Assembly (NCBI GenBank): GCA_009377605.1
Contig: WHTT01000037.1
Location: forward strand, 1 to 60,669
Source of the DNA: Luteitalea sp.
GTDB lineage: Bacteria; Acidobacteriota; Vicinamibacteria; Vicinamibacterales; Vicinamibacteraceae
Reading direction: 5' to 3'
Length of the DNA: 60,669 bases
Shown piece by piece: positions 1 through 60,669 of this stretch; position 1 is the stretch's first letter, and every line of letters starts with the position of its first letter. The position numbers and the translations under genes were made by a program. The notes beneath the pieces are model-generated. The model saw only the letters and a program-made list of their open reading frames with translations. It made no database searches and was not told the origin of the DNA.

Positions 1-372
1 CGGGCCTATCGTCAGCTCAGCCGGTTCGAATCACGAGCCAGCTTTGCCACCTGGATCCACCGAATCGCCGTGAACTGCGCGATCGACTTGTTGCGGTCGC
101 GCGGCGGCCATCACGAGGCGGTCTACGACGATGAGCTGCCGCGCATCTGTGTGCAGCAGGAGCTCGCCGACGGCGCGCTCGTCGAGATCCCGATACCGGA
201 GCTCGACATGCCACGGCCGACGCGGATGCTCTTCTGCGACCAACGCTACTTGTCGGATGCCGCACGAGCCTTCATCGAGATCGTCAAGCGCTTCAGTTGG
301 AGCGTCACACCCCAGCCGCGGCGGGCGAGGGCGAAGATCGCGCTTCATCCAAGCGTCGAATCGCGAGTCTAA
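1..372 (+). pseudogene. Chimeric fragment: ECF sigma region 2 joined to a LysR-type C-terminus (5' end outside window)
   Basis: The frame is open from base 1 to the stop at 370-372. The first ~38 codons read like region 2 of an ECF sigma factor (FATWIHRIAVNCAIDLLRSR: the -10 recognition helix with the usual RIAxNxxxDxLR pattern). From about codon 45 the frame instead reads like the end of a LysR-type effector-binding domain (LPRICVQQELADGALVEIPI, then DQRYLSDAARAFIEIVKRF). Sigma region 4 is absent. Two unrelated families share one frame, so I call it a gene remnant formed by deletion or recombination. A chimeric assembly joint near the contig edge is the other explanation. Family assignments are by eye. 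Confidence 0.55.
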
Positions 373-403
373 CCACGACGCACACGGAAGCCTCCGTAGC
401 TCG

Positions 404-2218
<1,815 letters not shown>

Positions 2219-3415
2219 GAGGAGCGGACGGCGGCAATGACCCACGGAAGACCTCCAGAGGAAAATCAACGGGACGAGTGACCTGCGAACGAGCCTCTCA
2301 CCATACGAACGCCTGGCCTCCATCGTCAAATCGATTCCGTTAATTGGGGTATCAGGTCACACGGCGAATGAAAGGCTCTTGCCGTCCAATTTAGCCGAAG
2401 TCGACCGTCAGCGTGGCAAGATTGGTGGAAGGAGATCGCTTGCGGATCTACTGCGACAGGTGGGGATCGCGTCGGCTTCTCTTGTCGCTTTCGTCTTGGC
2501 CCCGACCCCGGATTGCTGAATCCCGAATCCTAAATCAGCTAGCATCGTCTCGGTCCCCGCGGGGGACAGCCCTTCCTTCAAAGGAGCGAGCTGTCCCCCC
2601 TTCGTCCCCCCATCCATCCATTTATCGACGAGAAGTGCGGACGCAGGGGCAGCGCGTGCCACCCACGTTGAATCTCCAAGGATGCCGATGGCTGCCGCAC
2701 CGTGCCGCGTCCCACGTGAACGAGGGCGATCGCGACTTGCTCGACGGCTTCGTGCCCGTCGAGGAGCACGAGAGACCGACGCGCGTCGCGCGCGAGAGGA
2801 TGGCTCGAGCGTTGAGGATGATTCAGCAGGGCCGCAGCACCCCAGCGGTTGAAGCTTGGTGCGCCACGATTTGTAAGGAAGGCTTGATTGCTGGCGAGGA
2901 CCACGTCGTTGTGGCCTCGCGCGAGGAGGACGCTGCACTGCGACGCACGATACGGACCGTGCGCCGCGACAGGTGTGACCTGCGGCGCGGCAGCGGTTCG
3001 AAGAAATGCAATCGCTGTGTTACCCGTCTTCACCGAGGCTTCGACGAGTGTATTGGTGATCGCCATCGGCAGTCCCATCTGATAGCAAGGCAGTTGCCAA
3101 CCGACCGCGACGGGGGGCTGGCGGCTGCTGGCCGTCACGAATCTCCCGTAATCACGGCCCTGTTCGAGCACCCGCACGTGCACAACGGCGCCTCAGAGCA
3201 CGACTCGTTCAGCGCTGAAGGACTGCAGCTCTGTGGGACCAGGTGACAGGAGCGACAAATAGGTAGGAAACAGGAATGTAGCGGCAGGTCCGAGGTTCAA
3301 GGCTTCGCGGGTGGTTCGTGCCTGTCGCCTGTTGCCGCGCCCTTGCCTCGGGCCGCGAGCTCCACCCTCGAACCTTGAACCTCGAGCCCCAAACCTCGTT
3401 GTTATACTGGCCCCA
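2219..3415. other. About 1.2 kb without a convincing gene
   Basis: Open frames occur on both strands (longest: minus 2578-3183 and plus 2413-3246, which overlap), but neither gives a family I can recognise, and neither has a good ribosome site. The minus frame has fairly coding-like third positions, so a decayed gene is possible. The stretch also holds an inverted repeat (2561-2599), and short tandem-like runs of the form GAATCCyGAATCC near 2515-2530. Confidence 0.5.
2561..2599. repeat. REP-like inverted repeat with GGGGGACAGC arms
   Basis: Arm GGGGGACAGC at 2561-2570 is mirrored by GCTGTCCCCC at 2590-2599 around a 19-nt spacer. The GGGGACAG core recurs in the palindrome inside hisH (27267-27295), and a GATGACAGGCATC relative occurs at 32208-32274. 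This suggests a dispersed palindrome family. Confidence 0.7.
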
Positions 3416-4300
3416 ATGTTCCCCTCCCGCGTGCTCCGCCTCGGCGCCGCTTGGGCGGTAAGCGCCGCGGCGGTCGTTGGGCTCATTGCAGCAGCGGAAC
3501 GGACGAATGACTCGTCGGACGAGCTGCCGACGGTGCTGCTCTCGCGCCAGCTCCTCGAGTCCGAGACACTACGGGTCGGGGATGAAGTTCAGCTTTCCGC
3601 GGATCCTTCTGGAAGAGCAGCGCAGTCGTTCCGCATTGCCGGCGTCTACGAGCCGATGCCGGACCCGATGCGCCTCACGTCGCAGCGATTGGAGGCGCGA
3701 TTACATCTGCCGGATCTGCTGGCGCTGACGTCGGGCCCTGACGATCCATCCGCGGCAGAGTCAGTAACCGCCATCAACGTCTCACTGAGAGATCCCTCCG
3801 ACGCCGACGCGTTTGCACGTGATCTGTCGGCGAAGGTCCCAGGTCTCCTCGTGCGGCCAATCGCCGGCAGGAGTGACCGCGCGGCGCCTTTCCTGGTGCT
3901 CGAGCGCTTCCACCTGGCTATCGCCGTCGTGACGATGATCGGTAGCGCGATCTTCCTGCTCGCGCTGATGGTGATGCTCGCCGAGGAGCGTCGCGAGACG
4001 TTCGGCATCTTGCGACTCATCGGCATCTCGACGCGGCGCGTGCTGTTGCAGGTGATGGCCGAAGGGCTGCTGATTGCGGTCGTGGGCGCCATGGCCGGTC
4101 TGGCGTTCGCCTGGGCCACCGAGGGACTCTTCAATCGTTTCTTTCAGGCGTGGTACGACACCTCGCTGGTCTTCCTCCGCGTGACGCCGGCGGTGGCTGG
4201 GCGCGCCGTGCTCCTTGCGGTCCCGCTCGGCGTGCTGGCGAGCCTTGCCGCGTCCTGGACGCTGCTCCGGCGCAATCTCATCACGTTGGTTCGCCGATGA
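3416..4300 (+). CDS. FtsX-type ABC transporter permease (AttF/AttG-like)
   Basis: A 294-residue membrane protein starting at the ATG at 3416, just downstream of a GTTATACT-like -10 sequence. It has one N-terminal membrane segment (residues ~7-25), a short exported domain of ~135 residues, then three C-terminal membrane segments (about 163-186, 204-228, 262-283). The segment EERRETFGILRLIGISTRRV lies between membrane helices and is the usual FtsX/MacB permease signature. The stop overlaps the ATG of the next permease (ATGA), so the two are translationally coupled. It begins a four-gene operon encoding a MacB/LolCDE-superfamily transporter. The exported part is short, and the substrate is not deducible. 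Confidence 0.85.
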   Translation: MFPSRVLRLGAAWAVSAAAVVGLIAAAERTNDSSDELPTVLLSRQLLESETLRVGDEVQLSADPSGRAAQSFRIAGVYEPMPDPMRLTSQRLEARLHLPDLLALTSGPDDPSAAESVTAINVSLRDPSDADAFARDLSAKVPGLLVRPIAGRSDRAAPFLVLERFHLAIAVVTMIGSAIFLLALMVMLAEERRETFGILRLIGISTRRVLLQVMAEGLLIAVVGAMAGLAFAWATEGLFNRFFQAWYDTSLVFLRVTPAVAGRAVLLAVPLGVLASLAASWTLLRRNLITLVRR

Positions 4301-5502
4301 GATCGCTTGCCTTCGCCTGGCGGAGTCTCGTCCGCCAACCCGCTCGAACGGCGCTCGGCATCGTCGGCATTGCAGCCGTGGGCGCGTTGCTGTTCGACAT
4401 GCTGTTGCTTTCGCGCGGCCTCGTCATCTCCTTCGGCGATCTCCTGGATCGCTCTGGCTTCGATATCCGCGTGATGGCCGCCGACACCATGCCGCTCGCT
4501 GGTCCGCGGCTCGACGGCGCCGGCGCTCTATCAGACGCCATTGGTGCGCTATCCGAGGTCGAAGTCGCCGTGCCCATTCGGGTCGGCTCTGCGGAGACGA
4601 CCAGATCTGCAAGGGCGCACGAAACCTTCACATTCGTCGGAGCGGGCGTTGCTCAGCGACGTCCATGGACGATCGCGACGGGAGCGGATCTCCGCGTGAC
4701 ATCAGCGCAACGAGAGCCGCAGCTGTTGGTCAACCGTAATCTCGCGCGCCTCCTGCATCTTTCTCCAGGCGCTTCGTTGATCCTTCGCGGCTCGTGCGGC
4801 CAGGAGGCGTCGGCTGCTCCTCCCGTGCGGTTCCGCGTGGCTGGCATTGCCGAGTTCCCATTCGACACTGCCGAGCAAGCGACCGCGGCCACCACACTGG
4901 CTGGGTATGCGCGGGTCTGCGGGGACCAGGCGAGCGACACGGCTGATCTCCTACTCGTCGCGTCACATCGCCGGAGCGGTCCTGATGCTGCGGTGACGGC
5001 GATCCGGCATCTTCGGCCGGGCCTGCACGTCTTCACGAACGAAGAGCTCGTGGATCGCTTCGAGAGGACCGACTTCTCCTACTTCCGGCAGCTTTCGGTG
5101 GTGTTGGCGTCGGTCACGCTCTTCTTTGGCGCCCTGCTCATTGCGGTGTTGCTCACCGTATCGGTCAACCAACGCCTTGGACAGATTGCGGCGCTTCGGG
5201 CAGTCGGCTTCTCGCGGCGGCGTGTCGTGGCCGACGTGCTCTGGGAGTCGGCCCTGCTCGTCTGTGCGGGCGGCTTGCTGGCGCTGCCGCTCGGCCTCGC
5301 CCTGTCGATTTGGCTGGATGGCATCCTGCGCGCGATGCCTGGCATTCCGGCCGAGGTCAGCTTCTTCGTGTTTGAGAGACGGGCGCTCGTCCTGCACGCT
5401 GCCTTGCTCACCTTCACGGCTTTCGGTGCGGCGGCATACCCGATGTGGCTGGTGGCCCGCCTACCGATTGCCGCGACACTACGTGACGAGGTCGTCTCGT
5501 GA
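4297..5502 (+). CDS. FtsX-type ABC transporter permease, second subunit
   Basis: A 401-residue permease beginning in the ATGA overlap with the upstream permease. Topology: N-terminal membrane helix (RTALGIVGIAAVGALLFDML), an exported domain of ~220 residues, and three C-terminal helices, with the family motif GQIAALRAVGFSRRRV in the cytoplasmic loop. Its exported domain is larger than that of the first permease, so the pair forms a heterodimer like LolC/LolE or AttF/AttG. The stop overlaps the GTG start of the ATPase (GTGA). Confidence 0.87.
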   Translation: MRSLAFAWRSLVRQPARTALGIVGIAAVGALLFDMLLLSRGLVISFGDLLDRSGFDIRVMAADTMPLAGPRLDGAGALSDAIGALSEVEVAVPIRVGSAETTRSARAHETFTFVGAGVAQRRPWTIATGADLRVTSAQREPQLLVNRNLARLLHLSPGASLILRGSCGQEASAAPPVRFRVAGIAEFPFDTAEQATAATTLAGYARVCGDQASDTADLLLVASHRRSGPDAAVTAIRHLRPGLHVFTNEELVDRFERTDFSYFRQLSVVLASVTLFFGALLIAVLLTVSVNQRLGQIAALRAVGFSRRRVVADVLWESALLVCAGGLLALPLGLALSIWLDGILRAMPGIPAEVSFFVFERRALVLHAALLTFTAFGAAAYPMWLVARLPIAATLRDEVVS

Positions 5503-6173
5503 GTCGTTTCGTTGTCGAGGCACGAAGAGTGTCGAAGGTGTTCTCGATGTCCGCCGGTCCGGTGACAGCGCTTGCCGACGTGGCGCTCGGGATCAACGAA
5601 GGCGAGTACGTCGCCATCGTCGGGCCGTCTGGCTGTGGCAAGTCGACGCTCTTGCACCTGCTGGGCTGCGTCGATACTCCGACGAGCGGCGAGGTCCTCT
5701 TCGAGGGCCGAGAGGTCGGCGCGCTCTCGGACTTGGAGCGAAGCCGTATTCGGTTGCAGCGTCTCGGGTTCGTTTTCCAGCGGTTCTTTCTGCTGCTGAT
5801 GCTGACGGCGTGGGAGAACGTCGAGCTGCCGCAAGCAGAAGCGGGTGCATCGAAGGCCGCCCGGCGTCGCCGTACCGCCGAGCTGCTCGACTACGTCGGT
5901 CTTACACACCGCGCGGGCCATCGGCCGTCTCAGCTCTCGGGTGGCGAGATGCAGCGCGTCGCGATTGCCAGAGCGCTCGCGAATCAGCCGCGTCTCCTGC
6001 TGGCCGACGAGCCCACAGGGGAGCTCGATCAGGCAACCGGCGAGCAGATTGTCGCCCTGCTCGACCGCGTCAACGCCGACGGCACCGCGGTCGTGGTCGT
6101 GACGCACGATCCCGCAGTCGCCGCGCGGGCCAGCCGAGTGCTAAGAATGCGCGACGGCCACCTGATCCCTTGA
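5499..6173 (+). CDS. ABC transporter ATPase, MacB/LolD type
   Basis: A 224-residue nucleotide-binding subunit. Walker A GPSGCGKST (about residues 43-51), signature LSGGEMQR, Walker B LLLADEPTGELD and the H-loop VVVTHD are all present. The pattern GELD after Walker B and the length are typical of LolD/MacB/AttE ATPases. The GTG start lies inside the preceding stop, so expression is coupled. Together with the two permeases it would form a mechanotransmission-type transporter that moves material outside the inner membrane rather than across it. Confidence 0.92.
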   Translation: MSRFVVEARRVSKVFSMSAGPVTALADVALGINEGEYVAIVGPSGCGKSTLLHLLGCVDTPTSGEVLFEGREVGALSDLERSRIRLQRLGFVFQRFFLLLMLTAWENVELPQAEAGASKAARRRRTAELLDYVGLTHRAGHRPSQLSGGEMQRVAIARALANQPRLLLADEPTGELDQATGEQIVALLDRVNADGTAVVVVTHDPAVAARASRVLRMRDGHLIP

Positions 6174-6193
6174 TCCTGGAAAGCGCAACCAAG

Positions 6194-7633
6194 ATGGCCT
6201 GGACCCTAGCGCTTCGCTCGCTTCTCGCACATCCGGTTCGCAGCGCCGTGCTCGCCGGTGGGTTCGGTCTCGGCGTGTCCGTGATGGCGACCTTGCTCGG
6301 CATCGGCTCTGTCATTCTCGAGCAGGCACGGGCGCCGGCGCTCGTTGGCGGCGGCGATGTCGTCATCGCCGGCTCGTCTGGTCGTGTGTCGAGCGCGAGG
6401 TTCATTCTCTCGAGCGCCCTCGAGACGCCGCCGCTCGCCGGACGGGCGGTCGTAGCGGCGCCGATGGCTCGCGAGACCCTCTACCTCGTTCGCGGCGACC
6501 GCCGCGTGGCCATTCGCGGGCGAGGCGGTGTGCCCAGCCTCGAGCGAGCACTGGACGATCCGGAGACGAGCCCTGTTCGGGCCTGGGTCGATACGCCGGA
6601 AGATGCGCGGTGGGCGCGGCCCGATCCCGACGACGTGTTGCGTGCGATGGATCGCTTTCATCCCATACCTGATGTCCCGGCACGCGCCGCGTCGTGGGCC
6701 GAGTGGCTCTATTTCAACGGTCACACCGAAGGCGCGCGCTTCTACCTCACGTTTCTCGTCGGTCCGCGAGCGGACGATGGCCGCCGGATCGCCGCCGTGC
6801 GGTTTCAGCTCCAGCAGGGCAGTCGCGTCGCAAACTACTCGGCATCGCAGGAGGTCGACGAGGCCGGGCTGCTCGCCTCGGCACCGGAGCTCGCGATTGC
6901 GGGGAACAACGTACGTCTCCAGGGCAGCCGGTACATTGTCACCATCGATCTTCCTCGCGAAGCCGCAGGTGGAGGCCCCACCTCTAGGCCGGGTGGCCGG
7001 GGAGCTACCGCCTCTCCGCGCCTAACCGGTCGCATCGTCATCAGCGCGACACCTGGTCGATCCCTGCCGCCGATCTCGGTTCGCGGCGCCGGCGGCTGGG
7101 TCTCTGGCTATACCGTGCCTGTCATGAGCGGCACTTTGGATGGTGAGCTGCAAGTTGGCGGCGACCGGATAGCGCTCTCGCGTGGACGCGGCTACCACGA
7201 TCACAACTGGGGGTTCTGGGAGGGCGTCTCCTGGCGATGGGGTCAGGTGCAGAGCGGCGAGCTGTCTCTCGTCTACGGTCGGATCATCCCGCCGCCAGAC
7301 GCCGCAGACGCCGATCGCGCGCCCGGCTTTCTCGCCGTCATTGGTCCGAATGGACCGATCGCGTCGACGACGCACGTCACAATCGATGAGATCAATCACC
7401 GGGCTGCAAGGGAGCCCGAACGCATCCTCGTTCGCGGCCGCGGCCCATCGCTCGACCTCACGCTCGATCTGGAGGTCGAGGAGGCGGTCATCACGCCGAT
7501 GCGCGAAGGTTTCTTCGGCGCCGGCTTGGACTTCCTCCAGCTCCGCGCACAGTACCGCGTCACCGGCCGCGTCGACGACAGGACCATCTCGTTCGCTGCA
7601 CCCGGTTCAGCCGAAACCTTCCGGGGCAGATAG
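6194..7633 (+). CDS. AttH/CrtC-like lipocalin-fold protein with an N-terminal membrane anchor
   Basis: A 479-residue protein that closes the ABC operon, 20 bp after the ATPase. The N-terminus (LALRSLLAHPVRSAVLAGGF and the following hydrophobic run) looks like the first helix of an FtsX permease and should anchor it in the inner membrane. The rest resembles AttH / carotenoid 1,2-hydratase-type lipocalin-like domains, with the hallmark YHDHNWG (about residue 335) and GRIIPP. In Agrobacterium, attEFGH pairs such a protein with the same kind of ABC transporter, so a hydrophobic ligand handed to or from the transporter is plausible. The hydratase reaction itself is not supported by context. An in-frame TTG at 6170 is an alternative start. 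Confidence 0.8.
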   Translation: MAWTLALRSLLAHPVRSAVLAGGFGLGVSVMATLLGIGSVILEQARAPALVGGGDVVIAGSSGRVSSARFILSSALETPPLAGRAVVAAPMARETLYLVRGDRRVAIRGRGGVPSLERALDDPETSPVRAWVDTPEDARWARPDPDDVLRAMDRFHPIPDVPARAASWAEWLYFNGHTEGARFYLTFLVGPRADDGRRIAAVRFQLQQGSRVANYSASQEVDEAGLLASAPELAIAGNNVRLQGSRYIVTIDLPREAAGGGPTSRPGGRGATASPRLTGRIVISATPGRSLPPISVRGAGGWVSGYTVPVMSGTLDGELQVGGDRIALSRGRGYHDHNWGFWEGVSWRWGQVQSGELSLVYGRIIPPPDAADADRAPGFLAVIGPNGPIASTTHVTIDEINHRAAREPERILVRGRGPSLDLTLDLEVEEAVITPMREGFFGAGLDFLQLRAQYRVTGRVDDRTISFAAPGSAETFRGR

Positions 7634-7739
7634 GGTCTCGCTCCACCTACGTCTGGCGTCTCCTCAGCGCCTGCCAGGTCGCCGGTATTCTGCGTAGCAA
7701 AATAACGACATGCTGGCACCCGACTCCTCAGCATGACGG

Positions 7740-8681
7740 TTACTCGCGTTCGAGACACGCGCGGAGCGCGGCGGCTACGTCCGTGTAACGAAAGTCGAAT
7801 CCCAGCTCGAGGGCGCGCTGCGGGACGGCACGTTGGCTCACCAGGAGCATCGCGTCAGCCATCTCTCCAAGAGCGAGCCGAAGAGCAAAGGCGGGCGCGG
7901 GGAGAACGGCAGGCCGGCCGAGCGCCCGGCCAAGCGCGTGCGCAAACGCGCGGTTCGCCACCGGCTCCGGGGCGGCGAGATTGAAGGGCCCGTCGTGGCG
8001 ATTGACGAGAATCCAGACGACGAGCCGCACCCAATCGTCGAGGTGAATCCACGGGAAGTACTGAGTGCCTCGGCCCATCGGGCCGCCCACGCCAAGACGA
8101 AACGGCGTCAGCATCGCCTTCAGCGCACCGCCCCGACGGTCGAGCACAGGGGCGGTCCGGAGCAATGCCACCGCCGTCCGATCGCTGGCCATCCGCACCG
8201 CTTCGCCCTCCCACGCCTCCGCCAACCGAGCGACGAAATCATTCCCGAGTGCTGAGGCCTCGGTAAGCAGCTCGTCACCACGATCGCCGTAGTACCCCAC
8301 ACCGGACGCGCTCACAACGAGGGCCGGCGGCCGCGCGGCGGCGCGGACGACCGTGCCAAGCGAACGAACAGGCTGGATGCGGCTGTCCCAGAGCAGCGCC
8401 TTCCGCGCCGGTGACCATCGTCGTCCCGCCATCGATCCCCCGGTGAGGTTGACGAGCGCGTCGAGACCATCCAGACGCGCGGCCCAGTCAGCGGCCCGAT
8501 CGTCTGGATTCCACTGGACGTAGCGGATCCTGCGGAGCGCTCCCGGCATGCTGCGAGCGGCCCTCTCCGGAGACCGCCTCGTCAGCAGCACCAGCTCGTG
8601 TCCGTCGGCTTCGAGCGCGCCCGCAAGCGCACTCCCCAGAAACCCTGTTCCCCCAGCAATTGCGATGTGCACGAAGGCCAT
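7740..8681 (-). CDS. TIGR01777-family NAD(P)-dependent sugar epimerase-like protein
   Basis: A 313-residue extended-SDR protein of the YfcH/TIGR01777 group (sometimes labelled SulA-like cell division inhibitor). The Rossmann motif GGTGFLGSAL sits at the N-terminus, and SASGVGYYGDRG matches the conserved YYG stretch of the family. The family C-terminal region (DUF1731-like: PAPAFALRLALGEMADAMLLVSQRAVPQRALELGFDF) is present. I start at the ATG at 8681 because it directly precedes the nucleotide-binding strand. A GTG at 8726 would add 15 unconserved residues. Biochemical function is unknown in this family. It is divergent from the tetR gene. Confidence 0.85.
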   Translation of the reverse strand: MAFVHIAIAGGTGFLGSALAGALEADGHELVLLTRRSPERAARSMPGALRRIRYVQWNPDDRAADWAARLDGLDALVNLTGGSMAGRRWSPARKALLWDSRIQPVRSLGTVVRAAARPPALVVSASGVGYYGDRGDELLTEASALGNDFVARLAEAWEGEAVRMASDRTAVALLRTAPVLDRRGGALKAMLTPFRLGVGGPMGRGTQYFPWIHLDDWVRLVVWILVNRHDGPFNLAAPEPVANRAFAHALGRALGRPAVLPAPAFALRLALGEMADAMLLVSQRAVPQRALELGFDFRYTDVAAALRACLERE

Positions 8682-8768
8682 TGAAACACGTTTGGAGGAG
8701 GCGAATGGTGAAAAAGGAACCGCCACGGTTGGTGAGCAGTAAGAGCGATTAGTGGCGAAGGCGCGGTC

Positions 8769-8811
8769 TTGACAGCAACGGCCCGCTCATATTAACTAAC
8801 TAGTTGGTCAA
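8769..8811 (+). promoter_or_regulatory. Promoter and TetR-type operator of the efflux operon
   Basis: A -35 TTGACA lies at 8769-8774, with a -10 candidate TAACTA at 8793-8798 (18-nt spacer; TATTAA at 8790 is an alternative). Overlapping the -10 is a 20-bp imperfect palindrome, 8792-8811, centred on AACTAGTT, in which 16 of 20 positions are symmetric. Position and symmetry are what is expected for an autorepressing TetR protein. The start codon of that regulator is only 3 nt downstream, so the mRNA leader would be very short. Confidence 0.65.
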
Positions 8812-8814
8812 TAG

Positions 8815-9468
8815 ATGGCTCGTCGACACAGCGATTCACGTGCTCGGATCCTGAAAGCCGCTACCGCGGAGTTCGCCGCGCTCGGCTACGACGCCACCCG
8901 CGTCGACCGCATCGCCCGCCGCGCCCGGCTCAACAAGGCCATGGTCTACTACCACTTCGGCAGCAAGCTCGGCCTGTACCGCGCGATCCTGCTCGATATG
9001 CTCGGCGCCGTCAGCGCCAGACTCGACGAGCTCGTGACCGAACCGCTCCCTCCCGTCGCCAAGATCCGTCGCGTCGTCGAGATCTACGTCGAGGCGGCGA
9101 CCGAGCGACCGCACATTCCTCCCATGGTGCTCCGTGAAGCTGCCAACAGAGGGCGGCAGTTCGACCGGGAGACCGTACAGGCCATCGCACGGCTGTGGCG
9201 GGCGCTGGGCGCCCTCATCGATCAGGGCGTACGCGCTGGCGCGTTTGCGCCCATCAAGCCGCTGGTCGCGCATTTGATGATTGTCGGCCCGATGATGCTC
9301 TTCCTGGCCGTCGAGCCGGGCCGGTCGCAGCTCCTCGAGAAAGCCAAGCCGCCCATCAGCGCACCCACGCGCGACGAGCTGATCGGGCATCTGCAAAATA
9401 GCGTGCTTGCCATGCTGGAGGCTGCGCCGACCAGGAGCGCACGCAGGCGAGGGAGAGACGCAACATGA
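8815..9468 (+). CDS. TetR-family transcriptional regulator (CecR/YbiH-like context)
   Basis: A 217-residue regulator. Residues ~8-55 form the TetR helix-turn-helix (ILKAATAEFAALGYDATRVD and VYYHFGSKLGLYRAIL). The C-terminal ligand-binding half is helical and not informative by itself. It starts 3 nt after a palindromic operator and overlaps the downstream hlyD-type gene by ATGA. The operon order regulator - membrane fusion protein - ABC ATPase - ABC-2 permeases matches E. coli cecR-ybhGFSR. It probably represses its own operon and is released by a transported small molecule. Confidence 0.88.
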   Translation: MARRHSDSRARILKAATAEFAALGYDATRVDRIARRARLNKAMVYYHFGSKLGLYRAILLDMLGAVSARLDELVTEPLPPVAKIRRVVEIYVEAATERPHIPPMVLREAANRGRQFDRETVQAIARLWRALGALIDQGVRAGAFAPIKPLVAHLMIVGPMMLFLAVEPGRSQLLEKAKPPISAPTRDELIGHLQNSVLAMLEAAPTRSARRRGRDAT

Positions 9469-10532
9469 GACACAGTGGCCTTTGCCGGGGGGGCCTTTGC
9501 CGGGGGGGCTTTTGCCGGGGAGGCCTTTACTGGCCGATTGGCATGGTCGCGCTGCTCGCGCTGGCTGGTTGCGGCAACGGTGAGTCGGCGGACGCCGTGG
9601 AAGCCGCTGGGCAAGCCGAGGCGACCGAGGTGCGCGTCGCACCGGAGGTCGGCGGCCGTCTGATATCGCTGGAGGTGGATGAGGGAAGCCGCGTCGAGAA
9701 GGGCGACCTGCTCGGAACGCTGGATACACGTGACACAGAGCTGGCGCAGGCACGGGCACGCGCCGACCGTGAGGCTGCGGCTGCGGCACTGGCGCTCTTG
9801 CGAGCTGGCGCGAGACCGGAGGAGATCCGTGAGGCAGAGGCGCAGGTGGCTGCCGCCGAGGCCCAGGTTCAGGCGGCCCGCGCCGAGCTCAACTCCGCAC
9901 AGCAGGACCTCGAGCGCTTCGAGCGCCTGTTGGAAGCGCGAGCCGGTTCGCGCAAACAGCGTGATGATGCGGCGACGCGCGTGGAGGTGGGGCAGGAGAA
10001 CGTCAAGCATGCGGGGGAGCAGGCACGATCCGCGCGAGAGACGCTGGCGCGTATACGCTCCGGCGCCCGTCGCGAAGAGCTCGCGCAGGCGCGGGCTCGC
10101 GTAGCAGCGATGGACGCACAGATCGCGACGCTCGAGAAGCAGCTCGGCGACGCGCGGGTCGTCGCGCCGGCAGCCGGCATCGTGACCGACAAGCTGATCG
10201 AGGAGGGAGAGATGGTCGCGCCGCGCGTGCCCATCCTCGTCATCACAGATCTCGACCGCGCCTGGGCGAACCTGTACGTGCCGGAGCCGTCCGTGCCACG
10301 CTTGCGCATCGGTCAATCTGTCACCGTGCGCACCGATGCCGGTGGTCGTGGGGTCGAAGGCCGCCTCACCTACATCTCACCCAACGCGGAGTTCACGCCG
10401 CGCAACGTCCAGACGGCGGAAGAGCGCTCGAAGCAGGTCTATCGCATCAAGGTCACCGTGGACAATCGCGAGGGCGTGCTCAAGGCAGGCATGCCGGTGC
10501 AGGCCACGCTCGCGCTCGCCCCAGTGCAGTGA
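9465..10532 (+). CDS. HlyD-family membrane fusion lipoprotein (YbhG-like)
   Basis: A 355-residue periplasmic adaptor. It has a lipoprotein signal (GMVALLALAGC), a split biotinyl-lipoyl domain (VGGRLISLEVDEGSRVEKGD and VVAPAAGIVTDKLIEEGEMV), a long Ala/Glu/Arg-rich coiled coil between them (about residues 95-230), and a C-terminal beta-barrel region. It should link the inner membrane ABC pump to the TolC protein encoded two genes downstream. The n-region before the lipobox is unusual: it consists of three five-residue repeats (GLCRG, GLCRG, GFCRG) encoded by a 15-bp tandem repeat. The start overlaps the tetR stop (ATGA). Confidence 0.9.
   Translation: MRHSGLCRGGLCRGGFCRGGLYWPIGMVALLALAGCGNGESADAVEAAGQAEATEVRVAPEVGGRLISLEVDEGSRVEKGDLLGTLDTRDTELAQARARADREAAAAALALLRAGARPEEIREAEAQVAAAEAQVQAARAELNSAQQDLERFERLLEARAGSRKQRDDAATRVEVGQENVKHAGEQARSARETLARIRSGARREELAQARARVAAMDAQIATLEKQLGDARVVAPAAGIVTDKLIEEGEMVAPRVPILVITDLDRAWANLYVPEPSVPRLRIGQSVTVRTDAGGRGVEGRLTYISPNAEFTPRNVQTAEERSKQVYRIKVTVDNREGVLKAGMPVQATLALAPVQ
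9476..9532 (+). repeat. 15-bp tandem repeat inside the signal peptide of the HlyD gene
   Basis: The unit GGCCTTTGCCGGGGG occurs three times with small changes, plus a partial copy. It is in frame (5 codons per unit), so copy-number changes would lengthen or shorten the n-region of the lipoprotein signal without shifting the frame. Confidence 0.85.
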
Positions 10533-10540
10533 GAGCTACC

Positions 10541-11470
10541 ATGAACCCGCCAAGCGAGGCCGTCATCGTCCTCGAGGGAGTAACCAAGCGCTACGGCGCC
10601 GTCACCGCGCTCGAGGACGTCACGCTGAGCGTGGCGCCTGGAGAGATGTTCGGCCTCATCGGTCCCGACGGCGCCGGCAAGACGACGACCATTCGCCTCG
10701 TCGGCGGCCTGATTCCGCCGACGGCCGGCTCCGTGCGGGTGCTCGATCACGACCCGGTCGCGGACCATCGCGCGGTCGTGACCGACATCGGGTATCTCTC
10801 TCAGCGGTTCTCGCTCTACGGCGATCTCAGCATCGACGAGAACATCGCGTTCTTCGCCGAGATCCATGGCGTCATCAACTACCGCGCGCAGCGGGACCGC
10901 TTGCTCGATCTGACGCAGCTCCGGCCGTTTCGAGACCGCCTCGCCGATCGCCTCTCTGGCGGCATGAAGCAGAAGCTGGCGCTTGCCTGCACGCTCATTC
11001 ACGAGCCGCGGTTACTGCTCCTGGACGAGCCGACGACCGGCGTCGATCCGGTGTCGAGGCGGGAGTTCTGGAAGCTGCTGTCGGAGTTCCTGGCGCAGGG
11101 CATGACGATCGTCATGGCGACGCCGTATCTGGACGAGGCGGAGAGGTGTCGTCGCGTGGCCCTGCTGCACAACGGACACCTGCTCGCGGTCGACGACCCG
11201 TCACGACTGCGTGCGGCGTTCCCCGGTCGCATCCTCCAAGTGATTGCGTCGCCTCATCGTGAAGCCGCGCGGCTGCTCGCCACACTCTTCCCGCCCAACG
11301 ACGTCCAGAGCTTTGGCGAGCGCAGCCACGTGCACCTGGGTGGCGAGGATGCGGAGCAGGCGCAGAAGCGTATCGAGCACGCGTTTGCTGAGGGTGGTCT
11401 GGAGCTGAGGAGCGCGCGCCTCGCAACGCCATCGCTCGAAGACGTCTTCATCGAGCGACTGATCTCATAG
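10541..11470 (+). CDS. ABC-2 type transporter ATPase, first half of a split YbhF
   Basis: About 309 residues. Walker A GPDGAGKTTT (the D is usual in YbhF-like proteins), Q-loop region GYLSQRFSLYGDLS, signature LSGGMKQK and Walker B LLLLDEPTTGVDP are intact. The C-terminal ~80 residues are the typical extension of drug-exporter ATPases, ending in TPSLEDVFIERL. E. coli YbhF carries two such domains in one chain. Here they are two genes separated by tolC. I start at the ATG at 10541; the GTG at 10529, which overlaps the hlyD stop, is nearly as good. Confidence 0.9.
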   Translation: MNPPSEAVIVLEGVTKRYGAVTALEDVTLSVAPGEMFGLIGPDGAGKTTTIRLVGGLIPPTAGSVRVLDHDPVADHRAVVTDIGYLSQRFSLYGDLSIDENIAFFAEIHGVINYRAQRDRLLDLTQLRPFRDRLADRLSGGMKQKLALACTLIHEPRLLLLDEPTTGVDPVSRREFWKLLSEFLAQGMTIVMATPYLDEAERCRRVALLHNGHLLAVDDPSRLRAAFPGRILQVIASPHREAARLLATLFPPNDVQSFGERSHVHLGGEDAEQAQKRIEHAFAEGGLELRSARLATPSLEDVFIERLIS

Positions 11471-11598
11471 GACCAGCCAAGGGGCTCGGCATGTTGATAT
11501 CTCTGCGACTTACGTGGATGCACGGGGGGCCGGCGCCCCTTGGCTGGTCTGACGGTGCTTGTTTTGGCGCGCTCCGCGCGCCGGACCGCTATGCGGTC
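11471..11598. repeat. Three consecutive inverted repeats between ATPase and tolC
   Basis: First, perfect 15-bp arms at 11471-11485 and 11535-11549 (GACCAGCCAAGGGGC and its complement), enclosing 49 nt. Then a 7-bp stem hairpin GGCGCGC/GCGCGCC at 11566-11582. Then a 6-bp stem hairpin GACCGC/GCGGTC at 11584-11598. None is followed by a T-run, so these look like a palindromic insertion or an RNA-processing site rather than a terminator. Confidence 0.75.
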
Positions 11599-11658
11599 GC
11601 ACGACGAGAACGAAATTCATGTCACGGGCCGCATTGCGGTCCAAACGGAGGGGCGGAC

Positions 11659-13041
11659 GTGACCGTATGCTGGCTACCGACGACACGGATCATGATCGCT
11701 GGCGCGCTGGCGGCCATCACCATGACCGGCACCCCGGGGCTTCGGGCACAGGAGGCGCCACAGCAAGGGGCCCAGCAAGGAGCCCAGACAGGAGCACTGC
11801 GGCTTACGCTCGGCGACGCCGTGCAGCGGGCGTTCGAGCACAGCCACAGGCTGCGCGAGCTCGACGCCAGGCGCGCGCAGGCGGATGCCAACATCGGTGT
11901 CGCGCGTGCGGCCGATCTGCCGCAGGTCTCCGCCCAGGCGAGCTACACGCGAACCAATCACGTCGACGAGTTCGGTCTCCAAACGCCGGACGGCCTCTTC
12001 CGCATCGTCTATCCCGATATTCCAGACAACTACACCAGCCGTCTCGACGTCCAGTGGCCGTTGTTCGATGCAGGCCGCAGCCGTGCCACGCGGGAGTCGG
12101 CGAAAGCAGAGGCGCGTGCGGCCGGGCGAGACGAGGCCGACGGCCGCGCCGCGTTGCGCCTGGAGGTCGTGAGCGCCTACTGGGCGGTCGTGACCGGACG
12201 AGAGACCGTTGGCGTCCGCGAGCAGGGGCTCGAGCGGCTTGGCGCCCAGCTTCGCGACGTACAGGCGCAGCTCGATGCCGGCTTGGTTCCGCCGAGCGAT
12301 GTCCTCAACGTCGAAGCCCAAGAATCGGCGCAGCGGGCGGAGCTCATCGACGCCGAGGCGCAGCGCGATATTGCAGAGTTGATGCTTCGCGAGCTGTTGG
12401 GACTCGCGCCCGGTTTGCCGATCGAGCTCGTAGAGTCACTGCAGGTGCCACCGGCGACGGAAGAGTCGCCGGCGGACCTCGCGAAGGACGCGGCAGCACG
12501 TCGCGCGGATCGGCAGGCGCTTGCGGAACGACTCGAGTCAACGCGTCGGCGCGTACAGGCCGCCGACGCTGGTGACCGTCCGTCGATGGCGCTCGCTGCC
12601 GGCGTCGACTATGCGCGACCGAATCCCCGCATCTTTCCGCGCAATGAAGACTGGAACGACTCGTGGGATGTCTCAGCGCGCGTGACGTGGCCGCTCTTCG
12701 ATGGCGGCCGGGCTGATGCGGAGACGGCGGCAGCCCGTGCGGTGGTGGCGGCGGCGGAGGCGCGCCTGGCGGAGTACGATCGCCAGCTTCGGATCGGGAT
12801 AGGACGTCGTCAGCTCCAGCTGCGGGCGGCGCGTGCATCTGTCCAGGCGGCCGAGGACGGCGTCAGGAGCGCCGCCGAGGCCCGGCGCGTGTTGAACGAG
12901 CGCTTTACTGCAGGCGTGGCCACGAGCACGGACTTGCTGGACGCACAGGTGGCGTTGCTCCAGGCCGAGCTGACACGGACGAGCGCGCTTGCCCACGCGC
13001 AGCTGGCGGCTGCCGCGCTGGATCGTGCAGTGGGAAGGTAA
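11659..13041 (+). CDS. TolC-family outer membrane efflux protein
   Basis: A 460-residue channel protein. The GTG at 11659 has a strong GGAGG 7-10 nt upstream and begins a signal peptide (IMIAGALAAITMTGTPGLRA). The internal duplication of the TolC fold is visible: LDVQWPLFDAGRSRATRESA in the first half and ARVTWPLFDGGRADAETAAA in the second, with long Ala/Glu/Arg helices and the family ending FTAGVATSTDLLDAQVAL. It lies between the two ATPase genes of a YbhFSR-like pump and should form its outer membrane exit. Unlike in E. coli, the channel is encoded within the operon. A glutamine-rich repeat (QQGAQQGAQ) follows the signal peptide. Confidence 0.9.
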   Translation: MTVCWLPTTRIMIAGALAAITMTGTPGLRAQEAPQQGAQQGAQTGALRLTLGDAVQRAFEHSHRLRELDARRAQADANIGVARAADLPQVSAQASYTRTNHVDEFGLQTPDGLFRIVYPDIPDNYTSRLDVQWPLFDAGRSRATRESAKAEARAAGRDEADGRAALRLEVVSAYWAVVTGRETVGVREQGLERLGAQLRDVQAQLDAGLVPPSDVLNVEAQESAQRAELIDAEAQRDIAELMLRELLGLAPGLPIELVESLQVPPATEESPADLAKDAAARRADRQALAERLESTRRRVQAADAGDRPSMALAAGVDYARPNPRIFPRNEDWNDSWDVSARVTWPLFDGGRADAETAAARAVVAAAEARLAEYDRQLRIGIGRRQLQLRAARASVQAAEDGVRSAAEARRVLNERFTAGVATSTDLLDAQVALLQAELTRTSALAHAQLAAAALDRAVGR

Positions 13042-13042
13042 C

Positions 13043-13114
13043 GACGGGGTGACGGGGTGACGGGGTGACGGGGTGACAGGGTGACAGGGTGACAGGGTGA
13101 CGGGGTGACAAGGT
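13043..13114 (+). repeat. Nine-copy 8-bp tandem repeat between tolC and the second ATPase
   Basis: The unit GACGGGGT (variants GACAGGGT, GACAAGGT) is repeated nine times without interruption. The last unit supplies the AAGG ribosome-site-like sequence and touches the GTG start of the downstream ATPase. Copy-number change would alter intergenic distance. Confidence 0.95.
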
Positions 13115-14114
13115 GAATCGGGGTAGTTCGGACGTACGTAGCGCGGGGCCTTCAGGCCCCGCGAGCTCTGGCGACGTCGCGATCGACGTGCAGGAGCTGA
13201 CGCGCAAGTTCGGCGACTTCACAGCCGTCGACCGGGTGACGTTCGACGTGCAGCGGGGCGAGATCTTCGGCCTGCTCGGTGCCAACGGTGCTGGGAAGTC
13301 CACGACGATCCGAATGCTGTGCGGTCTGTTGAAGCCGACCTCCGGGACCGCACACGTGGACGGCATCGACGTTGGCCGCGATCCAGAGGGCGTCAAGCAT
13401 CGTCTGGGTTACATGTCGCAGAAGTTCTCGCTCTACGAGCAGCTCACCGTTGATCAGAACATCCGCTTCTACGCGGGGATTTACGGGCTCGAGGGAAACC
13501 ACTACCGAGCACGACGGCAGTTCGTCCTCGAGATGGCGGGGCTCGAAGGACGTGAGCAGGCGCTCACGCTGTCGCTGCCGGTCGGCTGGCGCCAGCGTCT
13601 GGCGCTCGGCTGCGCCATCATGCACGAGCCGCCGGTGGTCTTCCTCGACGAGCCGACCGGCGGCGTCGATCCGCTCTCGCGGCGGCAGTTCTGGCGACTC
13701 ATCGAGCAGATGGCCGACGGGGGCACCACGATTCTGGTGACCACCCACTACCTGGACGAGGCGGAGCATTGCCATCGGCTGGCGCTGATTCACGCCGGCC
13801 GCCTCGCGGCGTTCGGCACCACGACAGACTTCAAGCGCGTCTTCGAGGGACGGCCAATCGTCGAAGTCCAGACCGCGAACCCGGTGGACGTGATGACCAT
13901 CCTCGACGCGCGGGCAGAGGTCGAGGCCACGAGCTTGTTCGGCACGGCCGTGCATGCGGTGCTGACCGATCCGGCATTGGGACCAGATACGGTGCGAGGG
14001 TGGCTTACGGCAGAGGGCGTGCCGATTGGCGACGTCACGTTCGTGGCGCCCTCGCTCGAGGACGTGTTCCTCGATCTGGTAGCCGAGCGGGAGGAACCAG
14101 GGGCGAAGCGCTAG
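13113..14114 (+). CDS. ABC-2 type transporter ATPase, second half of a split YbhF
   Basis: 333 residues from GTG 13113, or 308 from the in-frame GTG at 13188. Walker A is GANGAGKSTT and Walker B VVFLDEPTGGVDP. The signature is the degenerate LPVGWRQR rather than LSGGxQR, which is normal for the C-terminal domain of YbhF-type proteins and supports the idea of an asymmetric ATPase pair. The first 25 residues are not conserved because they are encoded by a REP-like palindrome (13137-13164). The ATPase fold starts at VAIDVQELTRKFG. It ends with the family extension APSLEDVFLDLV. Confidence 0.88.
   Translation: MNRGSSDVRSAGPSGPASSGDVAIDVQELTRKFGDFTAVDRVTFDVQRGEIFGLLGANGAGKSTTIRMLCGLLKPTSGTAHVDGIDVGRDPEGVKHRLGYMSQKFSLYEQLTVDQNIRFYAGIYGLEGNHYRARRQFVLEMAGLEGREQALTLSLPVGWRQRLALGCAIMHEPPVVFLDEPTGGVDPLSRRQFWRLIEQMADGGTTILVTTHYLDEAEHCHRLALIHAGRLAAFGTTTDFKRVFEGRPIVEVQTANPVDVMTILDARAEVEATSLFGTAVHAVLTDPALGPDTVRGWLTAEGVPIGDVTFVAPSLEDVFLDLVAEREEPGAKR
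13137..13164. repeat. REP-like palindrome (TAGCG family) at the start of the ATPase gene
   Basis: A hairpin CGCGGGGCC-TTCA-GGCCCCGCG preceded by CGTAG. The same layout (CGTAGCGC followed by a hairpin with a CTTTAG or TTCA centre) occurs at 28411-28483 and, reversed, at 60505-60532. Confidence 0.75.
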
Positions 14115-14183
14115 CGGCCGCCTCGGCGAGGCGGCCCTACCATCATTCGGGCCCGGGGACCAAGGACCAAGGACCAAGGACCA
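14114..14183. repeat. REP palindrome (GTAGGGC family) followed by a 7-bp tandem repeat
   Basis: 14114-14141 carries the palindrome GCCGCCTCGGCGAGGCGGC ending in CCTACC, the reverse orientation of copies at 20130, 26162 and 53912. At 14156-14183 follows GGACCAA repeated about four times. Together they fill the gap before the permease gene. The ribosome site CAGGAAA lies just after them. Confidence 0.85.
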
Positions 14184-14192
14184 CAGGAAACC

Positions 14193-15326
14193 ATGACGGC
14201 GATTCGGCACGTGCTCGCGGTGGCGCGGAAAGAGATGCGACAGGTGCGGCGAGATACGCGCACGATGGCGCTCGTGCTGGTGATGCCGATGTTCTTCCTG
14301 TGGCTGTTCGGCTACGCACTGAACTTCGACATCCGCGACGTGCCGCTCGCCGTGCAGGACCGTGACGGCTCACCCGAGAGCCGCACGTTGATCGAGGCAT
14401 TCCTCGAATCTGGCTACTTCCGCCTGGTGGACACCAGCCACGACGAGGAGGCGATTCGGCAGCTCATCGACCGCGGGGACGCGCGAGCCGTGCTCGTTGT
14501 CCCGACCGACTTCTCTACCGATCTGCGCAATGGCCGTCACGTAACCATACAGGCCATCGTCAACGGCGACAATGCCAACACGGCCTCTACGGTCATCGGT
14601 TATATGAACGGCGTCGTGGGCAGCGTGTCTGAGCGCCTCGTGAGCGAACGGACCGGCGTGGCACCACGGCCGCTGCCGCTCGTGCTCGAGCCGCGGGTCT
14701 GGTTCAACCCGGAGCTCAAGAGCTCTTACTTTCTCGTGCTCGGCTTGATTGCCTACATCGCGACGCTCACGGCCGTCGTCTCGACCGCGCTCTCAGTGGT
14801 CCGCGAGAAGGAGCGTGGCACATTCGAGCAAGTGCGGATGGCGCCAATCGGCACGATGTCCTACATCATCGGCAAAGTGCTGCCGTACCTGGTGCTCTCG
14901 CTCGTCTCGGTGCTGGGCATCATTCTCGCGGGCATGTGGCTGTTCGGCCTGCCAATGCGCGGTTCGTGGCTCTTACTGCTCGGCGCCACGGCGCTGTTTC
15001 TCGTAGCTGCGCTCGCCATGGGGCTGTTGGCTTCGACACTGGCCGAGACCCAGCAGGCGGCGTTTCAGCTTGCCTCGCTGATGTCGGTGCTGCCAACGAT
15101 GATTCTCTCGGGCTTCATGTTTCCCATTTCGAGCATGCCGCTCGCGATTCAGGCAGCCACCTACATCGTGCCGGCGCGTTACTACGTCGCGGCGCTACGG
15201 TCGGTCGTGCTCAAGGGCGCCGGTCCGAGCGTGATCTTGCTTGACCTGGTGTGCCTCGCGGCGTTCTCCGTGGTGGTGCTCACGCTGGCTGCGATGCGCC
15301 TGCGTCGTCAGTGGCACGGCATGTAG
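14193..15326 (+). CDS. ABC-2 type permease (YbhS-like)
   Basis: A 377-residue permease with one N-terminal helix (MALVLVMPMFFLWLFGYALN), a large exported loop beginning IRDVPLAVQDRDGSPESRTL, and five C-terminal helices (from about residue 180). REKERGTFEQVRMAPI is the usual cytoplasmic motif of ABC-2 drug exporters. It is preceded by an AGGAAA ribosome site. With the next gene it forms the heterodimeric membrane part of the YbhGFSR-like efflux system. Confidence 0.9.
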   Translation: MTAIRHVLAVARKEMRQVRRDTRTMALVLVMPMFFLWLFGYALNFDIRDVPLAVQDRDGSPESRTLIEAFLESGYFRLVDTSHDEEAIRQLIDRGDARAVLVVPTDFSTDLRNGRHVTIQAIVNGDNANTASTVIGYMNGVVGSVSERLVSERTGVAPRPLPLVLEPRVWFNPELKSSYFLVLGLIAYIATLTAVVSTALSVVREKERGTFEQVRMAPIGTMSYIIGKVLPYLVLSLVSVLGIILAGMWLFGLPMRGSWLLLLGATALFLVAALAMGLLASTLAETQQAAFQLASLMSVLPTMILSGFMFPISSMPLAIQAATYIVPARYYVAALRSVVLKGAGPSVILLDLVCLAAFSVVVLTLAAMRLRRQWHGM

Positions 15327-15335
15327 GATTCAACG

Positions 15336-16454
15336 ATGCGACGAGTTCGATATCTCATGTGGAAAGAGGTGATCGAGCTGATGCGCGACGAGCGTACGCG
15401 CTCGCTCGTGTTCATCGCCCCAGTGCTGCAGCTCACCTTGCTGGGCTACGCTGCCACGACCGATGTCCACAACATCCCGCTTGCCATTGTCGATCAAGAC
15501 CGGACGGCTGCGAGTCGCGAGCTGGTGCAGAGGTTCGACGGGTCGTCGTATTTCACGGTGAGGTATTGGCTGACGTCCACCGACCGAATGGACCCGTTGC
15601 TCGAGCGCGGGGATGCTTGGATTGCCATCACAATCCCGGCGAACTACGGCGCCGACATCGCGCGAGGGGCGCCGGTGACGGTGCAGGCGGTGGCCGACGG
15701 CTCGGACGCGAACTCGTCGACGCTGAGTCTTGGTTATGCCAGCTCGCTCGTAGCCGAGTACGCACAAGAGCTCGTGCGAAAAGGGACGGCCGGGGGGGCC
15801 CAATCGGCGGGGATCACACCAGAAATCCGCGTCTGGTTCAACCCTGAGCTCGAGAGCCGGCTGTTCTTCGTGCCGGGTGTGCTCGCGCTCGTGTTGCTCG
15901 TCATCACGACCACATTGTCCTCGATGGCGATCGTCCGCGAGAAGGAGCAGGGAACGCTCGAGCAGCTCAACGTGACGCCGCTCGCCCGCTGGGAGCTGAT
16001 CGTCGGCAAGCTGATGCCGTATGCCGTGATTGGGTTCATCGATGTCTGCTTGGTGCTGGCAATTGCCGTGCTGTGGTTCCAAGTGCCACTACGCGGGAGC
16101 GTGACGCTGCTGTTCCTGCTGACAATGCTGTACGTGGTCAACACACTCGCAATCGGCCTCCTCGTGTCGACGCTTTCGAGCACGCAACAGCAGGCCATGA
16201 TGACTGCGATGTTGTTCTTCCTGATGCCAATGGTATATCTGTCGGGCTTCGTCTTTCCGATCGAGAATATGCCAGTGGCGATTCAGCAAGTCACCTATGT
16301 CATCCCACTTCGCTACTACCTCGAAATCGTGCGAGGTATCTTCCTCAAAGGTGTCGGTCTCGATGTGCTCTGGCCGCAGGCGGTTGCGCTCACCGGGACC
16401 GGTGTGGGCCTGCTGACCCTGGCTGTGCTCCGCTCCTCGAAACGCAGCGGATAA
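15336..16454 (+). CDS. ABC-2 type permease (YbhR-like)
   Basis: A 372-residue permease, same topology as its neighbour: N-terminal helix, exported loop starting VHNIPLAIVDQDRTAASREL, and C-terminal helices with the motif REKEQGTLEQLNVTPLARWE between them. It begins 9 bp after the YbhS-like gene and ends 6 bp before the convergent dehydrogenase gene. E. coli ybhR and ybhS products work as a pair with YbhF; the same is inferred here. The substrate is unknown. Confidence 0.9.
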   Translation: MRRVRYLMWKEVIELMRDERTRSLVFIAPVLQLTLLGYAATTDVHNIPLAIVDQDRTAASRELVQRFDGSSYFTVRYWLTSTDRMDPLLERGDAWIAITIPANYGADIARGAPVTVQAVADGSDANSSTLSLGYASSLVAEYAQELVRKGTAGGAQSAGITPEIRVWFNPELESRLFFVPGVLALVLLVITTTLSSMAIVREKEQGTLEQLNVTPLARWELIVGKLMPYAVIGFIDVCLVLAIAVLWFQVPLRGSVTLLFLLTMLYVVNTLAIGLLVSTLSSTQQQAMMTAMLFFLMPMVYLSGFVFPIENMPVAIQQVTYVIPLRYYLEIVRGIFLKGVGLDVLWPQAVALTGTGVGLLTLAVLRSSKRSG

Positions 16455-16460
16455 CCACGC

Positions 16461-17630
16461 TTACCGTGCTGGTACGACCCGCAGAATCCGATCATCGTCA
16501 GTGACGGGTGAGCCACGCCCGTCGCGATTGCTCGTGGCGATGTAGAGCGCCCCGTCCGGTCCCGTGACAACGTCGCGCAGCCGACCGAAGGCGCCCTCCA
16601 TGAGGCGCTCGCTCAGTAAGACGCGGCGTGGGTTGGCGGGATCGAGACGCAATCGGTGCAGGTGCTGGCCGCGAAGCGTGGCGAAGAAGAAGTCGCCGCG
16701 AAAGGAGGGGAGCAGCGACGCCGTGTAGAACGACGCGCCAGACGGCGCTATCGAGGGCGTGTAAGCCTGAATCGGCGTTTCCATATCGGGCCGTTGCTCC
16801 GAGCCTTGAATGACCGGCCAACCGTAGTTTCGCCCCGCCTCGATGACGTTGACCTCGTCATTGCCGGTTGGTCCGTGCTCGGTAGCGAGAAGCACACCCG
16901 TCGGGTGCCAGTCGAGTCCCTGCGGATTGCGATGGCCCCAGGTGAAGACGAGCGTGGAGAACGGATTGTCGCGCGGCCGCGTGCCATCGTCGTTGAGCCG
17001 GAGGATCTTGCCGTTGCGCGATGCCAGGTCCTGGGCTCTCGATGGCTGCGCTCTGTCGCCCATCGTGAGATAGAGCTTGCCGTCCGGTCCGAAGCGTAGC
17101 CTACCGCCATTGTGGATATTGGCCGCGCCGATGCTGTCGAGGAGCACGGCGGCTTCGCCGAGCCGTCCACCGGCCTCGCGATAACGGACGAGTCGGTTCA
17201 CCGTGGAGCCGTCCTCGCGCCGTGCCGTGTAGAGCAGATAAACGAAATGATTGTTCGCGAAATCCGGGTGGAGCGCCAGGCCCATCACGCCTCCTTCACC
17301 AATCGCTCCCACGTCCGGGACGACGAGCGCCGGCTCGGTGTCCAGGCGCCCGTCGGCGAGGATGCGCACACGGCCGGGGCGCTCGGTGAAGAAGAGGCGG
17401 CCGTCGGGCGCAAAGGCGAGGCTCCACGGCACCTCCAGGCCGCCCATGACGACCTCCGCTGCAAAGCGCGTCCCGTCGCCGGCGGTGAACGTCTGCGCCT
17501 CGCTCGGTGGCGGGCCACTATCACCATCGCAGCCGGTCGCCCCAACCAGGAGAGCCATGGTGACCGCCGCGTGTAGCACGCCGGGAAGCGCTTTGCCTTT
17601 TCTGAGTTCCGTTGCGATAATTCGAGCCAT
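16461..17630 (-). CDS. PQQ-dependent sugar dehydrogenase-like lipoprotein (glucose/sorbosone dehydrogenase family)
   Basis: A 389-residue exported protein with a lipoprotein signal (AAVTMALLVGATGC). The beta-propeller sequence is typical of soluble aldose sugar dehydrogenases: GLEVPWSLAFAPDGRLFFTE, GVMGLALHPDF, HNGGRLRFGPDGKLYLTMGD, WGHRNPQGLDW, EHGPTGNDEVNVI and GRLRDVVTGPDGALYIATSN. The conserved His and Arg-Asn-Gln segments around the PQQ/Ca site are present. It probably oxidises aldoses in the periplasm using PQQ. No pqq genes are in the window. Its ATG overlaps the start codon of the divergent TPR gene. Confidence 0.88.
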   Translation of the reverse strand: MARIIATELRKGKALPGVLHAAVTMALLVGATGCDGDSGPPPSEAQTFTAGDGTRFAAEVVMGGLEVPWSLAFAPDGRLFFTERPGRVRILADGRLDTEPALVVPDVGAIGEGGVMGLALHPDFANNHFVYLLYTARREDGSTVNRLVRYREAGGRLGEAAVLLDSIGAANIHNGGRLRFGPDGKLYLTMGDRAQPSRAQDLASRNGKILRLNDDGTRPRDNPFSTLVFTWGHRNPQGLDWHPTGVLLATEHGPTGNDEVNVIEAGRNYGWPVIQGSEQRPDMETPIQAYTPSIAPSGASFYTASLLPSFRGDFFFATLRGQHLHRLRLDPANPRRVLLSERLMEGAFGRLRDVVTGPDGALYIATSNRDGRGSPVTDDDRILRVVPAR

Positions 17631-18624
17631 GTCGATGCACCAGATGAACACAATGATGGCGTGCTGCCAGCGGGCGCTCGTTGCGCTGGCGGTCGTTGCA
17701 CCTGCGGTCGCGGCAGTCCTTGGCTCCAACGTTAGTGCGTCACGCCAGGCGGCGGCGCCAACCGAGCAAGGACAGGCCGCAACGGGTCCTCCCTCCATCC
17801 TAAAGGAGGCACAGGAGCTCCAGCGCGCCGGCAACGTGGAGGAAGCCATCAAGCTGTATGAGCAGGCCCTGAAGCAGGATCCGACGTCGCACGAAGCGCA
17901 TCTTGGCCTGGGCACCGCGCTCGACATGAAGGGCGAATACACCACTGCGCGCCAGCATCTCCAGAAAGCGCTCACACAGGCGCCGGATGCGGATGCCAAG
18001 CGCAGCGCCAATGTCACGCTCGCCAACTCGTTCGCATTCGAGCGCAACGCCGCCGAGGCGGAGCCGTTCTATCGAGCCGTCTTCGACGCTGCCGTCGCAG
18101 AGCGCAACTTCATCCGGGCGGCCGGTGACGCGAATGCGCTGGCACGGCTCTATCTCGAGTCGGGCGACAGCGAGAACGCCGAGAAGTGGTATCGAACGGG
18201 CTACGAGACATCTCAGAAGGTAGAGTCGCCCGATCCGGACCAGCCGCCGGCGGTCTGGGAGATGCGCTGGAGCCACGCGCAGTCTCGCATTGCTGCGCGC
18301 CGCGGTGACCAGGCCGTCGCCGACGAGCAGGCCGCAGCCGTCAAGGCCGCGTTCGACAAGGACCCCGAGCTCGGCAACGGTGTCGAAGAGTACTACTATT
18401 TGACCGGATACAACGCCGTGCAGCTGAAGCAGTACGACAAGGCCATCGAACCGTTGTCGCAAGCCAATCAAGAGGATGTGTTCATCATGATGCTCCTCGG
18501 GCAGGCGTGCGAAGGTAAGGGAGACCAAGCGAAGGCCCGAGAGCACTACGAGCGCGTGCTGCAGATGGCGGGCCACAACCTGTCGGGCGCCCTGGCAATC
18601 AGCGTCGCCCGAGAAGGACTGTAA
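17629..18624 (+). CDS. Exported tetratricopeptide-repeat protein
   Basis: 331 residues from the first ATG. The N-terminus is a signal peptide (ALVALAVVAPAVAAVLG). From residue ~60 on there are several TPR units, for example the unit around LQRAGNVEEAIKLYEQALKQ, another around GEYTTARQHLQKAL, and a last one around GDQAKAREHYERVL. It should act as a periplasmic protein-protein adaptor; no enzymatic motif is present. The annotated ATG is embedded in the start codon of the opposite dehydrogenase gene. Internal ATGs at 17644 and 17653 would leave the signal peptide intact. Confidence 0.8.
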   Translation: MSMHQMNTMMACCQRALVALAVVAPAVAAVLGSNVSASRQAAAPTEQGQAATGPPSILKEAQELQRAGNVEEAIKLYEQALKQDPTSHEAHLGLGTALDMKGEYTTARQHLQKALTQAPDADAKRSANVTLANSFAFERNAAEAEPFYRAVFDAAVAERNFIRAAGDANALARLYLESGDSENAEKWYRTGYETSQKVESPDPDQPPAVWEMRWSHAQSRIAARRGDQAVADEQAAAVKAAFDKDPELGNGVEEYYYLTGYNAVQLKQYDKAIEPLSQANQEDVFIMMLLGQACEGKGDQAKAREHYERVLQMAGHNLSGALAISVAREGL

Positions 18625-18700
18625 GCCAGCCTTCGCTCGCCTGTGGCGTGCTACGGCTAGGCAAGCCTGTTTCCTGATTCCTGTTTCCCATTCTGCTCGT

Positions 18701-18792
18701 CTGACGGCCCCCCTTCGGGGCGCCGTCAGGCTCCCTCATGGCGAGCCGCAGACGAGTCGAATGCCCTGAGCGAGCGAAGCGAGTCGAAGGGT
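18701..18792. terminator. Hairpin between convergent genes plus a CCCTGAGCGAG-type repeat
   Basis: CTGACGGC (18701-18708) pairs with GCCGTCAG (18722-18729), with an inner CCCC/GGGG stem. It sits between the convergent TPR and MFS genes and may act as a bidirectional terminator. A similar hairpin with the same trailing CTCATGGC is found at 47144-47175. Then 18763-18792 carries a separate palindromic repeat (CCCTGAGCGAGCGAAGCGAG and its tail TCGAAGGG). Confidence 0.6.
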
Positions 18793-18797
18793 GAATC

Positions 18798-20108
18798 CTA
18801 CCGTTCGTCAGCCTCGCGTGCGACGCGCTGGCCCTCCCCGACGTCGACACGCCGGAGCACCAGGCCGCCGGCCAGGAAGAAGAGAATGACCGACAAGATG
18901 GCGTGGCGGCTGGACCCGGTGAGTGCGACCGCGATCGCGAACAGCAGAGGGCCGAAGATGCCGGCGAACTTCTCGAACACGGCGAAGAATCCGAAGAACT
19001 CGGACGATTTGTGCCGCGGCACCATCGTTGCGAACAGCGACCGGCTGAGCGCCTGGCTCCCGCCCTGCACCGTGCCGACGATGAGCGCGAGCGCGTAGAA
19101 GTGCGCGGCGGTCTGCACGAAGTAGCCGAGGATGCTGACGCCCGTGTAGACGACAAGCGAGCCGACAACGGCGCGCTTGGCGCCAATCCGGCCGGCAAGA
19201 CGGCCGAAGAAGAACGAGCATGGCACGCCGACGAACTGCGAGAGCAGGAGCGCCCCGATCAGATGCTCACGCCCGATGCCGATCTCGGTACCGAAGATCG
19301 TGGCCATCCGGATGATTGTGTTGATGCCGTCGTTGTAGAGGAGGAAAGCGAGCAGCATCAGGAACGCCTGCCGATAGCGACGCAGATCGTGCAAGGTCTC
19401 GCGGAGGCGAGTGAGGCCCACGGCGACCGGATTCTGATCCGGGCGCTCGTCGGCTTCGAGCAGCCGCCGTGGCTCTGGGACTCGTCGGAAGAGCGGCAGC
19501 GAGAAGAGGAGCCACCAGATCGCCACACTGACGAACGAGAGCCGCACGGCGACATCCGCGTCGGGAAAGCCAAAGGCGTCCGGCATCAGAATCCACGCCA
19601 GATTGATCGCGAGCAGCAGGCCGCCGCCCAGGTAGCCAAGCGCGTAGCCGCTGGTCGAGACACGATCCACCTCGTCTCTGCTTGCAATGTGAGGCAGGAG
19701 CGAGTCGTAAAAGGCGAACGTGCCGTACGCGCCGATGTTTCCCAACATGAAGAGCGTCAGCGCGAGCAGCCAGTCGCCTCGGCCGATGAACCACATCGCC
19801 GCAGTGGCGAGCACCCCGAGCGTCTGAAAGGCAACCAGGAAGCGCTTCTTGGCGGCACTGTAGTCCGCAATTGCGCCAAGCACCGGCGCCATCACCGCAA
19901 CGGCGGCAAGCGCGAGGGTGGTGGCAATGCCGAATCGGAACGTCGCTGTAGTGGCCGGCAGATCAGCAGCGGCAACCGTGCTGAAATAAATAGGAAAGAT
20001 CGCCGCCACCACCGTCGTCATGAAGGCGGAGTTCGCCCAGTCGTAGAGCGCCCAGGCGCGGAGCTCTGGCCGATGCAGCGCAACACGCTCGAGGAATGAG
20101 GGGTTCAT
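18798..20108 (-). CDS. MFS transporter, UMF1 family
   Basis: A 436-residue integral membrane protein with about 12 predicted helices. The N-terminal signature RAWALYDWANSAFMTTVVAA is diagnostic for the UMF1 (Atg22-like) family, and YDSLLPHIASRDEVDRVSTS and SGYALGYLGGGLLLAIN are its conserved loop 4-5 region. Bacterial members are uncharacterised exporters or efflux proteins; amino acid efflux is known only for the yeast relative. Monocistronic, with REP elements upstream. Confidence 0.9.
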   Translation of the reverse strand: MNPSFLERVALHRPELRAWALYDWANSAFMTTVVAAIFPIYFSTVAAADLPATTATFRFGIATTLALAAVAVMAPVLGAIADYSAAKKRFLVAFQTLGVLATAAMWFIGRGDWLLALTLFMLGNIGAYGTFAFYDSLLPHIASRDEVDRVSTSGYALGYLGGGLLLAINLAWILMPDAFGFPDADVAVRLSFVSVAIWWLLFSLPLFRRVPEPRRLLEADERPDQNPVAVGLTRLRETLHDLRRYRQAFLMLLAFLLYNDGINTIIRMATIFGTEIGIGREHLIGALLLSQFVGVPCSFFFGRLAGRIGAKRAVVGSLVVYTGVSILGYFVQTAAHFYALALIVGTVQGGSQALSRSLFATMVPRHKSSEFFGFFAVFEKFAGIFGPLLFAIAVALTGSSRHAILSVILFFLAGGLVLRRVDVGEGQRVAREADER

Positions 20109-20129
20109 CGTTCGAAGTTGTGAGTCCTA

Positions 20130-20187
20130 GGTAGGGCCGCCTCGCCGAGGCGGCCGTGACGGCGCGGGAGGCTGACGCGCCCTACCT
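20130..20187. repeat. Paired REP palindromes (GTAGGGC family)
   Basis: Two palindromes in opposite orientation: GTAGGGC + GCCTCGCCGAGGC core at 20130-20157, and GGCGCGGGAGGCTGACGCGCC ending CCTACC at 20159-20187. The flanking GTAGGGC and GCCGT ends are shared although the stem sequences differ. Located between the MFS and AAA genes. Confidence 0.85.
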
Positions 20188-20207
20188 CAAAACTCAAGAC
20201 TACTGTG

Positions 20208-21359
20208 TCAGTACGTCTTCCTTGCAACCCATTCCCGGAATAGCGAGTCCATGACGAGGTAGAGCCCGTTCGCCTCACGCATCACCAGGTCGAGGCGCTG
20301 CAAGGCGAGAAGCGCTGACTGAACCGAGGAAGCCCCGCCGAGCCGGTATCGCACGCGCACGTCTCCAGAGAGCAGCTCGCGACCTTGCTCGAAGACGACG
20401 GCGCGCAGGGCGGCGCGCTGGGCGAGCGTGAGCCGCTGCCACACGCCCTCGAAGAGCGTTGCCTGCTCCTCGAGCAGGCGTCGCAGCGTCCGATGCAGCG
20501 TGTCGACGTTCACCCCGCGCCAGCCAGCAACACGGGCATCATCCCAGAGCTCGTGGGCCAGCCGCTGAACGTCGTACGGCAGATTACCCGCAAGCTCCAC
20601 GAGCGCCGCGCCGAGGCCCTTCTCGACGCGGAACCCCGAGCGCCGAAAGCGCGTCTCGACGAAGCTGGTGAAGACATCGCTGGGGATGCGATCGAGGCGC
20701 ATCAGCGGTCCAGCCTTGTAGAACGGGCGCCGCGGGGTGACCATGTGCTCCATCAGCGTCGGCTCGGAGCCTGCGAACACGTAGCCGACGTTTCGCTGTT
20801 GCTGCACGGCCTCGCGAAGGGCGGCTTCAACGCCGCCGCCGTCGTATGCGGTGATCACCTGGAACTCGTCGAGCGCAATGGCCAGCCGTCGGCCGGTTGC
20901 TTCGGCAATGCGCCCGGGGAGACGGAATACCTCCTCGGCGAGCCGTGCTTCGTCGCGCGCATGCTTGACCGTCGGAAAGGCGACCGAGAGCTGTTGGCCG
21001 CCGCCGGCGCGCGGCTCGACGCGAACGTCTGCGCGAAAGGCGTCCAGCAGCCCAGCGAGCCAGGGCCGCGCCCGCTCCGCTCGGCGCTCGAGCGCGAGCA
21101 GGTGCCGGGCGTAGCCCTCGAGAAAGGCGACGTACGAGCTGTAGCTCGCCACCGACACTTCGATTGTCAGCACACGCTGGCGTGCGAGCGCCACGAGCGC
21201 CTGCCGGATGAGCGACGACTTGCCGTAGCGGCGCGGGGAAATCAGGAAGACCTTTTGGCTCGCCGCCAGGTCGTTCACGAGCCGCGCCAGCTCCACCTCA
21301 CGGTCGATGAACGCCGACGGCGGCACCACCTCGCCGTACACGAATGGATTGCTCGCCAT
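20208..21359 (-). CDS. AAA-type ATPase of the archaeal-ATPase (PF01637-like) group
   Basis: A 383-residue protein. Walker A is SPRRYGKSSLIRQA (about residues 41-54), and Walker B is LAIALDEFQVI, followed by a sensor region GSEPTLMEHM. The last ~110 residues look like a winged-helix domain. Its N-terminus NPFVYGEVVPPSAFIDRE (residues 4-21) is typical of the group. Proteins of this type are widespread, orphan-like genes of unknown function, sometimes associated with mobile elements. Nothing next to it suggests a partner. Confidence 0.8.
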   Translation of the reverse strand: MASNPFVYGEVVPPSAFIDREVELARLVNDLAASQKVFLISPRRYGKSSLIRQALVALARQRVLTIEVSVASYSSYVAFLEGYARHLLALERRAERARPWLAGLLDAFRADVRVEPRAGGGQQLSVAFPTVKHARDEARLAEEVFRLPGRIAEATGRRLAIALDEFQVITAYDGGGVEAALREAVQQQRNVGYVFAGSEPTLMEHMVTPRRPFYKAGPLMRLDRIPSDVFTSFVETRFRRSGFRVEKGLGAALVELAGNLPYDVQRLAHELWDDARVAGWRGVNVDTLHRTLRRLLEEQATLFEGVWQRLTLAQRAALRAVVFEQGRELLSGDVRVRYRLGGASSVQSALLALQRLDLVMREANGLYLVMDSLFREWVARKTY

Positions 21360-21409
21360 GCCGGTGCGTTACAGAGCGATTACGTCGACACACGTAATCA
21401 TTACGCTGA

Positions 21410-23746
21410 TTAGCGTAGCACGAAATCAGGCACGGAGGTGTCCGGGGGCGTCCGCATGATCTCGGGAGCGGCAGAGACGAGATAGATAGAGCGTGCGGTC
21501 CAGACGAAGCGATCTTGCGGAAGCCAGCCCGGGAGGCCCTGCCAGCCGGCTCCCCCGGGAAGGCCTGACTGCACGATGACAACGGCGGCCTTCTGCAAAC
21601 CATCGAGCGAGACGTTGCCGAGCCGCGCGCTGAGCACGACGCCATCCGCGGGCGGCGCGATCATGGTCGCTTGCCACCGATCGTCCCGGATGGTGCCGGC
21701 GAGATTGGACGTCACGGGTCGCACACCGCGCGGCAGGACGAAGGTCACCGTCAGGCCTCGAGCACGGGGCGTCACGGCAATCTCCAGGTCCAGGCCCGAC
21801 GCGCCTGCCGCAATCCGCGCGGTGACGCCGGCGGGCGGGGCATCGAGCGCCGTGGCGGCAGTTCGGAAGACGAACGGCTGGGTGAGCGTCGGCAGCGGAA
21901 CCGTGGTCGGCGGCGCCTCGGCGACGCGGCGCCATGCGACGCCCCGACGGCCGTGCAAATCGACGCCCGGCTCCTGGCCTGCCACTTCCCAGAACGCTCG
22001 ACGCGCGATACCGTCCTGCACGAAACGAGCGAGACGACGGGCAGGCCGTTCCGTGGTGTACGCCGCGGACGCGTACGCGAGACCTCCGCTGACGACGAGC
22101 GCGACCAGCAGCGCCGCGCCGACCCACGTATGCGGCGTGCTCCGCCTCCGACGACCAATGACAATGGCCAGGAGTGGAGGTGTCAGCATCAGCCCGACGA
22201 GCCCGACCAGGGCCGGGTACGCCCAGAGCGGTGTGACCAACGGCAGCCGCCCGAACATCGGTGGAAGGAAGCCAGCGAGCTGTATGGCGTTGCTGCCCCA
22301 GAACAGCGCGGCCGTGCCCGCAATCAGGAGGGAGGCGACTCGCACCAAGAGCGCGCTACCGTGCGTGACCAGGAGCAGCGCGCCAGCGACGCCGACCGGT
22401 ACCGACCAGAGGTGCGAGGCCGCAGGCGCCTTCCACGCGGTCACTGCCGTCAACACCACCCACGCCGGCAACGCCATGGCCCACACCCCGTCGGGCCTTC
22501 CGATCGCTCGCACCGCTGCGGGCAGTACCGCGGCGAGACGCCGCACCGCCCAACCGGCGGCGATGCCGGCGGTGACGAGAAAAAGATAGAACCAGTGTGG
22601 CGAGGCATACCAGGGGTGGAACTCGGCACGCGTCGCCCGGAGCGCCCAGGCCGCGGCCCACAGGCTTCCGCCAACCGCGGCAACGGCCAGCGCGCTCCAC
22701 ACGCCTGTTGAGATCAACCGGACGAGTCCGAACGCCCGATAGAGGTCAATCAGAAGCACGCCCCACGCCAGCACACCGAGCAGGAGAGCAGCGACAGCAA
22801 TCCCCCTGCCGGTTGCAGGGCTGTAGACCAAGGCCCACCGCCCTGCCACGTCGAAGTAGGTTGCCGGCTCGCTGCGCCAGGCGATGCCGAGATCATCCAG
22901 ACGCTCGACAATCGTCAGGGCGTTCTCCCCCATGTGCCGGATGGTCGGTCCGGAGACGCGCTCAGGCACGTCGCGAGCGGTGTGGTACGCGTAGCTGTCG
23001 CCAATGGGCGAGAAGTTGAGGCCGAACAGGGTCCCCTGCTTCAGGACCGAGAAGTCGGTGTCGTTCGGGAGATGCTTGTAGATTTCGGTGGCGTAGGAGG
23101 CGCCCGCCGGCCGCGCGGCGGCCGCCCAGGCGCTCAACGGCGTACCACTGCCCGGACCGACTTCGAACAGCAACGCCGGTCCCGATCCTCCCACGGCCTC
23201 GAAGTTCAAATAGGCGCGCGTCCGCTCGGCGAGCTCGGTATCCAACAAGGCGGCCCGTGCGCCCATCATGCCCACTTCTTCCGCATCGGTCAGGAGGATG
23301 ATGAGGCTGTGTGTGAGGCGGGACCGCGCCAGTATACGCGCCGTCTCCACGCAGACCGCCGTACCGAGCGCATCGTCCATGGCGCCAGGTGCGTCGGCCA
23401 CGGAGTCATAGTGTGCGACCAGCGCAATGGCCTCCCGGCGCGTACCGGTCTTCAGCGCAATGATGTTGGCAACCCGCGCCGTCGTGCCGTTCTCATGATC
23501 GACGGCGTCGGCTTCCTGCACGCGGACCGAGAAGCCGTAGAGCTGAAGCTGATCGACCAAATAGCTCCGTGCGCGGTCATTCGCGGCGGTGCCGACCGGC
23601 CGGCTGCCAATCGTGCCCGCCAGCATGCTGATGTGCGCGCGCGCGTTGGCTTCTTGAAAGCGACCGCCAGGTGCCGCACAGGCAATGCTCGCCGCTGCGA
23701 TCAACGGCAGCAGCACTTGGGCGAGGCGCGGCGGTACACTCTTCAT
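21410..23746 (-). CDS. M28-family zinc aminopeptidase with a C-terminal membrane domain
   Basis: 778 residues from the ATG at 23746 (an upstream TTG at 23785 would run into the Fic gene). An N-terminal signal/anchor (LPLIAAASIACAA) precedes an M28 peptidase domain (residues ~30-300). Zinc and catalytic residues are visible in VAHYDSV, GAMDDALG, TDAEEVG and AYHTARD. The second half has about eight hydrophobic helices (residues ~310-560) and a C-terminal beta-rich region. This arrangement recalls ER metallopeptidase 1-like M28 proteins. It follows the fic gene by 10 bp, so the two are probably cotranscribed. Confidence 0.85.
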   Translation of the reverse strand: MKSVPPRLAQVLLPLIAAASIACAAPGGRFQEANARAHISMLAGTIGSRPVGTAANDRARSYLVDQLQLYGFSVRVQEADAVDHENGTTARVANIIALKTGTRREAIALVAHYDSVADAPGAMDDALGTAVCVETARILARSRLTHSLIILLTDAEEVGMMGARAALLDTELAERTRAYLNFEAVGGSGPALLFEVGPGSGTPLSAWAAAARPAGASYATEIYKHLPNDTDFSVLKQGTLFGLNFSPIGDSYAYHTARDVPERVSGPTIRHMGENALTIVERLDDLGIAWRSEPATYFDVAGRWALVYSPATGRGIAVAALLLGVLAWGVLLIDLYRAFGLVRLISTGVWSALAVAAVGGSLWAAAWALRATRAEFHPWYASPHWFYLFLVTAGIAAGWAVRRLAAVLPAAVRAIGRPDGVWAMALPAWVVLTAVTAWKAPAASHLWSVPVGVAGALLLVTHGSALLVRVASLLIAGTAALFWGSNAIQLAGFLPPMFGRLPLVTPLWAYPALVGLVGLMLTPPLLAIVIGRRRRSTPHTWVGAALLVALVVSGGLAYASAAYTTERPARRLARFVQDGIARRAFWEVAGQEPGVDLHGRRGVAWRRVAEAPPTTVPLPTLTQPFVFRTAATALDAPPAGVTARIAAGASGLDLEIAVTPRARGLTVTFVLPRGVRPVTSNLAGTIRDDRWQATMIAPPADGVVLSARLGNVSLDGLQKAAVVIVQSGLPGGAGWQGLPGWLPQDRFVWTARSIYLVSAAPEIMRTPPDTSVPDFVLR

Positions 23747-23756
23747 GGGTGTCTCG

Positions 23757-25310
23757 CTACACTGCTTTGGAGCCGGAATCTCCAAAGAGCTCGGCGTACA
23801 CTGCCTCCACTCGAGTTGTTTCTTCGTTCGTCAGCGCCCGAAACTCCTGCTCACGAGCGCGCTTCGACAGACGTCCATGCCCCTGGGCGAGAAACCCACG
23901 CAGCCGCTCGACTTCTCGGTCCGGCATCTCGACCATCTCCTTTACCGCTGACGAAAATCTGTCGAACGCTTCCAAGAAGCGAACCTCTTCTGGCAGGTCG
24001 CGCTCGATGGTCTGTTCGACGCACGAATACAAGAATTCGGCGTGTGCGGTCGCATCGAAGTACCGGTAGTAGTCGGCTGTCTCGTTCAGGACCTCAACGT
24101 TGCTATCGGTCGTGGCGCGCCATTCAATGAGGGGCAATACCGCACCGGAATACGACTCCAGTACAGCACGGTATTCGTCAATCCGGCGAAGAATCGCCGC
24201 ACTGATCGGAAACACGACGCCGGTTGGGTTGTAACCCGCAGCGCCGAGCACGTGGTGGATCAGCCACCGATGTAACCGGCCGTTGCCATCGACGAAGGGA
24301 TGGACATAGACGAATCCAAACGCAATCGCAGCAGCAGCAGCCACAGGATCAACACCGCCTCGTACTGACCGGCCATCGTACGCAATGATGCCGTCGAGCA
24401 GGCCTTTGAGATCCTGGGGCCGTGCGCTGATGTGATCCGGCACAGGTTCCTGTGTCTCTCTGTCGTGAGTCCCCACGAATCCGCCTTCGTTGCGGAGCCC
24501 GAGCTTCACGAATCGTGCATCGCCTATCACCACGCGTTGAAGCCGTTCCAGTTCGTCAATCGTGACCGAATGCCGGCCTGCGTCACCAATCGCGCGGGCC
24601 CACCGCGCCGCTCGGGCGCTCGACGGGCGCTCACCCTCAATTGCGAACGACGATTTCGAGTCGCTGAGCAGAAGAAATGCCGCAGCCCGGGCAATGAGAT
24701 CTTTTCGCGTGCGGCCGATGATCTCGCGAGCGCGAGCGTCGAACCCTTTCGCGACGGCTGCTTTGAGGTTCGGTGTCCAACGGATCATTGGACAGAAGCC
24801 GTGTACACCAGGCAGATTGTCGAGAACTTTGTGGCGAGGTGACGGTGCGCCCTTCTGGAGAGCCACCTGCTGTTCCGGATCGACTACCGGCACGGCTCGA
24901 ACCTTACCGGGATCAGGCACCTCGAGCTCACGCCCAGTCAACCACTCATAGAGAAACCAAGCCCTCCGCGCGAAGGCGCCCGTTGGCGTTGCCCGCACAA
25001 CCGTGGCGATCTCACGGGGCTCCACAGCCTTGAAGAGAGCGGCCAGCACGCCGAGATCGATGCCTTCCCACTTCAATGCAAAGAGGAGCTGCCCTTCGAG
25101 CGTATCGGGCGGACGATGACGAGGTGTCAACAGCAGCCAGGAACGGTTTAGTGCCGGGTGATGACGCTCGGCGATCGCGGTTAATCGTGTGGGGAGCGGA
25201 ACCGCCAGATCGAAGCGTTCCGTGAGTGCAGCATAACCTGCCGGAAGCGCTGCTTCTGGCAGGGCTCGTCCGTGAAAATGATTCACTGGCTGCGAGAACC
25301 AATCACCCAT
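23757..25310 (-). CDS. Fic-domain protein (AMPylase family) with an inhibitory helix
   Basis: A 517-residue Fic protein. The catalytic motif HPFVDGNGRLHR matches HxFx(D/E)GNGRxxR exactly, so transferase activity is expected. An upstream SFAIEG fits the (S/T)xxxE(G/N) inhibitory helix, as in class II Fic proteins where the helix is in the same chain N-terminal to the core. An N-terminal ~190-residue region, resembling the DUF4172/wHTH-like leaders of large Fic proteins, precedes it. The target is unknown. It is the first gene of a two-gene unit with the M28 peptidase. The upstream region is AT-rich. Confidence 0.9.
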   Translation of the reverse strand: MGDWFSQPVNHFHGRALPEAALPAGYAALTERFDLAVPLPTRLTAIAERHHPALNRSWLLLTPRHRPPDTLEGQLLFALKWEGIDLGVLAALFKAVEPREIATVVRATPTGAFARRAWFLYEWLTGRELEVPDPGKVRAVPVVDPEQQVALQKGAPSPRHKVLDNLPGVHGFCPMIRWTPNLKAAVAKGFDARAREIIGRTRKDLIARAAAFLLLSDSKSSFAIEGERPSSARAARWARAIGDAGRHSVTIDELERLQRVVIGDARFVKLGLRNEGGFVGTHDRETQEPVPDHISARPQDLKGLLDGIIAYDGRSVRGGVDPVAAAAAIAFGFVYVHPFVDGNGRLHRWLIHHVLGAAGYNPTGVVFPISAAILRRIDEYRAVLESYSGAVLPLIEWRATTDSNVEVLNETADYYRYFDATAHAEFLYSCVEQTIERDLPEEVRFLEAFDRFSSAVKEMVEMPDREVERLRGFLAQGHGRLSKRAREQEFRALTNEETTRVEAVYAELFGDSGSKAV

Positions 25311-25456
25311 GGCATATATCTAAAAAAATCTTCACCATGGCGCGCTTAATCTACATCAGGCGCGATGAATGTCGATCTAGTGCGATATATTATCACTGAT
25401 AAGCTGAATCGAGAAAATCGTTCACCGGGCCACCGCTTTCCTCAGCGCAGCGGGAG
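25311..25456 (-). promoter_or_regulatory. AT-rich promoter region of the fic gene
   Basis: This gap is clearly richer in A+T than its surroundings and carries a perfect palindrome TTATCA-C-TGATAA at 25390-25402, next to a TATATT/ATATAT stretch that could provide the -10. The palindrome would be a suitable operator. No regulator is encoded nearby. Confidence 0.45.
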
Positions 25457-26134
25457 CTATTCCAACGGCAGCAGACCGGTGTAAATGGCCATCCCCACAA
25501 CGGCATCGACGCCCATCTGATCGAGGAGATCGATTTCGGCACGGGTCGTGATGCCGCCAGCGGCGGTCAGCGGCCGGCTCGTCGCCTCCCGCACGCGACG
25601 AATGGCTTCCATGTCAGTGCCCCGCATCAGCCCTTCAGTGTCGACGTGCGTGTAGAGGAACTCGCCGCAGTAAGGCTCGAGCGTCCGAACCGCCTCCACG
25701 GCGGTGAGGCCTGTCGACTCGCGCCAGCCGCGAACGACCACTTTGCCCTCGAAGCTATCCACGGCAGCGATGATGTGATCGGCGCCCACCGCCTCCGCGA
25801 GATGAGCGGCGAAGGCGGTGTCCACGTTGCCGTTCTTGAACAGGGAAGAGCCGACGATGACGTGGGTGGCGCCTGCGTCGAGGATCGCGCGCGCGCGATC
25901 GTGCGTCCGGATACCGCCGCCGACGCGACACCGCAGCTTCGTGCAGAGCCCTCGAACGAGCGCGTCATTGCTGCCGCTGTCGAGGGCGCCGTCGAGGTCG
26001 ATCACCTGCACCTTCTCGAAGGCGGCGAACTTGTCCGCCCACGCTTGCACGTCATCGGACGCGAGTGCGAGCGTTCGTCCCTGGACGAGCTGCACCACCT
26101 GGCCACCTTTGAGATCAATCGAGGGGATCAACAT
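25457..26134 (-). CDS. hisA: Phosphoribosylformimino-5-aminoimidazole carboxamide ribotide isomerase
   Basis: A 225-residue (beta/alpha)8 barrel. The two catalytic aspartates lie in LIPSIDLKGG (N-terminal half) and IIAAVDSFEG (C-terminal half). Phosphate-binding loops are VGGGIRTHD and TAAGGI. It isomerises ProFAR to PRFAR, the substrate of HisHF. It is the last gene of the his operon here, after hisF, while in enteric bacteria hisA precedes hisF. A REP element lies in the hisF-hisA gap. Confidence 0.92.
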   Translation of the reverse strand: MLIPSIDLKGGQVVQLVQGRTLALASDDVQAWADKFAAFEKVQVIDLDGALDSGSNDALVRGLCTKLRCRVGGGIRTHDRARAILDAGATHVIVGSSLFKNGNVDTAFAAHLAEAVGADHIIAAVDSFEGKVVVRGWRESTGLTAVEAVRTLEPYCGEFLYTHVDTEGLMRGTDMEAIRRVREATSRPLTAAGGITTRAEIDLLDQMGVDAVVGMAIYTGLLPLE

Positions 26135-26161
26135 ATTCGGAGGTAGCGCCGCCTCTTCCCA

Positions 26162-26189
26162 GGTAGGGCCGCCTCGCCGAGGCGGCCGT
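26162..26189. repeat. REP palindrome (GTAGGGC family) between hisF and hisA
   Basis: GGTAGGGC followed by the palindrome GCCTCGCCGAGGC and GGCCGT; identical in core to the copies at 20130 and 53912. Confidence 0.88.
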
Positions 26190-26207
26190 CACCTCAGAGG
26201 CGTCCGT

Positions 26208-26981
26208 TTACGCCTGCGCACCAAGGACCATTCTGACGGGAATGCCCGCCAGCGCCAGATGCTGTTTGAGATCGTGGACGCCGTGCTCACGATAATGGAA
26301 GATCGAGGCGGCGAGCGCCGCGTCCGCGCGACCCGCTGTGAAGACCGCAGTGAAGTGATCGAAGCTTCCGGCGCCGCCAGAGGCGATGACCGGAATGGAT
26401 ACTGCCTCCGCCACGGCGGCGGTCAGCGCGCAGTCGAACCCCCGCCGTGTGCCATCGCGATCGATGGAGGTGAGCAGGATTTCCCCCGCCCCCTGTGTTG
26501 CCGCCTCACGCGCCCACTCGACCGCGTCGCGACCGGTATCAACGGTGCCGCTCTTGGCGTAAACGGCAAAGCGGTCACCCTGCCACTGCGCGTCGATCGC
26601 GACGACCACCGCTTGGCTCCCATAGCGCGCTGCGAGATCGGTGATGAGCGACGGCGTCGCGAGCGCAGCGGTATTGACGCTGACCTTGTCGGCCCCAGCC
26701 TCGATGGCCGCATCGGCATCCTCGAGTGACCGAATGCCGCCACCCACCGCGAGCGGGATGAAGAGCTCGCGCGCCACCGCACGTACCGTTGCCGCCATGG
26801 TGCGCCGCTTCTCGAGCGTGGCGGTGACGTCGAGGATGACGAGCTCGTCGATTCCCTCCTCGTTGTACCGGCGAGCGAGCGCAGCGGGGTCTCCAGCGGT
26901 CCGCAGACCTTCGAAGTTGATGCCTTTGACGACCTGACCGTCACGGACGTCGAGACAGGCGATGATGCGTTTCGAAAGCAC
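26208..26981 (-). CDS. hisF: Imidazole glycerol phosphate synthase, cyclase subunit
   Basis: 257 residues, TIM barrel. [17 protein letters not shown] at the start and VVVAIDAQW in the middle carry the two catalytic aspartates. [10 protein letters not shown] and [10 protein letters not shown] are standard HisF motifs. It condenses ammonia from HisH with PRFAR to give IGP and AICAR. I chose the GTG at 26981, 17 bp downstream of the hisH stop, as it gives the usual length. An earlier GTG overlapping the hisH end would add eight residues. Confidence 0.93.
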
Positions 26982-26998
26982 GGCTTCAACGACCTCGC

Positions 26999-27613
26999 TC
27001 AGAGACACATTGCCATGAAGTTGCGCAGGATGCGGAGGCCGGCGTCGGCGGACTTCTCCGGATGGAACTGCACCCCAAATACCAGGTCGCGTTCGACAAC
27101 GCTCGGGAAGGGTTCCCCGTGAGTCGTGAGTGCCACGGTGGCGGTGCTGGGTGGCGCGACGAAGGAGTGCGTGAAGTACGCCTGCGTGCCGCTCACGACA
27201 CCCTCCAGCAGCCGGGAGGATCCGCGCAGGTCCAGGCTGTTCCAGCCTACGTGCGGAACCTTCAAGCGAAAAAGGGGGCTGTCCCCTTTTTCGCCGAGGC
27301 GGACGCACCGACCGGGGAGCACGCCGAGGCCCGAAAGAGTCGCCGCCTCCTCGCTTCCCTCGAACAACCATTGCAGGCCGAGGCAGATCCCGAGCAGCGG
27401 CCGGCGCTCGGCGACGGCCTGGCGGACGGCCCGGCGCCACGGCTCGTCCAAGGCGGCTGTGGCGCCGAAATTGCCGACGCCAGGCACGATGATGCCGGCC
27501 GCATCCGCCAGATCCTCCGGCGTGAGGGGTGTTCGCACCTCCGCGCCAATGAAGGCGAGCGCCTTCCGCACCGACGTCAGATTCCCGGCACGATAATCAA
27601 TCAGCGCAATCAT
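26999..27613 (-). CDS. hisH: Imidazole glycerol phosphate synthase, glutamine amidotransferase subunit
   Basis: A 204-residue class I glutaminase. The catalytic triad is visible: Cys77 in GICLGLQ, with His184 and Glu186 in FHPEKS. The oxyanion strand is PGVGNFG. It supplies ammonia to HisF through the barrel. Residues ~107-116 (between GRCVRL and LKVPHVGWN) are extra compared with the usual short link and are encoded by a perfect palindrome at 27267-27295, so this looks like an in-frame REP-type insertion that the protein tolerates. Confidence 0.93.
27267..27295. repeat. Palindromic element embedded in hisH
   Basis: Twelve-base arms GCGAAAAAGGGG and its exact complement enclose GCTGT. The stem and GGGGACAG core are related to the elements at 2561-2599 and 32208-32274. 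It is translated in frame within hisH. Confidence 0.85.
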
Positions 27614-27627
27614 GATTCAGCAGCCCT

Positions 27628-27689
27628 GGCGGCCGCCTCGGCGAGGCGGCCCTACCGCCATGGTAGGGCGCGTTCGCCGAACGCGCCGT
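27628..27689. repeat. Pair of REP palindromes between hisB and hisH
   Basis: Copy one (27628-27656) is the GCCGCCTCGGCGAGGCGGC palindrome ending CCTACC. Copy two (27662-27689), in the opposite orientation, has GTAGGGC + GCGTTCGCCGAACGC + GCCGT. The two form a BIME-like pair inside the his operon. Confidence 0.88.
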
Positions 27690-27740
27690 GCTCGTCAACC
27701 CCGGAGCTCGACCAAGAACCAAGAGCCAAGGACCAAGAAC

Positions 27741-28328
27741 TTAGAGCAGCCCCTTCGTGCTCGGGAGCATACGAGCCAACTGTCGATCGCGAGCGCACGC
27801 CACCCGGAGGGCGCGCGCGAACGCCTTGAACACCGCTTCGACGCGATGGTGGCTGGAGCGGCCGTACATCACCTTGAGATGAACGTTGGCGCGGGCGCCT
27901 TGCGCGAACCCTTCGAAGAAATCGTGGATCAGCTCGGTCTGCAGATCGCCCACATACCGCGCGCGCACGTTGAGATCGACGACCACATGCGCGCGCCCGC
28001 CGAGATCAATCGCCGCCACGCCGAGCGTCTCGTCCATGGGCATCAGGAAGTAACCGGCACGGTTGATCCCGCGACGAGGCCCGAGCGCTTTGGAGAATGC
28101 GTCGCCGAGCGCGATGCCAACATCTTCCACCGTATGATGTTGGTCGACGTTGAGGTCACCTTTGGCCTCGACGGTGAGATCGAATGCGCCATGGCGCGCC
28201 GCCAGCTCCAGCATGTGATCGAGGAAGCGGATGCCGGTGCTGATCTGATAACGGCCTTTGCCTTCTATGCCGAGCGACACACGAACGTCGGTTTCGCGCG
28301 TTTGCCGATGAATGACCGCTCGCCGCAT
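27741..28328 (-). CDS. hisB: Imidazoleglycerol-phosphate dehydratase
   Basis: A 195-residue monofunctional dehydratase (no phosphatase domain). The metal-binding histidine clusters are present in both halves: [13 protein letters not shown] with [14 protein letters not shown], and HDFFEGFAQ with [20 protein letters not shown]. It dehydrates IGP to imidazole-acetol phosphate, the HisC substrate. Histidinol-phosphate phosphatase must be encoded elsewhere. Flanked on both sides by palindromic repeats. Confidence 0.94.
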
Positions 28329-28377
28329 GGTGTTCCCCCTGAGTAGTGGTCAGTGGCGGTAGGGCGGCCCTTTATCC

Positions 28378-28504
28378 CCAGAGCTCACTTGTGTTGGCCT
28401 CGTTGGCAGACGTAGCGCAGGCCTTTAGGCCTGCCAATCGCGGCGCGAAATCTCTGCAGGCAGGCCTAAAGACCTGCGCTACGAGGACCACTCAAGTGAG
28501 CTGG
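28378..28504. repeat. 127-bp MITE-like nested palindrome between hisC and hisB
   Basis: Outer arms (AGCTCACTTG at 28382-28391 and CAAGTGAGCT near 28493-28502) enclose two inner REP units in opposite orientation: 28411-28435 (CGTAGCGCAGGCCTTTAGGC...) and 28457-28483 (its inverse, ending GCGCTACG). The whole is one long imperfect palindrome, lying 3 nt before the hisC stop. Confidence 0.85.
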
Positions 28505-28507
28505 TGG

Positions 28508-29545
28508 CTAGGGGCCGCTAGCCAGTACGTCTTCGAGCGCCCGCAGACATGCCTGAGTGTGGGCCACGACACCGGCAGTGATACGGGCACACCCGGCGCA
28601 GCCAGGCTGCGATGACCGGTCGCGCACGTAGATGCGCCGGGCGGACAGACCGGAGATCACCCGAGCAAGCGCCTCGCCAAAGTGCACCAGGACGAAGTTC
28701 GCCTCGCTTGGCCAATAGCGCAGCCCCAGTCGCCGGCACGCGTCGTAGATCAGCTCGCGCGACTCTTCGACCTGTGCGCGGTACCAGGCAACGTACTGCT
28801 GGTCGTCCAGCGCCACCGGCAGCACGGCGGCGACGACCGCGTTGAGGCTATATGGCGGCACGATACGTCGCAGGCGGCGAATGGCCTCGGCGTTGCCGAT
28901 GACCGCGCCCGCCCGAAGGCCTGCGAGGCCGTACGCCTTCGCGAACGTTCGTCCCACGAGAACGTTTGGCCAGCGATCGAGCTCGCGAAGAAAGTTGTCG
29001 TCGGCGAAATCGGCGTAGGCTTCGTCCAGAAAGAGCGCGGCTGCTGGCGGCAATCCTCCTGCGATGCCGGCGATAGTGTCGCGTGGCACGAGCAGACCGC
29101 TGGGATTGGCCGGGCTCGCGAAGAACACCAGCCCTGTTTGGGGCGTCACCGCCGCACGGGTGGCCTCCAGCGGCACACCAAGCCGCTCATCGGGCGGCAC
29201 CGTGACGATGCGCCCACCGGCTGCCTCGGTGGCGTCGGCGTACATGCCAAACGCCGGCTCGACGATGACGGCTTCGTTGGACGCGCCGCCCCGAAGCCAG
29301 GCCACTGCTGCGGCGAGGATGCCTTCGTCCAGGCCATTGGTCAGCAGCACGCGCGCCGGGTCCACGCCGAAGAAGCCCGCCACGGCTGCTTCTACGCAGC
29401 CATAGTCCGGGTATGTGGCCAGATCGTCGGCACCGAGGCGCGCCAGCGCCTCGAGCACCCGCGGCGAGCATCCGCCGGTGTTCTCGTTGAGGTGGAGACG
29501 CAAGCCGTCGCGCGGCACCTCGATTCGCTCGTACTCGTGCGTCAT
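28508..29545 (-). CDS. hisC: Histidinol-phosphate aminotransferase
   Basis: A 345-residue fold-type I PLP enzyme. LHLNENTGGCSPRVLEAL and TYPDY at the N-terminus, LDEAYADFADD (pyridine-binding Asp) and RTFAKAYGLAGLRAG (Schiff-base Lys) are all recognisable. It transaminates imidazole-acetol phosphate to histidinol phosphate. The start ATG at 29545 overlaps the hisD stop (ATGA). A frame extension further upstream belongs to hisD in another frame and is not used. Confidence 0.92.
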   Translation of the reverse strand: MTHEYERIEVPRDGLRLHLNENTGGCSPRVLEALARLGADDLATYPDYGCVEAAVAGFFGVDPARVLLTNGLDEGILAAAVAWLRGGASNEAVIVEPAFGMYADATEAAGGRIVTVPPDERLGVPLEATRAAVTPQTGLVFFASPANPSGLLVPRDTIAGIAGGLPPAAALFLDEAYADFADDNFLRELDRWPNVLVGRTFAKAYGLAGLRAGAVIGNAEAIRRLRRIVPPYSLNAVVAAVLPVALDDQQYVAWYRAQVEESRELIYDACRRLGLRYWPSEANFVLVHFGEALARVISGLSARRIYVRDRSSQPGCAGCARITAGVVAHTQACLRALEDVLASGP

Positions 29546-30807
29546 GGGCGCACCCGTTGGCGAGGCCGTGTGGCGGGATCCAGGCGAACCTTGATCGATG
29601 CGGCGTGGCCATGCAGGCCCTCCGCCTCGGCGAGCGTCGTCACCGTGGGGGCAATGGCGGCGAGCCCCTTTCGCGTGAGCCGCTGGAGGCTCGACACGCG
29701 AACGAAGTCCGACGCGCTCAACCCGCCGCGGAACCGCGCCGCCCCGTTGGTCGGAAGAACGTGATTCGACCCTGTCGCGTAATCGCCTGCGGCCTGGGCG
29801 CTCCACGGTCCGACGAACACCGTACCCGCCGTCACCTGGCGGGCGACAGCTTCGTCTTCGCAGACCAAGTGCTCTGGCGCGATGCGATTTGCAAGCGCAA
29901 CGGCCTCGCGCACGCTGCGCGTCAGCACGATCCCGCCGTTCCGCTTGAGTGCCGCCGCCGCCGGTCCGTCGGCCGGCAGCCGCTCGTCCACGATGCGCGC
30001 GACCGCGCGTGCGAGCCGCCGGCTCGGTGTCAGCAGCAGCGCGCGGGCATCCACGTCGTGCTCCGCCTGCGCGAGGAGATCCGCGGCCACCCACGCGGCA
30101 TCGCTGCCGCTGGCGATGACAACGATCTCGCTCGGACCCGCGTGAAAGTCGATGGCGCACTCGCGCGACACGAGCGCCTTCGCCGCGGCGACCCAGGTGC
30201 TTCCTGGACCGACGATCTTGTCAACGCGCGGGATCGTCGCGGTTCCGTACGCCAGCGCGGCCACCGCGTGCGCGCCGCCGACCCGAAAGAGGCGGTCCAC
30301 GCGCGCCGCTGCCGCCGCCGCCAAGACGACTGGGTGCGGCCGCGGGCACACGGCGATCACCTCCTCGACGCCCGCCACACGCGCCGGAATGGCGGTCATC
30401 AGCAGCGACGACGGGAGGGGATAGCGGCCGCCGGGCACGTAACAGCCGACCCGTGCAAGCGGGGTCACGCGTTGCTCGACGACGATGCCAGGAGCCACGG
30501 TGAGCTTCCATCCGCGCGGCACTTGGGCCTTGGCTACCCGGCGAATGTGACGCGCTGCGGTGGCAAGCGCACGGCGCACCTGCAGCGGTGTCCGGCGTAC
30601 GCCGTCCGCGATCTCGTCGCGCGTCACCTCAACCGGGCCATCGATCCGATCGTATTGCCGAGCGTACGCCACCACCGCTCGATCACCACCGCGCCGGACG
30701 TCGTCCACGATCGCACGAACCCGTCGCTCGATGCCGGAAGCCGCGAGCGGGCGGCGATCGATGAGCCGGGCCACGGCACGCGTGTCAGAAGAGACGATGA
30801 TTTGCAT
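29542..30807 (-). CDS. hisD: Histidinol dehydrogenase
   Basis: 421 residues. CYVPGGRYPLPSSLLMTAIP, KIVGPGSTWVAAAKALV, DFHAGPSEIVVIA, LLAQAEHD and the C-terminal GLHGHAASI are the family motifs, including zinc and catalytic histidines. It oxidises histidinol to histidine in two NAD-dependent steps. It is separated from hisG by a single base and coupled to hisC by ATGA. Confidence 0.95.
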   Translation of the reverse strand: MQIIVSSDTRAVARLIDRRPLAASGIERRVRAIVDDVRRGGDRAVVAYARQYDRIDGPVEVTRDEIADGVRRTPLQVRRALATAARHIRRVAKAQVPRGWKLTVAPGIVVEQRVTPLARVGCYVPGGRYPLPSSLLMTAIPARVAGVEEVIAVCPRPHPVVLAAAAAARVDRLFRVGGAHAVAALAYGTATIPRVDKIVGPGSTWVAAAKALVSRECAIDFHAGPSEIVVIASGSDAAWVAADLLAQAEHDVDARALLLTPSRRLARAVARIVDERLPADGPAAAALKRNGGIVLTRSVREAVALANRIAPEHLVCEDEAVARQVTAGTVFVGPWSAQAAGDYATGSNHVLPTNGAARFRGGLSASDFVRVSSLQRLTRKGLAAIAPTVTTLAEAEGLHGHAASIKVRLDPATRPRQRVRP

Positions 30808-30808
30808 C

Positions 30809-31693
30809 TCACATGACGATCTTGTTCAAGGGATACTCGACGATGCCTTCTGCTCCGGCGCCTTTGAGCTTCGGGATGAGATCTCTCACCGTCCGCTCTT
30901 CGATGATTGTGTTGAGCGCCACCCACTCCTCATCGGCGAGCGACGAGATGGTGGGACGTCGCAGCGCCGGCAACAACGCGAGCAGGTTTGCCAAGTCCGC
31001 CCGGCGGACGTTGAGCATGATGCCGACACGTCCGTGCGCAGCGATGGCAGCCTGGAGCAGCAGCGAGACATTCTCGATCTTGGTGCGCTTCCACGGGTCC
31101 GCCCACGCCTGCTCGTTGGCGACCAGCTGCGTGTTCGACTCCATCACCGTATCGATGATGCGCAGCCGGTTCGCCCGGAGCGTCGAGCCTGTCTCGGTGG
31201 CCTCGACGATGCCGTCGGCCAGGACGGGCGGCTTGACCTCGGTGGCGCCCCATGAAAACTCGACGGTGACCTTCACACCTTGCCTCCGGAAGTAGTCTTC
31301 GGTGACGCGGACAAGCTCGGTGGCAATCGTTCCACCCTCGAAGTCGCGCGCCTCCCGGAATCGCGACTCGTCGGGCGCTGCGAGCACCCAGCGCACGCGG
31401 CCGAAGCTCTGCTTGGCGTAGACGAGCTCGGCAACCCGGACCAGTTCCGGACCGCCGTTCGCAAGGCGATGCTCGGCAATCCAGTCCAGGCCGGTCAAGC
31501 CGGCGTCCAGGACGCCGTCCGCCACGTAGCGCGCCATTTCCTGCGCCCGGATCAGCAAGCACTCCAGCTCCGGATCGTCGCTGGCCGGGAAGTACGATCG
31601 TGCGCTCACGTAAAGGTTGAAGCCGGCCCGCGCGAAGAGCTGCACGGTAGCCTCCTGCAGCGAGCCCTTGGGGATGCCGAGGCGGAGTGTCAT
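30809..31693 (-). CDS. hisG: ATP phosphoribosyltransferase, long form
   Basis: 294 residues, so the long, self-sufficient form with a C-terminal ACT-like regulatory domain rather than the short form that needs His[21 protein letters not shown] at the start, [12 protein letters not shown] and the family motif [22 protein letters not shown] (in two parts) are present. First committed step of the pathway, normally inhibited by histidine through the C-terminal domain. Start ATG at 31693 overlaps the hisI stop. Confidence 0.93.
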
Positions 31694-31998
31694 AGGTCCT
31701 TGAAAAAGCAGCTGCGCTCTCCCGTGTGGCACACGTTGCCGTCACCGAGGCGCTCGACACGAATCAGGAGCGTGTCCTCGTCGCAATCGACGAGCACGCG
31801 CTTGACGCGCAAGCGATTGCCAGACGTCTCTCCCTTCGTCCACAGCGCATGGCGCGTGCGGCTGAAGAACGTCACGTATCCGGTGGCGCGCGTGTGCTGC
31901 AGCGCCTCCTCGTTCATGAAGCCGACCATCAACACCTCGTTGCTCTCGTCATCCTGGACGACTGCGGGGATGAGGCCAGCCAGCTTGCTGAAGTCCAT
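31690..31998 (-). CDS. hisI: Phosphoribosyl-AMP cyclohydrolase
   Basis: A compact 102-residue protein. [39 protein letters not shown] and the metal-binding end [11 protein letters not shown] with [10 protein letters not shown] identify it. There is no HisE (PR-ATP pyrophosphohydrolase) domain fused, and none in the window. It is the promoter-proximal gene of this his operon, which is unusual. Its translation start lies 7 nt after the U-tract of an attenuator hairpin, and the only Shine-Dalgarno-like GAGG lies inside that hairpin. Confidence 0.94.
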
Positions 31999-32004
31999 AA
32001 ACGC

Positions 32005-32039
32005 AAAAAGCCTCGCCAGTGCTTGTCACCAGCGAGGCT
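32005..32039 (-). terminator. Attenuator (intrinsic terminator) of the his operon
   Basis: On the minus strand AGCCTCGCTGGTG, a five-base loop, and CACTGGCGAGGCT form a 13-bp stem with two G-U pairs (32009-32039), directly followed by five Us. It stands between a His-rich leader ORF and hisI, so it should end most transcripts when histidine is plentiful. Segment GCCAGTG (complement of 32094-32100, inside the leader ORF) can pair with the 3' arm of the stem and could act as antiterminator. Confidence 0.85.
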
Positions 32040-32068
32040 GCGGGGTTGCGAGAATCTCGGGACTGTCG

Positions 32069-32167
32069 CTACCTGCGGGAAGCTCGTCTTCCACACTGGC
32101 CATCACCGGCACCACGGCTTAGGCGGTAGTGGTAGTGATGAGCGTGCAGCACAGGGCGATCGAACAT
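32069..32167 (-). CDS. hisL: His-rich leader peptide of the his operon
   Basis: An ATG ORF of 32 codons (stop TAG at 32069-32071). Codons 8-13 read His-Ala-His-His-Tyr-His, i.e. four His in six codons, in the stretch LHAHHYHYRL. It lies between a good promoter and an intrinsic terminator immediately before hisI, exactly the layout of enteric hisL, though the peptide sequence is unrelated. A stalled ribosome at the His codons would leave the downstream segment at 32094-32100 free to disturb the terminator. The predicted transcription start is only a few bases before the ATG and no Shine-Dalgarno is visible, so the leader may be read as a leaderless message. Confidence 0.75.
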   Translation of the reverse strand: MFDRPVLHAHHYHYRLSRGAGDGQCGRRASRR

Positions 32168-32175
32168 CGTCGATT

Positions 32176-32205
32176 AGCCTAGCCGAGGCGCCCGCAGTGT
32201 GTCAA
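32176..32205 (-). promoter_or_regulatory. Promoter of the his operon
   Basis: Reading the minus strand: -35 TTGACA (32205-32200), 18-nt spacer, -10 TAGGCT (32181-32176). The -35 is a perfect match; the -10 is moderate. Transcription would begin around 32169, almost at the leader ATG (32167). Confidence 0.65.
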
Positions 32206-32207
32206 AT

Positions 32208-32274
32208 CGGGAAAAAGATGCCTGTCATCTTTTTCACATGAATCCCCGGAAAGATGACAGGCATCTTTTTCCCG
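32208..32274. repeat. Long perfect inverted repeat upstream of the his promoter
   Basis: Arms of 25 bases, 32208-32232 and 32250-32274, built on AAAAAGATGCCTGTCATCTTT and its complement, with a 17-nt spacer. It is 3 nt from the his -35 box and lies between divergent transcription units. Related in form to the elements at 2561 and 27267. Confidence 0.9.
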
Positions 32275-32328
32275 CAAGCTGATAGAATGCGCGGCGCACG
32301 CTTGGCCCCAGCTCGGCAGGAGCGCAGT

Positions 32329-33792
32329 ATGACGTCCACACGACTGACAACGCTAGCGATCGCCGCGTCTACGATCCTGCCGGCGCCTGTCGCCGCGCAA
32401 TCACAGGCGGAACGGAATCAACCGCTGGCCAGCTTTCTCAAGACGGTCGTCGCGCGTGCCGTCACGCTCAGCGACGCACCGCCGCCGCCTGATATCCCGG
32501 AGGCCATTGTTCACGAGGCGCACTTTTTGGCGGGCGCGAACCTGAGCGCGGCGCGAGGGGAGCTGAACAAAGCCATTGCCGTCCAGCTCGCCACATTCCC
32601 GCTGTCGTCCTCCTCCGGCGGCTTCAGTTACACCGTCGATCCCTCGACCGGCGCCGTCACGCCCATGAGCGCGACGTTCGGGCCGTTGTTCGCCGAGCGC
32701 GCCCTGACCATCGGCGAAGGCCAGTTCAACTTCGGGCTGACGTACCAACACGTCACTTACGACTCGTTCGAGGGCGTCGACCTCCGGTCGGGCGACATGC
32801 GGTTCTACTTGGAGCACAACAACTGCTGCGGCTCTCCGGAGGGACCAGCCGATCCCAACGGTCCGAGCGACCTCGAACCGTTCTTCGAACGGGACCTCAT
32901 GGAGACCACGCTGGGAGTGCAGGTCGACACCGACAGTGTGGCGTTCTTCGGCACCTATGGCGTGACCGAGGACTTCGATGTCGGGCTGGCCATTCCGATC
33001 GTGAGCGTCAATCTCGATGTGACGGCCACCGCCGGAATCGTGCGGACCGCAACAGAGGACATTCCTCCACTTCACAGCTTCGACGGCCACGGAGGCGGAA
33101 CGAACACGGTTCGAAGCAGCGCTGGCGCAACCGGTCTCGGCGACATCGTCTTGCGTGGGAAGTACGCGCTCTATCGGGATGCGATTGGCGCGGTGGCTGC
33201 CGGGCTCGACGTCAGGCTCCCCACGGGCGACCGCAACGACCTGCTCGGCACGGGAGCGACGCAGGCAAAGTTCTACCTCATTGGGTCTTCCGAGATCGGT
33301 CGTTTCAGCCCGCATGTGAACATCGGCTACACCTTCTCGTCGGGCAACGTCAGCCCCTTCGTGGACCAGGTGGTGAGCGCACCGGATGTGCCGTACGACG
33401 CCAACACCCCGGATGTCTCGGCGGTCAAGGATCTCTCCGTGCCGGACGAGATCAACTATGCCTTTGGCGTCAACGCGGCAGTGCTGCCGAGGGTGACGAT
33501 GGCGTTCGATGTCGTTGGGCGAACGCTGCGCGATGTGCCGCGCTTCACGGTTGGTCGCCGGACCTTCGAGAGCCGCACCCCGGGGCCCTTGCCGTCCACT
33601 CCATTCCAGGGCGACGAGGAGCTCGTGTTCGAGACGACGACCGGTAACATGAACCTCGTGCTCGGCGCGTTCGGCTGGAAGATCAATGTGACGCGCACGC
33701 TGCTCTTGAACATGAGCTTCCTCGTTCCGATGAACGACTCGGGCCTGCAACCGGACATCACCCCGCATGTCGGATTCGATTACGTGTTCTAG
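32329..33792 (+). CDS. Exported beta-barrel-like protein with HNxCCG motif (paralogue A)
   Basis: 487 residues from the ATG at 32329, which has AGGAG upstream and begins a signal peptide (LTTLAIAASTILPAPVAAQ). The body alternates short hydrophobic/aromatic strands, e.g. ITIGEGQ-like LTIGEGQFNFGLTYQHVTYD, DFDVGLAIPIVSVNLDVTAT, GLGDIVLRGKYALY and a C-terminal aromatic residue (HVGFDYVF), as expected for an outer-membrane barrel. A conserved RFYLEHNNCCG is shared with the protein at 57332-58756, which aligns along its whole length. Function unknown. I see no named family beyond a transporter-like barrel. Confidence 0.8.
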   Translation: MTSTRLTTLAIAASTILPAPVAAQSQAERNQPLASFLKTVVARAVTLSDAPPPPDIPEAIVHEAHFLAGANLSAARGELNKAIAVQLATFPLSSSSGGFSYTVDPSTGAVTPMSATFGPLFAERALTIGEGQFNFGLTYQHVTYDSFEGVDLRSGDMRFYLEHNNCCGSPEGPADPNGPSDLEPFFERDLMETTLGVQVDTDSVAFFGTYGVTEDFDVGLAIPIVSVNLDVTATAGIVRTATEDIPPLHSFDGHGGGTNTVRSSAGATGLGDIVLRGKYALYRDAIGAVAAGLDVRLPTGDRNDLLGTGATQAKFYLIGSSEIGRFSPHVNIGYTFSSGNVSPFVDQVVSAPDVPYDANTPDVSAVKDLSVPDEINYAFGVNAAVLPRVTMAFDVVGRTLRDVPRFTVGRRTFESRTPGPLPSTPFQGDEELVFETTTGNMNLVLGAFGWKINVTRTLLLNMSFLVPMNDSGLQPDITPHVGFDYVF

Positions 33793-33797
33793 CGGAC

Positions 33798-33866
33798 CGC
33801 GGCCTCCGGCCGCGCTCCCCGACGCTCACTCGACGCCCCGAAACTTGACTCAACGAGTCAAGTTTT
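33798..33866. terminator. Hairpins between convergent barrel and kinase genes
   Basis: CGCGGCC-TCC-GGCCGCG at 33798-33814 is followed by AAACTTGACTC-AAC-GAGTCAAGTTT at 33841-33865, the latter bounded by A/T on both sides. It could terminate transcription from both directions. Confidence 0.65.
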
Positions 33867-33882
33867 CGGTGCCTCAAGAGTT

Positions 33883-36762
33883 CTAGTCGACGATGACCCA
33901 CGATTCCCCGGCCTTCTTCAAGCGCCAGGTCACGTTGAGAGAGCCCGTGGGCGGCAGGCCTCCGCGCTTCCAGACGTAGTCGTAGCGTAAGAAGCACTTG
34001 ACCGTGGCGCTCTGACCGTCTGGAGCAATCTCGATGGAGGGATTGAGAATCGTGAGCGTGACCGATCGCAGCAGGGTGCCATAGGTCTGGGGAAATCCTT
34101 CGAACCCGGGCTGGAGCGCACGGATCTTGGCTTCGCTCAGGCTGCTGTAGGCCTCCTCGTACGCGTTCAGCACGCGACGAATTGCGGCGCGCTCAGTAGT
34201 CTGCATGGTGCCGGGCTTGGACGCGCGGGAAGCGCGCTCGGTACCAGCCGACGATGCGTCCCGTGAGGGGGAGGGCTTCTCCGTGCCCTTGCGTGGAGTG
34301 TCATCGGTCTTAGCGGTCGTGTCGCGTTCGCGGTCCGAGGGAGGCGAGACCGAACCGTTACCGTCTCTTTCTCTGGGTTCCCCGACCCCAGAGGCTGTTT
34401 TCGTCTGGCGGTCGCGGGCGCTCTCCGAAGCGCGCGGCCTTGGTTTACTGGCTGGCGGCTTCGTCGAGGCTTCACGCTCGTCCTCGAGCCGTGCCGCCTC
34501 GCGCTCAGTCGTGGGGCGGTCTGGCACCGGAGCGACGTCAGGCGGCACAGTCGATGACGCCGCCGGCGGTTCTACCGTGTCCGACGACGTTTCCGCGGGC
34601 GCACGGCTCGTCGTCGACCGTGCGGCTGTCGGGAGCACCGACTGGGCGGCGTGAGGCCAGCGAACCACCATGATTGCCGCCACGGCGATCAGGACCAATG
34701 CGCCGACGACTACCAAGCTCCGTCGATCTTGCAGAAGGCGGCGTGTCTGCAGCCCAGCCTGCCGCCCAGGCTGGCGCTGTGTGTTGCGCACGACTGCCGC
34801 AGCCCGACCTCTTCCGCTGCGCGTGTATGCACCGGCGACCGCCGCGGTGCGCCTCGCAGGGGCGATCATGCGCTCTCTGACGTAGTAACCGACAGCACGC
34901 CTGCTTCCGACACCGCGGCTGCGCAAGGCCTCCCATCGCTCTGTCCGCTTCTGGCGCGTCCGTGCCCGTCGAATGTCGCGGCGTGCGTGTGAGACAAGGG
35001 GATGGTCCAAGCCGTTCTCATCCAGCACGCCGAGCGCAGCAACCAACTGCCCTTGGTTGGCCAACGCACGCGCCCGTGCGACGGCGTCCCGTGCCACGCG
35101 GAGGCGCTCGGCCCCAGACGAGGCGGCGCGTCGGAGCGCCTCCACGGCCGAGGCGTGCGCCTCGTCTTCTGGCGCCTGGTCGATCAGCGCCACGGCTTCG
35201 TCGAAACGTTGACCCCGGATGGCTTCTCGTGTGGCAGCCAGCACAGCAGAGATACGCTGCTCGCGCTCTCGGTGGTCTTCCTCGCGTCGTTGCAGCGCCT
35301 GTTCCTCGTGACGCCGTTCTCGCTGCGCGACCTCCGCCCTGAGCTCTTGAAGCGCCTGCGTGACCACCACGTGTGGGGGCGCGTACGCTTCGAGGTCGCC
35401 AAGTGCTCCGGAGACGTCCCCCTTGGCAAAGCGCTCCCGCGCCTGCCTCACGGCCTCCTCGGCTGCTCGGAGCGCCTGGGCTCGTCTCCGCCCGGCAGTA
35501 ATGGCTGCTTCTACGCGTGCCCGGAGCTCGAGCGCTTCGGAGCTCTGGGCGTCCAGCACGAGCGCCTCGGCGATGGCTCTCAACGCAGACTCGTGGGCAC
35601 CGTCTTCCAGCTTTGCATGCGCGCGCTGCAGCGATGCCCGCACGGCACGATTCCGCTGCTCCGCGCGCTCCTGGTCGATTGCCGCGCGCTCGAGCTCGCG
35701 TCTGAGTGCCAACGCTTGCGGAAGGTTCGGGGCGCGCAACGTGGCGCGCCCAATCAAATCGGAGGCCATCGCGAGCTGGCCAGCGCTGAGGTGCTCAGCC
35801 GCTTGTTGGAGCCATGTGTCGACCTCGCGCCCGGCCTCCTCGGCGTTATCAGGCTGCGGGCCGAGCTTTCGCGGTCTGCTCGGTGTCGGCGTCGGGACGA
35901 TGATGGTCGCCTCGTAGGTCGCGTCGAGCGCCGCGTCTCTCCCTTCGCCTTCGAGCCGGTGGCGCGCACGCTCGATATCGGCGCGCAACGTGAGCAGGTC
36001 CTGATACCGTGCGCCTGGCGTCTTGGCCAGACAACGCGAGACCATCGTGACGAGCTCCGCGTCCAAATCAACACAGAGCTCCGAGATCGGTACCGGCTCG
36101 GCGTGCATGATCTTGGAGATCACCTCCACGAACGTGCCGCTGAACGCCTGTCGGTAGGAGAGGATCTCGTAGAAGACCGCACCTACCGAAAAGATGTCGC
36201 TGCGATGGTCGAGGGCATCGGCGGACACCTGCTCCGGCGACATGTAATTCACCGTGCCCACGAGCGTCCCCATCTGCGTCAGACCGGGCCCCGCCATGCG
36301 AACGATGCCGAAGTCGAGCACCTTGAGCACGCTCTGGTTATCGACCATGAGGTTGGCCGGTTTCACATCGCGGTGCACGATGCCGGCACGATGGGCGCAC
36401 GCAAGACCGGCGCAGAGGTCCTCGAGAAGCTTGAGGCGATAGCCGAGTGGAAGGATCGCGCGTCGGCGCGTGAGCTCGGCCAGCGATTCGCCGGCGACGT
36501 ATTCCATGGCAATGAACGGCCGCCCGTCGTGGTCGCCGAGCTCGTAAATGGTGACGATATTTGGATGGGCCAAGCGCGCGATCGCGCGCGCCTCTCGCTC
36601 GAAGCGCTTCAGGAGCTCCTCGTGATCGAATTCCCGCAGCAGTTTCAGGGCGACGAGCCGGTCGAGCTTGGCGTCGTGGGCGAGGTACACCTCCGCCATC
36701 CCGCCGCGACCCAGCCGCTCGTGCACGGTATACTTGCCGATCCTGGAGGGGAGGCCGGACAT
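33883..36762 (-). CDS. PknB-type serine/threonine protein kinase with a membrane segment and NTF2-like tail
   Basis: 959 residues. The kinase domain (residues ~8-270) is complete: RLGRGGMAEVYLA glycine loop, Lys40, Glu57, HRDVKPAN (130-137), DFG (150-152), SPE. Then a long Ala/Arg/Glu-rich helical region with TPR-like units (about 310-600), a basic stretch, one membrane helix (VVVGALVLIAVAAIMVV, about 680-700), a Pro/Ser/Thr-rich low-complexity linker, and a C-terminal ~110-residue domain resembling DUF4440/NTF2-like folds (exported side). The most likely substrates or readers nearby are the FHA-domain proteins encoded divergently and in the lanthipeptide export operon. This link is inference. 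Confidence 0.9.
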   Translation of the reverse strand: MSGLPSRIGKYTVHERLGRGGMAEVYLAHDAKLDRLVALKLLREFDHEELLKRFEREARAIARLAHPNIVTIYELGDHDGRPFIAMEYVAGESLAELTRRRAILPLGYRLKLLEDLCAGLACAHRAGIVHRDVKPANLMVDNQSVLKVLDFGIVRMAGPGLTQMGTLVGTVNYMSPEQVSADALDHRSDIFSVGAVFYEILSYRQAFSGTFVEVISKIMHAEPVPISELCVDLDAELVTMVSRCLAKTPGARYQDLLTLRADIERARHRLEGEGRDAALDATYEATIIVPTPTPSRPRKLGPQPDNAEEAGREVDTWLQQAAEHLSAGQLAMASDLIGRATLRAPNLPQALALRRELERAAIDQERAEQRNRAVRASLQRAHAKLEDGAHESALRAIAEALVLDAQSSEALELRARVEAAITAGRRRAQALRAAEEAVRQARERFAKGDVSGALGDLEAYAPPHVVVTQALQELRAEVAQRERRHEEQALQRREEDHREREQRISAVLAATREAIRGQRFDEAVALIDQAPEDEAHASAVEALRRAASSGAERLRVARDAVARARALANQGQLVAALGVLDENGLDHPLVSHARRDIRRARTRQKRTERWEALRSRGVGSRRAVGYYVRERMIAPARRTAAVAGAYTRSGRGRAAAVVRNTQRQPGRQAGLQTRRLLQDRRSLVVVGALVLIAVAAIMVVRWPHAAQSVLPTAARSTTSRAPAETSSDTVEPPAASSTVPPDVAPVPDRPTTEREAARLEDEREASTKPPASKPRPRASESARDRQTKTASGVGEPRERDGNGSVSPPSDRERDTTAKTDDTPRKGTEKPSPSRDASSAGTERASRASKPGTMQTTERAAIRRVLNAYEEAYSSLSEAKIRALQPGFEGFPQTYGTLLRSVTLTILNPSIEIAPDGQSATVKCFLRYDYVWKRGGLPPTGSLNVTWRLKKAGESWVIVD

Positions 36763-36889
36763 GGGGTCCCCGGCGATGCTCGAACGCCGAATTTCTCGGA
36801 TTCTACTTCATCGCCCCAGCCGCCCGTCTATCGCGGCGGCAGGCGGAAGCGAGCTGACGCAGGCAGCTCATCCGGGATGAATGGGCCGC

Positions 36890-36895
36890 TATAAT
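36890..36895 (+). promoter_or_regulatory. -10 box upstream of the FHA gene
   Basis: A perfect TATAAT 24 bp before the FHA-protein start codon. No good -35 is seen at 16-18 nt. It lies in the 156-bp gap between the divergent kinase and FHA genes. Confidence 0.45.
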
Positions 36896-36918
36896 GCGAT
36901 TTTGGCCAAGGATGGCGC

Positions 36919-37938
36919 ATGGAGCACGAAGACCTGGATGTGGACGTCTCGGCCCTCACGGCGCTCATCGAGCTGAGGAAGCAGGAAGAGCTCCTCGATT
37001 CATACTGCCGCCGAGCCGACGAGCTCAAGGGCCGGGTCGATGCCGCGGTGTTCGATCGCGTGACCAATGACTACAGCACCCGCCGACGCGCACTCGAGGA
37101 GCAGGCAGCTCCGCTAAAGGTGCGCGCAAGCACCGAGTATCGCAAGCTACGGCTCCTCTACGCGCGGGTGCAGCGCACACACGATGCCGCCAAGCTCGAT
37201 AAGGAAGAGGTCGAGTTTCGCCATGCGATTGGCGAGATCGACGATGCCGCCCTCGCCGAGCGCGTCGGCGAACCGGACGAGATCTTGGCGAAGTGTGCGA
37301 GCGAGATGGCGGCCCTCGACGAGCAGGAAGCGCTCTTTCGTGACGCCTGTCCCGAGCTGCCGGTTGGCGAGGAGGCGATCCAGGAGCTCCCATTACCGGA
37401 GTCTGCGTCATCCTCAGACGAAGAGGGTATGGGGGGGACACCCATCGATGGAGAGCCGGCGGAGGCAGAGAGTGACCTGACGCGTGAGGTGCCGAACGCC
37501 CTCCATCTGGTGGACGGCGGTTCCGCAGTACCAGTGGACGGGACGGCTGAAACGCCGGTACCAGACACCATCGACGGCGCATCCCTGGAATCGAGCGAAG
37601 CCAACGAGCAGACCTTCATCGTTCCCAAAGCGATGCTGCTGAGCGACGAGGACGAGGGGAAGTCGATCAACTATCCGCTGGGAGCTGTGAATTACATCGG
37701 TCGGTCCCCGGACAATCAGCTCCAGCTTTCGCGTCCAGGCGTCTCCCGCCGCCATGCCGTGATCATGGCCACGGCCACGGGTGCTTATACGATACGCGAC
37801 CTCAACTCTCAGAACGGCACCTACATCAACGGGGAGCGCATCAAGGAAGGGCCGCTCGAGGACGGTGATCGCATCTCGATTGGACAAGTGGATTTGGCGT
37901 TTCGAACGACTGTCGACGAGGCCCGTCCGCAGAGCTGA
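36919..37938 (+). CDS. FHA-domain protein with N-terminal coiled coil
   Basis: 339 residues. The first ~140 residues are charged and helical (LTALIELRKQEELLDSYCRR and following), probably a coiled coil. A Glu/Ser-rich acidic linker with possible phospho-acceptor sites follows. Residues ~252-330 form a complete FHA domain: YIGRSPDNQLQL, GVSRRHAV and LNSQNGTYINGERI, with all phosphothreonine-binding positions intact. Divergent from the PknB kinase gene and 20 bp upstream of the STAS gene, so it is a natural phospho-reader for that kinase. Ribosome site AAGGA 8 nt before ATG. Confidence 0.88.
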   Translation: MEHEDLDVDVSALTALIELRKQEELLDSYCRRADELKGRVDAAVFDRVTNDYSTRRRALEEQAAPLKVRASTEYRKLRLLYARVQRTHDAAKLDKEEVEFRHAIGEIDDAALAERVGEPDEILAKCASEMAALDEQEALFRDACPELPVGEEAIQELPLPESASSSDEEGMGGTPIDGEPAEAESDLTREVPNALHLVDGGSAVPVDGTAETPVPDTIDGASLESSEANEQTFIVPKAMLLSDEDEGKSINYPLGAVNYIGRSPDNQLQLSRPGVSRRHAVIMATATGAYTIRDLNSQNGTYINGERIKEGPLEDGDRISIGQVDLAFRTTVDEARPQS

Positions 37939-37958
37939 GCACGCGCAGCCGAATCCCC

Positions 37959-38495
37959 ATGGAGGTCAAGGTCGATCGGCAGGACGAGTTGGTGACGGTC
38001 GCCTTGCTTGGCACCGTGGATGGTCGAGCGGCTGTCGAGCTCGAGCGGATACTGCTCGAGACTGCGCGCGATGGCGTGCGGTTCTTGGTCATCGATTTCA
38101 GTGCTGTCAGGCTGTTCGAAGGTGCCGGCATCCGTGTCCTGATCATGCTGAGGCGCAAGCTGGACGCGGCGCAAGGGATGCTCATCCTGTGCGCGCTTCC
38201 TCCTCACGTGCACGACGTGTTGGACGTGGCGGGCCTTGCGGGTCAATTCACGATTGTACCGACCGGCGCGGACGCATTGGCGTGCCTTCCGACCGCGGCG
38301 CCCGAGGATTCGGAACAAAGAGCGCTTGCCCACCGAGTGGTCCGTCTCCTCACCATTGGAGAATCACTACCCGATCCGGGGCTCACCCCGAGCGCCGATC
38401 GCCGCACGAGCTCCACCACGCTCGCCCACCACGTTGCCGATCTGCTGTCCGACGCGCTCGACCGGGAGAGCAGCCTGCCACGGCCCGATCTTTAG
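37959..38495 (+). CDS. STAS-domain protein (anti-sigma factor antagonist-like)
   Basis: 178 residues. Residues 1-105 form a STAS domain (TVALLGTVDGRAAVELERIL, FLVIDFSAVRLFEGAGIRVL). At the site where SpoIIAA-type proteins have DSSG with the phosphorylated Ser, this one reads EGAG, so the regulatory phosphorylation site is missing. A Ser/Thr/His-containing C-terminal tail of ~70 residues follows. Cotranscribed with the FHA gene. Its end overlaps by 4 bp the end of the convergent HExxH gene. Confidence 0.8.
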   Translation: MEVKVDRQDELVTVALLGTVDGRAAVELERILLETARDGVRFLVIDFSAVRLFEGAGIRVLIMLRRKLDAAQGMLILCALPPHVHDVLDVAGLAGQFTIVPTGADALACLPTAAPEDSEQRALAHRVVRLLTIGESLPDPGLTPSADRRTSSTTLAHHVADLLSDALDRESSLPRPDL

Positions 38496-39670
38496 GTCGG
38501 GCGCGGAGAAGCCAAGCGCCGTTCCAGGCGCTCCTGTAGGTCCTCGGCCGCCAGCTCCTCGAGGCTCAAGCCAATCAGCGCATGAATCAAGCGTCCGACG
38601 CCGGCCGCATCGTCGAGATCGAGCTGTGCACGTTCAAGCGTCTCGAGCCGTTCCGTGGCACGATGCACGAGCTGCGCCACGACCGCGAAGGCGCGCGGCG
38701 ACAACGGCGGCTCGCCGCAGTACTGCGCCAGGCGACCGCCGGATCGGAACGACGGATACGCCTCGAGTCCTAGGAAGCGCCGTGCCAGCTCGCCGTGGTA
38801 CTTGCCGAAGGCTCGAACCAGCCCGATGAAGTCCGCCACGAGCTCGTCGGCCGCGTGGCTGCGCAGGGCGCCGAAGAGACGCCACGTGACGTAATGCGTC
38901 AGCTCGTGCTCGCGTCGAATGACCAACGACCGGGCCAGCCACTCCTGCCCTGAAATTCCGGCATCCTCGGCCGACACATCGCTGTAGGGTCCGGAGCTGA
39001 GCAGCACGAATCGGTCCTGATACAGCTCCTTGCGTTGACCGAACGCACGGAGCTCGCTCGACCATGCTTGTTCGTCGCCGGTCGTCCCTTGTCGCTGCTC
39101 CCAATGGGTCCGATACGCGGCGACCCGGTCCCAGTTCGTCAACCCCTTGACCAAGCAAGCCCCCATCGCGGCCGGCACCGAACGAGGCTCGTTGCGTTCC
39201 GTGAACGCTTGCACAAGGGCGACGAAGTCGTCGCGACATGGGGCGACGACAATAGGGATGCAGCCTCCAGCGCTCGGCGCAATCATCAGCTCGAGGTGCG
39301 CCGGCTCGCGCAGGACCAGGCCGGGCGCGAAGGCCGCTGCCGCACCAAAGTCGCCGCGTCGGGTGGCAGCGCGGTAAGCTGGATCGTGGCTCACATTCGT
39401 GCGGATCGGAAAGCGAAGCTGCGGGAACACCGCCTGGAGTGCATCGAACGCACCGACGCGTCGGGCCTCGCGCTCGTACAGCCGCCAGCGCTCGACGTGC
39501 GGCTCGTCGGCGAGCGGCCACCGCTGGGATGTGATTGGTGCGCGGTAGGGATTCTCGGTGTAGGCGAGCACCTCGCCCGCAACGTCGCGCGCCACGCCGA
39601 GGCGGTCGAGCAGTTGCGCACGTTCCTCTCTATGCCAGTTGCCGCCTTGCGAGCTCGGCGAACTTACCAT
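38492..39670 (-). CDS. Putative HExxH metalloprotein in the peptide export operon
   Basis: 392 residues, no signal peptide and no family I can name with certainty. The most telling part is EHELTHYVTWRLFG, an HExxH zinc motif (about residues 251-256), followed ~20 residues later by ADELVADFIG, which could give the third (Glu) ligand as in gluzincins. A Cys pair and an IAPSAGGCIPIVVAPCRDDF segment precede it. It starts 41 bp inside the end of the FHA-ABC exporter gene and is the last gene of the tolC-tolC-hlyD-ABC-ABC operon, so a role in peptide processing or export is plausible. Enzymatic activity is inferred from the motif only. Confidence 0.6.
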   Translation of the reverse strand: MVSSPSSQGGNWHREERAQLLDRLGVARDVAGEVLAYTENPYRAPITSQRWPLADEPHVERWRLYEREARRVGAFDALQAVFPQLRFPIRTNVSHDPAYRAATRRGDFGAAAAFAPGLVLREPAHLELMIAPSAGGCIPIVVAPCRDDFVALVQAFTERNEPRSVPAAMGACLVKGLTNWDRVAAYRTHWEQRQGTTGDEQAWSSELRAFGQRKELYQDRFVLLSSGPYSDVSAEDAGISGQEWLARSLVIRREHELTHYVTWRLFGALRSHAADELVADFIGLVRAFGKYHGELARRFLGLEAYPSFRSGGRLAQYCGEPPLSPRAFAVVAQLVHRATERLETLERAQLDLDDAAGVGRLIHALIGLSLEELAAEDLQERLERRLASPRPT

Positions 39671-42600
39671 CGTGCTCCATCAGCTCCCGATAGGTGCCCA
39701 TCTCGACGATCTGTCCTCCTTCGAGGTAGCAGATCTTGTCGGCGTTGATCACGGTGCTCAGGCGATGCGCAATGACGATGCGGGTTGCTTCCATCTTGTC
39801 GAGGCTCTCGGTCACGATGGCCTGTGTGCGATTGTCCAGAGCGCTCGTCGCCTCGTCGAGATAGATGATCTTCGGCTTGCCGACGATCGCCCGCGCGATC
39901 ATGAGGCGTTGCCGCTGGCCTCCCGACAGCGTCCCGCCGCCTTCAGATACGTAGGTATGCATACCCATCGGCATCTGGCGGATGTCCTCGGCGAGGCCGG
40001 CCTTCTCCGCCGCCTCCCACGCCTCCGCGAGGCTGCGCGACGTCACGCCGATGATGTTGCGATAGATCTCGGTCGGCATCACGCGACTCACTTGGAGCAC
40101 CACGCCAATCTGCTGGCGTACCATCCGCAGGTCCAGCGACGACAGATCCTGTCCATCGTAGAAGATCGATCCGCTCGTTGGCTGCTCGAACCCCAGCATC
40201 AGCCGCATGAGCGTGGACTTGCCACAGCCCGACGGGCCAACGAAGGCGACGAGCTTACCGGGGTTGATCTTGAGCGAGAGGGTCTTGATGATCCAGGGGC
40301 CATCGCTGCTGTATCTGAAATGGACGTGCGACAGCTCGATCTCGCCCCGAAGCTTCCCCGGGAACGCCTTCGAGCGGTCGACTTCAGGGGACGTCGTCAG
40401 GATCGGCTTCAAGCGCTCGTAGAACGGGAGGATGCGGAGCAATTGGAGCGACGCATCACCCAGCGCCTGCATCGCCGCAAGAAAGAGCCCGTAGGCCGCA
40501 GTGAACGCAATGAAATCGCCGGTCGTGAGTCCCGGCTCGTTGGATGCGGCGGCCCGCTGCTGCTCGCCGATGACGACATAGAAGATGGCGATCGACGACA
40601 CCACCGGGAACACAGCGCTGAAGACGGCGACGGCGCTCTGGATGGTGCCAACCGTGAAGCTCAGACGACGCTGCCGAGCAAACTGCTGCGCCCAGACGCG
40701 GAAGGCATGCGGCTCTGCCCCAGAGATACGCAGCTTCGAGACGCCGCTGATCAAGTTGAGCACGAGACCGGCGATCTGACCGATCAATTGAACTTCTCTG
40801 CGCTGGTATCGGAGCTGTGAGTAGTTGCCGACCAGGGTGACGCTCACGTAGACGATCGTCAACGCGACCGCCAACAGCGCCAGGTGCATGCTGTAGGTGA
40901 ACATCTGGACGACAAAGAACACCCCGCTCAGCGAGCCCAGAATCGCCGCGACGCCGGCACCGGAGATCAGTTGCTGAATCTGATCGACACCGTTCGCGCG
41001 ATCGGCGAGGTCTCCCGCAGCATACGTCCGGAAGAAATTCGCGGGCAGGTTCAACAACCGATCCCAGATCGCCGTCTGCAGCGCGTTTTCCATCCGGGCC
41101 TGTAAGCGCACGGTCGCGACGCCCTGGGTCAGCTTGAAGAGCGATCCCGCGAGCGCCGCGAGAAACAGCGCCAGGCCGAAGACCACGAGTGATGAACGGT
41201 CCGCCTGCGGGATCGCCGAGTCGAAGAGCTGACCCGTGAGGTAAGGCGTTGCCGTGCCGAAGATGCCGATCGCGATGGCGGTGACAACGAGCCACCGGAC
41301 GTCGCTCTTGACGCCGCGTGCCGCGAACCGGCCAACGTCGACCACCGACAGCGGCCCGTCCGGAAACGGACGGTAGAACGTGTAGGCGAACGGGGCGAGT
41401 CGCGCCGCCACCGCTTCGGTGACCGGCGCGCGACGCCCCGATCTGGGATCGACATACACGTACTCGTTTGCGCCTCCCGGCAGCAGCGCGACCGGGAGGG
41501 CGCTTTCGCTGAGCTGCCCCAGCAGGGGGCCGTGATCGCGGCTCCACCAGTCGTCGCGAAGCGCGACGACACGTGTCCGGAATGCTGACGCCGTTGCGAT
41601 CGCGGAGACCATCTCTTCGTACGTCAAGTCTTCGGCCGAGGCTGGAGGCCGTCTGACGTCCATTCCCAACGCGTGACCAACCAAGGTGCAGGCTTTGAGC
41701 ACCGGTTCGGTTGCCACGGAGTCCAGGAACTCGCGGGGTGTGACCGCCTCGGCCCGGAGAACCGCTCCAATGGCGTCATACGCCGCTTCCTGCGCTTCGT
41801 CTTGGTGACGCGCCTTTCGCCGCAGCCGCACGTACTCCTCGGCTGCCGCGAGCTGCTTTGCGACGAACTGGCACTCGTAGAGAACCTGATGGAAGACATC
41901 GAGACTGTGCCAGAACGCGGTCTCTCGAATGACCTCGGCTGTCGGCCGCGGCGTCAGCGTCAGATCGCCGAGCTCGTCGCCAATCGGGCGGATCCAGGAA
42001 TCCGGCGTTACCGGAAAGAGCGCTCGCTTGCGCGGGAATACGGGTGTGCTGAGGTCGTCGAACAAGATGCCGCCGCTCCAGGCATCCACCCAGAGAACGC
42101 CTTCCGCCGCCGTGGCCTTGCTCTCGCGGTCCAGCGTGCAGGTCCGCCCAGACTCCAGCACCTGTTCGCCGGCGCGCTTGACCGGGATGTCGCGCGCCAG
42201 CGCCTTCGAGAGCGTCGTAATCCAGGTGTCGACGAGGGCCGCTATCGTGTCGACCTGCTGTGGCGTCCTTGCCAGCTCGCGCAGACGCGACAGACCGATG
42301 CGGCGTAGCCACGTGCCCGGCTTCGCAACGGCGAGGAACCCTGAGTCGCATCCGGGTCGGCGCAAGTCGAAGCCAAAACAGCACTGGCCGGGCATCACGC
42401 CAAGAAAATGTGACCGCGGCCCGACCGGATGTCCCTTTTCCAGCGCCACCGTGAAGACGAGCAGGCCACCGGACACCACGTACCAGAGGCTCGTTGAATC
42501 GTCGAGGAGGAACGGATGGTGCGCAACGGCTTCGATCAGCTCGCCTTCGTCCTCGATTCGCCGTGTTCTCGCCAAGAGGCTCGCGGGCGCCGGGATGACT

Positions 42601-43304
42601 ACGGTCTCACTGAAGTCGAGAATGTTGAGATCGACCTGTGCCGTCGGGTCGTCCTGACCGAGACACTCGAGCACAATCTGGTGGCCAATCCGTATCTGAT
42701 CGCCGGGCCGTAGATCGGCGCTGGCGACTTGCCGGCTGCCCATCCACACGCCGCCTTGGCTGTCGAGGTCGACGATGCGCAGGCCGCTCGATGTGCGCTC
42801 GAGGCGGGCATGCCGTCGCGAAACGTGCTTCTCGCCAAGGACGATGTCGGAGGAGGGGGCGCGTCCGATCGTGGCGGCGTCGCCATCGAGCTGGAAGATG
42901 GTGCCTTCACGAACGTGCTCGCCACCATGGACCACCTTGAGCGCGAGCGGCGGAGCCGGTGCTCGAGGCGCTACGGGCTGAGCCTCGACGGGCGACGAGA
43001 CGCCACCGGTTAGCGGGCGACATTCGAAAACGGTCGATCCAATGCGAAACTGCTGACCGGGCGCGACCACCGTCTCAGCCACGCGATCGGCCCCGACCCA
43101 GACACCGTTGCCGCTGCCGAGATCCACCACACGGATGCCCGAGGGTGTCCATTCCACACGGGCATGCCGCCGCGACACGCTCGGATCCGTGAGCACCACG
43201 CCACAGCTGCCGTCGCGGCCGATGATCACCGATGAATCGACACGAATTGCGTGGTCGGATGGTTGACCCTCGGTGGTGGCGACTACACGGAGGAGAAAGA
43301 CCAT
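39630..43304 (-). CDS. NHLM-type ABC exporter with two N-terminal FHA domains
   Basis: 1224 residues from ATG 43304 (TTG at 43340 is an alternative). Order: FHA1 (residues ~1-85; IGRDGSCGVVL, SVSRRHAR, GSGNGVWVG, all ligand residues present), FHA2 (~120-205; IGRAPSSDIVL, HVSRRHAR, but SQGG where SxNG is usual), a cupin/CNB-like region (~250-380) typical of NHLM transporters (TIGR03797-like), a helical linker, six membrane helices (~650-950), and the ATPase (GPSGCGKSTLMRL, LSGGQRQRLMIARA, IIYLDEATSALD). No C39 peptidase. It is paired with the peptidase-containing exporter upstream. FHA domains on such an exporter imply recruitment or gating by phosphothreonine. Confidence 0.88.
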   Translation of the reverse strand: MVFLLRVVATTEGQPSDHAIRVDSSVIIGRDGSCGVVLTDPSVSRRHARVEWTPSGIRVVDLGSGNGVWVGADRVAETVVAPGQQFRIGSTVFECRPLTGGVSSPVEAQPVAPRAPAPPLALKVVHGGEHVREGTIFQLDGDAATIGRAPSSDIVLGEKHVSRRHARLERTSSGLRIVDLDSQGGVWMGSRQVASADLRPGDQIRIGHQIVLECLGQDDPTAQVDLNILDFSETVVIPAPASLLARTRRIEDEGELIEAVAHHPFLLDDSTSLWYVVSGGLLVFTVALEKGHPVGPRSHFLGVMPGQCCFGFDLRRPGCDSGFLAVAKPGTWLRRIGLSRLRELARTPQQVDTIAALVDTWITTLSKALARDIPVKRAGEQVLESGRTCTLDRESKATAAEGVLWVDAWSGGILFDDLSTPVFPRKRALFPVTPDSWIRPIGDELGDLTLTPRPTAEVIRETAFWHSLDVFHQVLYECQFVAKQLAAAEEYVRLRRKARHQDEAQEAAYDAIGAVLRAEAVTPREFLDSVATEPVLKACTLVGHALGMDVRRPPASAEDLTYEEMVSAIATASAFRTRVVALRDDWWSRDHGPLLGQLSESALPVALLPGGANEYVYVDPRSGRRAPVTEAVAARLAPFAYTFYRPFPDGPLSVVDVGRFAARGVKSDVRWLVVTAIAIGIFGTATPYLTGQLFDSAIPQADRSSLVVFGLALFLAALAGSLFKLTQGVATVRLQARMENALQTAIWDRLLNLPANFFRTYAAGDLADRANGVDQIQQLISGAGVAAILGSLSGVFFVVQMFTYSMHLALLAVALTIVYVSVTLVGNYSQLRYQRREVQLIGQIAGLVLNLISGVSKLRISGAEPHAFRVWAQQFARQRRLSFTVGTIQSAVAVFSAVFPVVSSIAIFYVVIGEQQRAAASNEPGLTTGDFIAFTAAYGLFLAAMQALGDASLQLLRILPFYERLKPILTTSPEVDRSKAFPGKLRGEIELSHVHFRYSSDGPWIIKTLSLKINPGKLVAFVGPSGCGKSTLMRLMLGFEQPTSGSIFYDGQDLSSLDLRMVRQQIGVVLQVSRVMPTEIYRNIIGVTSRSLAEAWEAAEKAGLAEDIRQMPMGMHTYVSEGGGTLSGGQRQRLMIARAIVGKPKIIYLDEATSALDNRTQAIVTESLDKMEATRIVIAHRLSTVINADKICYLEGGQIVEMGTYRELMEHDGKFAELARRQLA

Positions 43305-43391
43305 CTCGGTCACGTGCGGGTCGGGTGTCGTGCTGGCCAAAATCAGGATTCAGGATTCAGGATGCGGGGCGGCTCCCTCCGACGGAGGGCA

Positions 43392-45575
43392 TCAGTGAAG
43401 GCTGATGAGGCGTTGGTAGGGGCCATCGATCTCCTTCATCTCCTCGTGCGTTCCGCGCTGTACCACGCGACCACGCTCCAGTACGATGATCTCGTCGCAA
43501 TCTCGAATCGTGCTGAGTCGATGCGCGATGATGATGCAGGTGCAGCCGCGCCGGCGCATGTTGTCGTCGATCCACATCTCGGTTGTGGGGTCGAGCGCGC
43601 TCGTTGCTTCATCGAGCACGATAATCGACGGCTCACCCACGAGTGACCGTCCGATCTCGAGCCGCTGGCACTGACCGCCGCTGAAGTTACCACCGCCTTC
43701 CTCGACACGGGAGGCATACCCGCCTTCGCGTGCGCCGATCACATCATCGATGGCCGCATCCCGGCACGCTTGCGCCAAGCGGACGGGAGGGATGGTCGGA
43801 TCCCACATCGTGACGTTGTCGGTGACGGTTCCGCCGAAGAGAAATAGCTCCTGGTCCACGACGGCGAGCGAGTTGACGACGAGGTCACGCGGCAGGGTCT
43901 CGCGTGCCACCCCGTCGAACAACACCTCCCCGCTCCAGGGCTTGTACAACCCAGACACCAGCTTGGCAATTGTTGATTTGCCGCTGCCGCTCCCGCCCAC
44001 GAGTGCGACGCGGCGTCCAGGCTCGACGCTGAGATTGAAGTTGTCAATGAGCGGCTTGTCCAACGGACTGTAGCCGAACGTGACATCCTTGAGCTGGACC
44101 TGGCCAGACAGCTTGACGACCTTCCGCTGCGGCTCTTCCTCCTTTTCGACCTGTTCTTGCGCGTACTGCTCATCCTCGGGATATCGCAGGACGTCATCGA
44201 GCCGATTCATGTCCGCCTGCAGCTCCAGCAACATTGTGCCGAACTGTACGAAGTTACCGAGTGGGCGCGTGAAGCTGATGAGGAGCGTTTGATAGGCGAC
44301 GAGCATGCCGACCGTGAACTCGCCGCCCATCACTTTGAGGCCGCCGAGCACCAAGACCGCCGCTGTGGAGGCGGTTTGGACAAAGGGGGGGACGGCGCTC
44401 GCGAGCTGCGAGAGGACGCCGAGCTCCTGCTCCGTGTTGATGCTCTTGGCGTAGTACCCAGCCCAGCGTCCGAAGAACTCGCCCTCCGATCCGGTCGCCT
44501 TGAGGGTCTCGATCATGCGCAGACCGTTCATGGCGGTGCCCATGAGCTTGCCTTTGTCCTGCCTGAGGCGGCGGCTGGCGTCGACACGGGCTCGCGCCGC
44601 GAGCTTGATCGCGGCGACATTGCACATCGCGATCAGGATCACGGCGCAGGTGAGGGCAACGTCGTACCAGAACATGAGCAGCGTGTAGAAGATCGTCATC
44701 ACGCCGTCGATGACCGTCGTCGCGAGCCTTCCAGAGATGACCCGCGCGACCTTGTCGTTGATCTGGACACGCGACCCGATCTCGCCCGCGAACCGTTGGC
44801 CGAAGTAGGCGGCAGGCAGCCGGAGGATGTGGTTGAAGAATCGGCTCGACGTGGAAAGCGCGAGCTTCGTTTCGAGACGAAGGAGGTAGTAGCGCTGCAG
44901 CCACGTCAGCAGCCCCTGCACGATGATCGTGGCGACCATGAAGACGAGCAGCGGCCGAATGAGCCACGCCTGATTGCCAATGAGGTAGTCGTCGATGAAG
45001 ATCCGAGTAAAGGTCGGAATGACCAGCCCGGGAACGACCAGGAACAGACCGCACAGCATCACGAACATCAGCGCCTGCTCCGACCCCACGAGCCGCCGCC
45101 GCAGGGCGGGCACCATGTTCGGCGGATCGCCGCCCGGCTCGAACGCCGGCCCCGGCTTGAACGTCAGGACGACGCCGGAATAGGAGCCATCGAGCTCTTG
45201 GAGCGAGATCGCGCGCGGCCCTTGCGCTGGGTCGTTGAGATAGGCTGCCTTCTCGTCGAAGCCATCGAGGACAACGAAGTGATTGAAGTTCCAGAAGAGA
45301 ATGACCGGTAGCTCGAGCGCATAGAGCTTTGAGAGCTCCTCGTACTTGTAGCCCTTGGCGTCGAGACCGTACTTTCGTGCGGCCCGCAGCACGTTGCTGG
45401 CCTTGCTGCCGTCGCGCGACACGCCGCACTCGTGCCGCAGCTCCTCGAGCGGGACCCAGCGACCGTAGTGGGCCAGGATGCTCGCGAGCGCGGCCGCACC
45501 ACATTCCACCGCCTCCATCTGGAGGACGGTGGGCGTCTGCACGCGGCGCGCAGGCGGCGTCGGAACCGCGGGCAT
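43392..45575 (-). CDS. Peptidase-containing ABC exporter of NHLP-type peptides
   Basis: 727 residues from ATG 45575 (the frame is open further upstream but that part is Arg/Leu-rich and unconserved). N-terminal C39 peptidase: Gln19 and Cys25 in VLQMEAVECGAAAL, His99 in NFNHFVVLDG, Asp115 in YLNDPAQG, so it should cut double-glycine leaders. Six membrane helices (~170-440) and an ATPase with GGSGSGKSTIAKL, FSGGQCQR (variant signature) and IIVLDEATSALD follow. Best match is the NHLM exporter type TIGR03796. The obvious substrate is the VAGG-leader precursor at 53520-53846. Confidence 0.92.
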   Translation of the reverse strand: MPAVPTPPARRVQTPTVLQMEAVECGAAALASILAHYGRWVPLEELRHECGVSRDGSKASNVLRAARKYGLDAKGYKYEELSKLYALELPVILFWNFNHFVVLDGFDEKAAYLNDPAQGPRAISLQELDGSYSGVVLTFKPGPAFEPGGDPPNMVPALRRRLVGSEQALMFVMLCGLFLVVPGLVIPTFTRIFIDDYLIGNQAWLIRPLLVFMVATIIVQGLLTWLQRYYLLRLETKLALSTSSRFFNHILRLPAAYFGQRFAGEIGSRVQINDKVARVISGRLATTVIDGVMTIFYTLLMFWYDVALTCAVILIAMCNVAAIKLAARARVDASRRLRQDKGKLMGTAMNGLRMIETLKATGSEGEFFGRWAGYYAKSINTEQELGVLSQLASAVPPFVQTASTAAVLVLGGLKVMGGEFTVGMLVAYQTLLISFTRPLGNFVQFGTMLLELQADMNRLDDVLRYPEDEQYAQEQVEKEEEPQRKVVKLSGQVQLKDVTFGYSPLDKPLIDNFNLSVEPGRRVALVGGSGSGKSTIAKLVSGLYKPWSGEVLFDGVARETLPRDLVVNSLAVVDQELFLFGGTVTDNVTMWDPTIPPVRLAQACRDAAIDDVIGAREGGYASRVEEGGGNFSGGQCQRLEIGRSLVGEPSIIVLDEATSALDPTTEMWIDDNMRRRGCTCIIIAHRLSTIRDCDEIIVLERGRVVQRGTHEEMKEIDGPYQRLISLH

Positions 45576-45886
45576 CGACGCCTCGGCAAGCTGAGCGTCC
45601 GCGCCGCCCCCTGGGAGGGCGTCCAGCCGACGCCTCAGTCTCGCGGGTCGGAGGCGACGAAGGAGAGGAAGGGCGGATCCACGAAACGCACGGAGGGCAC
45701 CACGGAAGGAGCCATGAAGGACACGAAGAGCGCGAAGAAGTGGGTCAACCAACCGACGTTGTCGAGAATCGCGTGGACCGAATGGCGTCGCCATTGGCGT
45801 TCTCTACTCTCGTCTCCAGTAGCCTTGCGCTCACACCTAGCCCTCGCCCCCGCCCGGCCTTGCCTCTGACCGCTGACGCCTGATCT
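45576..45886. other. 311-bp gap between exporter gene and hlyD gene
   Basis: No gene seen. The plus strand here carries a degenerate minisatellite of the kind CACGGAGGGCACCACGGA (about 45685-45745), and the minus-strand frame upstream of the exporter is Arg/Leu-rich, consistent with the repeat rather than a real domain. Operon continuity across the gap is likely, as no terminator is evident. Confidence 0.5.
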
Positions 45887-47119
45887 CTACGAAGCACCGA
45901 GCGTGCTGCGAATCAACGGTAACACGTAGGTGATCGGCGCGCGCCGGTCGACAATCACCGAGACGGTCACCGGCGTGCCGCCAACGATCCGAAACGGCGG
46001 GCCTTCCGACGAGGACCACGTGAAGCCGCTCGGTGTCTTGCGGTTCTCGACGAGATCGGCCCTTACCTCGAATGTTGCGCCCTCCGCGCTCAGCTGCTGG
46101 GCGAGGGTCTGGTTGGCTGTTGTCGCCAAGATCATCTCGGGAGACACGGGGTATGCGCCGACGTGACTCACCGACGCCCTCAAGAAGCCGTACTCCTCGC
46201 GCTTGACGTTTGTCGGCGAGACCTCTGCCTCCATCCCTAGGTTGATCCGCTTGCCGGAGTTCGCGCTGACGTAGACGATCGGCTCGAAGCTCGACGAGGA
46301 AGGCTCGATGATGGCGACAACCTCACCGTTGCGGACGCGATCCCCAACGCGCTTGTTGACTTCGATGACGCGACCGGCCACACGGCTGATGAGGCGCGTG
46401 CGGGATGCCGCTGTCGAGAGCGTCTGTTCCAGGCCCTCCTCGGCGAGCACGACGCTGGTGTCCCTGGAGCGTCGTCGCTGCTCGATGCTGACGAGGACGG
46501 ACCGTTGGCCATTGATCTGTGTCCGCAGCGCGGTGAGACTGCCATTGAGGCTCAGCGCTTGCTGCTCGAGCTGCTGGACGCGTGATTTGGTGACGAGCCC
46601 CTTGGTCAGCAGGGCGCGCTTCGACTTGAGGTCCTCTTCGAGAGCGGCGAGCTGCCCACGGACACGCTTGATGTCCGCCTCGTAGTTGGCGATGTTGGCA
46701 CGCGCCTGTGAGATCTGCTGTGTGTCGTCGACGAGGGCCGCATCGCGTTCGGCGACTGCCTCGTCGTGTCGAACCTGCGCCTCACTGATCAATTCATCGG
46801 TGCCTTGCCCCGCGACCTCGCCGACCACTTGACCCGGCTCGACGGTCTCGCCGACACGCGTCTCCAGCTGCACGAGGCTCCCGTCACCCGGCGCGCGGAT
46901 CTCCCTGAGGCTGCCGCCGCCAATCAGCATGCCGTAGCCGTCGACGCGTTCCGGAATGGTCGCGAAGATACTCCAGATCAAGACGGCGATCAGCACACCG
47001 CCGATGGTCCAGAGCGCCACCCACCCCAACGGCGAGGTGACCTGCATGAGCGTATCGAGCCGCTCCGGTGACGCAAGCTTGTCGAGCGCTGCTTTTCGGA
47101 AGAGCCGATGCTGTTCCAT
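45887..47119 (-). CDS. HlyD-family secretion protein of the NHLM type
   Basis: A 410-residue membrane fusion protein. A single N-terminal membrane helix (WVALWTIGGVLIAVLIWSIF, about residues 32-52), a lipoyl-like half motif (GDGSLVQLETRVGETVEPGQ), a coiled coil (~105-240), the second half (RVAGRVIEVNKRVGDRVRNG) and a C-terminal beta-barrel. It matches NHLM secretion proteins (TIGR03794-like). It would connect both ABC exporters to the TolC channels encoded upstream. Strong GGAGG ribosome site. Confidence 0.9.
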   Translation of the reverse strand: MEQHRLFRKAALDKLASPERLDTLMQVTSPLGWVALWTIGGVLIAVLIWSIFATIPERVDGYGMLIGGGSLREIRAPGDGSLVQLETRVGETVEPGQVVGEVAGQGTDELISEAQVRHDEAVAERDAALVDDTQQISQARANIANYEADIKRVRGQLAALEEDLKSKRALLTKGLVTKSRVQQLEQQALSLNGSLTALRTQINGQRSVLVSIEQRRRSRDTSVVLAEEGLEQTLSTAASRTRLISRVAGRVIEVNKRVGDRVRNGEVVAIIEPSSSSFEPIVYVSANSGKRINLGMEAEVSPTNVKREEYGFLRASVSHVGAYPVSPEMILATTANQTLAQQLSAEGATFEVRADLVENRKTPSGFTWSSSEGPPFRIVGGTPVTVSVIVDRRAPITYVLPLIRSTLGAS

Positions 47120-47143
47120 CGCCTCCCTCCACCATTCGACTCG

Positions 47144-47175
47144 CCTGACAGGCCGCCCCTGGGCGGCCTGTCAGG
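47144..47175. repeat. 14-bp-stem hairpin between tolC2 and hlyD
   Basis: CCTGACAGGCCGCC (47144-47157) pairs with GGCGGCCTGTCAGG (47162-47175). No T-run follows on either strand, so it is more likely a REP element or mRNA-stability hairpin. The trailing CTCGCTCATGGC resembles the one after the 18701 hairpin. Confidence 0.7.
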
Positions 47176-47180
47176 CTCGC

Positions 47181-49388
47181 TCATGGCAAGCTGACGAAAT
47201 CTGTCGCCGAGAACTGTACAGCTTCGGCGTCCGTTCCCTCATTGGCGAACGAGACTATTTCACCCGCTTCGTATTTCAGACGTGCGAGCGTGCTGAAATA
47301 CAGCTGTAACTGACGCACGAGCGTCAACTGGTCAGTGGTGGCCTCGTCTTCGGTCACGAGCGCGTCGATGAGCGTGATCTCGCCCGCTTCGAAGAGCTGA
47401 CGGCTCCCGTCACGGGTCTCGAGGACGTTCTCGACGACCTCGCGATAGTGTTCCACTGCCTCCCTCGTCGTCTGCATGGTATTGCGGACCTCGACAACGT
47501 TTTGCCGAATCACGCGCTCAGTGTCGGCGAGCTCAATCTCGGCCGACCGCAATGTCGCCTCGGCTTGCGCCAGCCGGCCCTTGGCGCGATTGTTCCCGAA
47601 CGGAAAGCTCACCGTGAGCTGCGCGACCACGAACGGTTCCCATCGTCCCAGCATCGATCGGTACACGCCGCGCGGCGAGTAGTATCGCGCGGGGGAGTCC
47701 CGCTCCGGTAGCGGCTCGAAGTCACTGTAGATCGGATCTTCCTCATCGGGAAGGAACCGTGGAAACGGGCTCTCGTAGAGGTTGCTGAAGCCGCCGCTGA
47801 GATTGAAGGTGAACGTGCGCCGGAGGTTGGCCCGCGCGGCCCGCGCCAGCGCGTCCGAGGCTTCGCGCACCCGCTCGAGGGCACGCGTGTCGCGGCGCCG
47901 AGACGAGGCGAGCCTGAGCAGATCGTCGAGCACCGGCGCGCCACTGGGCGGCTCGGCAAATGCCTCGCTCGCGAGAGGCGTGTCGTCGAGCGTGTCGACG
48001 TCGAGCCCGGCCGCTTCCACCAAGCTGATCCGGGCCTCCGCGAGCGCTGTCCGTGCCTCTCTGAGCGAGCTGGAGAGACTCGCGGCGCGTGCCTGCGCCC
48101 GTGCGAGGTCGATCTTTGGCAGCTCCTCCGCGGTGACGAGCTGCGCGGTGAGCTTGACGTAATCCGCGTGGCGCGCGGCCGATTCCTCGAGCAAACGGAC
48201 GCTCTCATGCGCTGCGACGAGGTTCAGGTAGGCCAAGACCGTGCGATACACCTCCTCGGCGACCGTGTGGCGCATCTGTTCGGTGCGCGCAACGGAGGTG
48301 GACGCTGCAGAGCGCTCGGGACCCGCCACCGCCGTGCTGCCAAAACCATTGCCGAGGGGAATGTCGAGCGCCAACGAGGCGTGCGAGGGAAAGCGCGGCG
48401 GGAGGCCCATTCCGCCGTGGGTGGGGTCCATGATCTTGTCGCGGTAGTTCTCCTCTTCGCTCTGCACCAGGAGGCTGCCGCTCACGGTGAGCCCGCTGCG
48501 GAACGGCTTCGTGAACCCAGCACTGAGTGAAAAGCTGCGGCGAAACTGATCTTCTGGTAGCGGGCCGAGCCGCTCCAGGCCGAGCCGCGCACGAGTGGCC
48601 ACTGCCTCGGAGATTTCCTCGAGCAGCGGAAATGTCTCGTTGAGGGCTTGCGAGCCGCTGATGAGCGCGCCTTCGAGGCCCAGATCTCCGGCAAGGTTGA
48701 TCCGCCTGAACAACCTGTCCAGCAGGCGTTGCTCGAGGCTGCCATTGAGCTGTTGCGAGCAGAGATCGCGAAACCCAGACAGCATGTCTTCCAGGTCGCC
48801 CGTGGGGGAAAGCGGCAGCTCGCGACCACCCTGAAGCGCCTGCTCTACCTGCTCAACGAGGTCGAAGGTCAGAAGCCCCGGCTGGCGGTTGACGCCTGGA
48901 GGCAGCGCAAACAGAATCGCGCCGGTGTCGAGATCGATGTCGAACGGACAGGGTGGTGGGTCCGGGTGGAGACCCGCGATGGCGTCCCGCATGGCAACGT
49001 TGAGATCGGTGAAGCTGTCGGCGATCACGTCCAGAACGCGACGCTTTTGTTCTTCCGCGTCCAACAAGAACGGGAGCACCGGCTGCTGCGTGTATTCGAA
49101 ACCGACTCCTGTGCGGACGGCCAGGTCGAACACGCCACGCTCCGCTCGATGAAGGCCAGCCGCGATGCGTGCGGCCTGCGCCGCTTGCACGATGCGCGGT
49201 TGGTGGCGAATTGTGAGCTGCACGGCCTCCGCGAGCGTGATTCGAGGTCCCGAGGGCGCCGGAGCCTTGGCGTCGGGCACGAAGAGATCCGCCGCCAGGA
49301 CGCTCACCTCCTGGGCCGCACCTTGGTCTGGGAGCATGACTGTGAGCGCACACGCCACGACGAGCGTGATTGCCGAACGAGAGCTCAC
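47181..49388 (-). CDS. Very large TolC-family outer membrane protein 2
   Basis: 735 residues, against about 420-500 for ordinary TolC proteins. Signal peptide (ITLVVACALTVMLPDQGAAQ), first repeat starting ITLAEAVQLTIRHQPRIVQA, and C-terminal repeat with VAQLTVSFPFGNNRAKGRLA and the family end GEITLIDALVTEDEATTDQL. The extra ~220 residues lie near the N-terminus (about residues 85-300), containing a Cys/Pro segment (DPPPCPFDIDLD). The GTG start overlaps the stop of tolC1. Second of a tandem pair, so the export apparatus may use a mixed trimer. Confidence 0.88.
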   Translation of the reverse strand: MSSRSAITLVVACALTVMLPDQGAAQEVSVLAADLFVPDAKAPAPSGPRITLAEAVQLTIRHQPRIVQAAQAARIAAGLHRAERGVFDLAVRTGVGFEYTQQPVLPFLLDAEEQKRRVLDVIADSFTDLNVAMRDAIAGLHPDPPPCPFDIDLDTGAILFALPPGVNRQPGLLTFDLVEQVEQALQGGRELPLSPTGDLEDMLSGFRDLCSQQLNGSLEQRLLDRLFRRINLAGDLGLEGALISGSQALNETFPLLEEISEAVATRARLGLERLGPLPEDQFRRSFSLSAGFTKPFRSGLTVSGSLLVQSEEENYRDKIMDPTHGGMGLPPRFPSHASLALDIPLGNGFGSTAVAGPERSAASTSVARTEQMRHTVAEEVYRTVLAYLNLVAAHESVRLLEESAARHADYVKLTAQLVTAEELPKIDLARAQARAASLSSSLREARTALAEARISLVEAAGLDVDTLDDTPLASEAFAEPPSGAPVLDDLLRLASSRRRDTRALERVREASDALARAARANLRRTFTFNLSGGFSNLYESPFPRFLPDEEDPIYSDFEPLPERDSPARYYSPRGVYRSMLGRWEPFVVAQLTVSFPFGNNRAKGRLAQAEATLRSAEIELADTERVIRQNVVEVRNTMQTTREAVEHYREVVENVLETRDGSRQLFEAGEITLIDALVTEDEATTDQLTLVRQLQLYFSTLARLKYEAGEIVSFANEGTDAEAVQFSATDFVSLP

Positions 49389-51385
49389 GGCTGACTCCCG
49401 TCGCCTCTGGTCGGCACAGTGACCAGCGCGTCGAGAGCAGGGGCGGTGTCGGCGGTCACCAACGTTGCGGTCTCGAATCGGAGCTGGGCGATGAGCTGTG
49501 CCGCTGCCTGGCGCGCGGCCACATGGGCAAGGTCGGCGTCGGTTCGTTGCTGCTCGGTCAAGAGCGTGTCGATGAGCGTCGCCTCACCCGCTCGGAACCG
49601 TTCGACCTCGCCTTCGAGCGTGGTCGCGTAGGCCTCGACGGCGGCTCCGGCTTCCTGGACGCGTGCGAGCGTTTCTGCCAGCGATTGCGCCGTGCGGACC
49701 ACGCCGAGCTTGATCAGTCGTCGCGTGTCGCGGGCCACGATTTCGAGCTCCCGGCGCTCCGCTTCCCGGACCAAGAGCTGTCCCTTGGCCAGGTTGTTGC
49801 CGAGGGGCTTCTCGAAGTCCAGCTGGAAGCTGGCGCTCGGCCCAACCCAGCGGTCGACGGCATCCGAGACGCTGCGCTCGGCAAGCGCCGTGTACCAACT
49901 GCTGGCCGTCAGATCGATCTGCGGGCGGAGGTTCGTCGCCGCGCCGCGCTCGAGAATGGCGCCCGCTTGCTCGCGCCGGCTCGCGGCGGCCAAATCCCGC
50001 CGCTCTTCCACGGTCTCTGTCGGAATCTGCTGCAACCATGCCTGAAGCGCGGCGCGATCTGGAGCGCTCGGGAATGTATCCCGGGCTCGCGGCAGCGTCG
50101 CATCATCGCCGGTGGTGCTGACGCCCAAGACGCGTGCGAGCTCGGCCCTCGCCTCGTGAAGCGTTCGCCGCGATTGGTTCAACCGCGCGTTCGCACGAGC
50201 AGCGCTGGCGCGCACCCGCGCCGCTTCAATCTCCGGAAGCTCGCCCCCAGTGACCAGCGCTTGGGTCGCCTTCAGGATTTCCTCGTGCAAATCGACCGAG
50301 CGAGTCGCAATGTCCACCGAGTCCTGCGCGGCGCGGAGGTTCCAATACGCTTGAATGGCGGTGAGCACGGTGACGGCACGCTCGTGCGCGAACGCGAGCC
50401 GACTCGCATCGAGGTCGACATGCGCCGCACGTTCAGCGGCGCCCGTCGCGTCGGCACCACGCCGGCGTCCGAGCGGTACGAGCAGGTTTGCACCTGCCCG
50501 GAACGTGAAGAGATCCTCCAATCCCTTGCCGCCGAGCTCGGCCGAGCGCGGCTTGCCCTTGAAGTTCGTGCCTTCGATTGTGCCGTCGAGAAACGGCCCG
50601 ACAGTGATACCCGAGCGGAACAGCCGGGAGAGCTCGACGTGGGCGAGTCCGTCGTAGAAGACTTCGTCGTTGGGCACGTCGCTAAGATTGCGCAGCGTCT
50701 GCTCGGTGCGGTTGACGTCGTCCACCACGCCTTGAAGTCCGTCCCGTGCGCCCCTGATGGAGTCGTTGAGGAAGTCGTTGCGAATGCGGAGCAGCTCGGC
50801 CCGCTCCGCCGGGCCGGCCGACGTGATGAGCTCGTCGAGGATCTCCAGTTGCGTGCCCAAGAACTGGTCGATCTCGCTGATTCGCCGCGCCTGCTCGTCC
50901 CCGGGAGGGGCGCGCCTCACAGCCTCGAGCCTCCGCAACAACACCTGCGCCTCTTGCCGCGCCTGCGTATCCTCATCGAGATTCTCTTGGAGCGTCCGTC
51001 GTTGTGTGCGCTGTGATTCCTTCCGCGTTTCGGTGAGCTCCTGCAGGCGATACTCATACGAAGCGAGCGCGTTCAACGTCAGATCGAACGGGCCACGTTG
51101 CTCCTGCGCTTGGCCCTCGCGCTGGCGCACGTCCTCGCGGGCGAGCTGGAGATTGGGGTCATGCTCGAGCGCCAGCCGTACCGCGTCGACGACGCCGATG
51201 CCTGTCGCATCGAATGTCACGATCGGTGGCTGTTCCGAGGTGCCATCGGCCGTGGTAGGAGGGGTGCGTGCCGGTGACCGCTCCTGGGGAGCTGCGGCCG
51301 CGGGCGCCGCGCCGTCGGACGAAACGGCGAGCATCACCGTCAGCACGAGAGTCAACTGTAGACAGAGGGCGGGGCGACGAGTCAT
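49385..51385 (-). CDS. Very large TolC-family outer membrane protein 1
   Basis: 666 residues with signal peptide (LTLVLTVMLAVSSDGAAPAA) and strong GAGGAGG ribosome site. TolC repeats start at GIGVVDAVRLALEHDPNLQL and end at EATLIDTLLTEQQRTDADLA. An insertion of ~170 residues (about 110-280) is Arg/Glu-rich and helical (QEAQVLLRRLEAVRRAPPGD), so it probably lengthens the periplasmic tunnel or packs around it. First gene of the minus-strand export operon. Paralogous to the next gene, with similar C-terminal halves. Confidence 0.88.
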   Translation of the reverse strand: MTRRPALCLQLTLVLTVMLAVSSDGAAPAAAAPQERSPARTPPTTADGTSEQPPIVTFDATGIGVVDAVRLALEHDPNLQLAREDVRQREGQAQEQRGPFDLTLNALASYEYRLQELTETRKESQRTQRRTLQENLDEDTQARQEAQVLLRRLEAVRRAPPGDEQARRISEIDQFLGTQLEILDELITSAGPAERAELLRIRNDFLNDSIRGARDGLQGVVDDVNRTEQTLRNLSDVPNDEVFYDGLAHVELSRLFRSGITVGPFLDGTIEGTNFKGKPRSAELGGKGLEDLFTFRAGANLLVPLGRRRGADATGAAERAAHVDLDASRLAFAHERAVTVLTAIQAYWNLRAAQDSVDIATRSVDLHEEILKATQALVTGGELPEIEAARVRASAARANARLNQSRRTLHEARAELARVLGVSTTGDDATLPRARDTFPSAPDRAALQAWLQQIPTETVEERRDLAAASRREQAGAILERGAATNLRPQIDLTASSWYTALAERSVSDAVDRWVGPSASFQLDFEKPLGNNLAKGQLLVREAERRELEIVARDTRRLIKLGVVRTAQSLAETLARVQEAGAAVEAYATTLEGEVERFRAGEATLIDTLLTEQQRTDADLAHVAARQAAAQLIAQLRFETATLVTADTAPALDALVTVPTRGDGSQP

Positions 51386-51691
51386 GAATCCTCCTCGAGC
51401 GCGGGCTGTGGGTCCAATACTCTTCTGCTCGTAAGCAGTCCGTCGCGCCCGGCATGAACGGTTGGCGATTCTACCAAAGAAACTGCGAGCATCCGGCAGC
51501 CGGACATGGGTGCCGCTCAGGTGCCTCTTATCGATGAGGTGTCGCGCGAGATCAGGGAAGCGCCTGCCTGGTGGGAAATTGCCGGTGTTACTCCGGTGTG
51601 CTAGGCTGGGCGTTCGGGCCGCTGGCAGCCGTGAGAGGTGTCAGGAGGTGGACGGGATCGCGCGGTGTCGTGGCGGGACCGAGAGGGAGTA
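51386..51691. other. Divergent promoter region of the export operon
   Basis: About 300 bp between tolC1 and the plus-strand lipoprotein gene. On the minus strand a TAGAAT (complement of 51468-51473) could be a -10, but no convincing -35 is seen. I did not find a -24/-12 element. No gene. Confidence 0.4.
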
Positions 51692-52105
51692 ATGGGGAGT
51701 ACGGCTCGTCGCGTGTCTCGCGTCTCACATCGACGGATCTGGCTCGGCCTGATTTTGATGGGCTGTGCCGGTTGTGCCGATTCGCCCGTCGGTCCGTCCC
51801 TGAGCGCCGTCACGGTGAGTGACGTGCGCTTGCGGCCGACGACCGAGAATGCCACGCTGTGCTGCTGCCGCGTCCTTGCCACCAGCGCGAACCGCAACAG
51901 CGTGCCTGTTCATGTGACGGTCAAGTTTGCGGCCCATGACGACCAGCGTGAGCAGCCGCTGTCACGGATCCTCTATTTCATCAAGGATTTTCAGCCGGAC
52001 ACGGAGCGGGCAATCGAGGCGTCCGGATTCTTCCTGCCGTGCGCAGCCATCCGCGATGTGCGAATGGAGATCGATGTAACGGGAATAGCGGATCCGCCCT
52101 TCTAG
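51692..52105 (+). CDS. Small lipoprotein of unknown function
   Basis: 137 residues from the ATG at 51692 (GAGAGGGAG just upstream). Lipoprotein signal RRIWLGLILMGCAGC with the acylated Cys, then a ~110-residue domain rich in beta strands with a CCC triplet (NATLCCCRVLA) and one more Cys (LPCAAI). No family recognised. Lies between the export operon and the sigma54 activator gene, same direction as the latter. Confidence 0.7.
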   Translation: MGSTARRVSRVSHRRIWLGLILMGCAGCADSPVGPSLSAVTVSDVRLRPTTENATLCCCRVLATSANRNSVPVHVTVKFAAHDDQREQPLSRILYFIKDFQPDTERAIEASGFFLPCAAIRDVRMEIDVTGIADPPF

Positions 52106-52224
52106 AAACAGAGATCGGGAATCAGGAATCGGGAATCCGGGGGAGGCCGGGATCAGGGAGCTGTAAGCGAGAACAGGATGCGGTCATCGTGACGTCCTAC
52201 GCGCCTATTCTTCGGGGGTCGACC

Positions 52225-53310
52225 ATGCCGGACAGGCGCGGCATGAGTGAGACCGCTGTGCGTCTGCGCGCGCTGTCGGCTGAACAGTGGGGTGAGCAGC
52301 GCGCGCTCGATATGATTGGGTTGTCGCCTGCCCTGAGCGAAGCGCAAGCCAAGGTCGAGAAGATCGCGCGCTATCGAGAGCCCGTCCTGATCACCGGAGA
52401 GAGCGGCTCTGGCAAGGAGCTGTTCGCGCAGGCCATCTACCTGCTCGGCCCGAGCAGAGGGCAGCCCTTCGTTGCCGCCAACTGTCCACAGTACCAAGAA
52501 GGCGATCTCACCGTCAGTGAGCTCTTCGGCCATACGAAAGGGAGCTTCACGGGTGCGGTCGCCGATCGAAAAGGTGCGTTCGAGGAAGCCGACGGCGGCG
52601 TCATCTTCCTGGACGAGATTGCCGATCTCCGCCCCAGTGCACAGATGATGCTGCTGCGTGCGCTCTCGACCGGCGAGATTCGCCCACTGGGTGCCACGCG
52701 ATCGCGGAGTGTCGATGTGCGCGTCGTGTCAGCAACCAACGGTCATCTGAACCATCTGGTCGCGACCAAGCAGTTCAGATTCGATCTCTTGTTTCGCCTT
52801 CGACAGTTTCACATTGCCATCCCCCCGCTCCGCGAGCGCGGCGATGACTGGCGGCTGCTGACCGACTTCTGGCTCGACAGGCTGGCGGCCAAGTACGGCG
52901 TCGCCAAGCGCTTCTCCGCAGCCTCGCTCAAGCTGCTCGGGACGTACGATTGGCCCGGCAACGTGCGCCAGCTCATTGGCGTCGTCAAGACCGGTTATGC
53001 GATGGCGGATGACGATGTGATTGAACCGGCGGAGTTTGTCTCGTATCTCGAAGAATCTGAGGGCATGCGCTCGGCTGAACAGCCGAGCCTCTACGAGCGG
53101 ATCGTCAAGCAGGAGGAGCCGTTCTGGACCGTCGTTTACGAGGCTTTCATCCGGCGCGACCTGAACCGTTCCCAAGTTCGCGGACTTATCAAGGCCGGCC
53201 TCAACGCCTCCGGCGGGAACTACAGACGGTTGCTGGAGCTCCTCCGCCTGCCGGCGTCCGACTACCAACGGTTCATGGACTTTCTTCGCCATCACGATCT
53301 CAAGCCGTGA
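52225..53310 (+). CDS. Sigma54-dependent transcriptional activator (bEBP) without sensor domain
   Basis: 361 residues. After ~35 residues comes the AAA+ domain: Walker A TGESGSGKELFAQAIY, GSFTGA loop (canonical GAFTGA with A to S), Walker B GGVIFLDEIADL, second region of homology LFRLRQFHIAIPPLRERGDD and YDWPGNVRQL. The C-terminal ~100 residues hold a predicted DNA-binding domain of the type ending YQRFMDFLRHHDL, often seen in FHA-linked activators. There is no receiver, GAF or FHA domain, so control may come from level of expression or a partner. The perfect -24/-12 promoter 120 bp downstream is the evident target. Confidence 0.9.
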   Translation: MPDRRGMSETAVRLRALSAEQWGEQRALDMIGLSPALSEAQAKVEKIARYREPVLITGESGSGKELFAQAIYLLGPSRGQPFVAANCPQYQEGDLTVSELFGHTKGSFTGAVADRKGAFEEADGGVIFLDEIADLRPSAQMMLLRALSTGEIRPLGATRSRSVDVRVVSATNGHLNHLVATKQFRFDLLFRLRQFHIAIPPLRERGDDWRLLTDFWLDRLAAKYGVAKRFSAASLKLLGTYDWPGNVRQLIGVVKTGYAMADDDVIEPAEFVSYLEESEGMRSAEQPSLYERIVKQEEPFWTVVYEAFIRRDLNRSQVRGLIKAGLNASGGNYRRLLELLRLPASDYQRFMDFLRHHDLKP

Positions 53311-53428
53311 GCATCCATGGTCGAGCTCCATCAGTTGGAGGCCTCACGCCAACACACGAGAGCATGCGGTCCTGTGCTCATCGACCAAAACCCTTGAGTG
53401 ACAGAGAGTTGACTCCAGGAGTGCCATC

Positions 53429-53444
53429 TGGCACGCGGGTTGCT
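53429..53444 (+). promoter_or_regulatory. Sigma54 (-24/-12) promoter of the precursor gene
   Basis: TGGCACG-CGGG-TTGCT: both elements match the consensus, and GG (53430-53431) and GC (53442-53443) are exactly ten bases apart. It sits 75 bp before the precursor start codon and directly after the sigma54 activator gene. The -24 half is also part of a palindrome, GTGCCA-TC-TGGCAC (53421-53434). A possible activator site, GTTGG-N10-CCAAC, is found near 53333-53352. Confidence 0.9.
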
Positions 53445-53519
53445 CAAGAAGGTGGCGTGTGCGCGGACGGGCCGCGCGCCAGCACAAAATTGGAAACAGA
53501 CTCAATCAGGAGGACCGAA

Positions 53520-53846
53520 ATGGCACAGAAGATGACTCGCGGCGAGGTTCAGGATCTGCTCGGCAAGTTCGCTACCGAGGATGCGAAGTATCGCGAGGCT
53601 CTGCTGGCTGACCCGAAGGGCATCATGGAGCGTCAGCTCAACACGTCGCTGGGCAACTTCAACGTGAAGGCTGTCCAGGACACGGCTGACACGATTCACA
53701 TCGTCGTGCCGCACGTCGCTGCTGAGGGTGAGCTGAGCGACGCGGATCTCGAGAAGGTCGCAGGCGGCTTCTTCGACGGCGGCGACGTCAACGTCGACTG
53801 CGAGGCGCGGCAGGGCGGCGCCAGCGTCATCCAACTCAGCCTGTAG
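53520..53846 (+). CDS. NHLP-leader precursor peptide (lanthipeptide/RiPP precursor)
   Basis: 108 residues, perfect AGGAGG ribosome site. Residues 1-83 resemble the nitrile-hydratase-like leader (LLADPKGIMERQLNTSLGNF, VQDTADTIHIVVPHV) and end with the processing site LEKVAGG (81-83 AGG). The 25-residue core after it contains one Cys (94), Ser102 and Ser107 and no Thr, plus several Gly and Asp. At most one lanthionine ring can form, with Ser C-terminal to Cys. A second GG at 87-88 is an alternative cleavage site. Encoded just before lanM and behind a sigma54 promoter. Leader cleavage by the C39 exporter is inferred. Confidence 0.92.
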   Translation: MAQKMTRGEVQDLLGKFATEDAKYREALLADPKGIMERQLNTSLGNFNVKAVQDTADTIHIVVPHVAAEGELSDADLEKVAGGFFDGGDVNVDCEARQGGASVIQLSL

Positions 53847-53861
53847 TCAGTGCTCGTCTTT

Positions 53862-53910
53862 CGGCGGTGGGGGTGCGACGCTTGCATGTCGCACCCCGCC
53901 GTCTCTCTTT
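53862..53910 (+). terminator. Strong hairpin with U-rich tail between precursor and lanM
   Basis: GGGGTGCGAC (53870-53879) and GTCGCACCCC (53888-53897) form a perfect 10-bp stem, extended by GGC/GCC pairs, followed by GTCTCTCTTT. It should stop most transcripts after the precursor gene, giving an excess of precursor over enzyme. Confidence 0.8.
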
Positions 53911-53911
53911 A

Positions 53912-53939
53912 GGTAGGGCCGCCTCGCCGAGGCGGCCGT
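53912..53939. repeat. REP palindrome (GTAGGGC family) before lanM
   Basis: GGTAGGGC + GCCTCGCCGAGGC + GGCCGT, same as at 20130 and 26162. It immediately follows the terminator U-tract. Confidence 0.88.
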
Positions 53940-53964
53940 CATCTGTCCCCAAAGTACCTCGCGC

Positions 53965-56900
53965 GTGACCATCGATGAACGGCAGCAGCTCACGCTTGGC
54001 GCCTGCACGGTCTTCGAGCGCGCCGCGCTCGCTAGAGCACAGACCCCACCTCGAGAGACATTCATCGTCAGCGAGCAAGCCGCCCTCTGCCTCCGCGCGT
54101 GGCTCCAGACAGTCTCGCCAGGCGACCCCGCAGCGTTCGAGCGCCGGCTCGGTTGGGACGGTCTGGATCTCTCGACGGTAACGGCGGGGCTCTCCATGTC
54201 CGCCGGTGGGCTGCCAGAGCCTGACTGGCTGCGCTACGTCGAGGAGGTCATCCTGCTCGCGCCGAGCGTGGCCGATGAGTTGCGCCACCGCCAGCTACCA
54301 GAGAGTGAGTTGTTCGACGCGGAGGAAGGGCCACCGTTCGTGGACCTCCTGGTGCCCGCTCTGCGCGTGAGCAGACGCGCCCGCCGGGCCGCTGTCCCGG
54401 CAGGCACGATCGACGCAGTGCTGTCACCCGTGGCGATCGAGGAGCTCGAGAGGCAGCTGTTACGCGATCTCTCCGGTCTCGCGGCGCTCGCGATGCTCGA
54501 GGATTTCAAGCAGGAACGCACAGCGCATTCCGAGAGCTATGCCGCCTTCACAGACCGGATGCTCAGCGGTAGCCTCACGGCATTCTTTCTGCGCTATCCG
54601 GTCCTTGCGAAGCAGTTGGCGTGGAGTATCGGTCGGTGGGTGCGGACGACGACCGAGCTCGTGCACCGTCTTGAGGAGGACCGCGATGCGATCACTCGTG
54701 AATTCGGCGGCGGAGGGCCGCTCGGGCGCGTTCAGTCGCTCGAGCCGGCGCTGTCGGATCCGCACGACGGTGGCTCCCGGGTCATCGCGCTCCAGTTCGA
54801 GTCGGGCCAGCGACTCATCTACAAGCCAAGACATGTCGACCTCGAGCGCGTCTTCGGCGAGCTCGTCGAGTGGCTAGCCTCTCGCGGTCTGGAGCCACGC
54901 CAGCGGAGCGCGCGCCTGCTCGACCGTCAGGGGTACGGGTGGATGGAGGTCGTCGATGAGGAGCCGTTCTCCAACGTGGACGAGGTCAGGCGCTACTACC
55001 GACAGAGCGGCGGGCTGCTCTGTCTCGCGCATGTGCTACGTGCCGAAGACCTTCACATGGAGAACGTCGTCGCGACGCGTGACGGTCCCGTGCTGATCGA
55101 TCTGGAGCTGACGTTGCAACCCCTGGCTCCTGCTGTGGCCCCGAACAGACCGGCAGGCAGCGCGGCTCTCGAGCACGAACCGCCTGCCGGCGACAATTGC
55201 CTGACGAGTGGCCTTCTGACGTTCATCGATGGATCGGAACGGGTCTTCGACATGGGAGGGCTGCGCGGCACGGGAAGAGGGGCGACAGCAATTGCGCGTC
55301 GAGCATGGCGCGCACTCGGAACCGATGCCATCGGCTACGTCGACGAGTGGACCTTCGAGACCCGCGTCAGAAATCAAGTGGTGCTCGACGGGGTACGGCA
55401 GCGCCCAGACGACTACGCAGACGAGGTCTGCCGCGGGTTCGAGGACGCGTATCGCTTTCTCATGACCCATCGCGACGAGCTCGGGGCGCCGGACGGCCCG
55501 CTGTCTCGCTTTTCTGGCTGCGTCAGCCGCGTGCTCCCGCGATCCAGCAGTCAGTACGGATTGTTGAGGTACGTGCTGGTGCGGCCGCAGTACCTGAAGG
55601 ATGGCTGCCGCTGGAGCGCCGCGCTCGATGCGCTCAATCGAACGCTCAGCCAGGCACGGGAACGACCCGCGTTCTGGCCTCTCGTGGTCGCCGAACGAGG
55701 GGCGCTCGAAGCGCTCGACATTCCACGTTTCACCGTCGTGACCAACGAGACGGCGATCCGCGCCGGCGGGAAGCCGGTCATGAGCGGCTATTTCCGACAG
55801 TCCGGTCTGTCAGCGGTACACGATCGGCTCAATCGCCTATCGGCAGACGATCTACGCGTTCAGCTCGATTACTTGGACCGAGCCCTGCACGAAGCAGTTC
55901 ACACCCGGTTCGAGACCGAACCCCCTGCCGCGCAACGTGACACCGAGGAAGGGGGATCGCCCGCCGTTCTGGTGGCTCACGCAGCATGGATCGGAGCGGA
56001 GCTGCTCCGGCACAGCGGGCGGCGACGACCGGCTCACGGCGAGCCCTCGAAACGCCTGGCTCTGGAGCCGGCTCCTCACCACCACCTGTACGATGGGAGT
56101 GTTGGGCTGCCGATCTTCCTCGCCGCGCTCTCGGTGACCACTGGTGATGAGCGGTGGCGTACGGCCGCGCGCGATGCCGTTCGACCGCTCAGGGCAGCGG
56201 TCGATGGCAACGACAGCAAGTGGGCAGAGGATGCCATCGGCGGCACCTCCGGCCTCGGCTCCATCGTCTATGGCCTGACGACGGTCGGGAGCTTGCTGGG
56301 AGATACGGCTTGTCTCGAGCTGGCACTCCGAGTTGCGGCCCGGCTGACCCTCGCACGCGTTGATTCGGATGCGGCGCTCGACGTGACGAGTGGCGCCGCC
56401 GGCGCCATACTCGGCCTGCTCGCGTTGCATCGCGAAACCGGCGAAGCGTCGTTGCTCGCACAGGCAGTGCACTGCGGCGAGCATCTCTGCGCCTGCAAGC
56501 TTTCGTGCAAAGAGGGCGCCGCGTGGCGGACTGCGGACGGCCGCGTGTTCACTGGCTTTGCGCATGGCGTCGCGGGCATCGCGTACGCGCTTGGCCGGTT
56601 GTTCGAGGTGAGCGGGGACGAGCGCTTCCGTCTCGCCGCCGCGGAAGGATACCGCTACGTCGCCTCACGCTTCCTGCCTGGACAGGCGAAGTGGCCCATC
56701 ATCGACGCCTCGAACGAGCGCCGCCCCGCGAGCGCGCCTGACACTGGTGCGGCGACAATGACGGCCTGGTGCCACGGGGCGCCGGGCATCGGCCTTGCAA
56801 TCGGGCTGGCGAGTGTCGACGTTGTCGACGCGGCACTGCGCGATCAGCTCGATCGAGTGATTGCGAGGGGCGGTGCGGGCTCCTCGTTGCATCGAAGCGA

Positions 56901-57234
56901 TCACCTCTGCTGCGGCAACTTGGGCAGAGCCGAGGCACTGCTCACCGTGGGCCGACGCCTCGTGCGACCCGACGTCGTGCAGGCAGCCGCGCACCTGGCG
57001 CGGCGCGTCACTGAGCGGGCGCGCGCGAACGGCCACTTCTGCCTCACCTCCGACCGGTTCACGTACCGCATCTGGGATCCGGGCTTTTTTCGCGGACTGT
57101 CAGGCATTGGATACGCGTTACTGCGTTTCGCCATGCCTTGGCGCTTGCCCTCCGTCGTGGCGTTCGAGGTACCACCGAACACGTTTCCCGCAACAGCTCC
57201 CCGCCCAACCGCTGAGACGCGTCGGCTGGGCTGA
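53965..57234 (+). CDS. lanM: Class II lanthipeptide synthetase, CCG (ProcM-like) type
   Basis: 1089 residues. N-terminal DUF4135 dehydratase domain with kinase-like residues: Lys287 in LIYKPRHVD, Asp362/His364/Asn367 in EDLHMENV, Asp379 and Glu381 in LIDLELT. C-terminal LanC-like cyclase domain (from ~680), with zinc ligands Cys936 in WCHGAPG and Cys982-Cys983 in LCCGNLG. Having CCG rather than CHG is the hallmark of the ProcM group, which has three Cys ligands and broad substrate tolerance. It would phosphorylate and dehydrate Ser in the precursor and add Cys. GTG start; a GTG only 118 bp after the precursor stop, behind a terminator and a REP. Confidence 0.95.
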   Translation: MTIDERQQLTLGACTVFERAALARAQTPPRETFIVSEQAALCLRAWLQTVSPGDPAAFERRLGWDGLDLSTVTAGLSMSAGGLPEPDWLRYVEEVILLAPSVADELRHRQLPESELFDAEEGPPFVDLLVPALRVSRRARRAAVPAGTIDAVLSPVAIEELERQLLRDLSGLAALAMLEDFKQERTAHSESYAAFTDRMLSGSLTAFFLRYPVLAKQLAWSIGRWVRTTTELVHRLEEDRDAITREFGGGGPLGRVQSLEPALSDPHDGGSRVIALQFESGQRLIYKPRHVDLERVFGELVEWLASRGLEPRQRSARLLDRQGYGWMEVVDEEPFSNVDEVRRYYRQSGGLLCLAHVLRAEDLHMENVVATRDGPVLIDLELTLQPLAPAVAPNRPAGSAALEHEPPAGDNCLTSGLLTFIDGSERVFDMGGLRGTGRGATAIARRAWRALGTDAIGYVDEWTFETRVRNQVVLDGVRQRPDDYADEVCRGFEDAYRFLMTHRDELGAPDGPLSRFSGCVSRVLPRSSSQYGLLRYVLVRPQYLKDGCRWSAALDALNRTLSQARERPAFWPLVVAERGALEALDIPRFTVVTNETAIRAGGKPVMSGYFRQSGLSAVHDRLNRLSADDLRVQLDYLDRALHEAVHTRFETEPPAAQRDTEEGGSPAVLVAHAAWIGAELLRHSGRRRPAHGEPSKRLALEPAPHHHLYDGSVGLPIFLAALSVTTGDERWRTAARDAVRPLRAAVDGNDSKWAEDAIGGTSGLGSIVYGLTTVGSLLGDTACLELALRVAARLTLARVDSDAALDVTSGAAGAILGLLALHRETGEASLLAQAVHCGEHLCACKLSCKEGAAWRTADGRVFTGFAHGVAGIAYALGRLFEVSGDERFRLAAAEGYRYVASRFLPGQAKWPIIDASNERRPASAPDTGAATMTAWCHGAPGIGLAIGLASVDVVDAALRDQLDRVIARGGAGSSLHRSDHLCCGNLGRAEALLTVGRRLVRPDVVQAAAHLARRVTERARANGHFCLTSDRFTYRIWDPGFFRGLSGIGYALLRFAMPWRLPSVVAFEVPPNTFPATAPRPTAETRRLG

Positions 57235-57331
57235 CCGTGCGCGGGCTGTGTGCTATAAGATGCGCGGACCGGTCGGTGCGGCGTGGTGCCGCGCGAGGTT
57301 TCAGCGTAGGCGTCTCTTCGAGGAGCCCTTG

Positions 57332-58756
57332 GTGCGTCGAACGACAGAGCGTCTCGTCGATAGCCTGATTCTCGCGGCCGCGAGCCTTGTCGCCACCCTT
57401 GGCGTCGCTGCCCCGGCACACGGACAAGCGCCACCGCTCGCGCGGCTGATTCCGACAGCCTTGGCCGATGCTGCGCGGGCCGACAACTTCCGAACCCCAG
57501 ACGACCATACCCGACACTTCGTGACCGGGACGGATCTCACACCGGTGCCGGCGGAGTTGAACGCAGCTCTGGCACTCCAGGTGACGACGTTTCCAGTCAA
57601 TCTCGCCTGGCAGGGCCGCCCGAGCACCGCTCTCGACGGTGACGCTGAGGACCCAGCGCGCCTGCCGGTGCCGCGCTCATCGTTTGCGGAGCGCGCCACC
57701 ACGCTCGGGCAGGACTCGTTGAGCTTTGGGTTCGTACAGCAGTCGTTGCACTACAGGGCGCTCGACGGCCTCGACATCGAGGATGGCGAGATTCGATTCT
57801 TCCTCCAGCACAACGACTGTTGCGGGCCGGGAGATGCACCGTCCAGCCCGACCGATCTTCGGCCCGCGTTCGAGCGAGACGTATTGGAGGAGGCGCTGTC
57901 GGTCGACATCGACCGGAACGTGTTTGCATTCCTCCTGAACTATGGCGTGGCTGACCATCTCGACGTTGGTATTGTCGTCCCGCTGGTGAAGGTCGATGTC
58001 CGCACTCGTGTGACCTCACGCCTGTGGCGCACGGCGTCGGCTAACTCGCCGACCACCCACAAGTTCGATCCATTGGAGCTGCAGCATCGCACGAGTTACG
58101 CCAGTGGGGACGCCGCCGGCCTCGGCGATCTCGTGCTCCACGGAAAGTATCGGTTCCTGGAAACAGCAGGCGGAGGGATGGCGGCGAGCCTGAACGTGAC
58201 CCTGCCGACTGGAGAGGCAGAAGAGCTGCTCGGCTCCGGTGTCACTCGGACCGAGGGGCGCGTGATTTGGTCGGAGCGGTTTGGGCGAGTGGGGACGCAC
58301 GTCAACGCGAGCTACACGAGATCAACCGGCGAGTTGCCCGCTGCATACGACGCCCCCGCCGATGCAGCGAGCGCGGACGTGGTGCGCCCACCGGTGGATT
58401 TGACGGTGCCCGATGAGATTGGTGCCGTCGCTGGCGTCGATATCCCACTGGTGCGCCGTGTTGCTGTCTCTGCCGACGTCGTCATGCGTCACCTACGCGG
58501 CCTCTCGCGCTTGGCCGCGGGCGAGACCACGTTTCCATCGCGCGGCCCTGGGGCGCTACCTTCGGCGGCATTCGTCGCTGCGGACGACCTGCAGATGACC
58601 GGTCGCGGGCTCGACGTCACACAGCTCTTCGTGGCTGTTGGCGCTCGCGCGCACCTGGGCGGGCTGCTGGTCCTGAATGCCGATGTGCTGTTTCCGCTCG
58701 CCGACCAGGGCCTGGTGCCACGTGGCGCAGTTGTCGGCTTCAGCCTAGCTTACTGA
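57332..58756 (+). CDS. Exported beta-barrel-like protein with HNxCCG motif (paralogue B)
   Basis: 474 residues from a GTG at 57332 with AGGAG six bases upstream. Signal peptide LVDSLILAAASLVATLGVAA... up to AHGQA. It aligns with the protein at 32329-33792 over its length: RFFLQHNDCCGP, ADHLDVGIVVPLVKVDVRT, GLGDLVLHGKYRF and the closing strand. Predicted outer-membrane barrel. It follows lanM by ~100 bp in the same direction and may be in its transcript, so it could serve as exit or receptor for the product. That role is inference. Confidence 0.8.
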   Translation: MRRTTERLVDSLILAAASLVATLGVAAPAHGQAPPLARLIPTALADAARADNFRTPDDHTRHFVTGTDLTPVPAELNAALALQVTTFPVNLAWQGRPSTALDGDAEDPARLPVPRSSFAERATTLGQDSLSFGFVQQSLHYRALDGLDIEDGEIRFFLQHNDCCGPGDAPSSPTDLRPAFERDVLEEALSVDIDRNVFAFLLNYGVADHLDVGIVVPLVKVDVRTRVTSRLWRTASANSPTTHKFDPLELQHRTSYASGDAAGLGDLVLHGKYRFLETAGGGMAASLNVTLPTGEAEELLGSGVTRTEGRVIWSERFGRVGTHVNASYTRSTGELPAAYDAPADAASADVVRPPVDLTVPDEIGAVAGVDIPLVRRVAVSADVVMRHLRGLSRLAAGETTFPSRGPGALPSAAFVAADDLQMTGRGLDVTQLFVAVGARAHLGGLLVLNADVLFPLADQGLVPRGAVVGFSLAY

Positions 58757-58768
58757 CCTGATTCAATA

Positions 58769-59440
58769 GTGTCTGAGTCCATCGAAATCAACAGCGGTGA
58801 CTTCGTCTTCCGGGAGGGCGAGGCGGGCGGTGAGCTCTACGTGATCGAGGAAGGCCAGGTGGAGCTCATCGCGGGTCCGCACGACCAACGGCGGACGACA
58901 CTCGATGTTGGCGACTTCTTCGGTGAGCGATCGCTTCTCGACGATGTGCCGCGGGAGGTGTCTGCGCGAGCTCTCACCCGCTGTCGACTGCTTCGTCTCG
59001 ACCGTGCAGGCTTCTCGGAGATCGTCCGACAAAGCCCCGAGATCGCGGTGCTGATGGTTCGCCATCTGAGCCGGCGCCTCGGCTCGGGTGGAACCGAGAT
59101 GCCCTCGTCCGCCGTGTTCCTGCACGAGGCGTCGGAGACCGCGATTCCGCTACACCCGCAGTGCACCATCGGCCGGGTCGACCGATCGACGGGTGTGGCG
59201 CCCGACGTGGACCTCACGCCATTCGATTCGGACAAGACATTGAGCCGGCGCCACGCGAAGGTCGCGATGAGGCCCGACGGCTACTATCTGCGAGAGGATG
59301 AAGGGCGCAACGGCACCTTCGTCAATGAACGGCGCCTCGATCCGGGCGTCGAAGTCCGACTCGCGGATGGCGATCGTCTGCGCTTCGGCTTCGTCCACGT
59401 CGTGTTCCGCCTGGCCAGTGGTTCTGACAACACCCCTTGA
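58769..59440 (+). CDS. Cyclic-nucleotide-binding plus FHA domain protein
   Basis: 223 residues, soluble. Residues ~5-115 are a CRP-like cyclic-nucleotide-binding fold (FVFREGEAGGELYVIEEGQV, GDFFGERSLLDDVPREVSAR; the phosphate-binding FGExxLL...R pattern is kept). Residues ~130-218 are an FHA domain (CTIGRVDR, TLSRRHAKV, EGRNGTFVNERRL) with all key residues. No DNA-binding domain. It combines a small-ligand sensor with a phosphothreonine reader. GTG start 12 bp after the barrel gene; no Shine-Dalgarno seen, perhaps read by coupling. Confidence 0.87.
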   Translation: MSESIEINSGDFVFREGEAGGELYVIEEGQVELIAGPHDQRRTTLDVGDFFGERSLLDDVPREVSARALTRCRLLRLDRAGFSEIVRQSPEIAVLMVRHLSRRLGSGGTEMPSSAVFLHEASETAIPLHPQCTIGRVDRSTGVAPDVDLTPFDSDKTLSRRHAKVAMRPDGYYLREDEGRNGTFVNERRLDPGVEVRLADGDRLRFGFVHVVFRLASGSDNTP

Positions 59441-59447
59441 AGCCCGA

Positions 59448-60473
59448 TCAGCGGATCGTGTTGCCGCCCTGGTCGTCGAAGCGACCCTTGCCGCTGGTCT
59501 CGACTCCTCCGCGGAGCTCGCTGTCCTGCGCGCTTGCCACGGCCATCCCCGCGACGCGAAGCGCGCCCCGCCGGCCGTCCACGACGCTGTCGAGCAGTTG
59601 GACCTCGGCGTCGCCGCGGACCTCAACGCCGTACTCGCCGCCCGAGATCTCGCTGTTCGTGAGGATGAGTCGGCAGCTGCCGGAGGCCTCGATGGCATTG
59701 CCCGTCGCTTCGAGCACAATGTTGTCGAGCTGCAACTCCTGCGTCGCCCCGCACGTGATCGGGGAAGTGACCCGACGACGGCCCGCGCTCGAGCTCGCCC
59801 CGGCGGGCGGCGACGACGGTGGCTCTTCGGGCAGCGCCGCGTCGCGGTCAGTGTCTTCCGACTCCCCTTCTGCGGTGACGCTCAGGCCACCAGCATCGCC
59901 ACCAACGGTGACCCGTCTTCCACCGGCGTCAACCGTGATGCCATCGGCTCCGGTCTTGACATCCGCGCGCTTTCCTTTGCTCTGTGCGGTGAGTTGGGTC
60001 CCCCCGTCGGGAGTGGCCTTGAGCTCTGCTCGCTTCCCCTCGGCGCCAGCCGTCAATCGCGCACCGTCGGAGGCCGGCTCTTCAGGAGACTCCGAGGGAG
60101 GCCCACTCTCCGGCATGGGTGCGCTCGACGCGGTTCCTGGCTGTCCGGAGCGCGGGGCTTCTGCGGGGGCCTCGTCGCGTGCCGACGGCGCGTCACCCTC
60201 TTCTGGGAGATCGAGCACAAGACGTCCGTCGTCGAGATCGTCCGGCGTCACCGTAATGACGCGATCGACACTCTTGACGCGAACGGTGAGTATCTTGGCC
60301 TCCGCGTCGGTCGCCATCAATTCGAGATCCGGATTGTTCTTGACGGCAATCGTGAGCGCTTCGAGCGAATCGTCACGTGACGTGCTCTGCGCGCATGCTC
60401 CTGCGATGAACGTGGCAGCCAGGCACGTGCACACGATTGCGACGCGAGCGATAGATTGTTGAGACCTGGTCAT
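59448..60473 (-). CDS. DUF3060-like beta-helix lipoprotein
   Basis: 341 residues with lipoprotein signal (CTCLAATFIAGAC). A Pro/Glu/Ser-rich middle part contains short repeats (TAGAEGKRAELKA, TAQSKGKRADVKT). The last ~100 residues (about 235-335) have the inner pattern LQLDNIVLEATGNAIEASGS, LILTNSEISGGEYGVEV and so on, typical of small right-handed beta-helices such as DUF3060. Function unknown; surface or periplasmic scaffold likely. It is convergent with the CNB-FHA gene (7-bp gap). Confidence 0.7.
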   Translation of the reverse strand: MTRSQQSIARVAIVCTCLAATFIAGACAQSTSRDDSLEALTIAVKNNPDLELMATDAEAKILTVRVKSVDRVITVTPDDLDDGRLVLDLPEEGDAPSARDEAPAEAPRSGQPGTASSAPMPESGPPSESPEEPASDGARLTAGAEGKRAELKATPDGGTQLTAQSKGKRADVKTGADGITVDAGGRRVTVGGDAGGLSVTAEGESEDTDRDAALPEEPPSSPPAGASSSAGRRRVTSPITCGATQELQLDNIVLEATGNAIEASGSCRLILTNSEISGGEYGVEVRGDAEVQLLDSVVDGRRGALRVAGMAVASAQDSELRGGVETSGKGRFDDQGGNTIR

Positions 60474-60504
60474 GTGAACCTCCAGGTGCAGCCGGCGAAG
60501 GGCA

Positions 60505-60585
60505 CGAGGGGTCTAAAGACCCCTCGCTACGTTCCACACATAGTATCCAATTCGTGCCAAATCAGTTTGGCGTAACTTTGGCACG
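60505..60585. repeat. REP hairpin (TAGCG family) and a TTTGGCACG inverted repeat
   Basis: 60505-60532: GAGGGGTC-TAAA-GACCCCTC followed by GCTACG, same family as 13137 and 28411. Then CGTGCCAAA (60553-60561) and TTTGGCACG (60577-60585), 9-bp perfect arms, in the presumed promoter of the minus-strand lipoprotein gene. TGGCACG equals a sigma54 -24 element, but no matching -12 follows. Confidence 0.7.
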
Positions 60586-60589
60586 CGTC

Positions 60590-60669
60590 CTAATCGTCGT
60601 ACCGGACGAGGAGGGCTGTCACATTGTCGCGACCGCCGCCCTCGAGCGCCTGCGCCAGCAAACGTTCGG
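60590..60669 (-). CDS. C-terminal end of a PP2C-family Ser/Thr phosphatase (partial)
   Basis: Only the last ~25 codons are in the window: LLAQALEGGGRDNVTALLVR ending YDD. The GGxDNxTxxxV pattern, where the Asp binds metal, is the conserved end of PPM/PP2C phosphatases such as Stp1/PstP. It would be the natural antagonist of the PknB-like kinase. The N-terminus is beyond the right edge. Confidence 0.85.
   Translation of the reverse strand, partial: ERLLAQALEGGGRDNVTALLVRYDD

Follow-up and report, generated by a model that had tools for sequence, protein, structure and literature searches.

How RiPP export is controlled at the post-translational level has received little attention. In NHLP/lanthipeptide export clusters, a large Ser/Thr kinase was noted in Burkholderia, and the text of that report does not mention 'FHA' (Haft 2010, PMC2887384). 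In Mycobacterium tuberculosis, the FHA-FHA-ABC exporter Rv1747 is paired with a dedicated kinase, PknF (PMC3908365). For type VI secretion systems (T6SS), TssL-pThr/Fha/PpkA sets the precedent for threonine phosphorylation, the PpkA-Fha-PppA pathway consisting of a locus-encoded kinase, an FHA reader and a PP2C phosphatase controlling the secretion machine post-translationally (PMC3953482).

Here, we analysed a window comprising the entire contig WHTT01000037.1 (positions 1-60,669; 60,669 nucleotides) of Luteitalea sp. (Acidobacteriota; GCA_009377605.1). A class II lanthipeptide/NHLP locus is encoded on it, comprising an NHLP-like precursor, LanM, C39-ABC1, ABC2, HlyD and two TolC-like proteins, together with a Hanks kinase, the end of a PP2C phosphatase (last 25 codons), a STAS protein and three proteins with four FHA domains between them (Table 1). 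Our comparisons suggest that the dedicated exporter of this locus is probably under phosphothreonine control.

The locus has the precursor type, C39-ABC1, ABC2, HlyD and LanM in common with the described NHLP clusters (PMC2887384) and differs from these by FHA domains on ABC2, by FHA, STAS, cNMP-FHA and sigma-54 activator genes and by two TolC-like genes. With Rv1747/PknF it shares two N-terminal FHA domains on an ABC exporter, a Thr-bearing linker and an adjacent Hanks kinase gene, whereas Rv1747/PknF has another substrate and no LanM, C39 partner, HlyD or TolC, and the window encodes several separate FHA proteins besides. As the ABC family differs as well, the window exporter, known here from its genes, would be Rv1747-like in its working rather than a member of that family. 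The kinase, the FHA proteins and the putative PP2C end of the window parallel the PpkA-Fha-PppA pathway; unlike in T6SS, however, they accompany type I peptide export with FHA fused to a transporter subunit, and no T6SS core genes were found among the locus proteins. A cNMP-binding protein beside a bacteriocin-type exporter is known from TIGR03896 (cyc_nuc_ocin), from which the window protein differs by its score (27.5 bits vs a cut-off of 161) and by the added FHA domain. We found no lanthipeptide pathway with such control architecture in the open-access literature, in agreement with a sequence-only reading of this DNA, but the Burkholderia NHLP kinase (PMC2887384) and Rv1747/PknF precede it.

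Composition of the export locus

Table 1. Features of the Luteitalea sp. locus, with coordinates on the window
Feature	Coordinates	Strand	Evidence
OMP1, outer-membrane beta-barrel-like, paralogue of OMP2	32254..33792	+	G059 homologue adjoins PP2C/PknB, 37% over 488 aa, E 7.5e-94
Hanks-type Ser/Thr kinase (PknB-like)	33883..36762	-	Pfam Pkinase E 3.5e-46, 158 bits
FHA1: conserved N-terminal domain, Thr-containing linker, C-terminal FHA	36919..37938	+	Pfam FHA E 3.3e-21
STAS-domain protein (anti-anti-sigma-like)	37959..38495	+	Pfam STAS E 5.6e-13
DUF7005 protein, HExxH motif, putative zinc hydrolase/peptidase	38492..39670	-	Pfam DUF7005 391 bits
ABC2 exporter subunit, two N-terminal FHA domains	39630..43340	-	TIGR03797 891 bits (cut-off 709); start likely 43313
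C39 peptidase/ABC1, leader-cleaving exporter subunit	43392..45794	-	TIGR03796 1084 bits (cut-off 853); Peptidase_C39 E 3.4e-34
HlyD-type adaptor, NHLP system	45887..47119	-	TIGR03794 258 bits (cut-off 156)
TolC-family outer-membrane protein 1	47181..49388	-	Pfam OEP E 8e-30
TolC-family outer-membrane protein 2	49385..51385	-	Pfam OEP E 7e-25
Small lipoprotein-like ORF	51758..52105	+	Orthologues in G015 and G059 upstream of sigma-54 activator, 47-48%
Sigma-54 activator AAA+	52243..53310	+	Pfam Sigma54_activat E 4e-56; 65-67% to relatives
NHLP-type precursor peptide	53520..53846	+	Leader ends ELSDADLEKVAGG; 61% to G059 precursor
LanM class II lanthipeptide synthetase	53965..57234	+	TIGR03897 659 bits (cut-off 304); DUF4135 + LANC_like
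OMP2, outer-membrane beta-barrel-like	57260..58756	+	G059 homologue adjoins LanM; Phenol_MetA_deg match weak
cNMP-binding domain + FHA protein (cNMP-FHA)	58769..59440	+	cNMP_binding E 3.3e-19; FHA E 7.6e-14
PP2C phosphatase C-terminal end, cut by contig end	60590..60667	-	25 codons, ERLLAQALEGGGRDNVTALLVRYDD, ending ...GGRDNVTALLVRYDD

All components listed by the sequence-only reading were recovered, i.e. the kinase, the STAS protein, the cyclic-nucleotide sensor, the four FHA domains in three proteins, LanM and the two-ABC/HlyD/two-TolC export line by profile matches, the PP2C end by the C-termini of relatives and the precursor by a sub-threshold match with clear orthologues. The sigma-54 activator, the DUF7005 HExxH protein, the lipoprotein-like ORF and the paired outer-membrane proteins were absent from that reading.

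Membership in the NHLP export systems is supported by the ABC1, ABC2 and HlyD models, all scoring above their curated cut-offs. The precursor reaches 43.5 bits with the leader_NHLP model (TIGR03793; cut-off 50.9) over all 77 model positions and has a GG cleavage site; its core contains one Cys and two Ser residues in sequence, the cyclised product being a prediction. LanM shows the motifs YKPR, WCHG and CCG within its dehydratase and LanC-like cyclase domains. The kinase has the catalytic Lys (VALK), HRDVKPAN and DFG motifs and a hydrophobic, putative transmembrane stretch close to its C-terminus. Pfam gave no match for the 25-residue PP2C end, a fragment too short for this search, and no other contig end was found to carry the rest of the gene, its N-terminal part; the end does match the C-termini of the locus PP2Cs in the relatives G059 and G026, where the genes are orthologous.

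Retention of FHA domains, kinase and phosphatase in related loci

The 6.8 Mb genome encodes 11 FHA domains, and because four of these sit within ~22 kb at the locus, the clustering goes beyond chance. We compared 12 Acidobacteriota loci with FHA-fused ABC2, which are of common ancestry, with 18 control NHLP export loci from the same phylum that lack the fusion. A further FHA gene is present in all 12 FHA-ABC2 loci vs one of the 18 controls, and FHA1 orthologues occur in 11 of the 12, i.e. in all except G386. STAS (11/12), LanM (10/12) and cNMP-FHA (9/12) are found in none of the controls, the sigma-54 activator in 9/12 loci vs 1/18 controls, the kinase in 7/12 vs 1/18 and PP2C in 4/12 vs 0/18; Fisher values for these differences overstate independence because of the common ancestry of the 12 loci. 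Given this retention and its low level in the controls, we reject chance clustering of the FHA genes; a single-genome oddity was rejected, too. The FHA-ABC2 fusion, the separate FHA genes, STAS and cNMP-FHA are kept in many Acidobacteriota families and, while the gene order varies among relatives, the parts nonetheless remain together.

FHA is fused to ABC2 in 12 Acidobacteriota genomes searched and in 17 of 80 named-genome loci (the best 80 of 178 matching loci, partly from the same genomes as the 12), the proteins being 39-55% identical to the window ABC2. A six-frame scan of these best 80 of 178 found no FHA-ABC2 outside Acidobacteriota, and on the ABC2 tree the fusion corresponds to two changes.

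The sequence-only reading had named retention of the kinase, FHA and phosphatase genes beside NHLP/LanM as the test that could refute it. The FHA part is borne out and the kinase and PP2C parts are weaker: our comparisons strongly support the link of FHA domains to the exporter, and the kinase/PP2C link appears robust only near the lineage of the window. Likewise, that the locus is 'wired' to Ser/Thr phosphorylation holds for the FHA link and less for this particular kinase, because kinase orthology is clear only in one same-order relative.

An alternative, possible but rather unlikely, is that kinase and PP2C lie beside the exporter by accident, in genomes that encode many Hanks kinases, and that only the FHA-exporter link is real, an unlinked kinase being used. 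This reading would not contradict phospho-gating as such and partly coincides with the preferred explanation. Matches to the window kinase at E<=1e-30 are numerous (13 in G000, 46 in G143), no kinase was found in the fetched regions of G335, G392, G386 and G327, and the best match lies elsewhere than at the locus in G143, G357, G335 and G327, all pointing to accidental neighbourhood. However, the locus kinase of G059 is by far the best match in its genome (42% over 513 aa, 331 bits vs 187 for the next), PP2C adjoins the kinase in G059 and G026 and kinase fragments in G143, and in the Verrucomicrobia sister loci L117 and L122 a kinase likewise adjoins the exporter.

Possible transcriptional inputs and the DUF7005 protein

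We regard it as unlikely that the phospho-circuit acts on transcription rather than on the pump, with Hanks kinase, STAS and sigma-54 activator switching the lanthipeptide genes and the FHA domains of ABC2 merely reporting the state of the pump. The sigma-54 activator, retained as described above, has no recognised sensor domain and a GSFTGA variant of the GAFTGA loop, RpoN is encoded in the genome, and the loci of G015 and G059 hold an Rsb-type partner-switch set consisting of HATPase_c_2, STAS and FHA-GAF-SpoIIE, all in line with transcriptional control. Yet FHA is fused to the exporter rather than to the activator, matches to a sigma-54 promoter pattern in the window do not exceed chance expectation, and the window locus has in common with Rsb-type partner-switching STAS alone, the HATPase and SpoIIE phosphatase partners being absent.

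For the DUF7005 protein, the residues H255, E256, H259, E276 and D280 are invariant in 14 orthologues. Its AlphaFold model (pLDDT 91) gave no significant PDB match with Foldseek and a best VIA-align Z of 5.0 over only 72 residues, which is uninformative, and the putative peptidase role therefore rests on the motif.

Phosphothreonine pockets, linker motifs and a proposed model of export control

The FHA fold of ABC2 matches GarA/OdhI and Rv1747 FHA-1 in Foldseek. The aligned FHA domain of the ABC2 proteins retains the pThr-pocket signature G-R...S-R-x-H...S-x-x-G without exception, as does the first FHA domain where present; the Gly-Arg, Ser-Arg-x-His and Asn-Gly positions are intact in FHA1, FHA-A and cNMP-FHA of the window. 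In FHA-B of the window the Asn preceding Gly is replaced (SQGG, i.e. GG instead of NG), which may weaken pThr binding. In the linkers of 16 FHA1 proteins, T-[VILM]-[VILM] occurs 23 times vs 5.1 in shuffles (0/1000 as high), Ser and Ala control motifs showing no enrichment in the same test; in 16 ABC2 linkers, T-x-x-[VILM] occurs 22 times vs 10.4 (1/1000), with a recurring motif such as SETVVIPAP in the window. These shuffles treat related sequences as independent and the motif was first spotted by eye. The four Pro-rich ABC2 linkers of G327, G386, L106 and L111 are without the Thr motif.

That the FHA domains are phospho-independent scaffolds tethering exporter subunits as structural adaptors is very unlikely, since the pThr-pocket Arg, Ser and His are invariant across the aligned members and a Thr-specific linker enrichment is unexpected for a scaffold, even though the replaced Asn of FHA-B, the patchy kinase and PP2C linkage and the presence of FHA domains in other export machines (EssC FHA is also among the fold matches) speak for it.

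The conserved pocket residues and enriched Thr sites favour phosphorylation gating of maturation or export, as proposed by the sequence-only reading, and the retention of the FHA part in relatives makes it probable that protein phosphorylation switches export. According to this phospho-gating model, the flexible linkers of ABC2 and FHA1 would be phosphorylated on Thr by a Hanks kinase, for which the linked one is the most likely candidate, and the FHA domains of ABC2, FHA1 and cNMP-FHA would bind these sites within or between molecules, thereby assembling, clustering or opening the exporter. PP2C would reset it, a second messenger could act through cNMP-FHA, and the sigma-54 activator, with no recognised sensor domain, may link transcription of the precursor and LanM genes to this state. 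Judging from Rv1747/PknF and T6SS, phosphorylation activating rather than inhibiting export is the better guess.

More tentatively, the Acidobacteriota FHA-ABC2 clade as a whole might represent pThr-gated lanthipeptide secretion. Hanks kinase and PP2C would then write and erase Thr marks on exporter and FHA adaptors, a single complex maturing and exporting single-Cys peptides would receive second-messenger, partner-switch and sigma-54 control, and the system would be the equivalent, for peptide export, of threonine phosphorylation control in T6SS. If true, this would extend the logic of Rv1747 and T6SS to lanthipeptides in a little-studied group. Because a conserved exporter subunit has its own pThr readers and is retained alongside FHA adaptors and, in many cases, a kinase, phospho-gating of peptide export can be tested directly; FHA-ABC2, LanM, DUF7005 and sigma-54 activator together provide a searchable signature. 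In locus L116, FHA is found on the partner subunit C39-ABC1 instead.

The locus and its gene content

All elements of the locus described in the sequence-only reading were recovered by gene calls and domain scans in the window, which covers contig C37 (60,669 bp) of an Acidobacteriota genome completely, with PP2C present as a 25-codon end. The genes at 25457-31998, left of the locus, we take to be a histidine operon from their order and sequence. Two outer-membrane beta-barrel-like proteins (OMP), paralogues of each other, flank the locus at 32254-33792 and 57260-58756, and the locus of the relative G059 has homologues of both.

Genes of the window locus with position, strand and basis of assignment
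Feature	Position	Strand	Basis
Hanks-type kinase	33883-36762	-	gene call + domain scan
FHA1	36919-37938	+	gene call + domain scan
STAS protein	37959-38495	+	gene call + domain scan
DUF7005 protein	38492-39670	-	gene call + domain scan
FHA-FHA-ABC2	39630-43340	-	above curated NCBIfam cut-off
C39-ABC1	43392-45794	-	above curated NCBIfam cut-off
HlyD	45887-47119	-	above curated NCBIfam cut-off
Two TolC-family proteins	47181-51385	-	gene call + domain scan
Lipoprotein-like ORF	51758-52105	+	gene call
Sigma-54 activator	52243-53310	+	gene call + domain scan
Precursor peptide	53520-53846	+	leader 43.5 vs cut-off 50.9, slightly under
LanM	53965-57234	+	above curated NCBIfam cut-off
OMP	57260-58756	+	gene call
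cNMP-FHA	58769-59440	+	gene call + domain scan
PP2C, final 25 codons	60590-60667	-	C-terminal end at contig edge

Retention in relatives and origin of the FHA fusion

A search for the exporter subunit ABC2 in 60 relatives and 396 Acidobacteriota genomes, together with a scan of its neighbourhoods using models derived from proteins of the locus, identified FHA-fused ABC2 in 12 genomes (G000, G015, G059, G026, G143, G357, G350, G392, G335, G386, G327, G396). Compared with 18 same-phylum NHLP export loci having ABC2 without FHA, and counted inside the fetched regions, these loci retain a separate FHA gene (12/12 versus 1/18), STAS and two TolC (each 11/12 versus 0/18), LanM (10/12 versus 0/18), the sigma-54 activator (9/12 versus 1/18), cNMP-FHA (9/12 versus 0/18), the kinase (7/12 versus 1/18) and PP2C (4/12, including the window fragment, versus 0/18), with Fisher values of 1.5e-7 to 0.02 being over-optimistic because the loci have common ancestry. 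Contig ends account for several missing parts (G015, G143, G327). The parts remain grouped despite changed order and strand: kinase and PP2C adjoin cNMP-FHA and LanM in G059, and the kinase adjoins FHA1 in the window. GNAT acetyltransferase and HAD-like hydrolase genes, absent from the window locus, repeatedly adjoin LanM in other FHA-ABC2 loci (L081 7383-8357, L084 12163-13644) and are possible tailoring or accessory enzymes.

In G015 and G059 a gene of 140-142 aa adjoins DUF7005, the G015 copy being an RsbW-like HATPase_c_2 (Pfam), and an FHA protein of ~540 aa occurs in G015, G059, G143 and G033, the G015 copy being FHA-GAF-SpoIIE (Pfam). These and STAS form a predicted partner-switch set in relatives, compared to which the window locus is reduced to STAS, the SpoIIE and HATPase genes missing. 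The phosphatase and HATPase genes lie at L040 (2365-3984 and 4003-4431) and in L041/L042 (G059).

When 57 ABC2 sequences were placed in a maximum-likelihood phylogeny, all FHA-ABC2 fell into one 23-row clade (support 100/99) that includes three FHA-less Acidobacteriota rows and has Verrucomicrobia ABC2 lacking FHA as sister group; two gains or losses suffice to explain the fusion's history. Among the best 80 of 178 matching loci of a named-genome scan, 17 carry FHA on ABC2, all from records named Acidobacteriota or matching same-phylum genomes, and the cyanobacterial, Bacteroidota, Paenibacillus and Chloroflexota loci show no FHA within the fetched flanks. In the early-branching L116 (6661-9897) FHA is fused to C39-ABC1 instead of ABC2, and a long Pro-rich linker is present. 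The Verrucomicrobia loci L117 (2-925) and L122 (1-5298) have DUF7005, a sigma-54 activator and a divergently oriented Hanks kinase adjoining the exporter/TolC genes but lack FHA, and these two loci therefore suggest that kinase association may predate the fusion. In L122 the kinase also carries a fused, very long stretch resembling a coiled coil.

Proposed phosphorylation control

The FHA domains are supported by sequence and fold, with conserved pThr-pocket residues, and the linkers contain many Thr residues followed by a hydrophobic residue at +3. T[VILM][VILM] occurs 23 times in 16 FHA1 linkers (shuffled mean 5.1; 0/1000 as high), the controls S[VILM][VILM] (2 versus 4.1) and A[VILM][VILM] (6 versus 12.6) showing no enrichment, and T..[VILM] 22 times in 16 ABC2 linkers (10.4 shuffled; 1/1000); as the motif was spotted prior to testing, it serves as a lead only. 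In the model we propose, the kinase would write Thr phosphorylation marks, the FHA domains would read and PP2C would erase them, and exporter assembly or activity would change with phosphorylation state. Working analogues are Rv1747/PknF (PMC3908365) for kinase-FHA exporter control and T6SS PpkA/Fha/PppA (PMC3953482) for write-read-erase control of secretion.

The kinase link is the weakest part of this proposal. The G059 locus kinase is the clear top match to the window kinase (331 bits over 513 aa versus 187 for the next), and the two G026 locus kinases rank first and second by a narrow margin, whereas in G143, G357, G335 and G327 the top match is located outside the locus. The earlier claim that the locus is coupled to phosphorylation genes is partly supported: the FHA wiring stands strongly and the kinase/PP2C wiring moderately, and gating of maturation or export by phosphorylation is what we infer. 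A large Ser/Thr kinase was mentioned for Burkholderia NHLP clusters by Haft 2010 (PMC2887384); searches of the open-access literature gave no description of FHA-linked lanthipeptide export, in agreement with the claim that no lanthipeptide pathway of this control type is described.

DUF7005 and the precursor peptides

The HExxH protein DUF7005 shows H255, E256, H259, E276 and D280 invariant in 14 orthologues, and its confident AlphaFold model (pLDDT 91) gave no significant match in a PDB comparison, suggesting a possible metallopeptidase-like enzyme of unrecognised fold beside NHLP exporters. Each precursor core compared (window, L041, L084, L090, L096, L113, L122) has a single Cys, which limits every peptide to one thioether ring at the most. 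The cores often share a similar C-terminal pattern as well (such as T-x-V-E-I), and together these features suggest a putative family of one-ring peptides, not a set of diversified cores.

What the first reader, a model, noticed from the sequence alone, without database searches (positions are those of the whole stretch)
53758..53846. Precursor core with a single Cys and Ser only on its C-terminal side
After VAGG the 25-residue core has one Cys (94) and two Ser (102, 107), no Thr. Only one ring is possible, and in the less common direction (Ser after Cys). It may be a minimal lanthipeptide, a dehydroalanine-bearing or thiol-reactive signal, or a peptide that is exported without cyclisation.
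Basis: partly seen in the sequence, partly recalled or inferred. Interest (0 to 1): 0.75.

Follow-up and report, generated by a model that had tools for sequence, protein, structure and literature searches.

The report
Conserved one-ring lanthipeptide in Acidobacteria
A short bacterial peptide gene whose product can form only a single, backwards thioether ring is not a broken lanthipeptide but one member of a conserved, tightly regulated family in Acidobacteria, which makes the untested class of single-ring lanthipeptides easy to test.

Summary
In detail: the ORF at 53520-53846 (+) encodes a 108-residue precursor whose 25-residue core after VAGG has one Cys (94), two later Ser (102, 107) and no Thr. 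It sits before a LanM with intact catalytic motifs and beside a C39/ABC/HlyD/TolC export cassette. It is the only NHLP-type precursor and LanM found in the genome.

The sparse core is a family trait, not decay. I recovered 32 complete related cores (29 distinct) from Acidobacteriota. All 29 have exactly one Cys; 28 have a Ser/Thr in a [ST]-x-[VIT]-x-[ILVFM] motif 7-13 residues after it. One (G607) has exactly one Cys and one Thr. Close pairs show mainly synonymous change in the core. The LanMs carry the three-Cys zinc set of enzymes known to close rings in this "reverse" direction. A sigma-54 promoter lies before 24 of 31 precursors, and a sigma-54 activator gene precedes the precursor in most loci.

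Most likely product: a peptide with one Cys94-Ser102 lanthionine, cut at Gly-Gly and exported. No chemistry was measured; its role is inferred. New variant of a known kind.

The parts
53520..53846 (+). precursor gene, 108 aa; NHLP-like leader (residues 1-83, ending VAGG) and 25-aa core
   Evidence: TIGR03793 leader_NHLP 45.2 bits over residues 7-83, below the curated cut-off 50.9
53769..53843 (+). core FFDGGDVNVDCEARQGGASVIQLSL; predicted ring Cys94-Ser102
   Evidence: family alignment; core table
53429..53444 (+). sigma-54 (-24/-12) promoter TGGCACgcgggTTGCT, 91 nt before the ATG
   Evidence: 11 of 11 consensus positions, the only such match on either strand of the window; conserved in relatives
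52240..53310 (+). sigma-54-dependent activator (AAA+ domain, no receiver domain found); start codon uncertain (the ORF opens at 52039)
   Evidence: PF00158 190 bits; in the same place in relatives
53863..53901 (+). strong hairpin between precursor and LanM, possible attenuator/partial terminator
   Evidence: fold of 53847-53925 -35.3 kcal/mol, z -2.2; no T-run terminator called
53965..57234 (+). LanM, 1089 aa, DUF4135 dehydratase + LanC-like cyclase, three-Cys (CCG) zinc site
   Evidence: TIGR03897 659 bits over cut-off 304; PF13575, PF05147; catalytic residues
43392..45794 (-). NHLM ABC1: C39 peptidase + permease + ATPase, cuts at Gly-Gly and exports
   Evidence: TIGR03796 1084 bits over cut-off; PF03412 Peptidase_C39; Cys and His motifs present
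39630..43340 (-). NHLM ABC2 exporter half with two N-terminal FHA domains
   Evidence: TIGR03797 891 bits over cut-off; PF00498 two stretches
45887..47119 (-). NHLM HlyD-type adaptor
   Evidence: TIGR03794 258 bits over cut-off
47181..49388 (-). TolC-type outer-membrane protein
   Evidence: PF02321
49385..51385 (-). second TolC-type outer-membrane protein
   Evidence: PF02321
58769..59440 (+). cyclic-nucleotide-binding + FHA protein, conserved in the cluster
   Evidence: PF00027, PF00498; conserved

Best explanation
The gene encodes the precursor of a class II lanthipeptide with a single ring. RNA polymerase with sigma-54, switched on by the neighbouring activator, transcribes it. LanM binds the NHLP-like leader, dehydrates Ser102 (perhaps also Ser107), and its three-Cys zinc cyclase adds the thiol of Cys94 to the resulting dehydroalanine: one lanthionine whose Cys lies on the N-terminal side, enclosing EARQGGA. 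The C39 domain of ABC1 cuts after Gly83 and ABC1/ABC2-HlyD-TolC export the 25-residue peptide. The arrangement is a selected family trait in Acidobacteriota. Shown by sequence: the genes, catalytic motifs, conserved Cys and Ser/Thr, promoter site, and selection on the core in relatives. Inferred: dehydration, the ring and its partner, cleavage and export. The biological role is a guess: a secreted, condition-triggered effector or signal.
For: One Cys in 29 of 29 distinct cores and a Ser/Thr in a shared motif 7-13 residues later in 28 of 29; alignment column of Cys94 invariant in 12 of 12, Ser102 aligned with Ser/Thr in the other rows as read from the alignment. G607 (FLDHNCNKAQGGINTHVEIKLV) has one Cys and one Thr only, so any ring must join these two. 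Core changes mostly synonymous: G487/G433 12 synonymous and 0 replacement, G537 copies 6 and 0 while their leaders differ by 16 and 17. LanM: dehydratase residues and three zinc Cys present in 22 of 22 complete family LanMs. ProcM-clade enzymes with three zinc Cys close rings in both directions and three of four nostolysamide rings have the Cys first (PMC13060382, passages). Export cassette over curated cut-offs. Sigma-54 site at 9 or more of 11 positions in 24 of 31 precursors against 236 of 3000 random 400-nt stretches; rpoN present.
Against: No mass data exist. The precursor scores below the curated NHLP cut-off (45.2 against 50.9). Ser107 could be the partner. Position 528 of LanM (by motif T512 of CylM) is Ser here, as in most relatives. 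The core pairs tested for selection are few; other pairs show 1-3 replacements, and no such test was possible for the window's own core. Seven of 31 precursors lack a good sigma-54 site.
Confidence: 0.7

Rival explanations
1. The peptide is dehydrated but not cyclised: it leaves the cell with a free Cys and one or two dehydroalanines and acts as a thiol-reactive or thiol-bearing agent.
For: Only one Cys; Haft et al. 2010 note that NHLPs without Cys beside LanM presumably stay at the dehydrated stage (PMC2887384, passages). A Cys-free core lies beside a LanM in relative G580:C340.
Against: Cys and the downstream Ser/Thr are conserved together in 28 of 29 cores and the three zinc Cys of the cyclase are kept in 22 of 22 LanMs; a cyclase without work should decay.
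Confidence: 0.11
2. The single ring joins Cys94 to Ser107 (near the C-terminus), with Ser102 left as Ser or dehydroalanine.
For: Ser107 is also C-terminal to the Cys, and many relatives have a second Ser near the end (...NASLF).
Against: The position of Ser107 is Asn in G064 and N075bin57 and absent in G607, whereas Ser102 aligns with a Ser/Thr throughout.
Confidence: 0.08
3. The core is a decaying remnant or an accidental ORF, and the LanM acts on some other peptide.
For: Only one Cys; the short core is unlike textbook lantibiotics; the genome is a 382-contig assembly and could miss genes.
Against: Ribosome-binding site and GC3, sigma-54 promoter, 64% identity to G064 over the precursor, same pattern in 29 distinct cores, no other NHLP or Nif11 precursor in the genome over a cut-off.
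Confidence: 0.04
4. The peptide is exported unmodified, or joined through Cys94 as a disulfide or mixed thiol, the LanM being inactive on it.
For: The leader is only NHLP-like, and NHLM exporters also serve other modified peptides (PMC2887384, passages).
Against: LanM gene directly after the precursor in the window and in relatives, with all catalytic motifs kept.
Confidence: 0.07

Closest known systems
NHLP (nitrile-hydratase-leader) / NHLM microcin systems with LanM (Haft et al. 2010, PMC2887384, passages read)
   Same: Long nitrile-hydratase-like leader ending in Gly-Gly, C39-ABC1 / ABC2 / HlyD cassette over cut-offs, LanM next door.
   Different: That paper describes NHLP cores as short and highly variable; here the core pattern is conserved between genera and families. 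Our leader is below the TIGR03793 cut-off. A sigma-54 promoter and activator are not mentioned in the passages read.
Nostolysamides (NpuA/NpuM/NpuN) and selidamides (PMC13060382, passages read)
   Same: NHLP-type system as reported there, class II synthetase with three zinc Cys, one substrate per enzyme, rings with the Cys N-terminal to its partner; many relatives (not the window) also have a GNAT gene next to LanM.
   Different: Nostolysamides have four rings, our core allows one; the window has no GNAT and no Lys in the core.
Prochlorosins / ProcM (PMC10783134, PMC11251773 and PMC13060382, passages read)
   Same: Three-Cys (CCG) cyclase motif; Gly-Gly leader cleavage.
   Different: Prochlorosins come as many hypervariable cores with 2-3 Cys and a Nif11-type leader; here there is one precursor and a conserved one-Cys core.
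Predicted single-cysteine lanthipeptides (179 in PMC11251773, abstract and passages read)
   Same: One Cys, lanthionine synthetase next door; described there as experimentally under-investigated.
   Different: The word Acidobacteria does not occur in that paper's held main text; its reported single-Cys subgroups are labionin-type or Streptomyces CxSxxS. The present motif with a ring of 7-13 residues spacing is not described in the passages read.

Membership tests
class II lanthipeptide (LanM) system | bifunctional synthetase: DUF4135 dehydratase + LanC-like cyclase | tested here: met
   PF13575 329 bits, PF05147 150 bits, TIGR03897 659 bits over cut-off
class II lanthipeptide (LanM) system | catalytic residues of dehydratase and cyclase | tested here: met
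   D, H, K, D, H, N, D, E, R and zinc Cys present, assigned by motif from CylM; no CylM sequence was aligned
class II lanthipeptide (LanM) system | precursor with Ser/Thr and Cys next to lanM | tested here: met
   118 nt between stop and GTG start
class II lanthipeptide (LanM) system | lanthionine or methyllanthionine in the product | not testable with these tools
   needs mass spectrometry
NHLP precursor family (TIGR03793) | score over the curated cut-off 50.9 bits | tested here: not met
   45.2 bits, E 6e-12, whole profile covered: it works like an NHLP leader but is not filed as a member
NHLM export cassette | ABC1 with C39 peptidase, ABC2, HlyD over cut-offs | tested here: met
   TIGR03796, TIGR03797, TIGR03794 all over cut-off; PF03412
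ProcM-type (three-Cys) LanM | three Cys as zinc ligands (CCG motif) | tested here: met
   C936, C982, C983 in the window LanM
ProcM-type (three-Cys) LanM | place in the ProcM clade of the LanM tree | not tested
   no ProcM sequence was aligned; a quick tree of 42 Acidobacteriota LanMs puts the family on one side of a branch with support 48 only
prochlorosin system | many precursors with hypervariable cores for one LanM | tested here: not met
   one precursor in the genome; conserved cores in relatives
selidamide (GNAT-acylated lanthipeptide) | GNAT gene in the cluster and an acylatable Lys or Orn | tested here: not met
   no GNAT match in the window and no Lys in the core; present in many relatives

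The most novel reading that the evidence does not exclude
A phylum-wide family of natural one-ring lanthipeptides with a fixed reverse (Cys-first) lanthionine or methyllanthionine, made on demand by sigma-54 control and exported through a transporter with FHA (phosphothreonine-reading) domains beside a Ser/Thr kinase gene: a regulated signal or effector peptide rather than a combinatorial antibiotic, and the first single-ring class II lanthipeptide.
Probability: 0.45. Interest if true: 0.72.

Novelty: new variant of a known kind. Interest (0 to 1): 0.58.

Why it matters
A 2024 survey counted 179 predicted single-cysteine lanthipeptides and called them experimentally under-investigated (PMC11251773). 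This family supplies evolutionary evidence that such a peptide is a real product, predicts the exact ring (Cys to the Ser/Thr of the [ST]-x-V-x-[IL] motif), and offers a member (G607) in which only one pairing is possible. It also provides a regulatory handle, sigma-54, and a clean case to study how three-Cys cyclases choose ring direction, since there is no competing Cys.

Tried and rejected
Composition alone as proof: rejected, since one Cys in 25 residues is expected about one time in six. A decayed core: rejected because the pattern is conserved. A scan of genome contigs with the single precursor found nothing; the profile of three precursors found seven loci, all titled Acidobacteria except Terracidiphilus (also Acidobacteriota), which has unlike, Cys-free cores. 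The genus mate G161 has only a 206-aa LanM piece of the two-Cys-one-His type and no precursor match, so it is no orthologue. A LanM tree to show one origin of the family was only a quick tree; support for the family branch was 48, so one origin is neither shown nor excluded; its row G562 is a LanM on another contig and may not be the partner. A regex search for precursors beside unrelated LanMs found little. As control, four relatives in the same order (G152-G155) have three-Cys LanMs next to NHLP-like precursors with two Cys in the core, so one Cys is not a general property of such LanMs. The class search was run twice on the same class by mistake.

Rows dropped before the core count (family rule: E about 1e-20 or better and a complete core): G454 two copies (reading frame breaks in the core, probably assembly), G535, G536 and the second G426 copy (contig end), G578 (N run in the core); dropped as not of the family by weaker E-value and unlike core: G608 (5), G580:C340, G600:C52, and the weaker NHLP-like hits outside G064 and G044. 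AS16 and G533 are the same contig, as are BJ1 and G454, and SCN 69-37 and G064, judged by equal contig length and sequence. In the motif count the regex caught a chance match in G570c, counted as a miss.

Full report
OBSERVATION. The ORF at 53520-53846 (+) reads MAQKMTRG...LEKVAGG-FFDGGDVNVDCEARQGGASVIQLSL, 108 aa. A ribosome-binding site (AGGAGG) precedes the ATG and the reading frame has the highest GC3 of the three frames on this strand. The gene is real; the coordinates in the finding begin inside the VAGG codons.

SURROUNDINGS. Downstream (118 nt after the stop codon) lies a LanM of 1089 aa (53965-57234; TIGR03897 659 bits; DUF4135 and LANC_like). Upstream lies a sigma-54 activator, and on the other strand two TolC-type proteins, a HlyD adaptor and two ABC exporter halves, of which the first has a C39 peptidase. 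The three NHLM transport models pass their curated cut-offs; the precursor's own model, leader_NHLP, is covered end to end but scores 45.2 bits against a cut-off of 50.9. The genome (97.5% complete by its listing) has no second NHLP precursor and no Nif11 precursor over a cut-off, one LANC_like protein over the cut-off and one LanM.

RELATIVES. Searching the order (162 genomes), a draw of the phylum (396 genomes), the class of two relatives (148 genomes) and genome contigs gave related precursors in Acidobacteriota only; other phyla were covered only by genome contigs, whose pattern scan is not very sensitive. In the class search 25 of 148 genomes had a match at E 1e-10 or better. From all calls I kept 32 complete cores, 29 distinct; the dropped rows are listed under Tried and rejected.

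THE CORE PATTERN. All 29 distinct cores have exactly one Cys. In 28 of 29 the first match to [ST]-x-[VIT]-x-[ILVFM] lies 7-13 residues after it, most often 9. Examples: own C-EARQGGA-S-VIQL; G064 C-TALALGGAAAGN-T-VTQI; N075bin57 C-DKAIGAGN-T-VTVL; G447 C-GDSDGAMN-T-VVEI; G487 C-EVQGLGFG-T-RVEI; G607 C-NKAQGGIN-T-HVEI. Three of 29 cores (own, G064, G607) have no Ser/Thr before the Cys; in G607 the Thr of the motif is the only Ser/Thr at all. So the 'only after Cys' feature is not general, but these three cores show which residue can be the partner.

SELECTION. Between G487 and G433 the core differs at 12 codons, all synonymous; between two G537 copies at 6, all synonymous, while their leaders differ at 16 synonymous and 17 replacement codons; the G611 copies 6 and 2; three G562 pairs 3 and 2, 3 and 1, 4 and 1; G447/G533 1 and 3; another G537 pair 2 and 2; G447/G538 identical. 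These are raw counts, few and not corrected for sites. They suggest that the core is held constant, unlike the hypervariable cores reported for NHLPs (PMC2887384, passages) and prochlorosins (PMC11251773, passages).

THE ENZYME. In 22 of 22 complete family LanMs (24 family rows less a duplicate and a truncated one) the residues that by motif correspond to CylM D252, H254, K274, D347, H349, N352, D364 and R506 are present, as are a catalytic His and three zinc Cys; the T512-like position is Ser or Thr (CylM numbers from passages of PMC4550811; E366 and the NisC His number are recalled). Three zinc Cys mark the ProcM type, reported to cyclise in both directions, and in nostolysamides three of four rings have the Cys first (PMC13060382, passages). 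The family's LanMs may or may not share one origin (quick tree, support 48). As control, G152-G155 of the same order have CCG LanMs next to two-Cys NHLP-like cores.

REGULATION. A perfect 11/11 sigma-54 element lies at 53429-53444, 91 nt before the ATG, the only such match in the window. Among 31 precursors 24 have a site with at least 9 of 11 positions within 250 nt, 21 at least 10, and 6 all 11; of 3000 random 400-nt stretches from the same loci (true sites included) 236 reach 9 and 30 reach 10. Of the seven misses, G537, G537_1, G570 and G570_2 share their locus with a copy that has a site; G611 (two copies) and G507 show none. The activator gene lies upstream in most loci whose contigs reach that far, and rpoN is present in the window's genome. 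No search was made for sigma-54 sites at other genes of the cluster.

CLUSTER. Relatives keep the set cNMP-FHA, activator, precursor(s), LanM, TolC, TolC, HlyD, ABC1, ABC2, often with DUF7005 and FHA genes. Many add a HAD-type hydrolase between activator and precursor and a GNAT after LanM. A GNAT match lies in 15 of the 24 loci looked at, including a partial one in G580; the 13 of these with a usable core all have Lys in it; the window has neither GNAT nor core Lys, and several of the nine others end at a contig edge. GNATs in similar clusters acylate Lys1 (PMC13060382, passages). The exporter half ABC2 of the window carries two FHA domains and a Ser/Thr kinase lies at 33883-36762, which hints at phosphorylation-controlled export; this is inference.

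MECHANISM AND VERDICT. Best reading: sigma-54-induced synthesis, dehydration at Ser102, one Cys94-Ser102 lanthionine, cleavage after Gly83, export. The role is unknown; on-demand expression and a constant core favour a dedicated effector or signal over a library of antibiotics, as inference. It is a class II lanthipeptide system by its enzyme, works like the NHLP and ProcM systems, and differs from the described ones in its conserved one-ring core.

LITERATURE. I searched for lanthipeptide with nitrile hydratase and Acidobacteria, with class II and Acidobacteria, with single cysteine and LanM, with sigma-54, with NHLP, with RiPP/Vicinamibacter, and for selidamides and saw no description of this family in the listings or in the passages read; subscription journals are mostly not held, so absence from print is not claimed.

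Noticed in passing
39630-43340 (-): The NHLM ABC2 exporter half has two N-terminal FHA domains; with a Ser/Thr kinase at 33883-36762 and FHA proteins at 36919-37938 and 58769-59440 this suggests phosphothreonine-controlled export.
   Followed up: partly
51638-52105 (+): Small possible lipoprotein with a CCC motif, no Pfam match, with similar genes near the cluster in G064, G044 and N075bin57; possible partner or immunity protein.
   Followed up: partly
L045 13810-14763, L047 13497-14471 and others: GNAT gene right after LanM in many relatives but not in the window or G064; their single-ring peptides may be acylated on Lys.
   Followed up: partly
L046 8280-9776, L073 10966-12447 and others: About 500-aa protein with N-terminal HAD hydrolase domain between the sigma-54 activator and the precursor in many relatives, missing in the window; role unknown.
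   Followed up: no
L133 (G580:C340): A second LanM in G580 lies on a contig with an NHLP-like precursor without any Cys in the core.
   Followed up: no
L047 8154 and 10001 (G454, BJ1): Two tandem precursor copies both lose the reading frame at the same place in the core, where the contig of a relative (L048) also ends; probably an assembly problem at repeats.
   Followed up: partly
53863-53901 (+): Strong hairpin between precursor and LanM genes (z -2.2); GC-rich hairpins also follow many relatives' precursors: possible attenuator that keeps LanM below the precursor.
   Followed up: partly
38492-39670 (-): DUF7005 protein (PF22541, 391 bits) next to ABC2, also beside ABC2 in several relatives; function unknown.
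   Followed up: no
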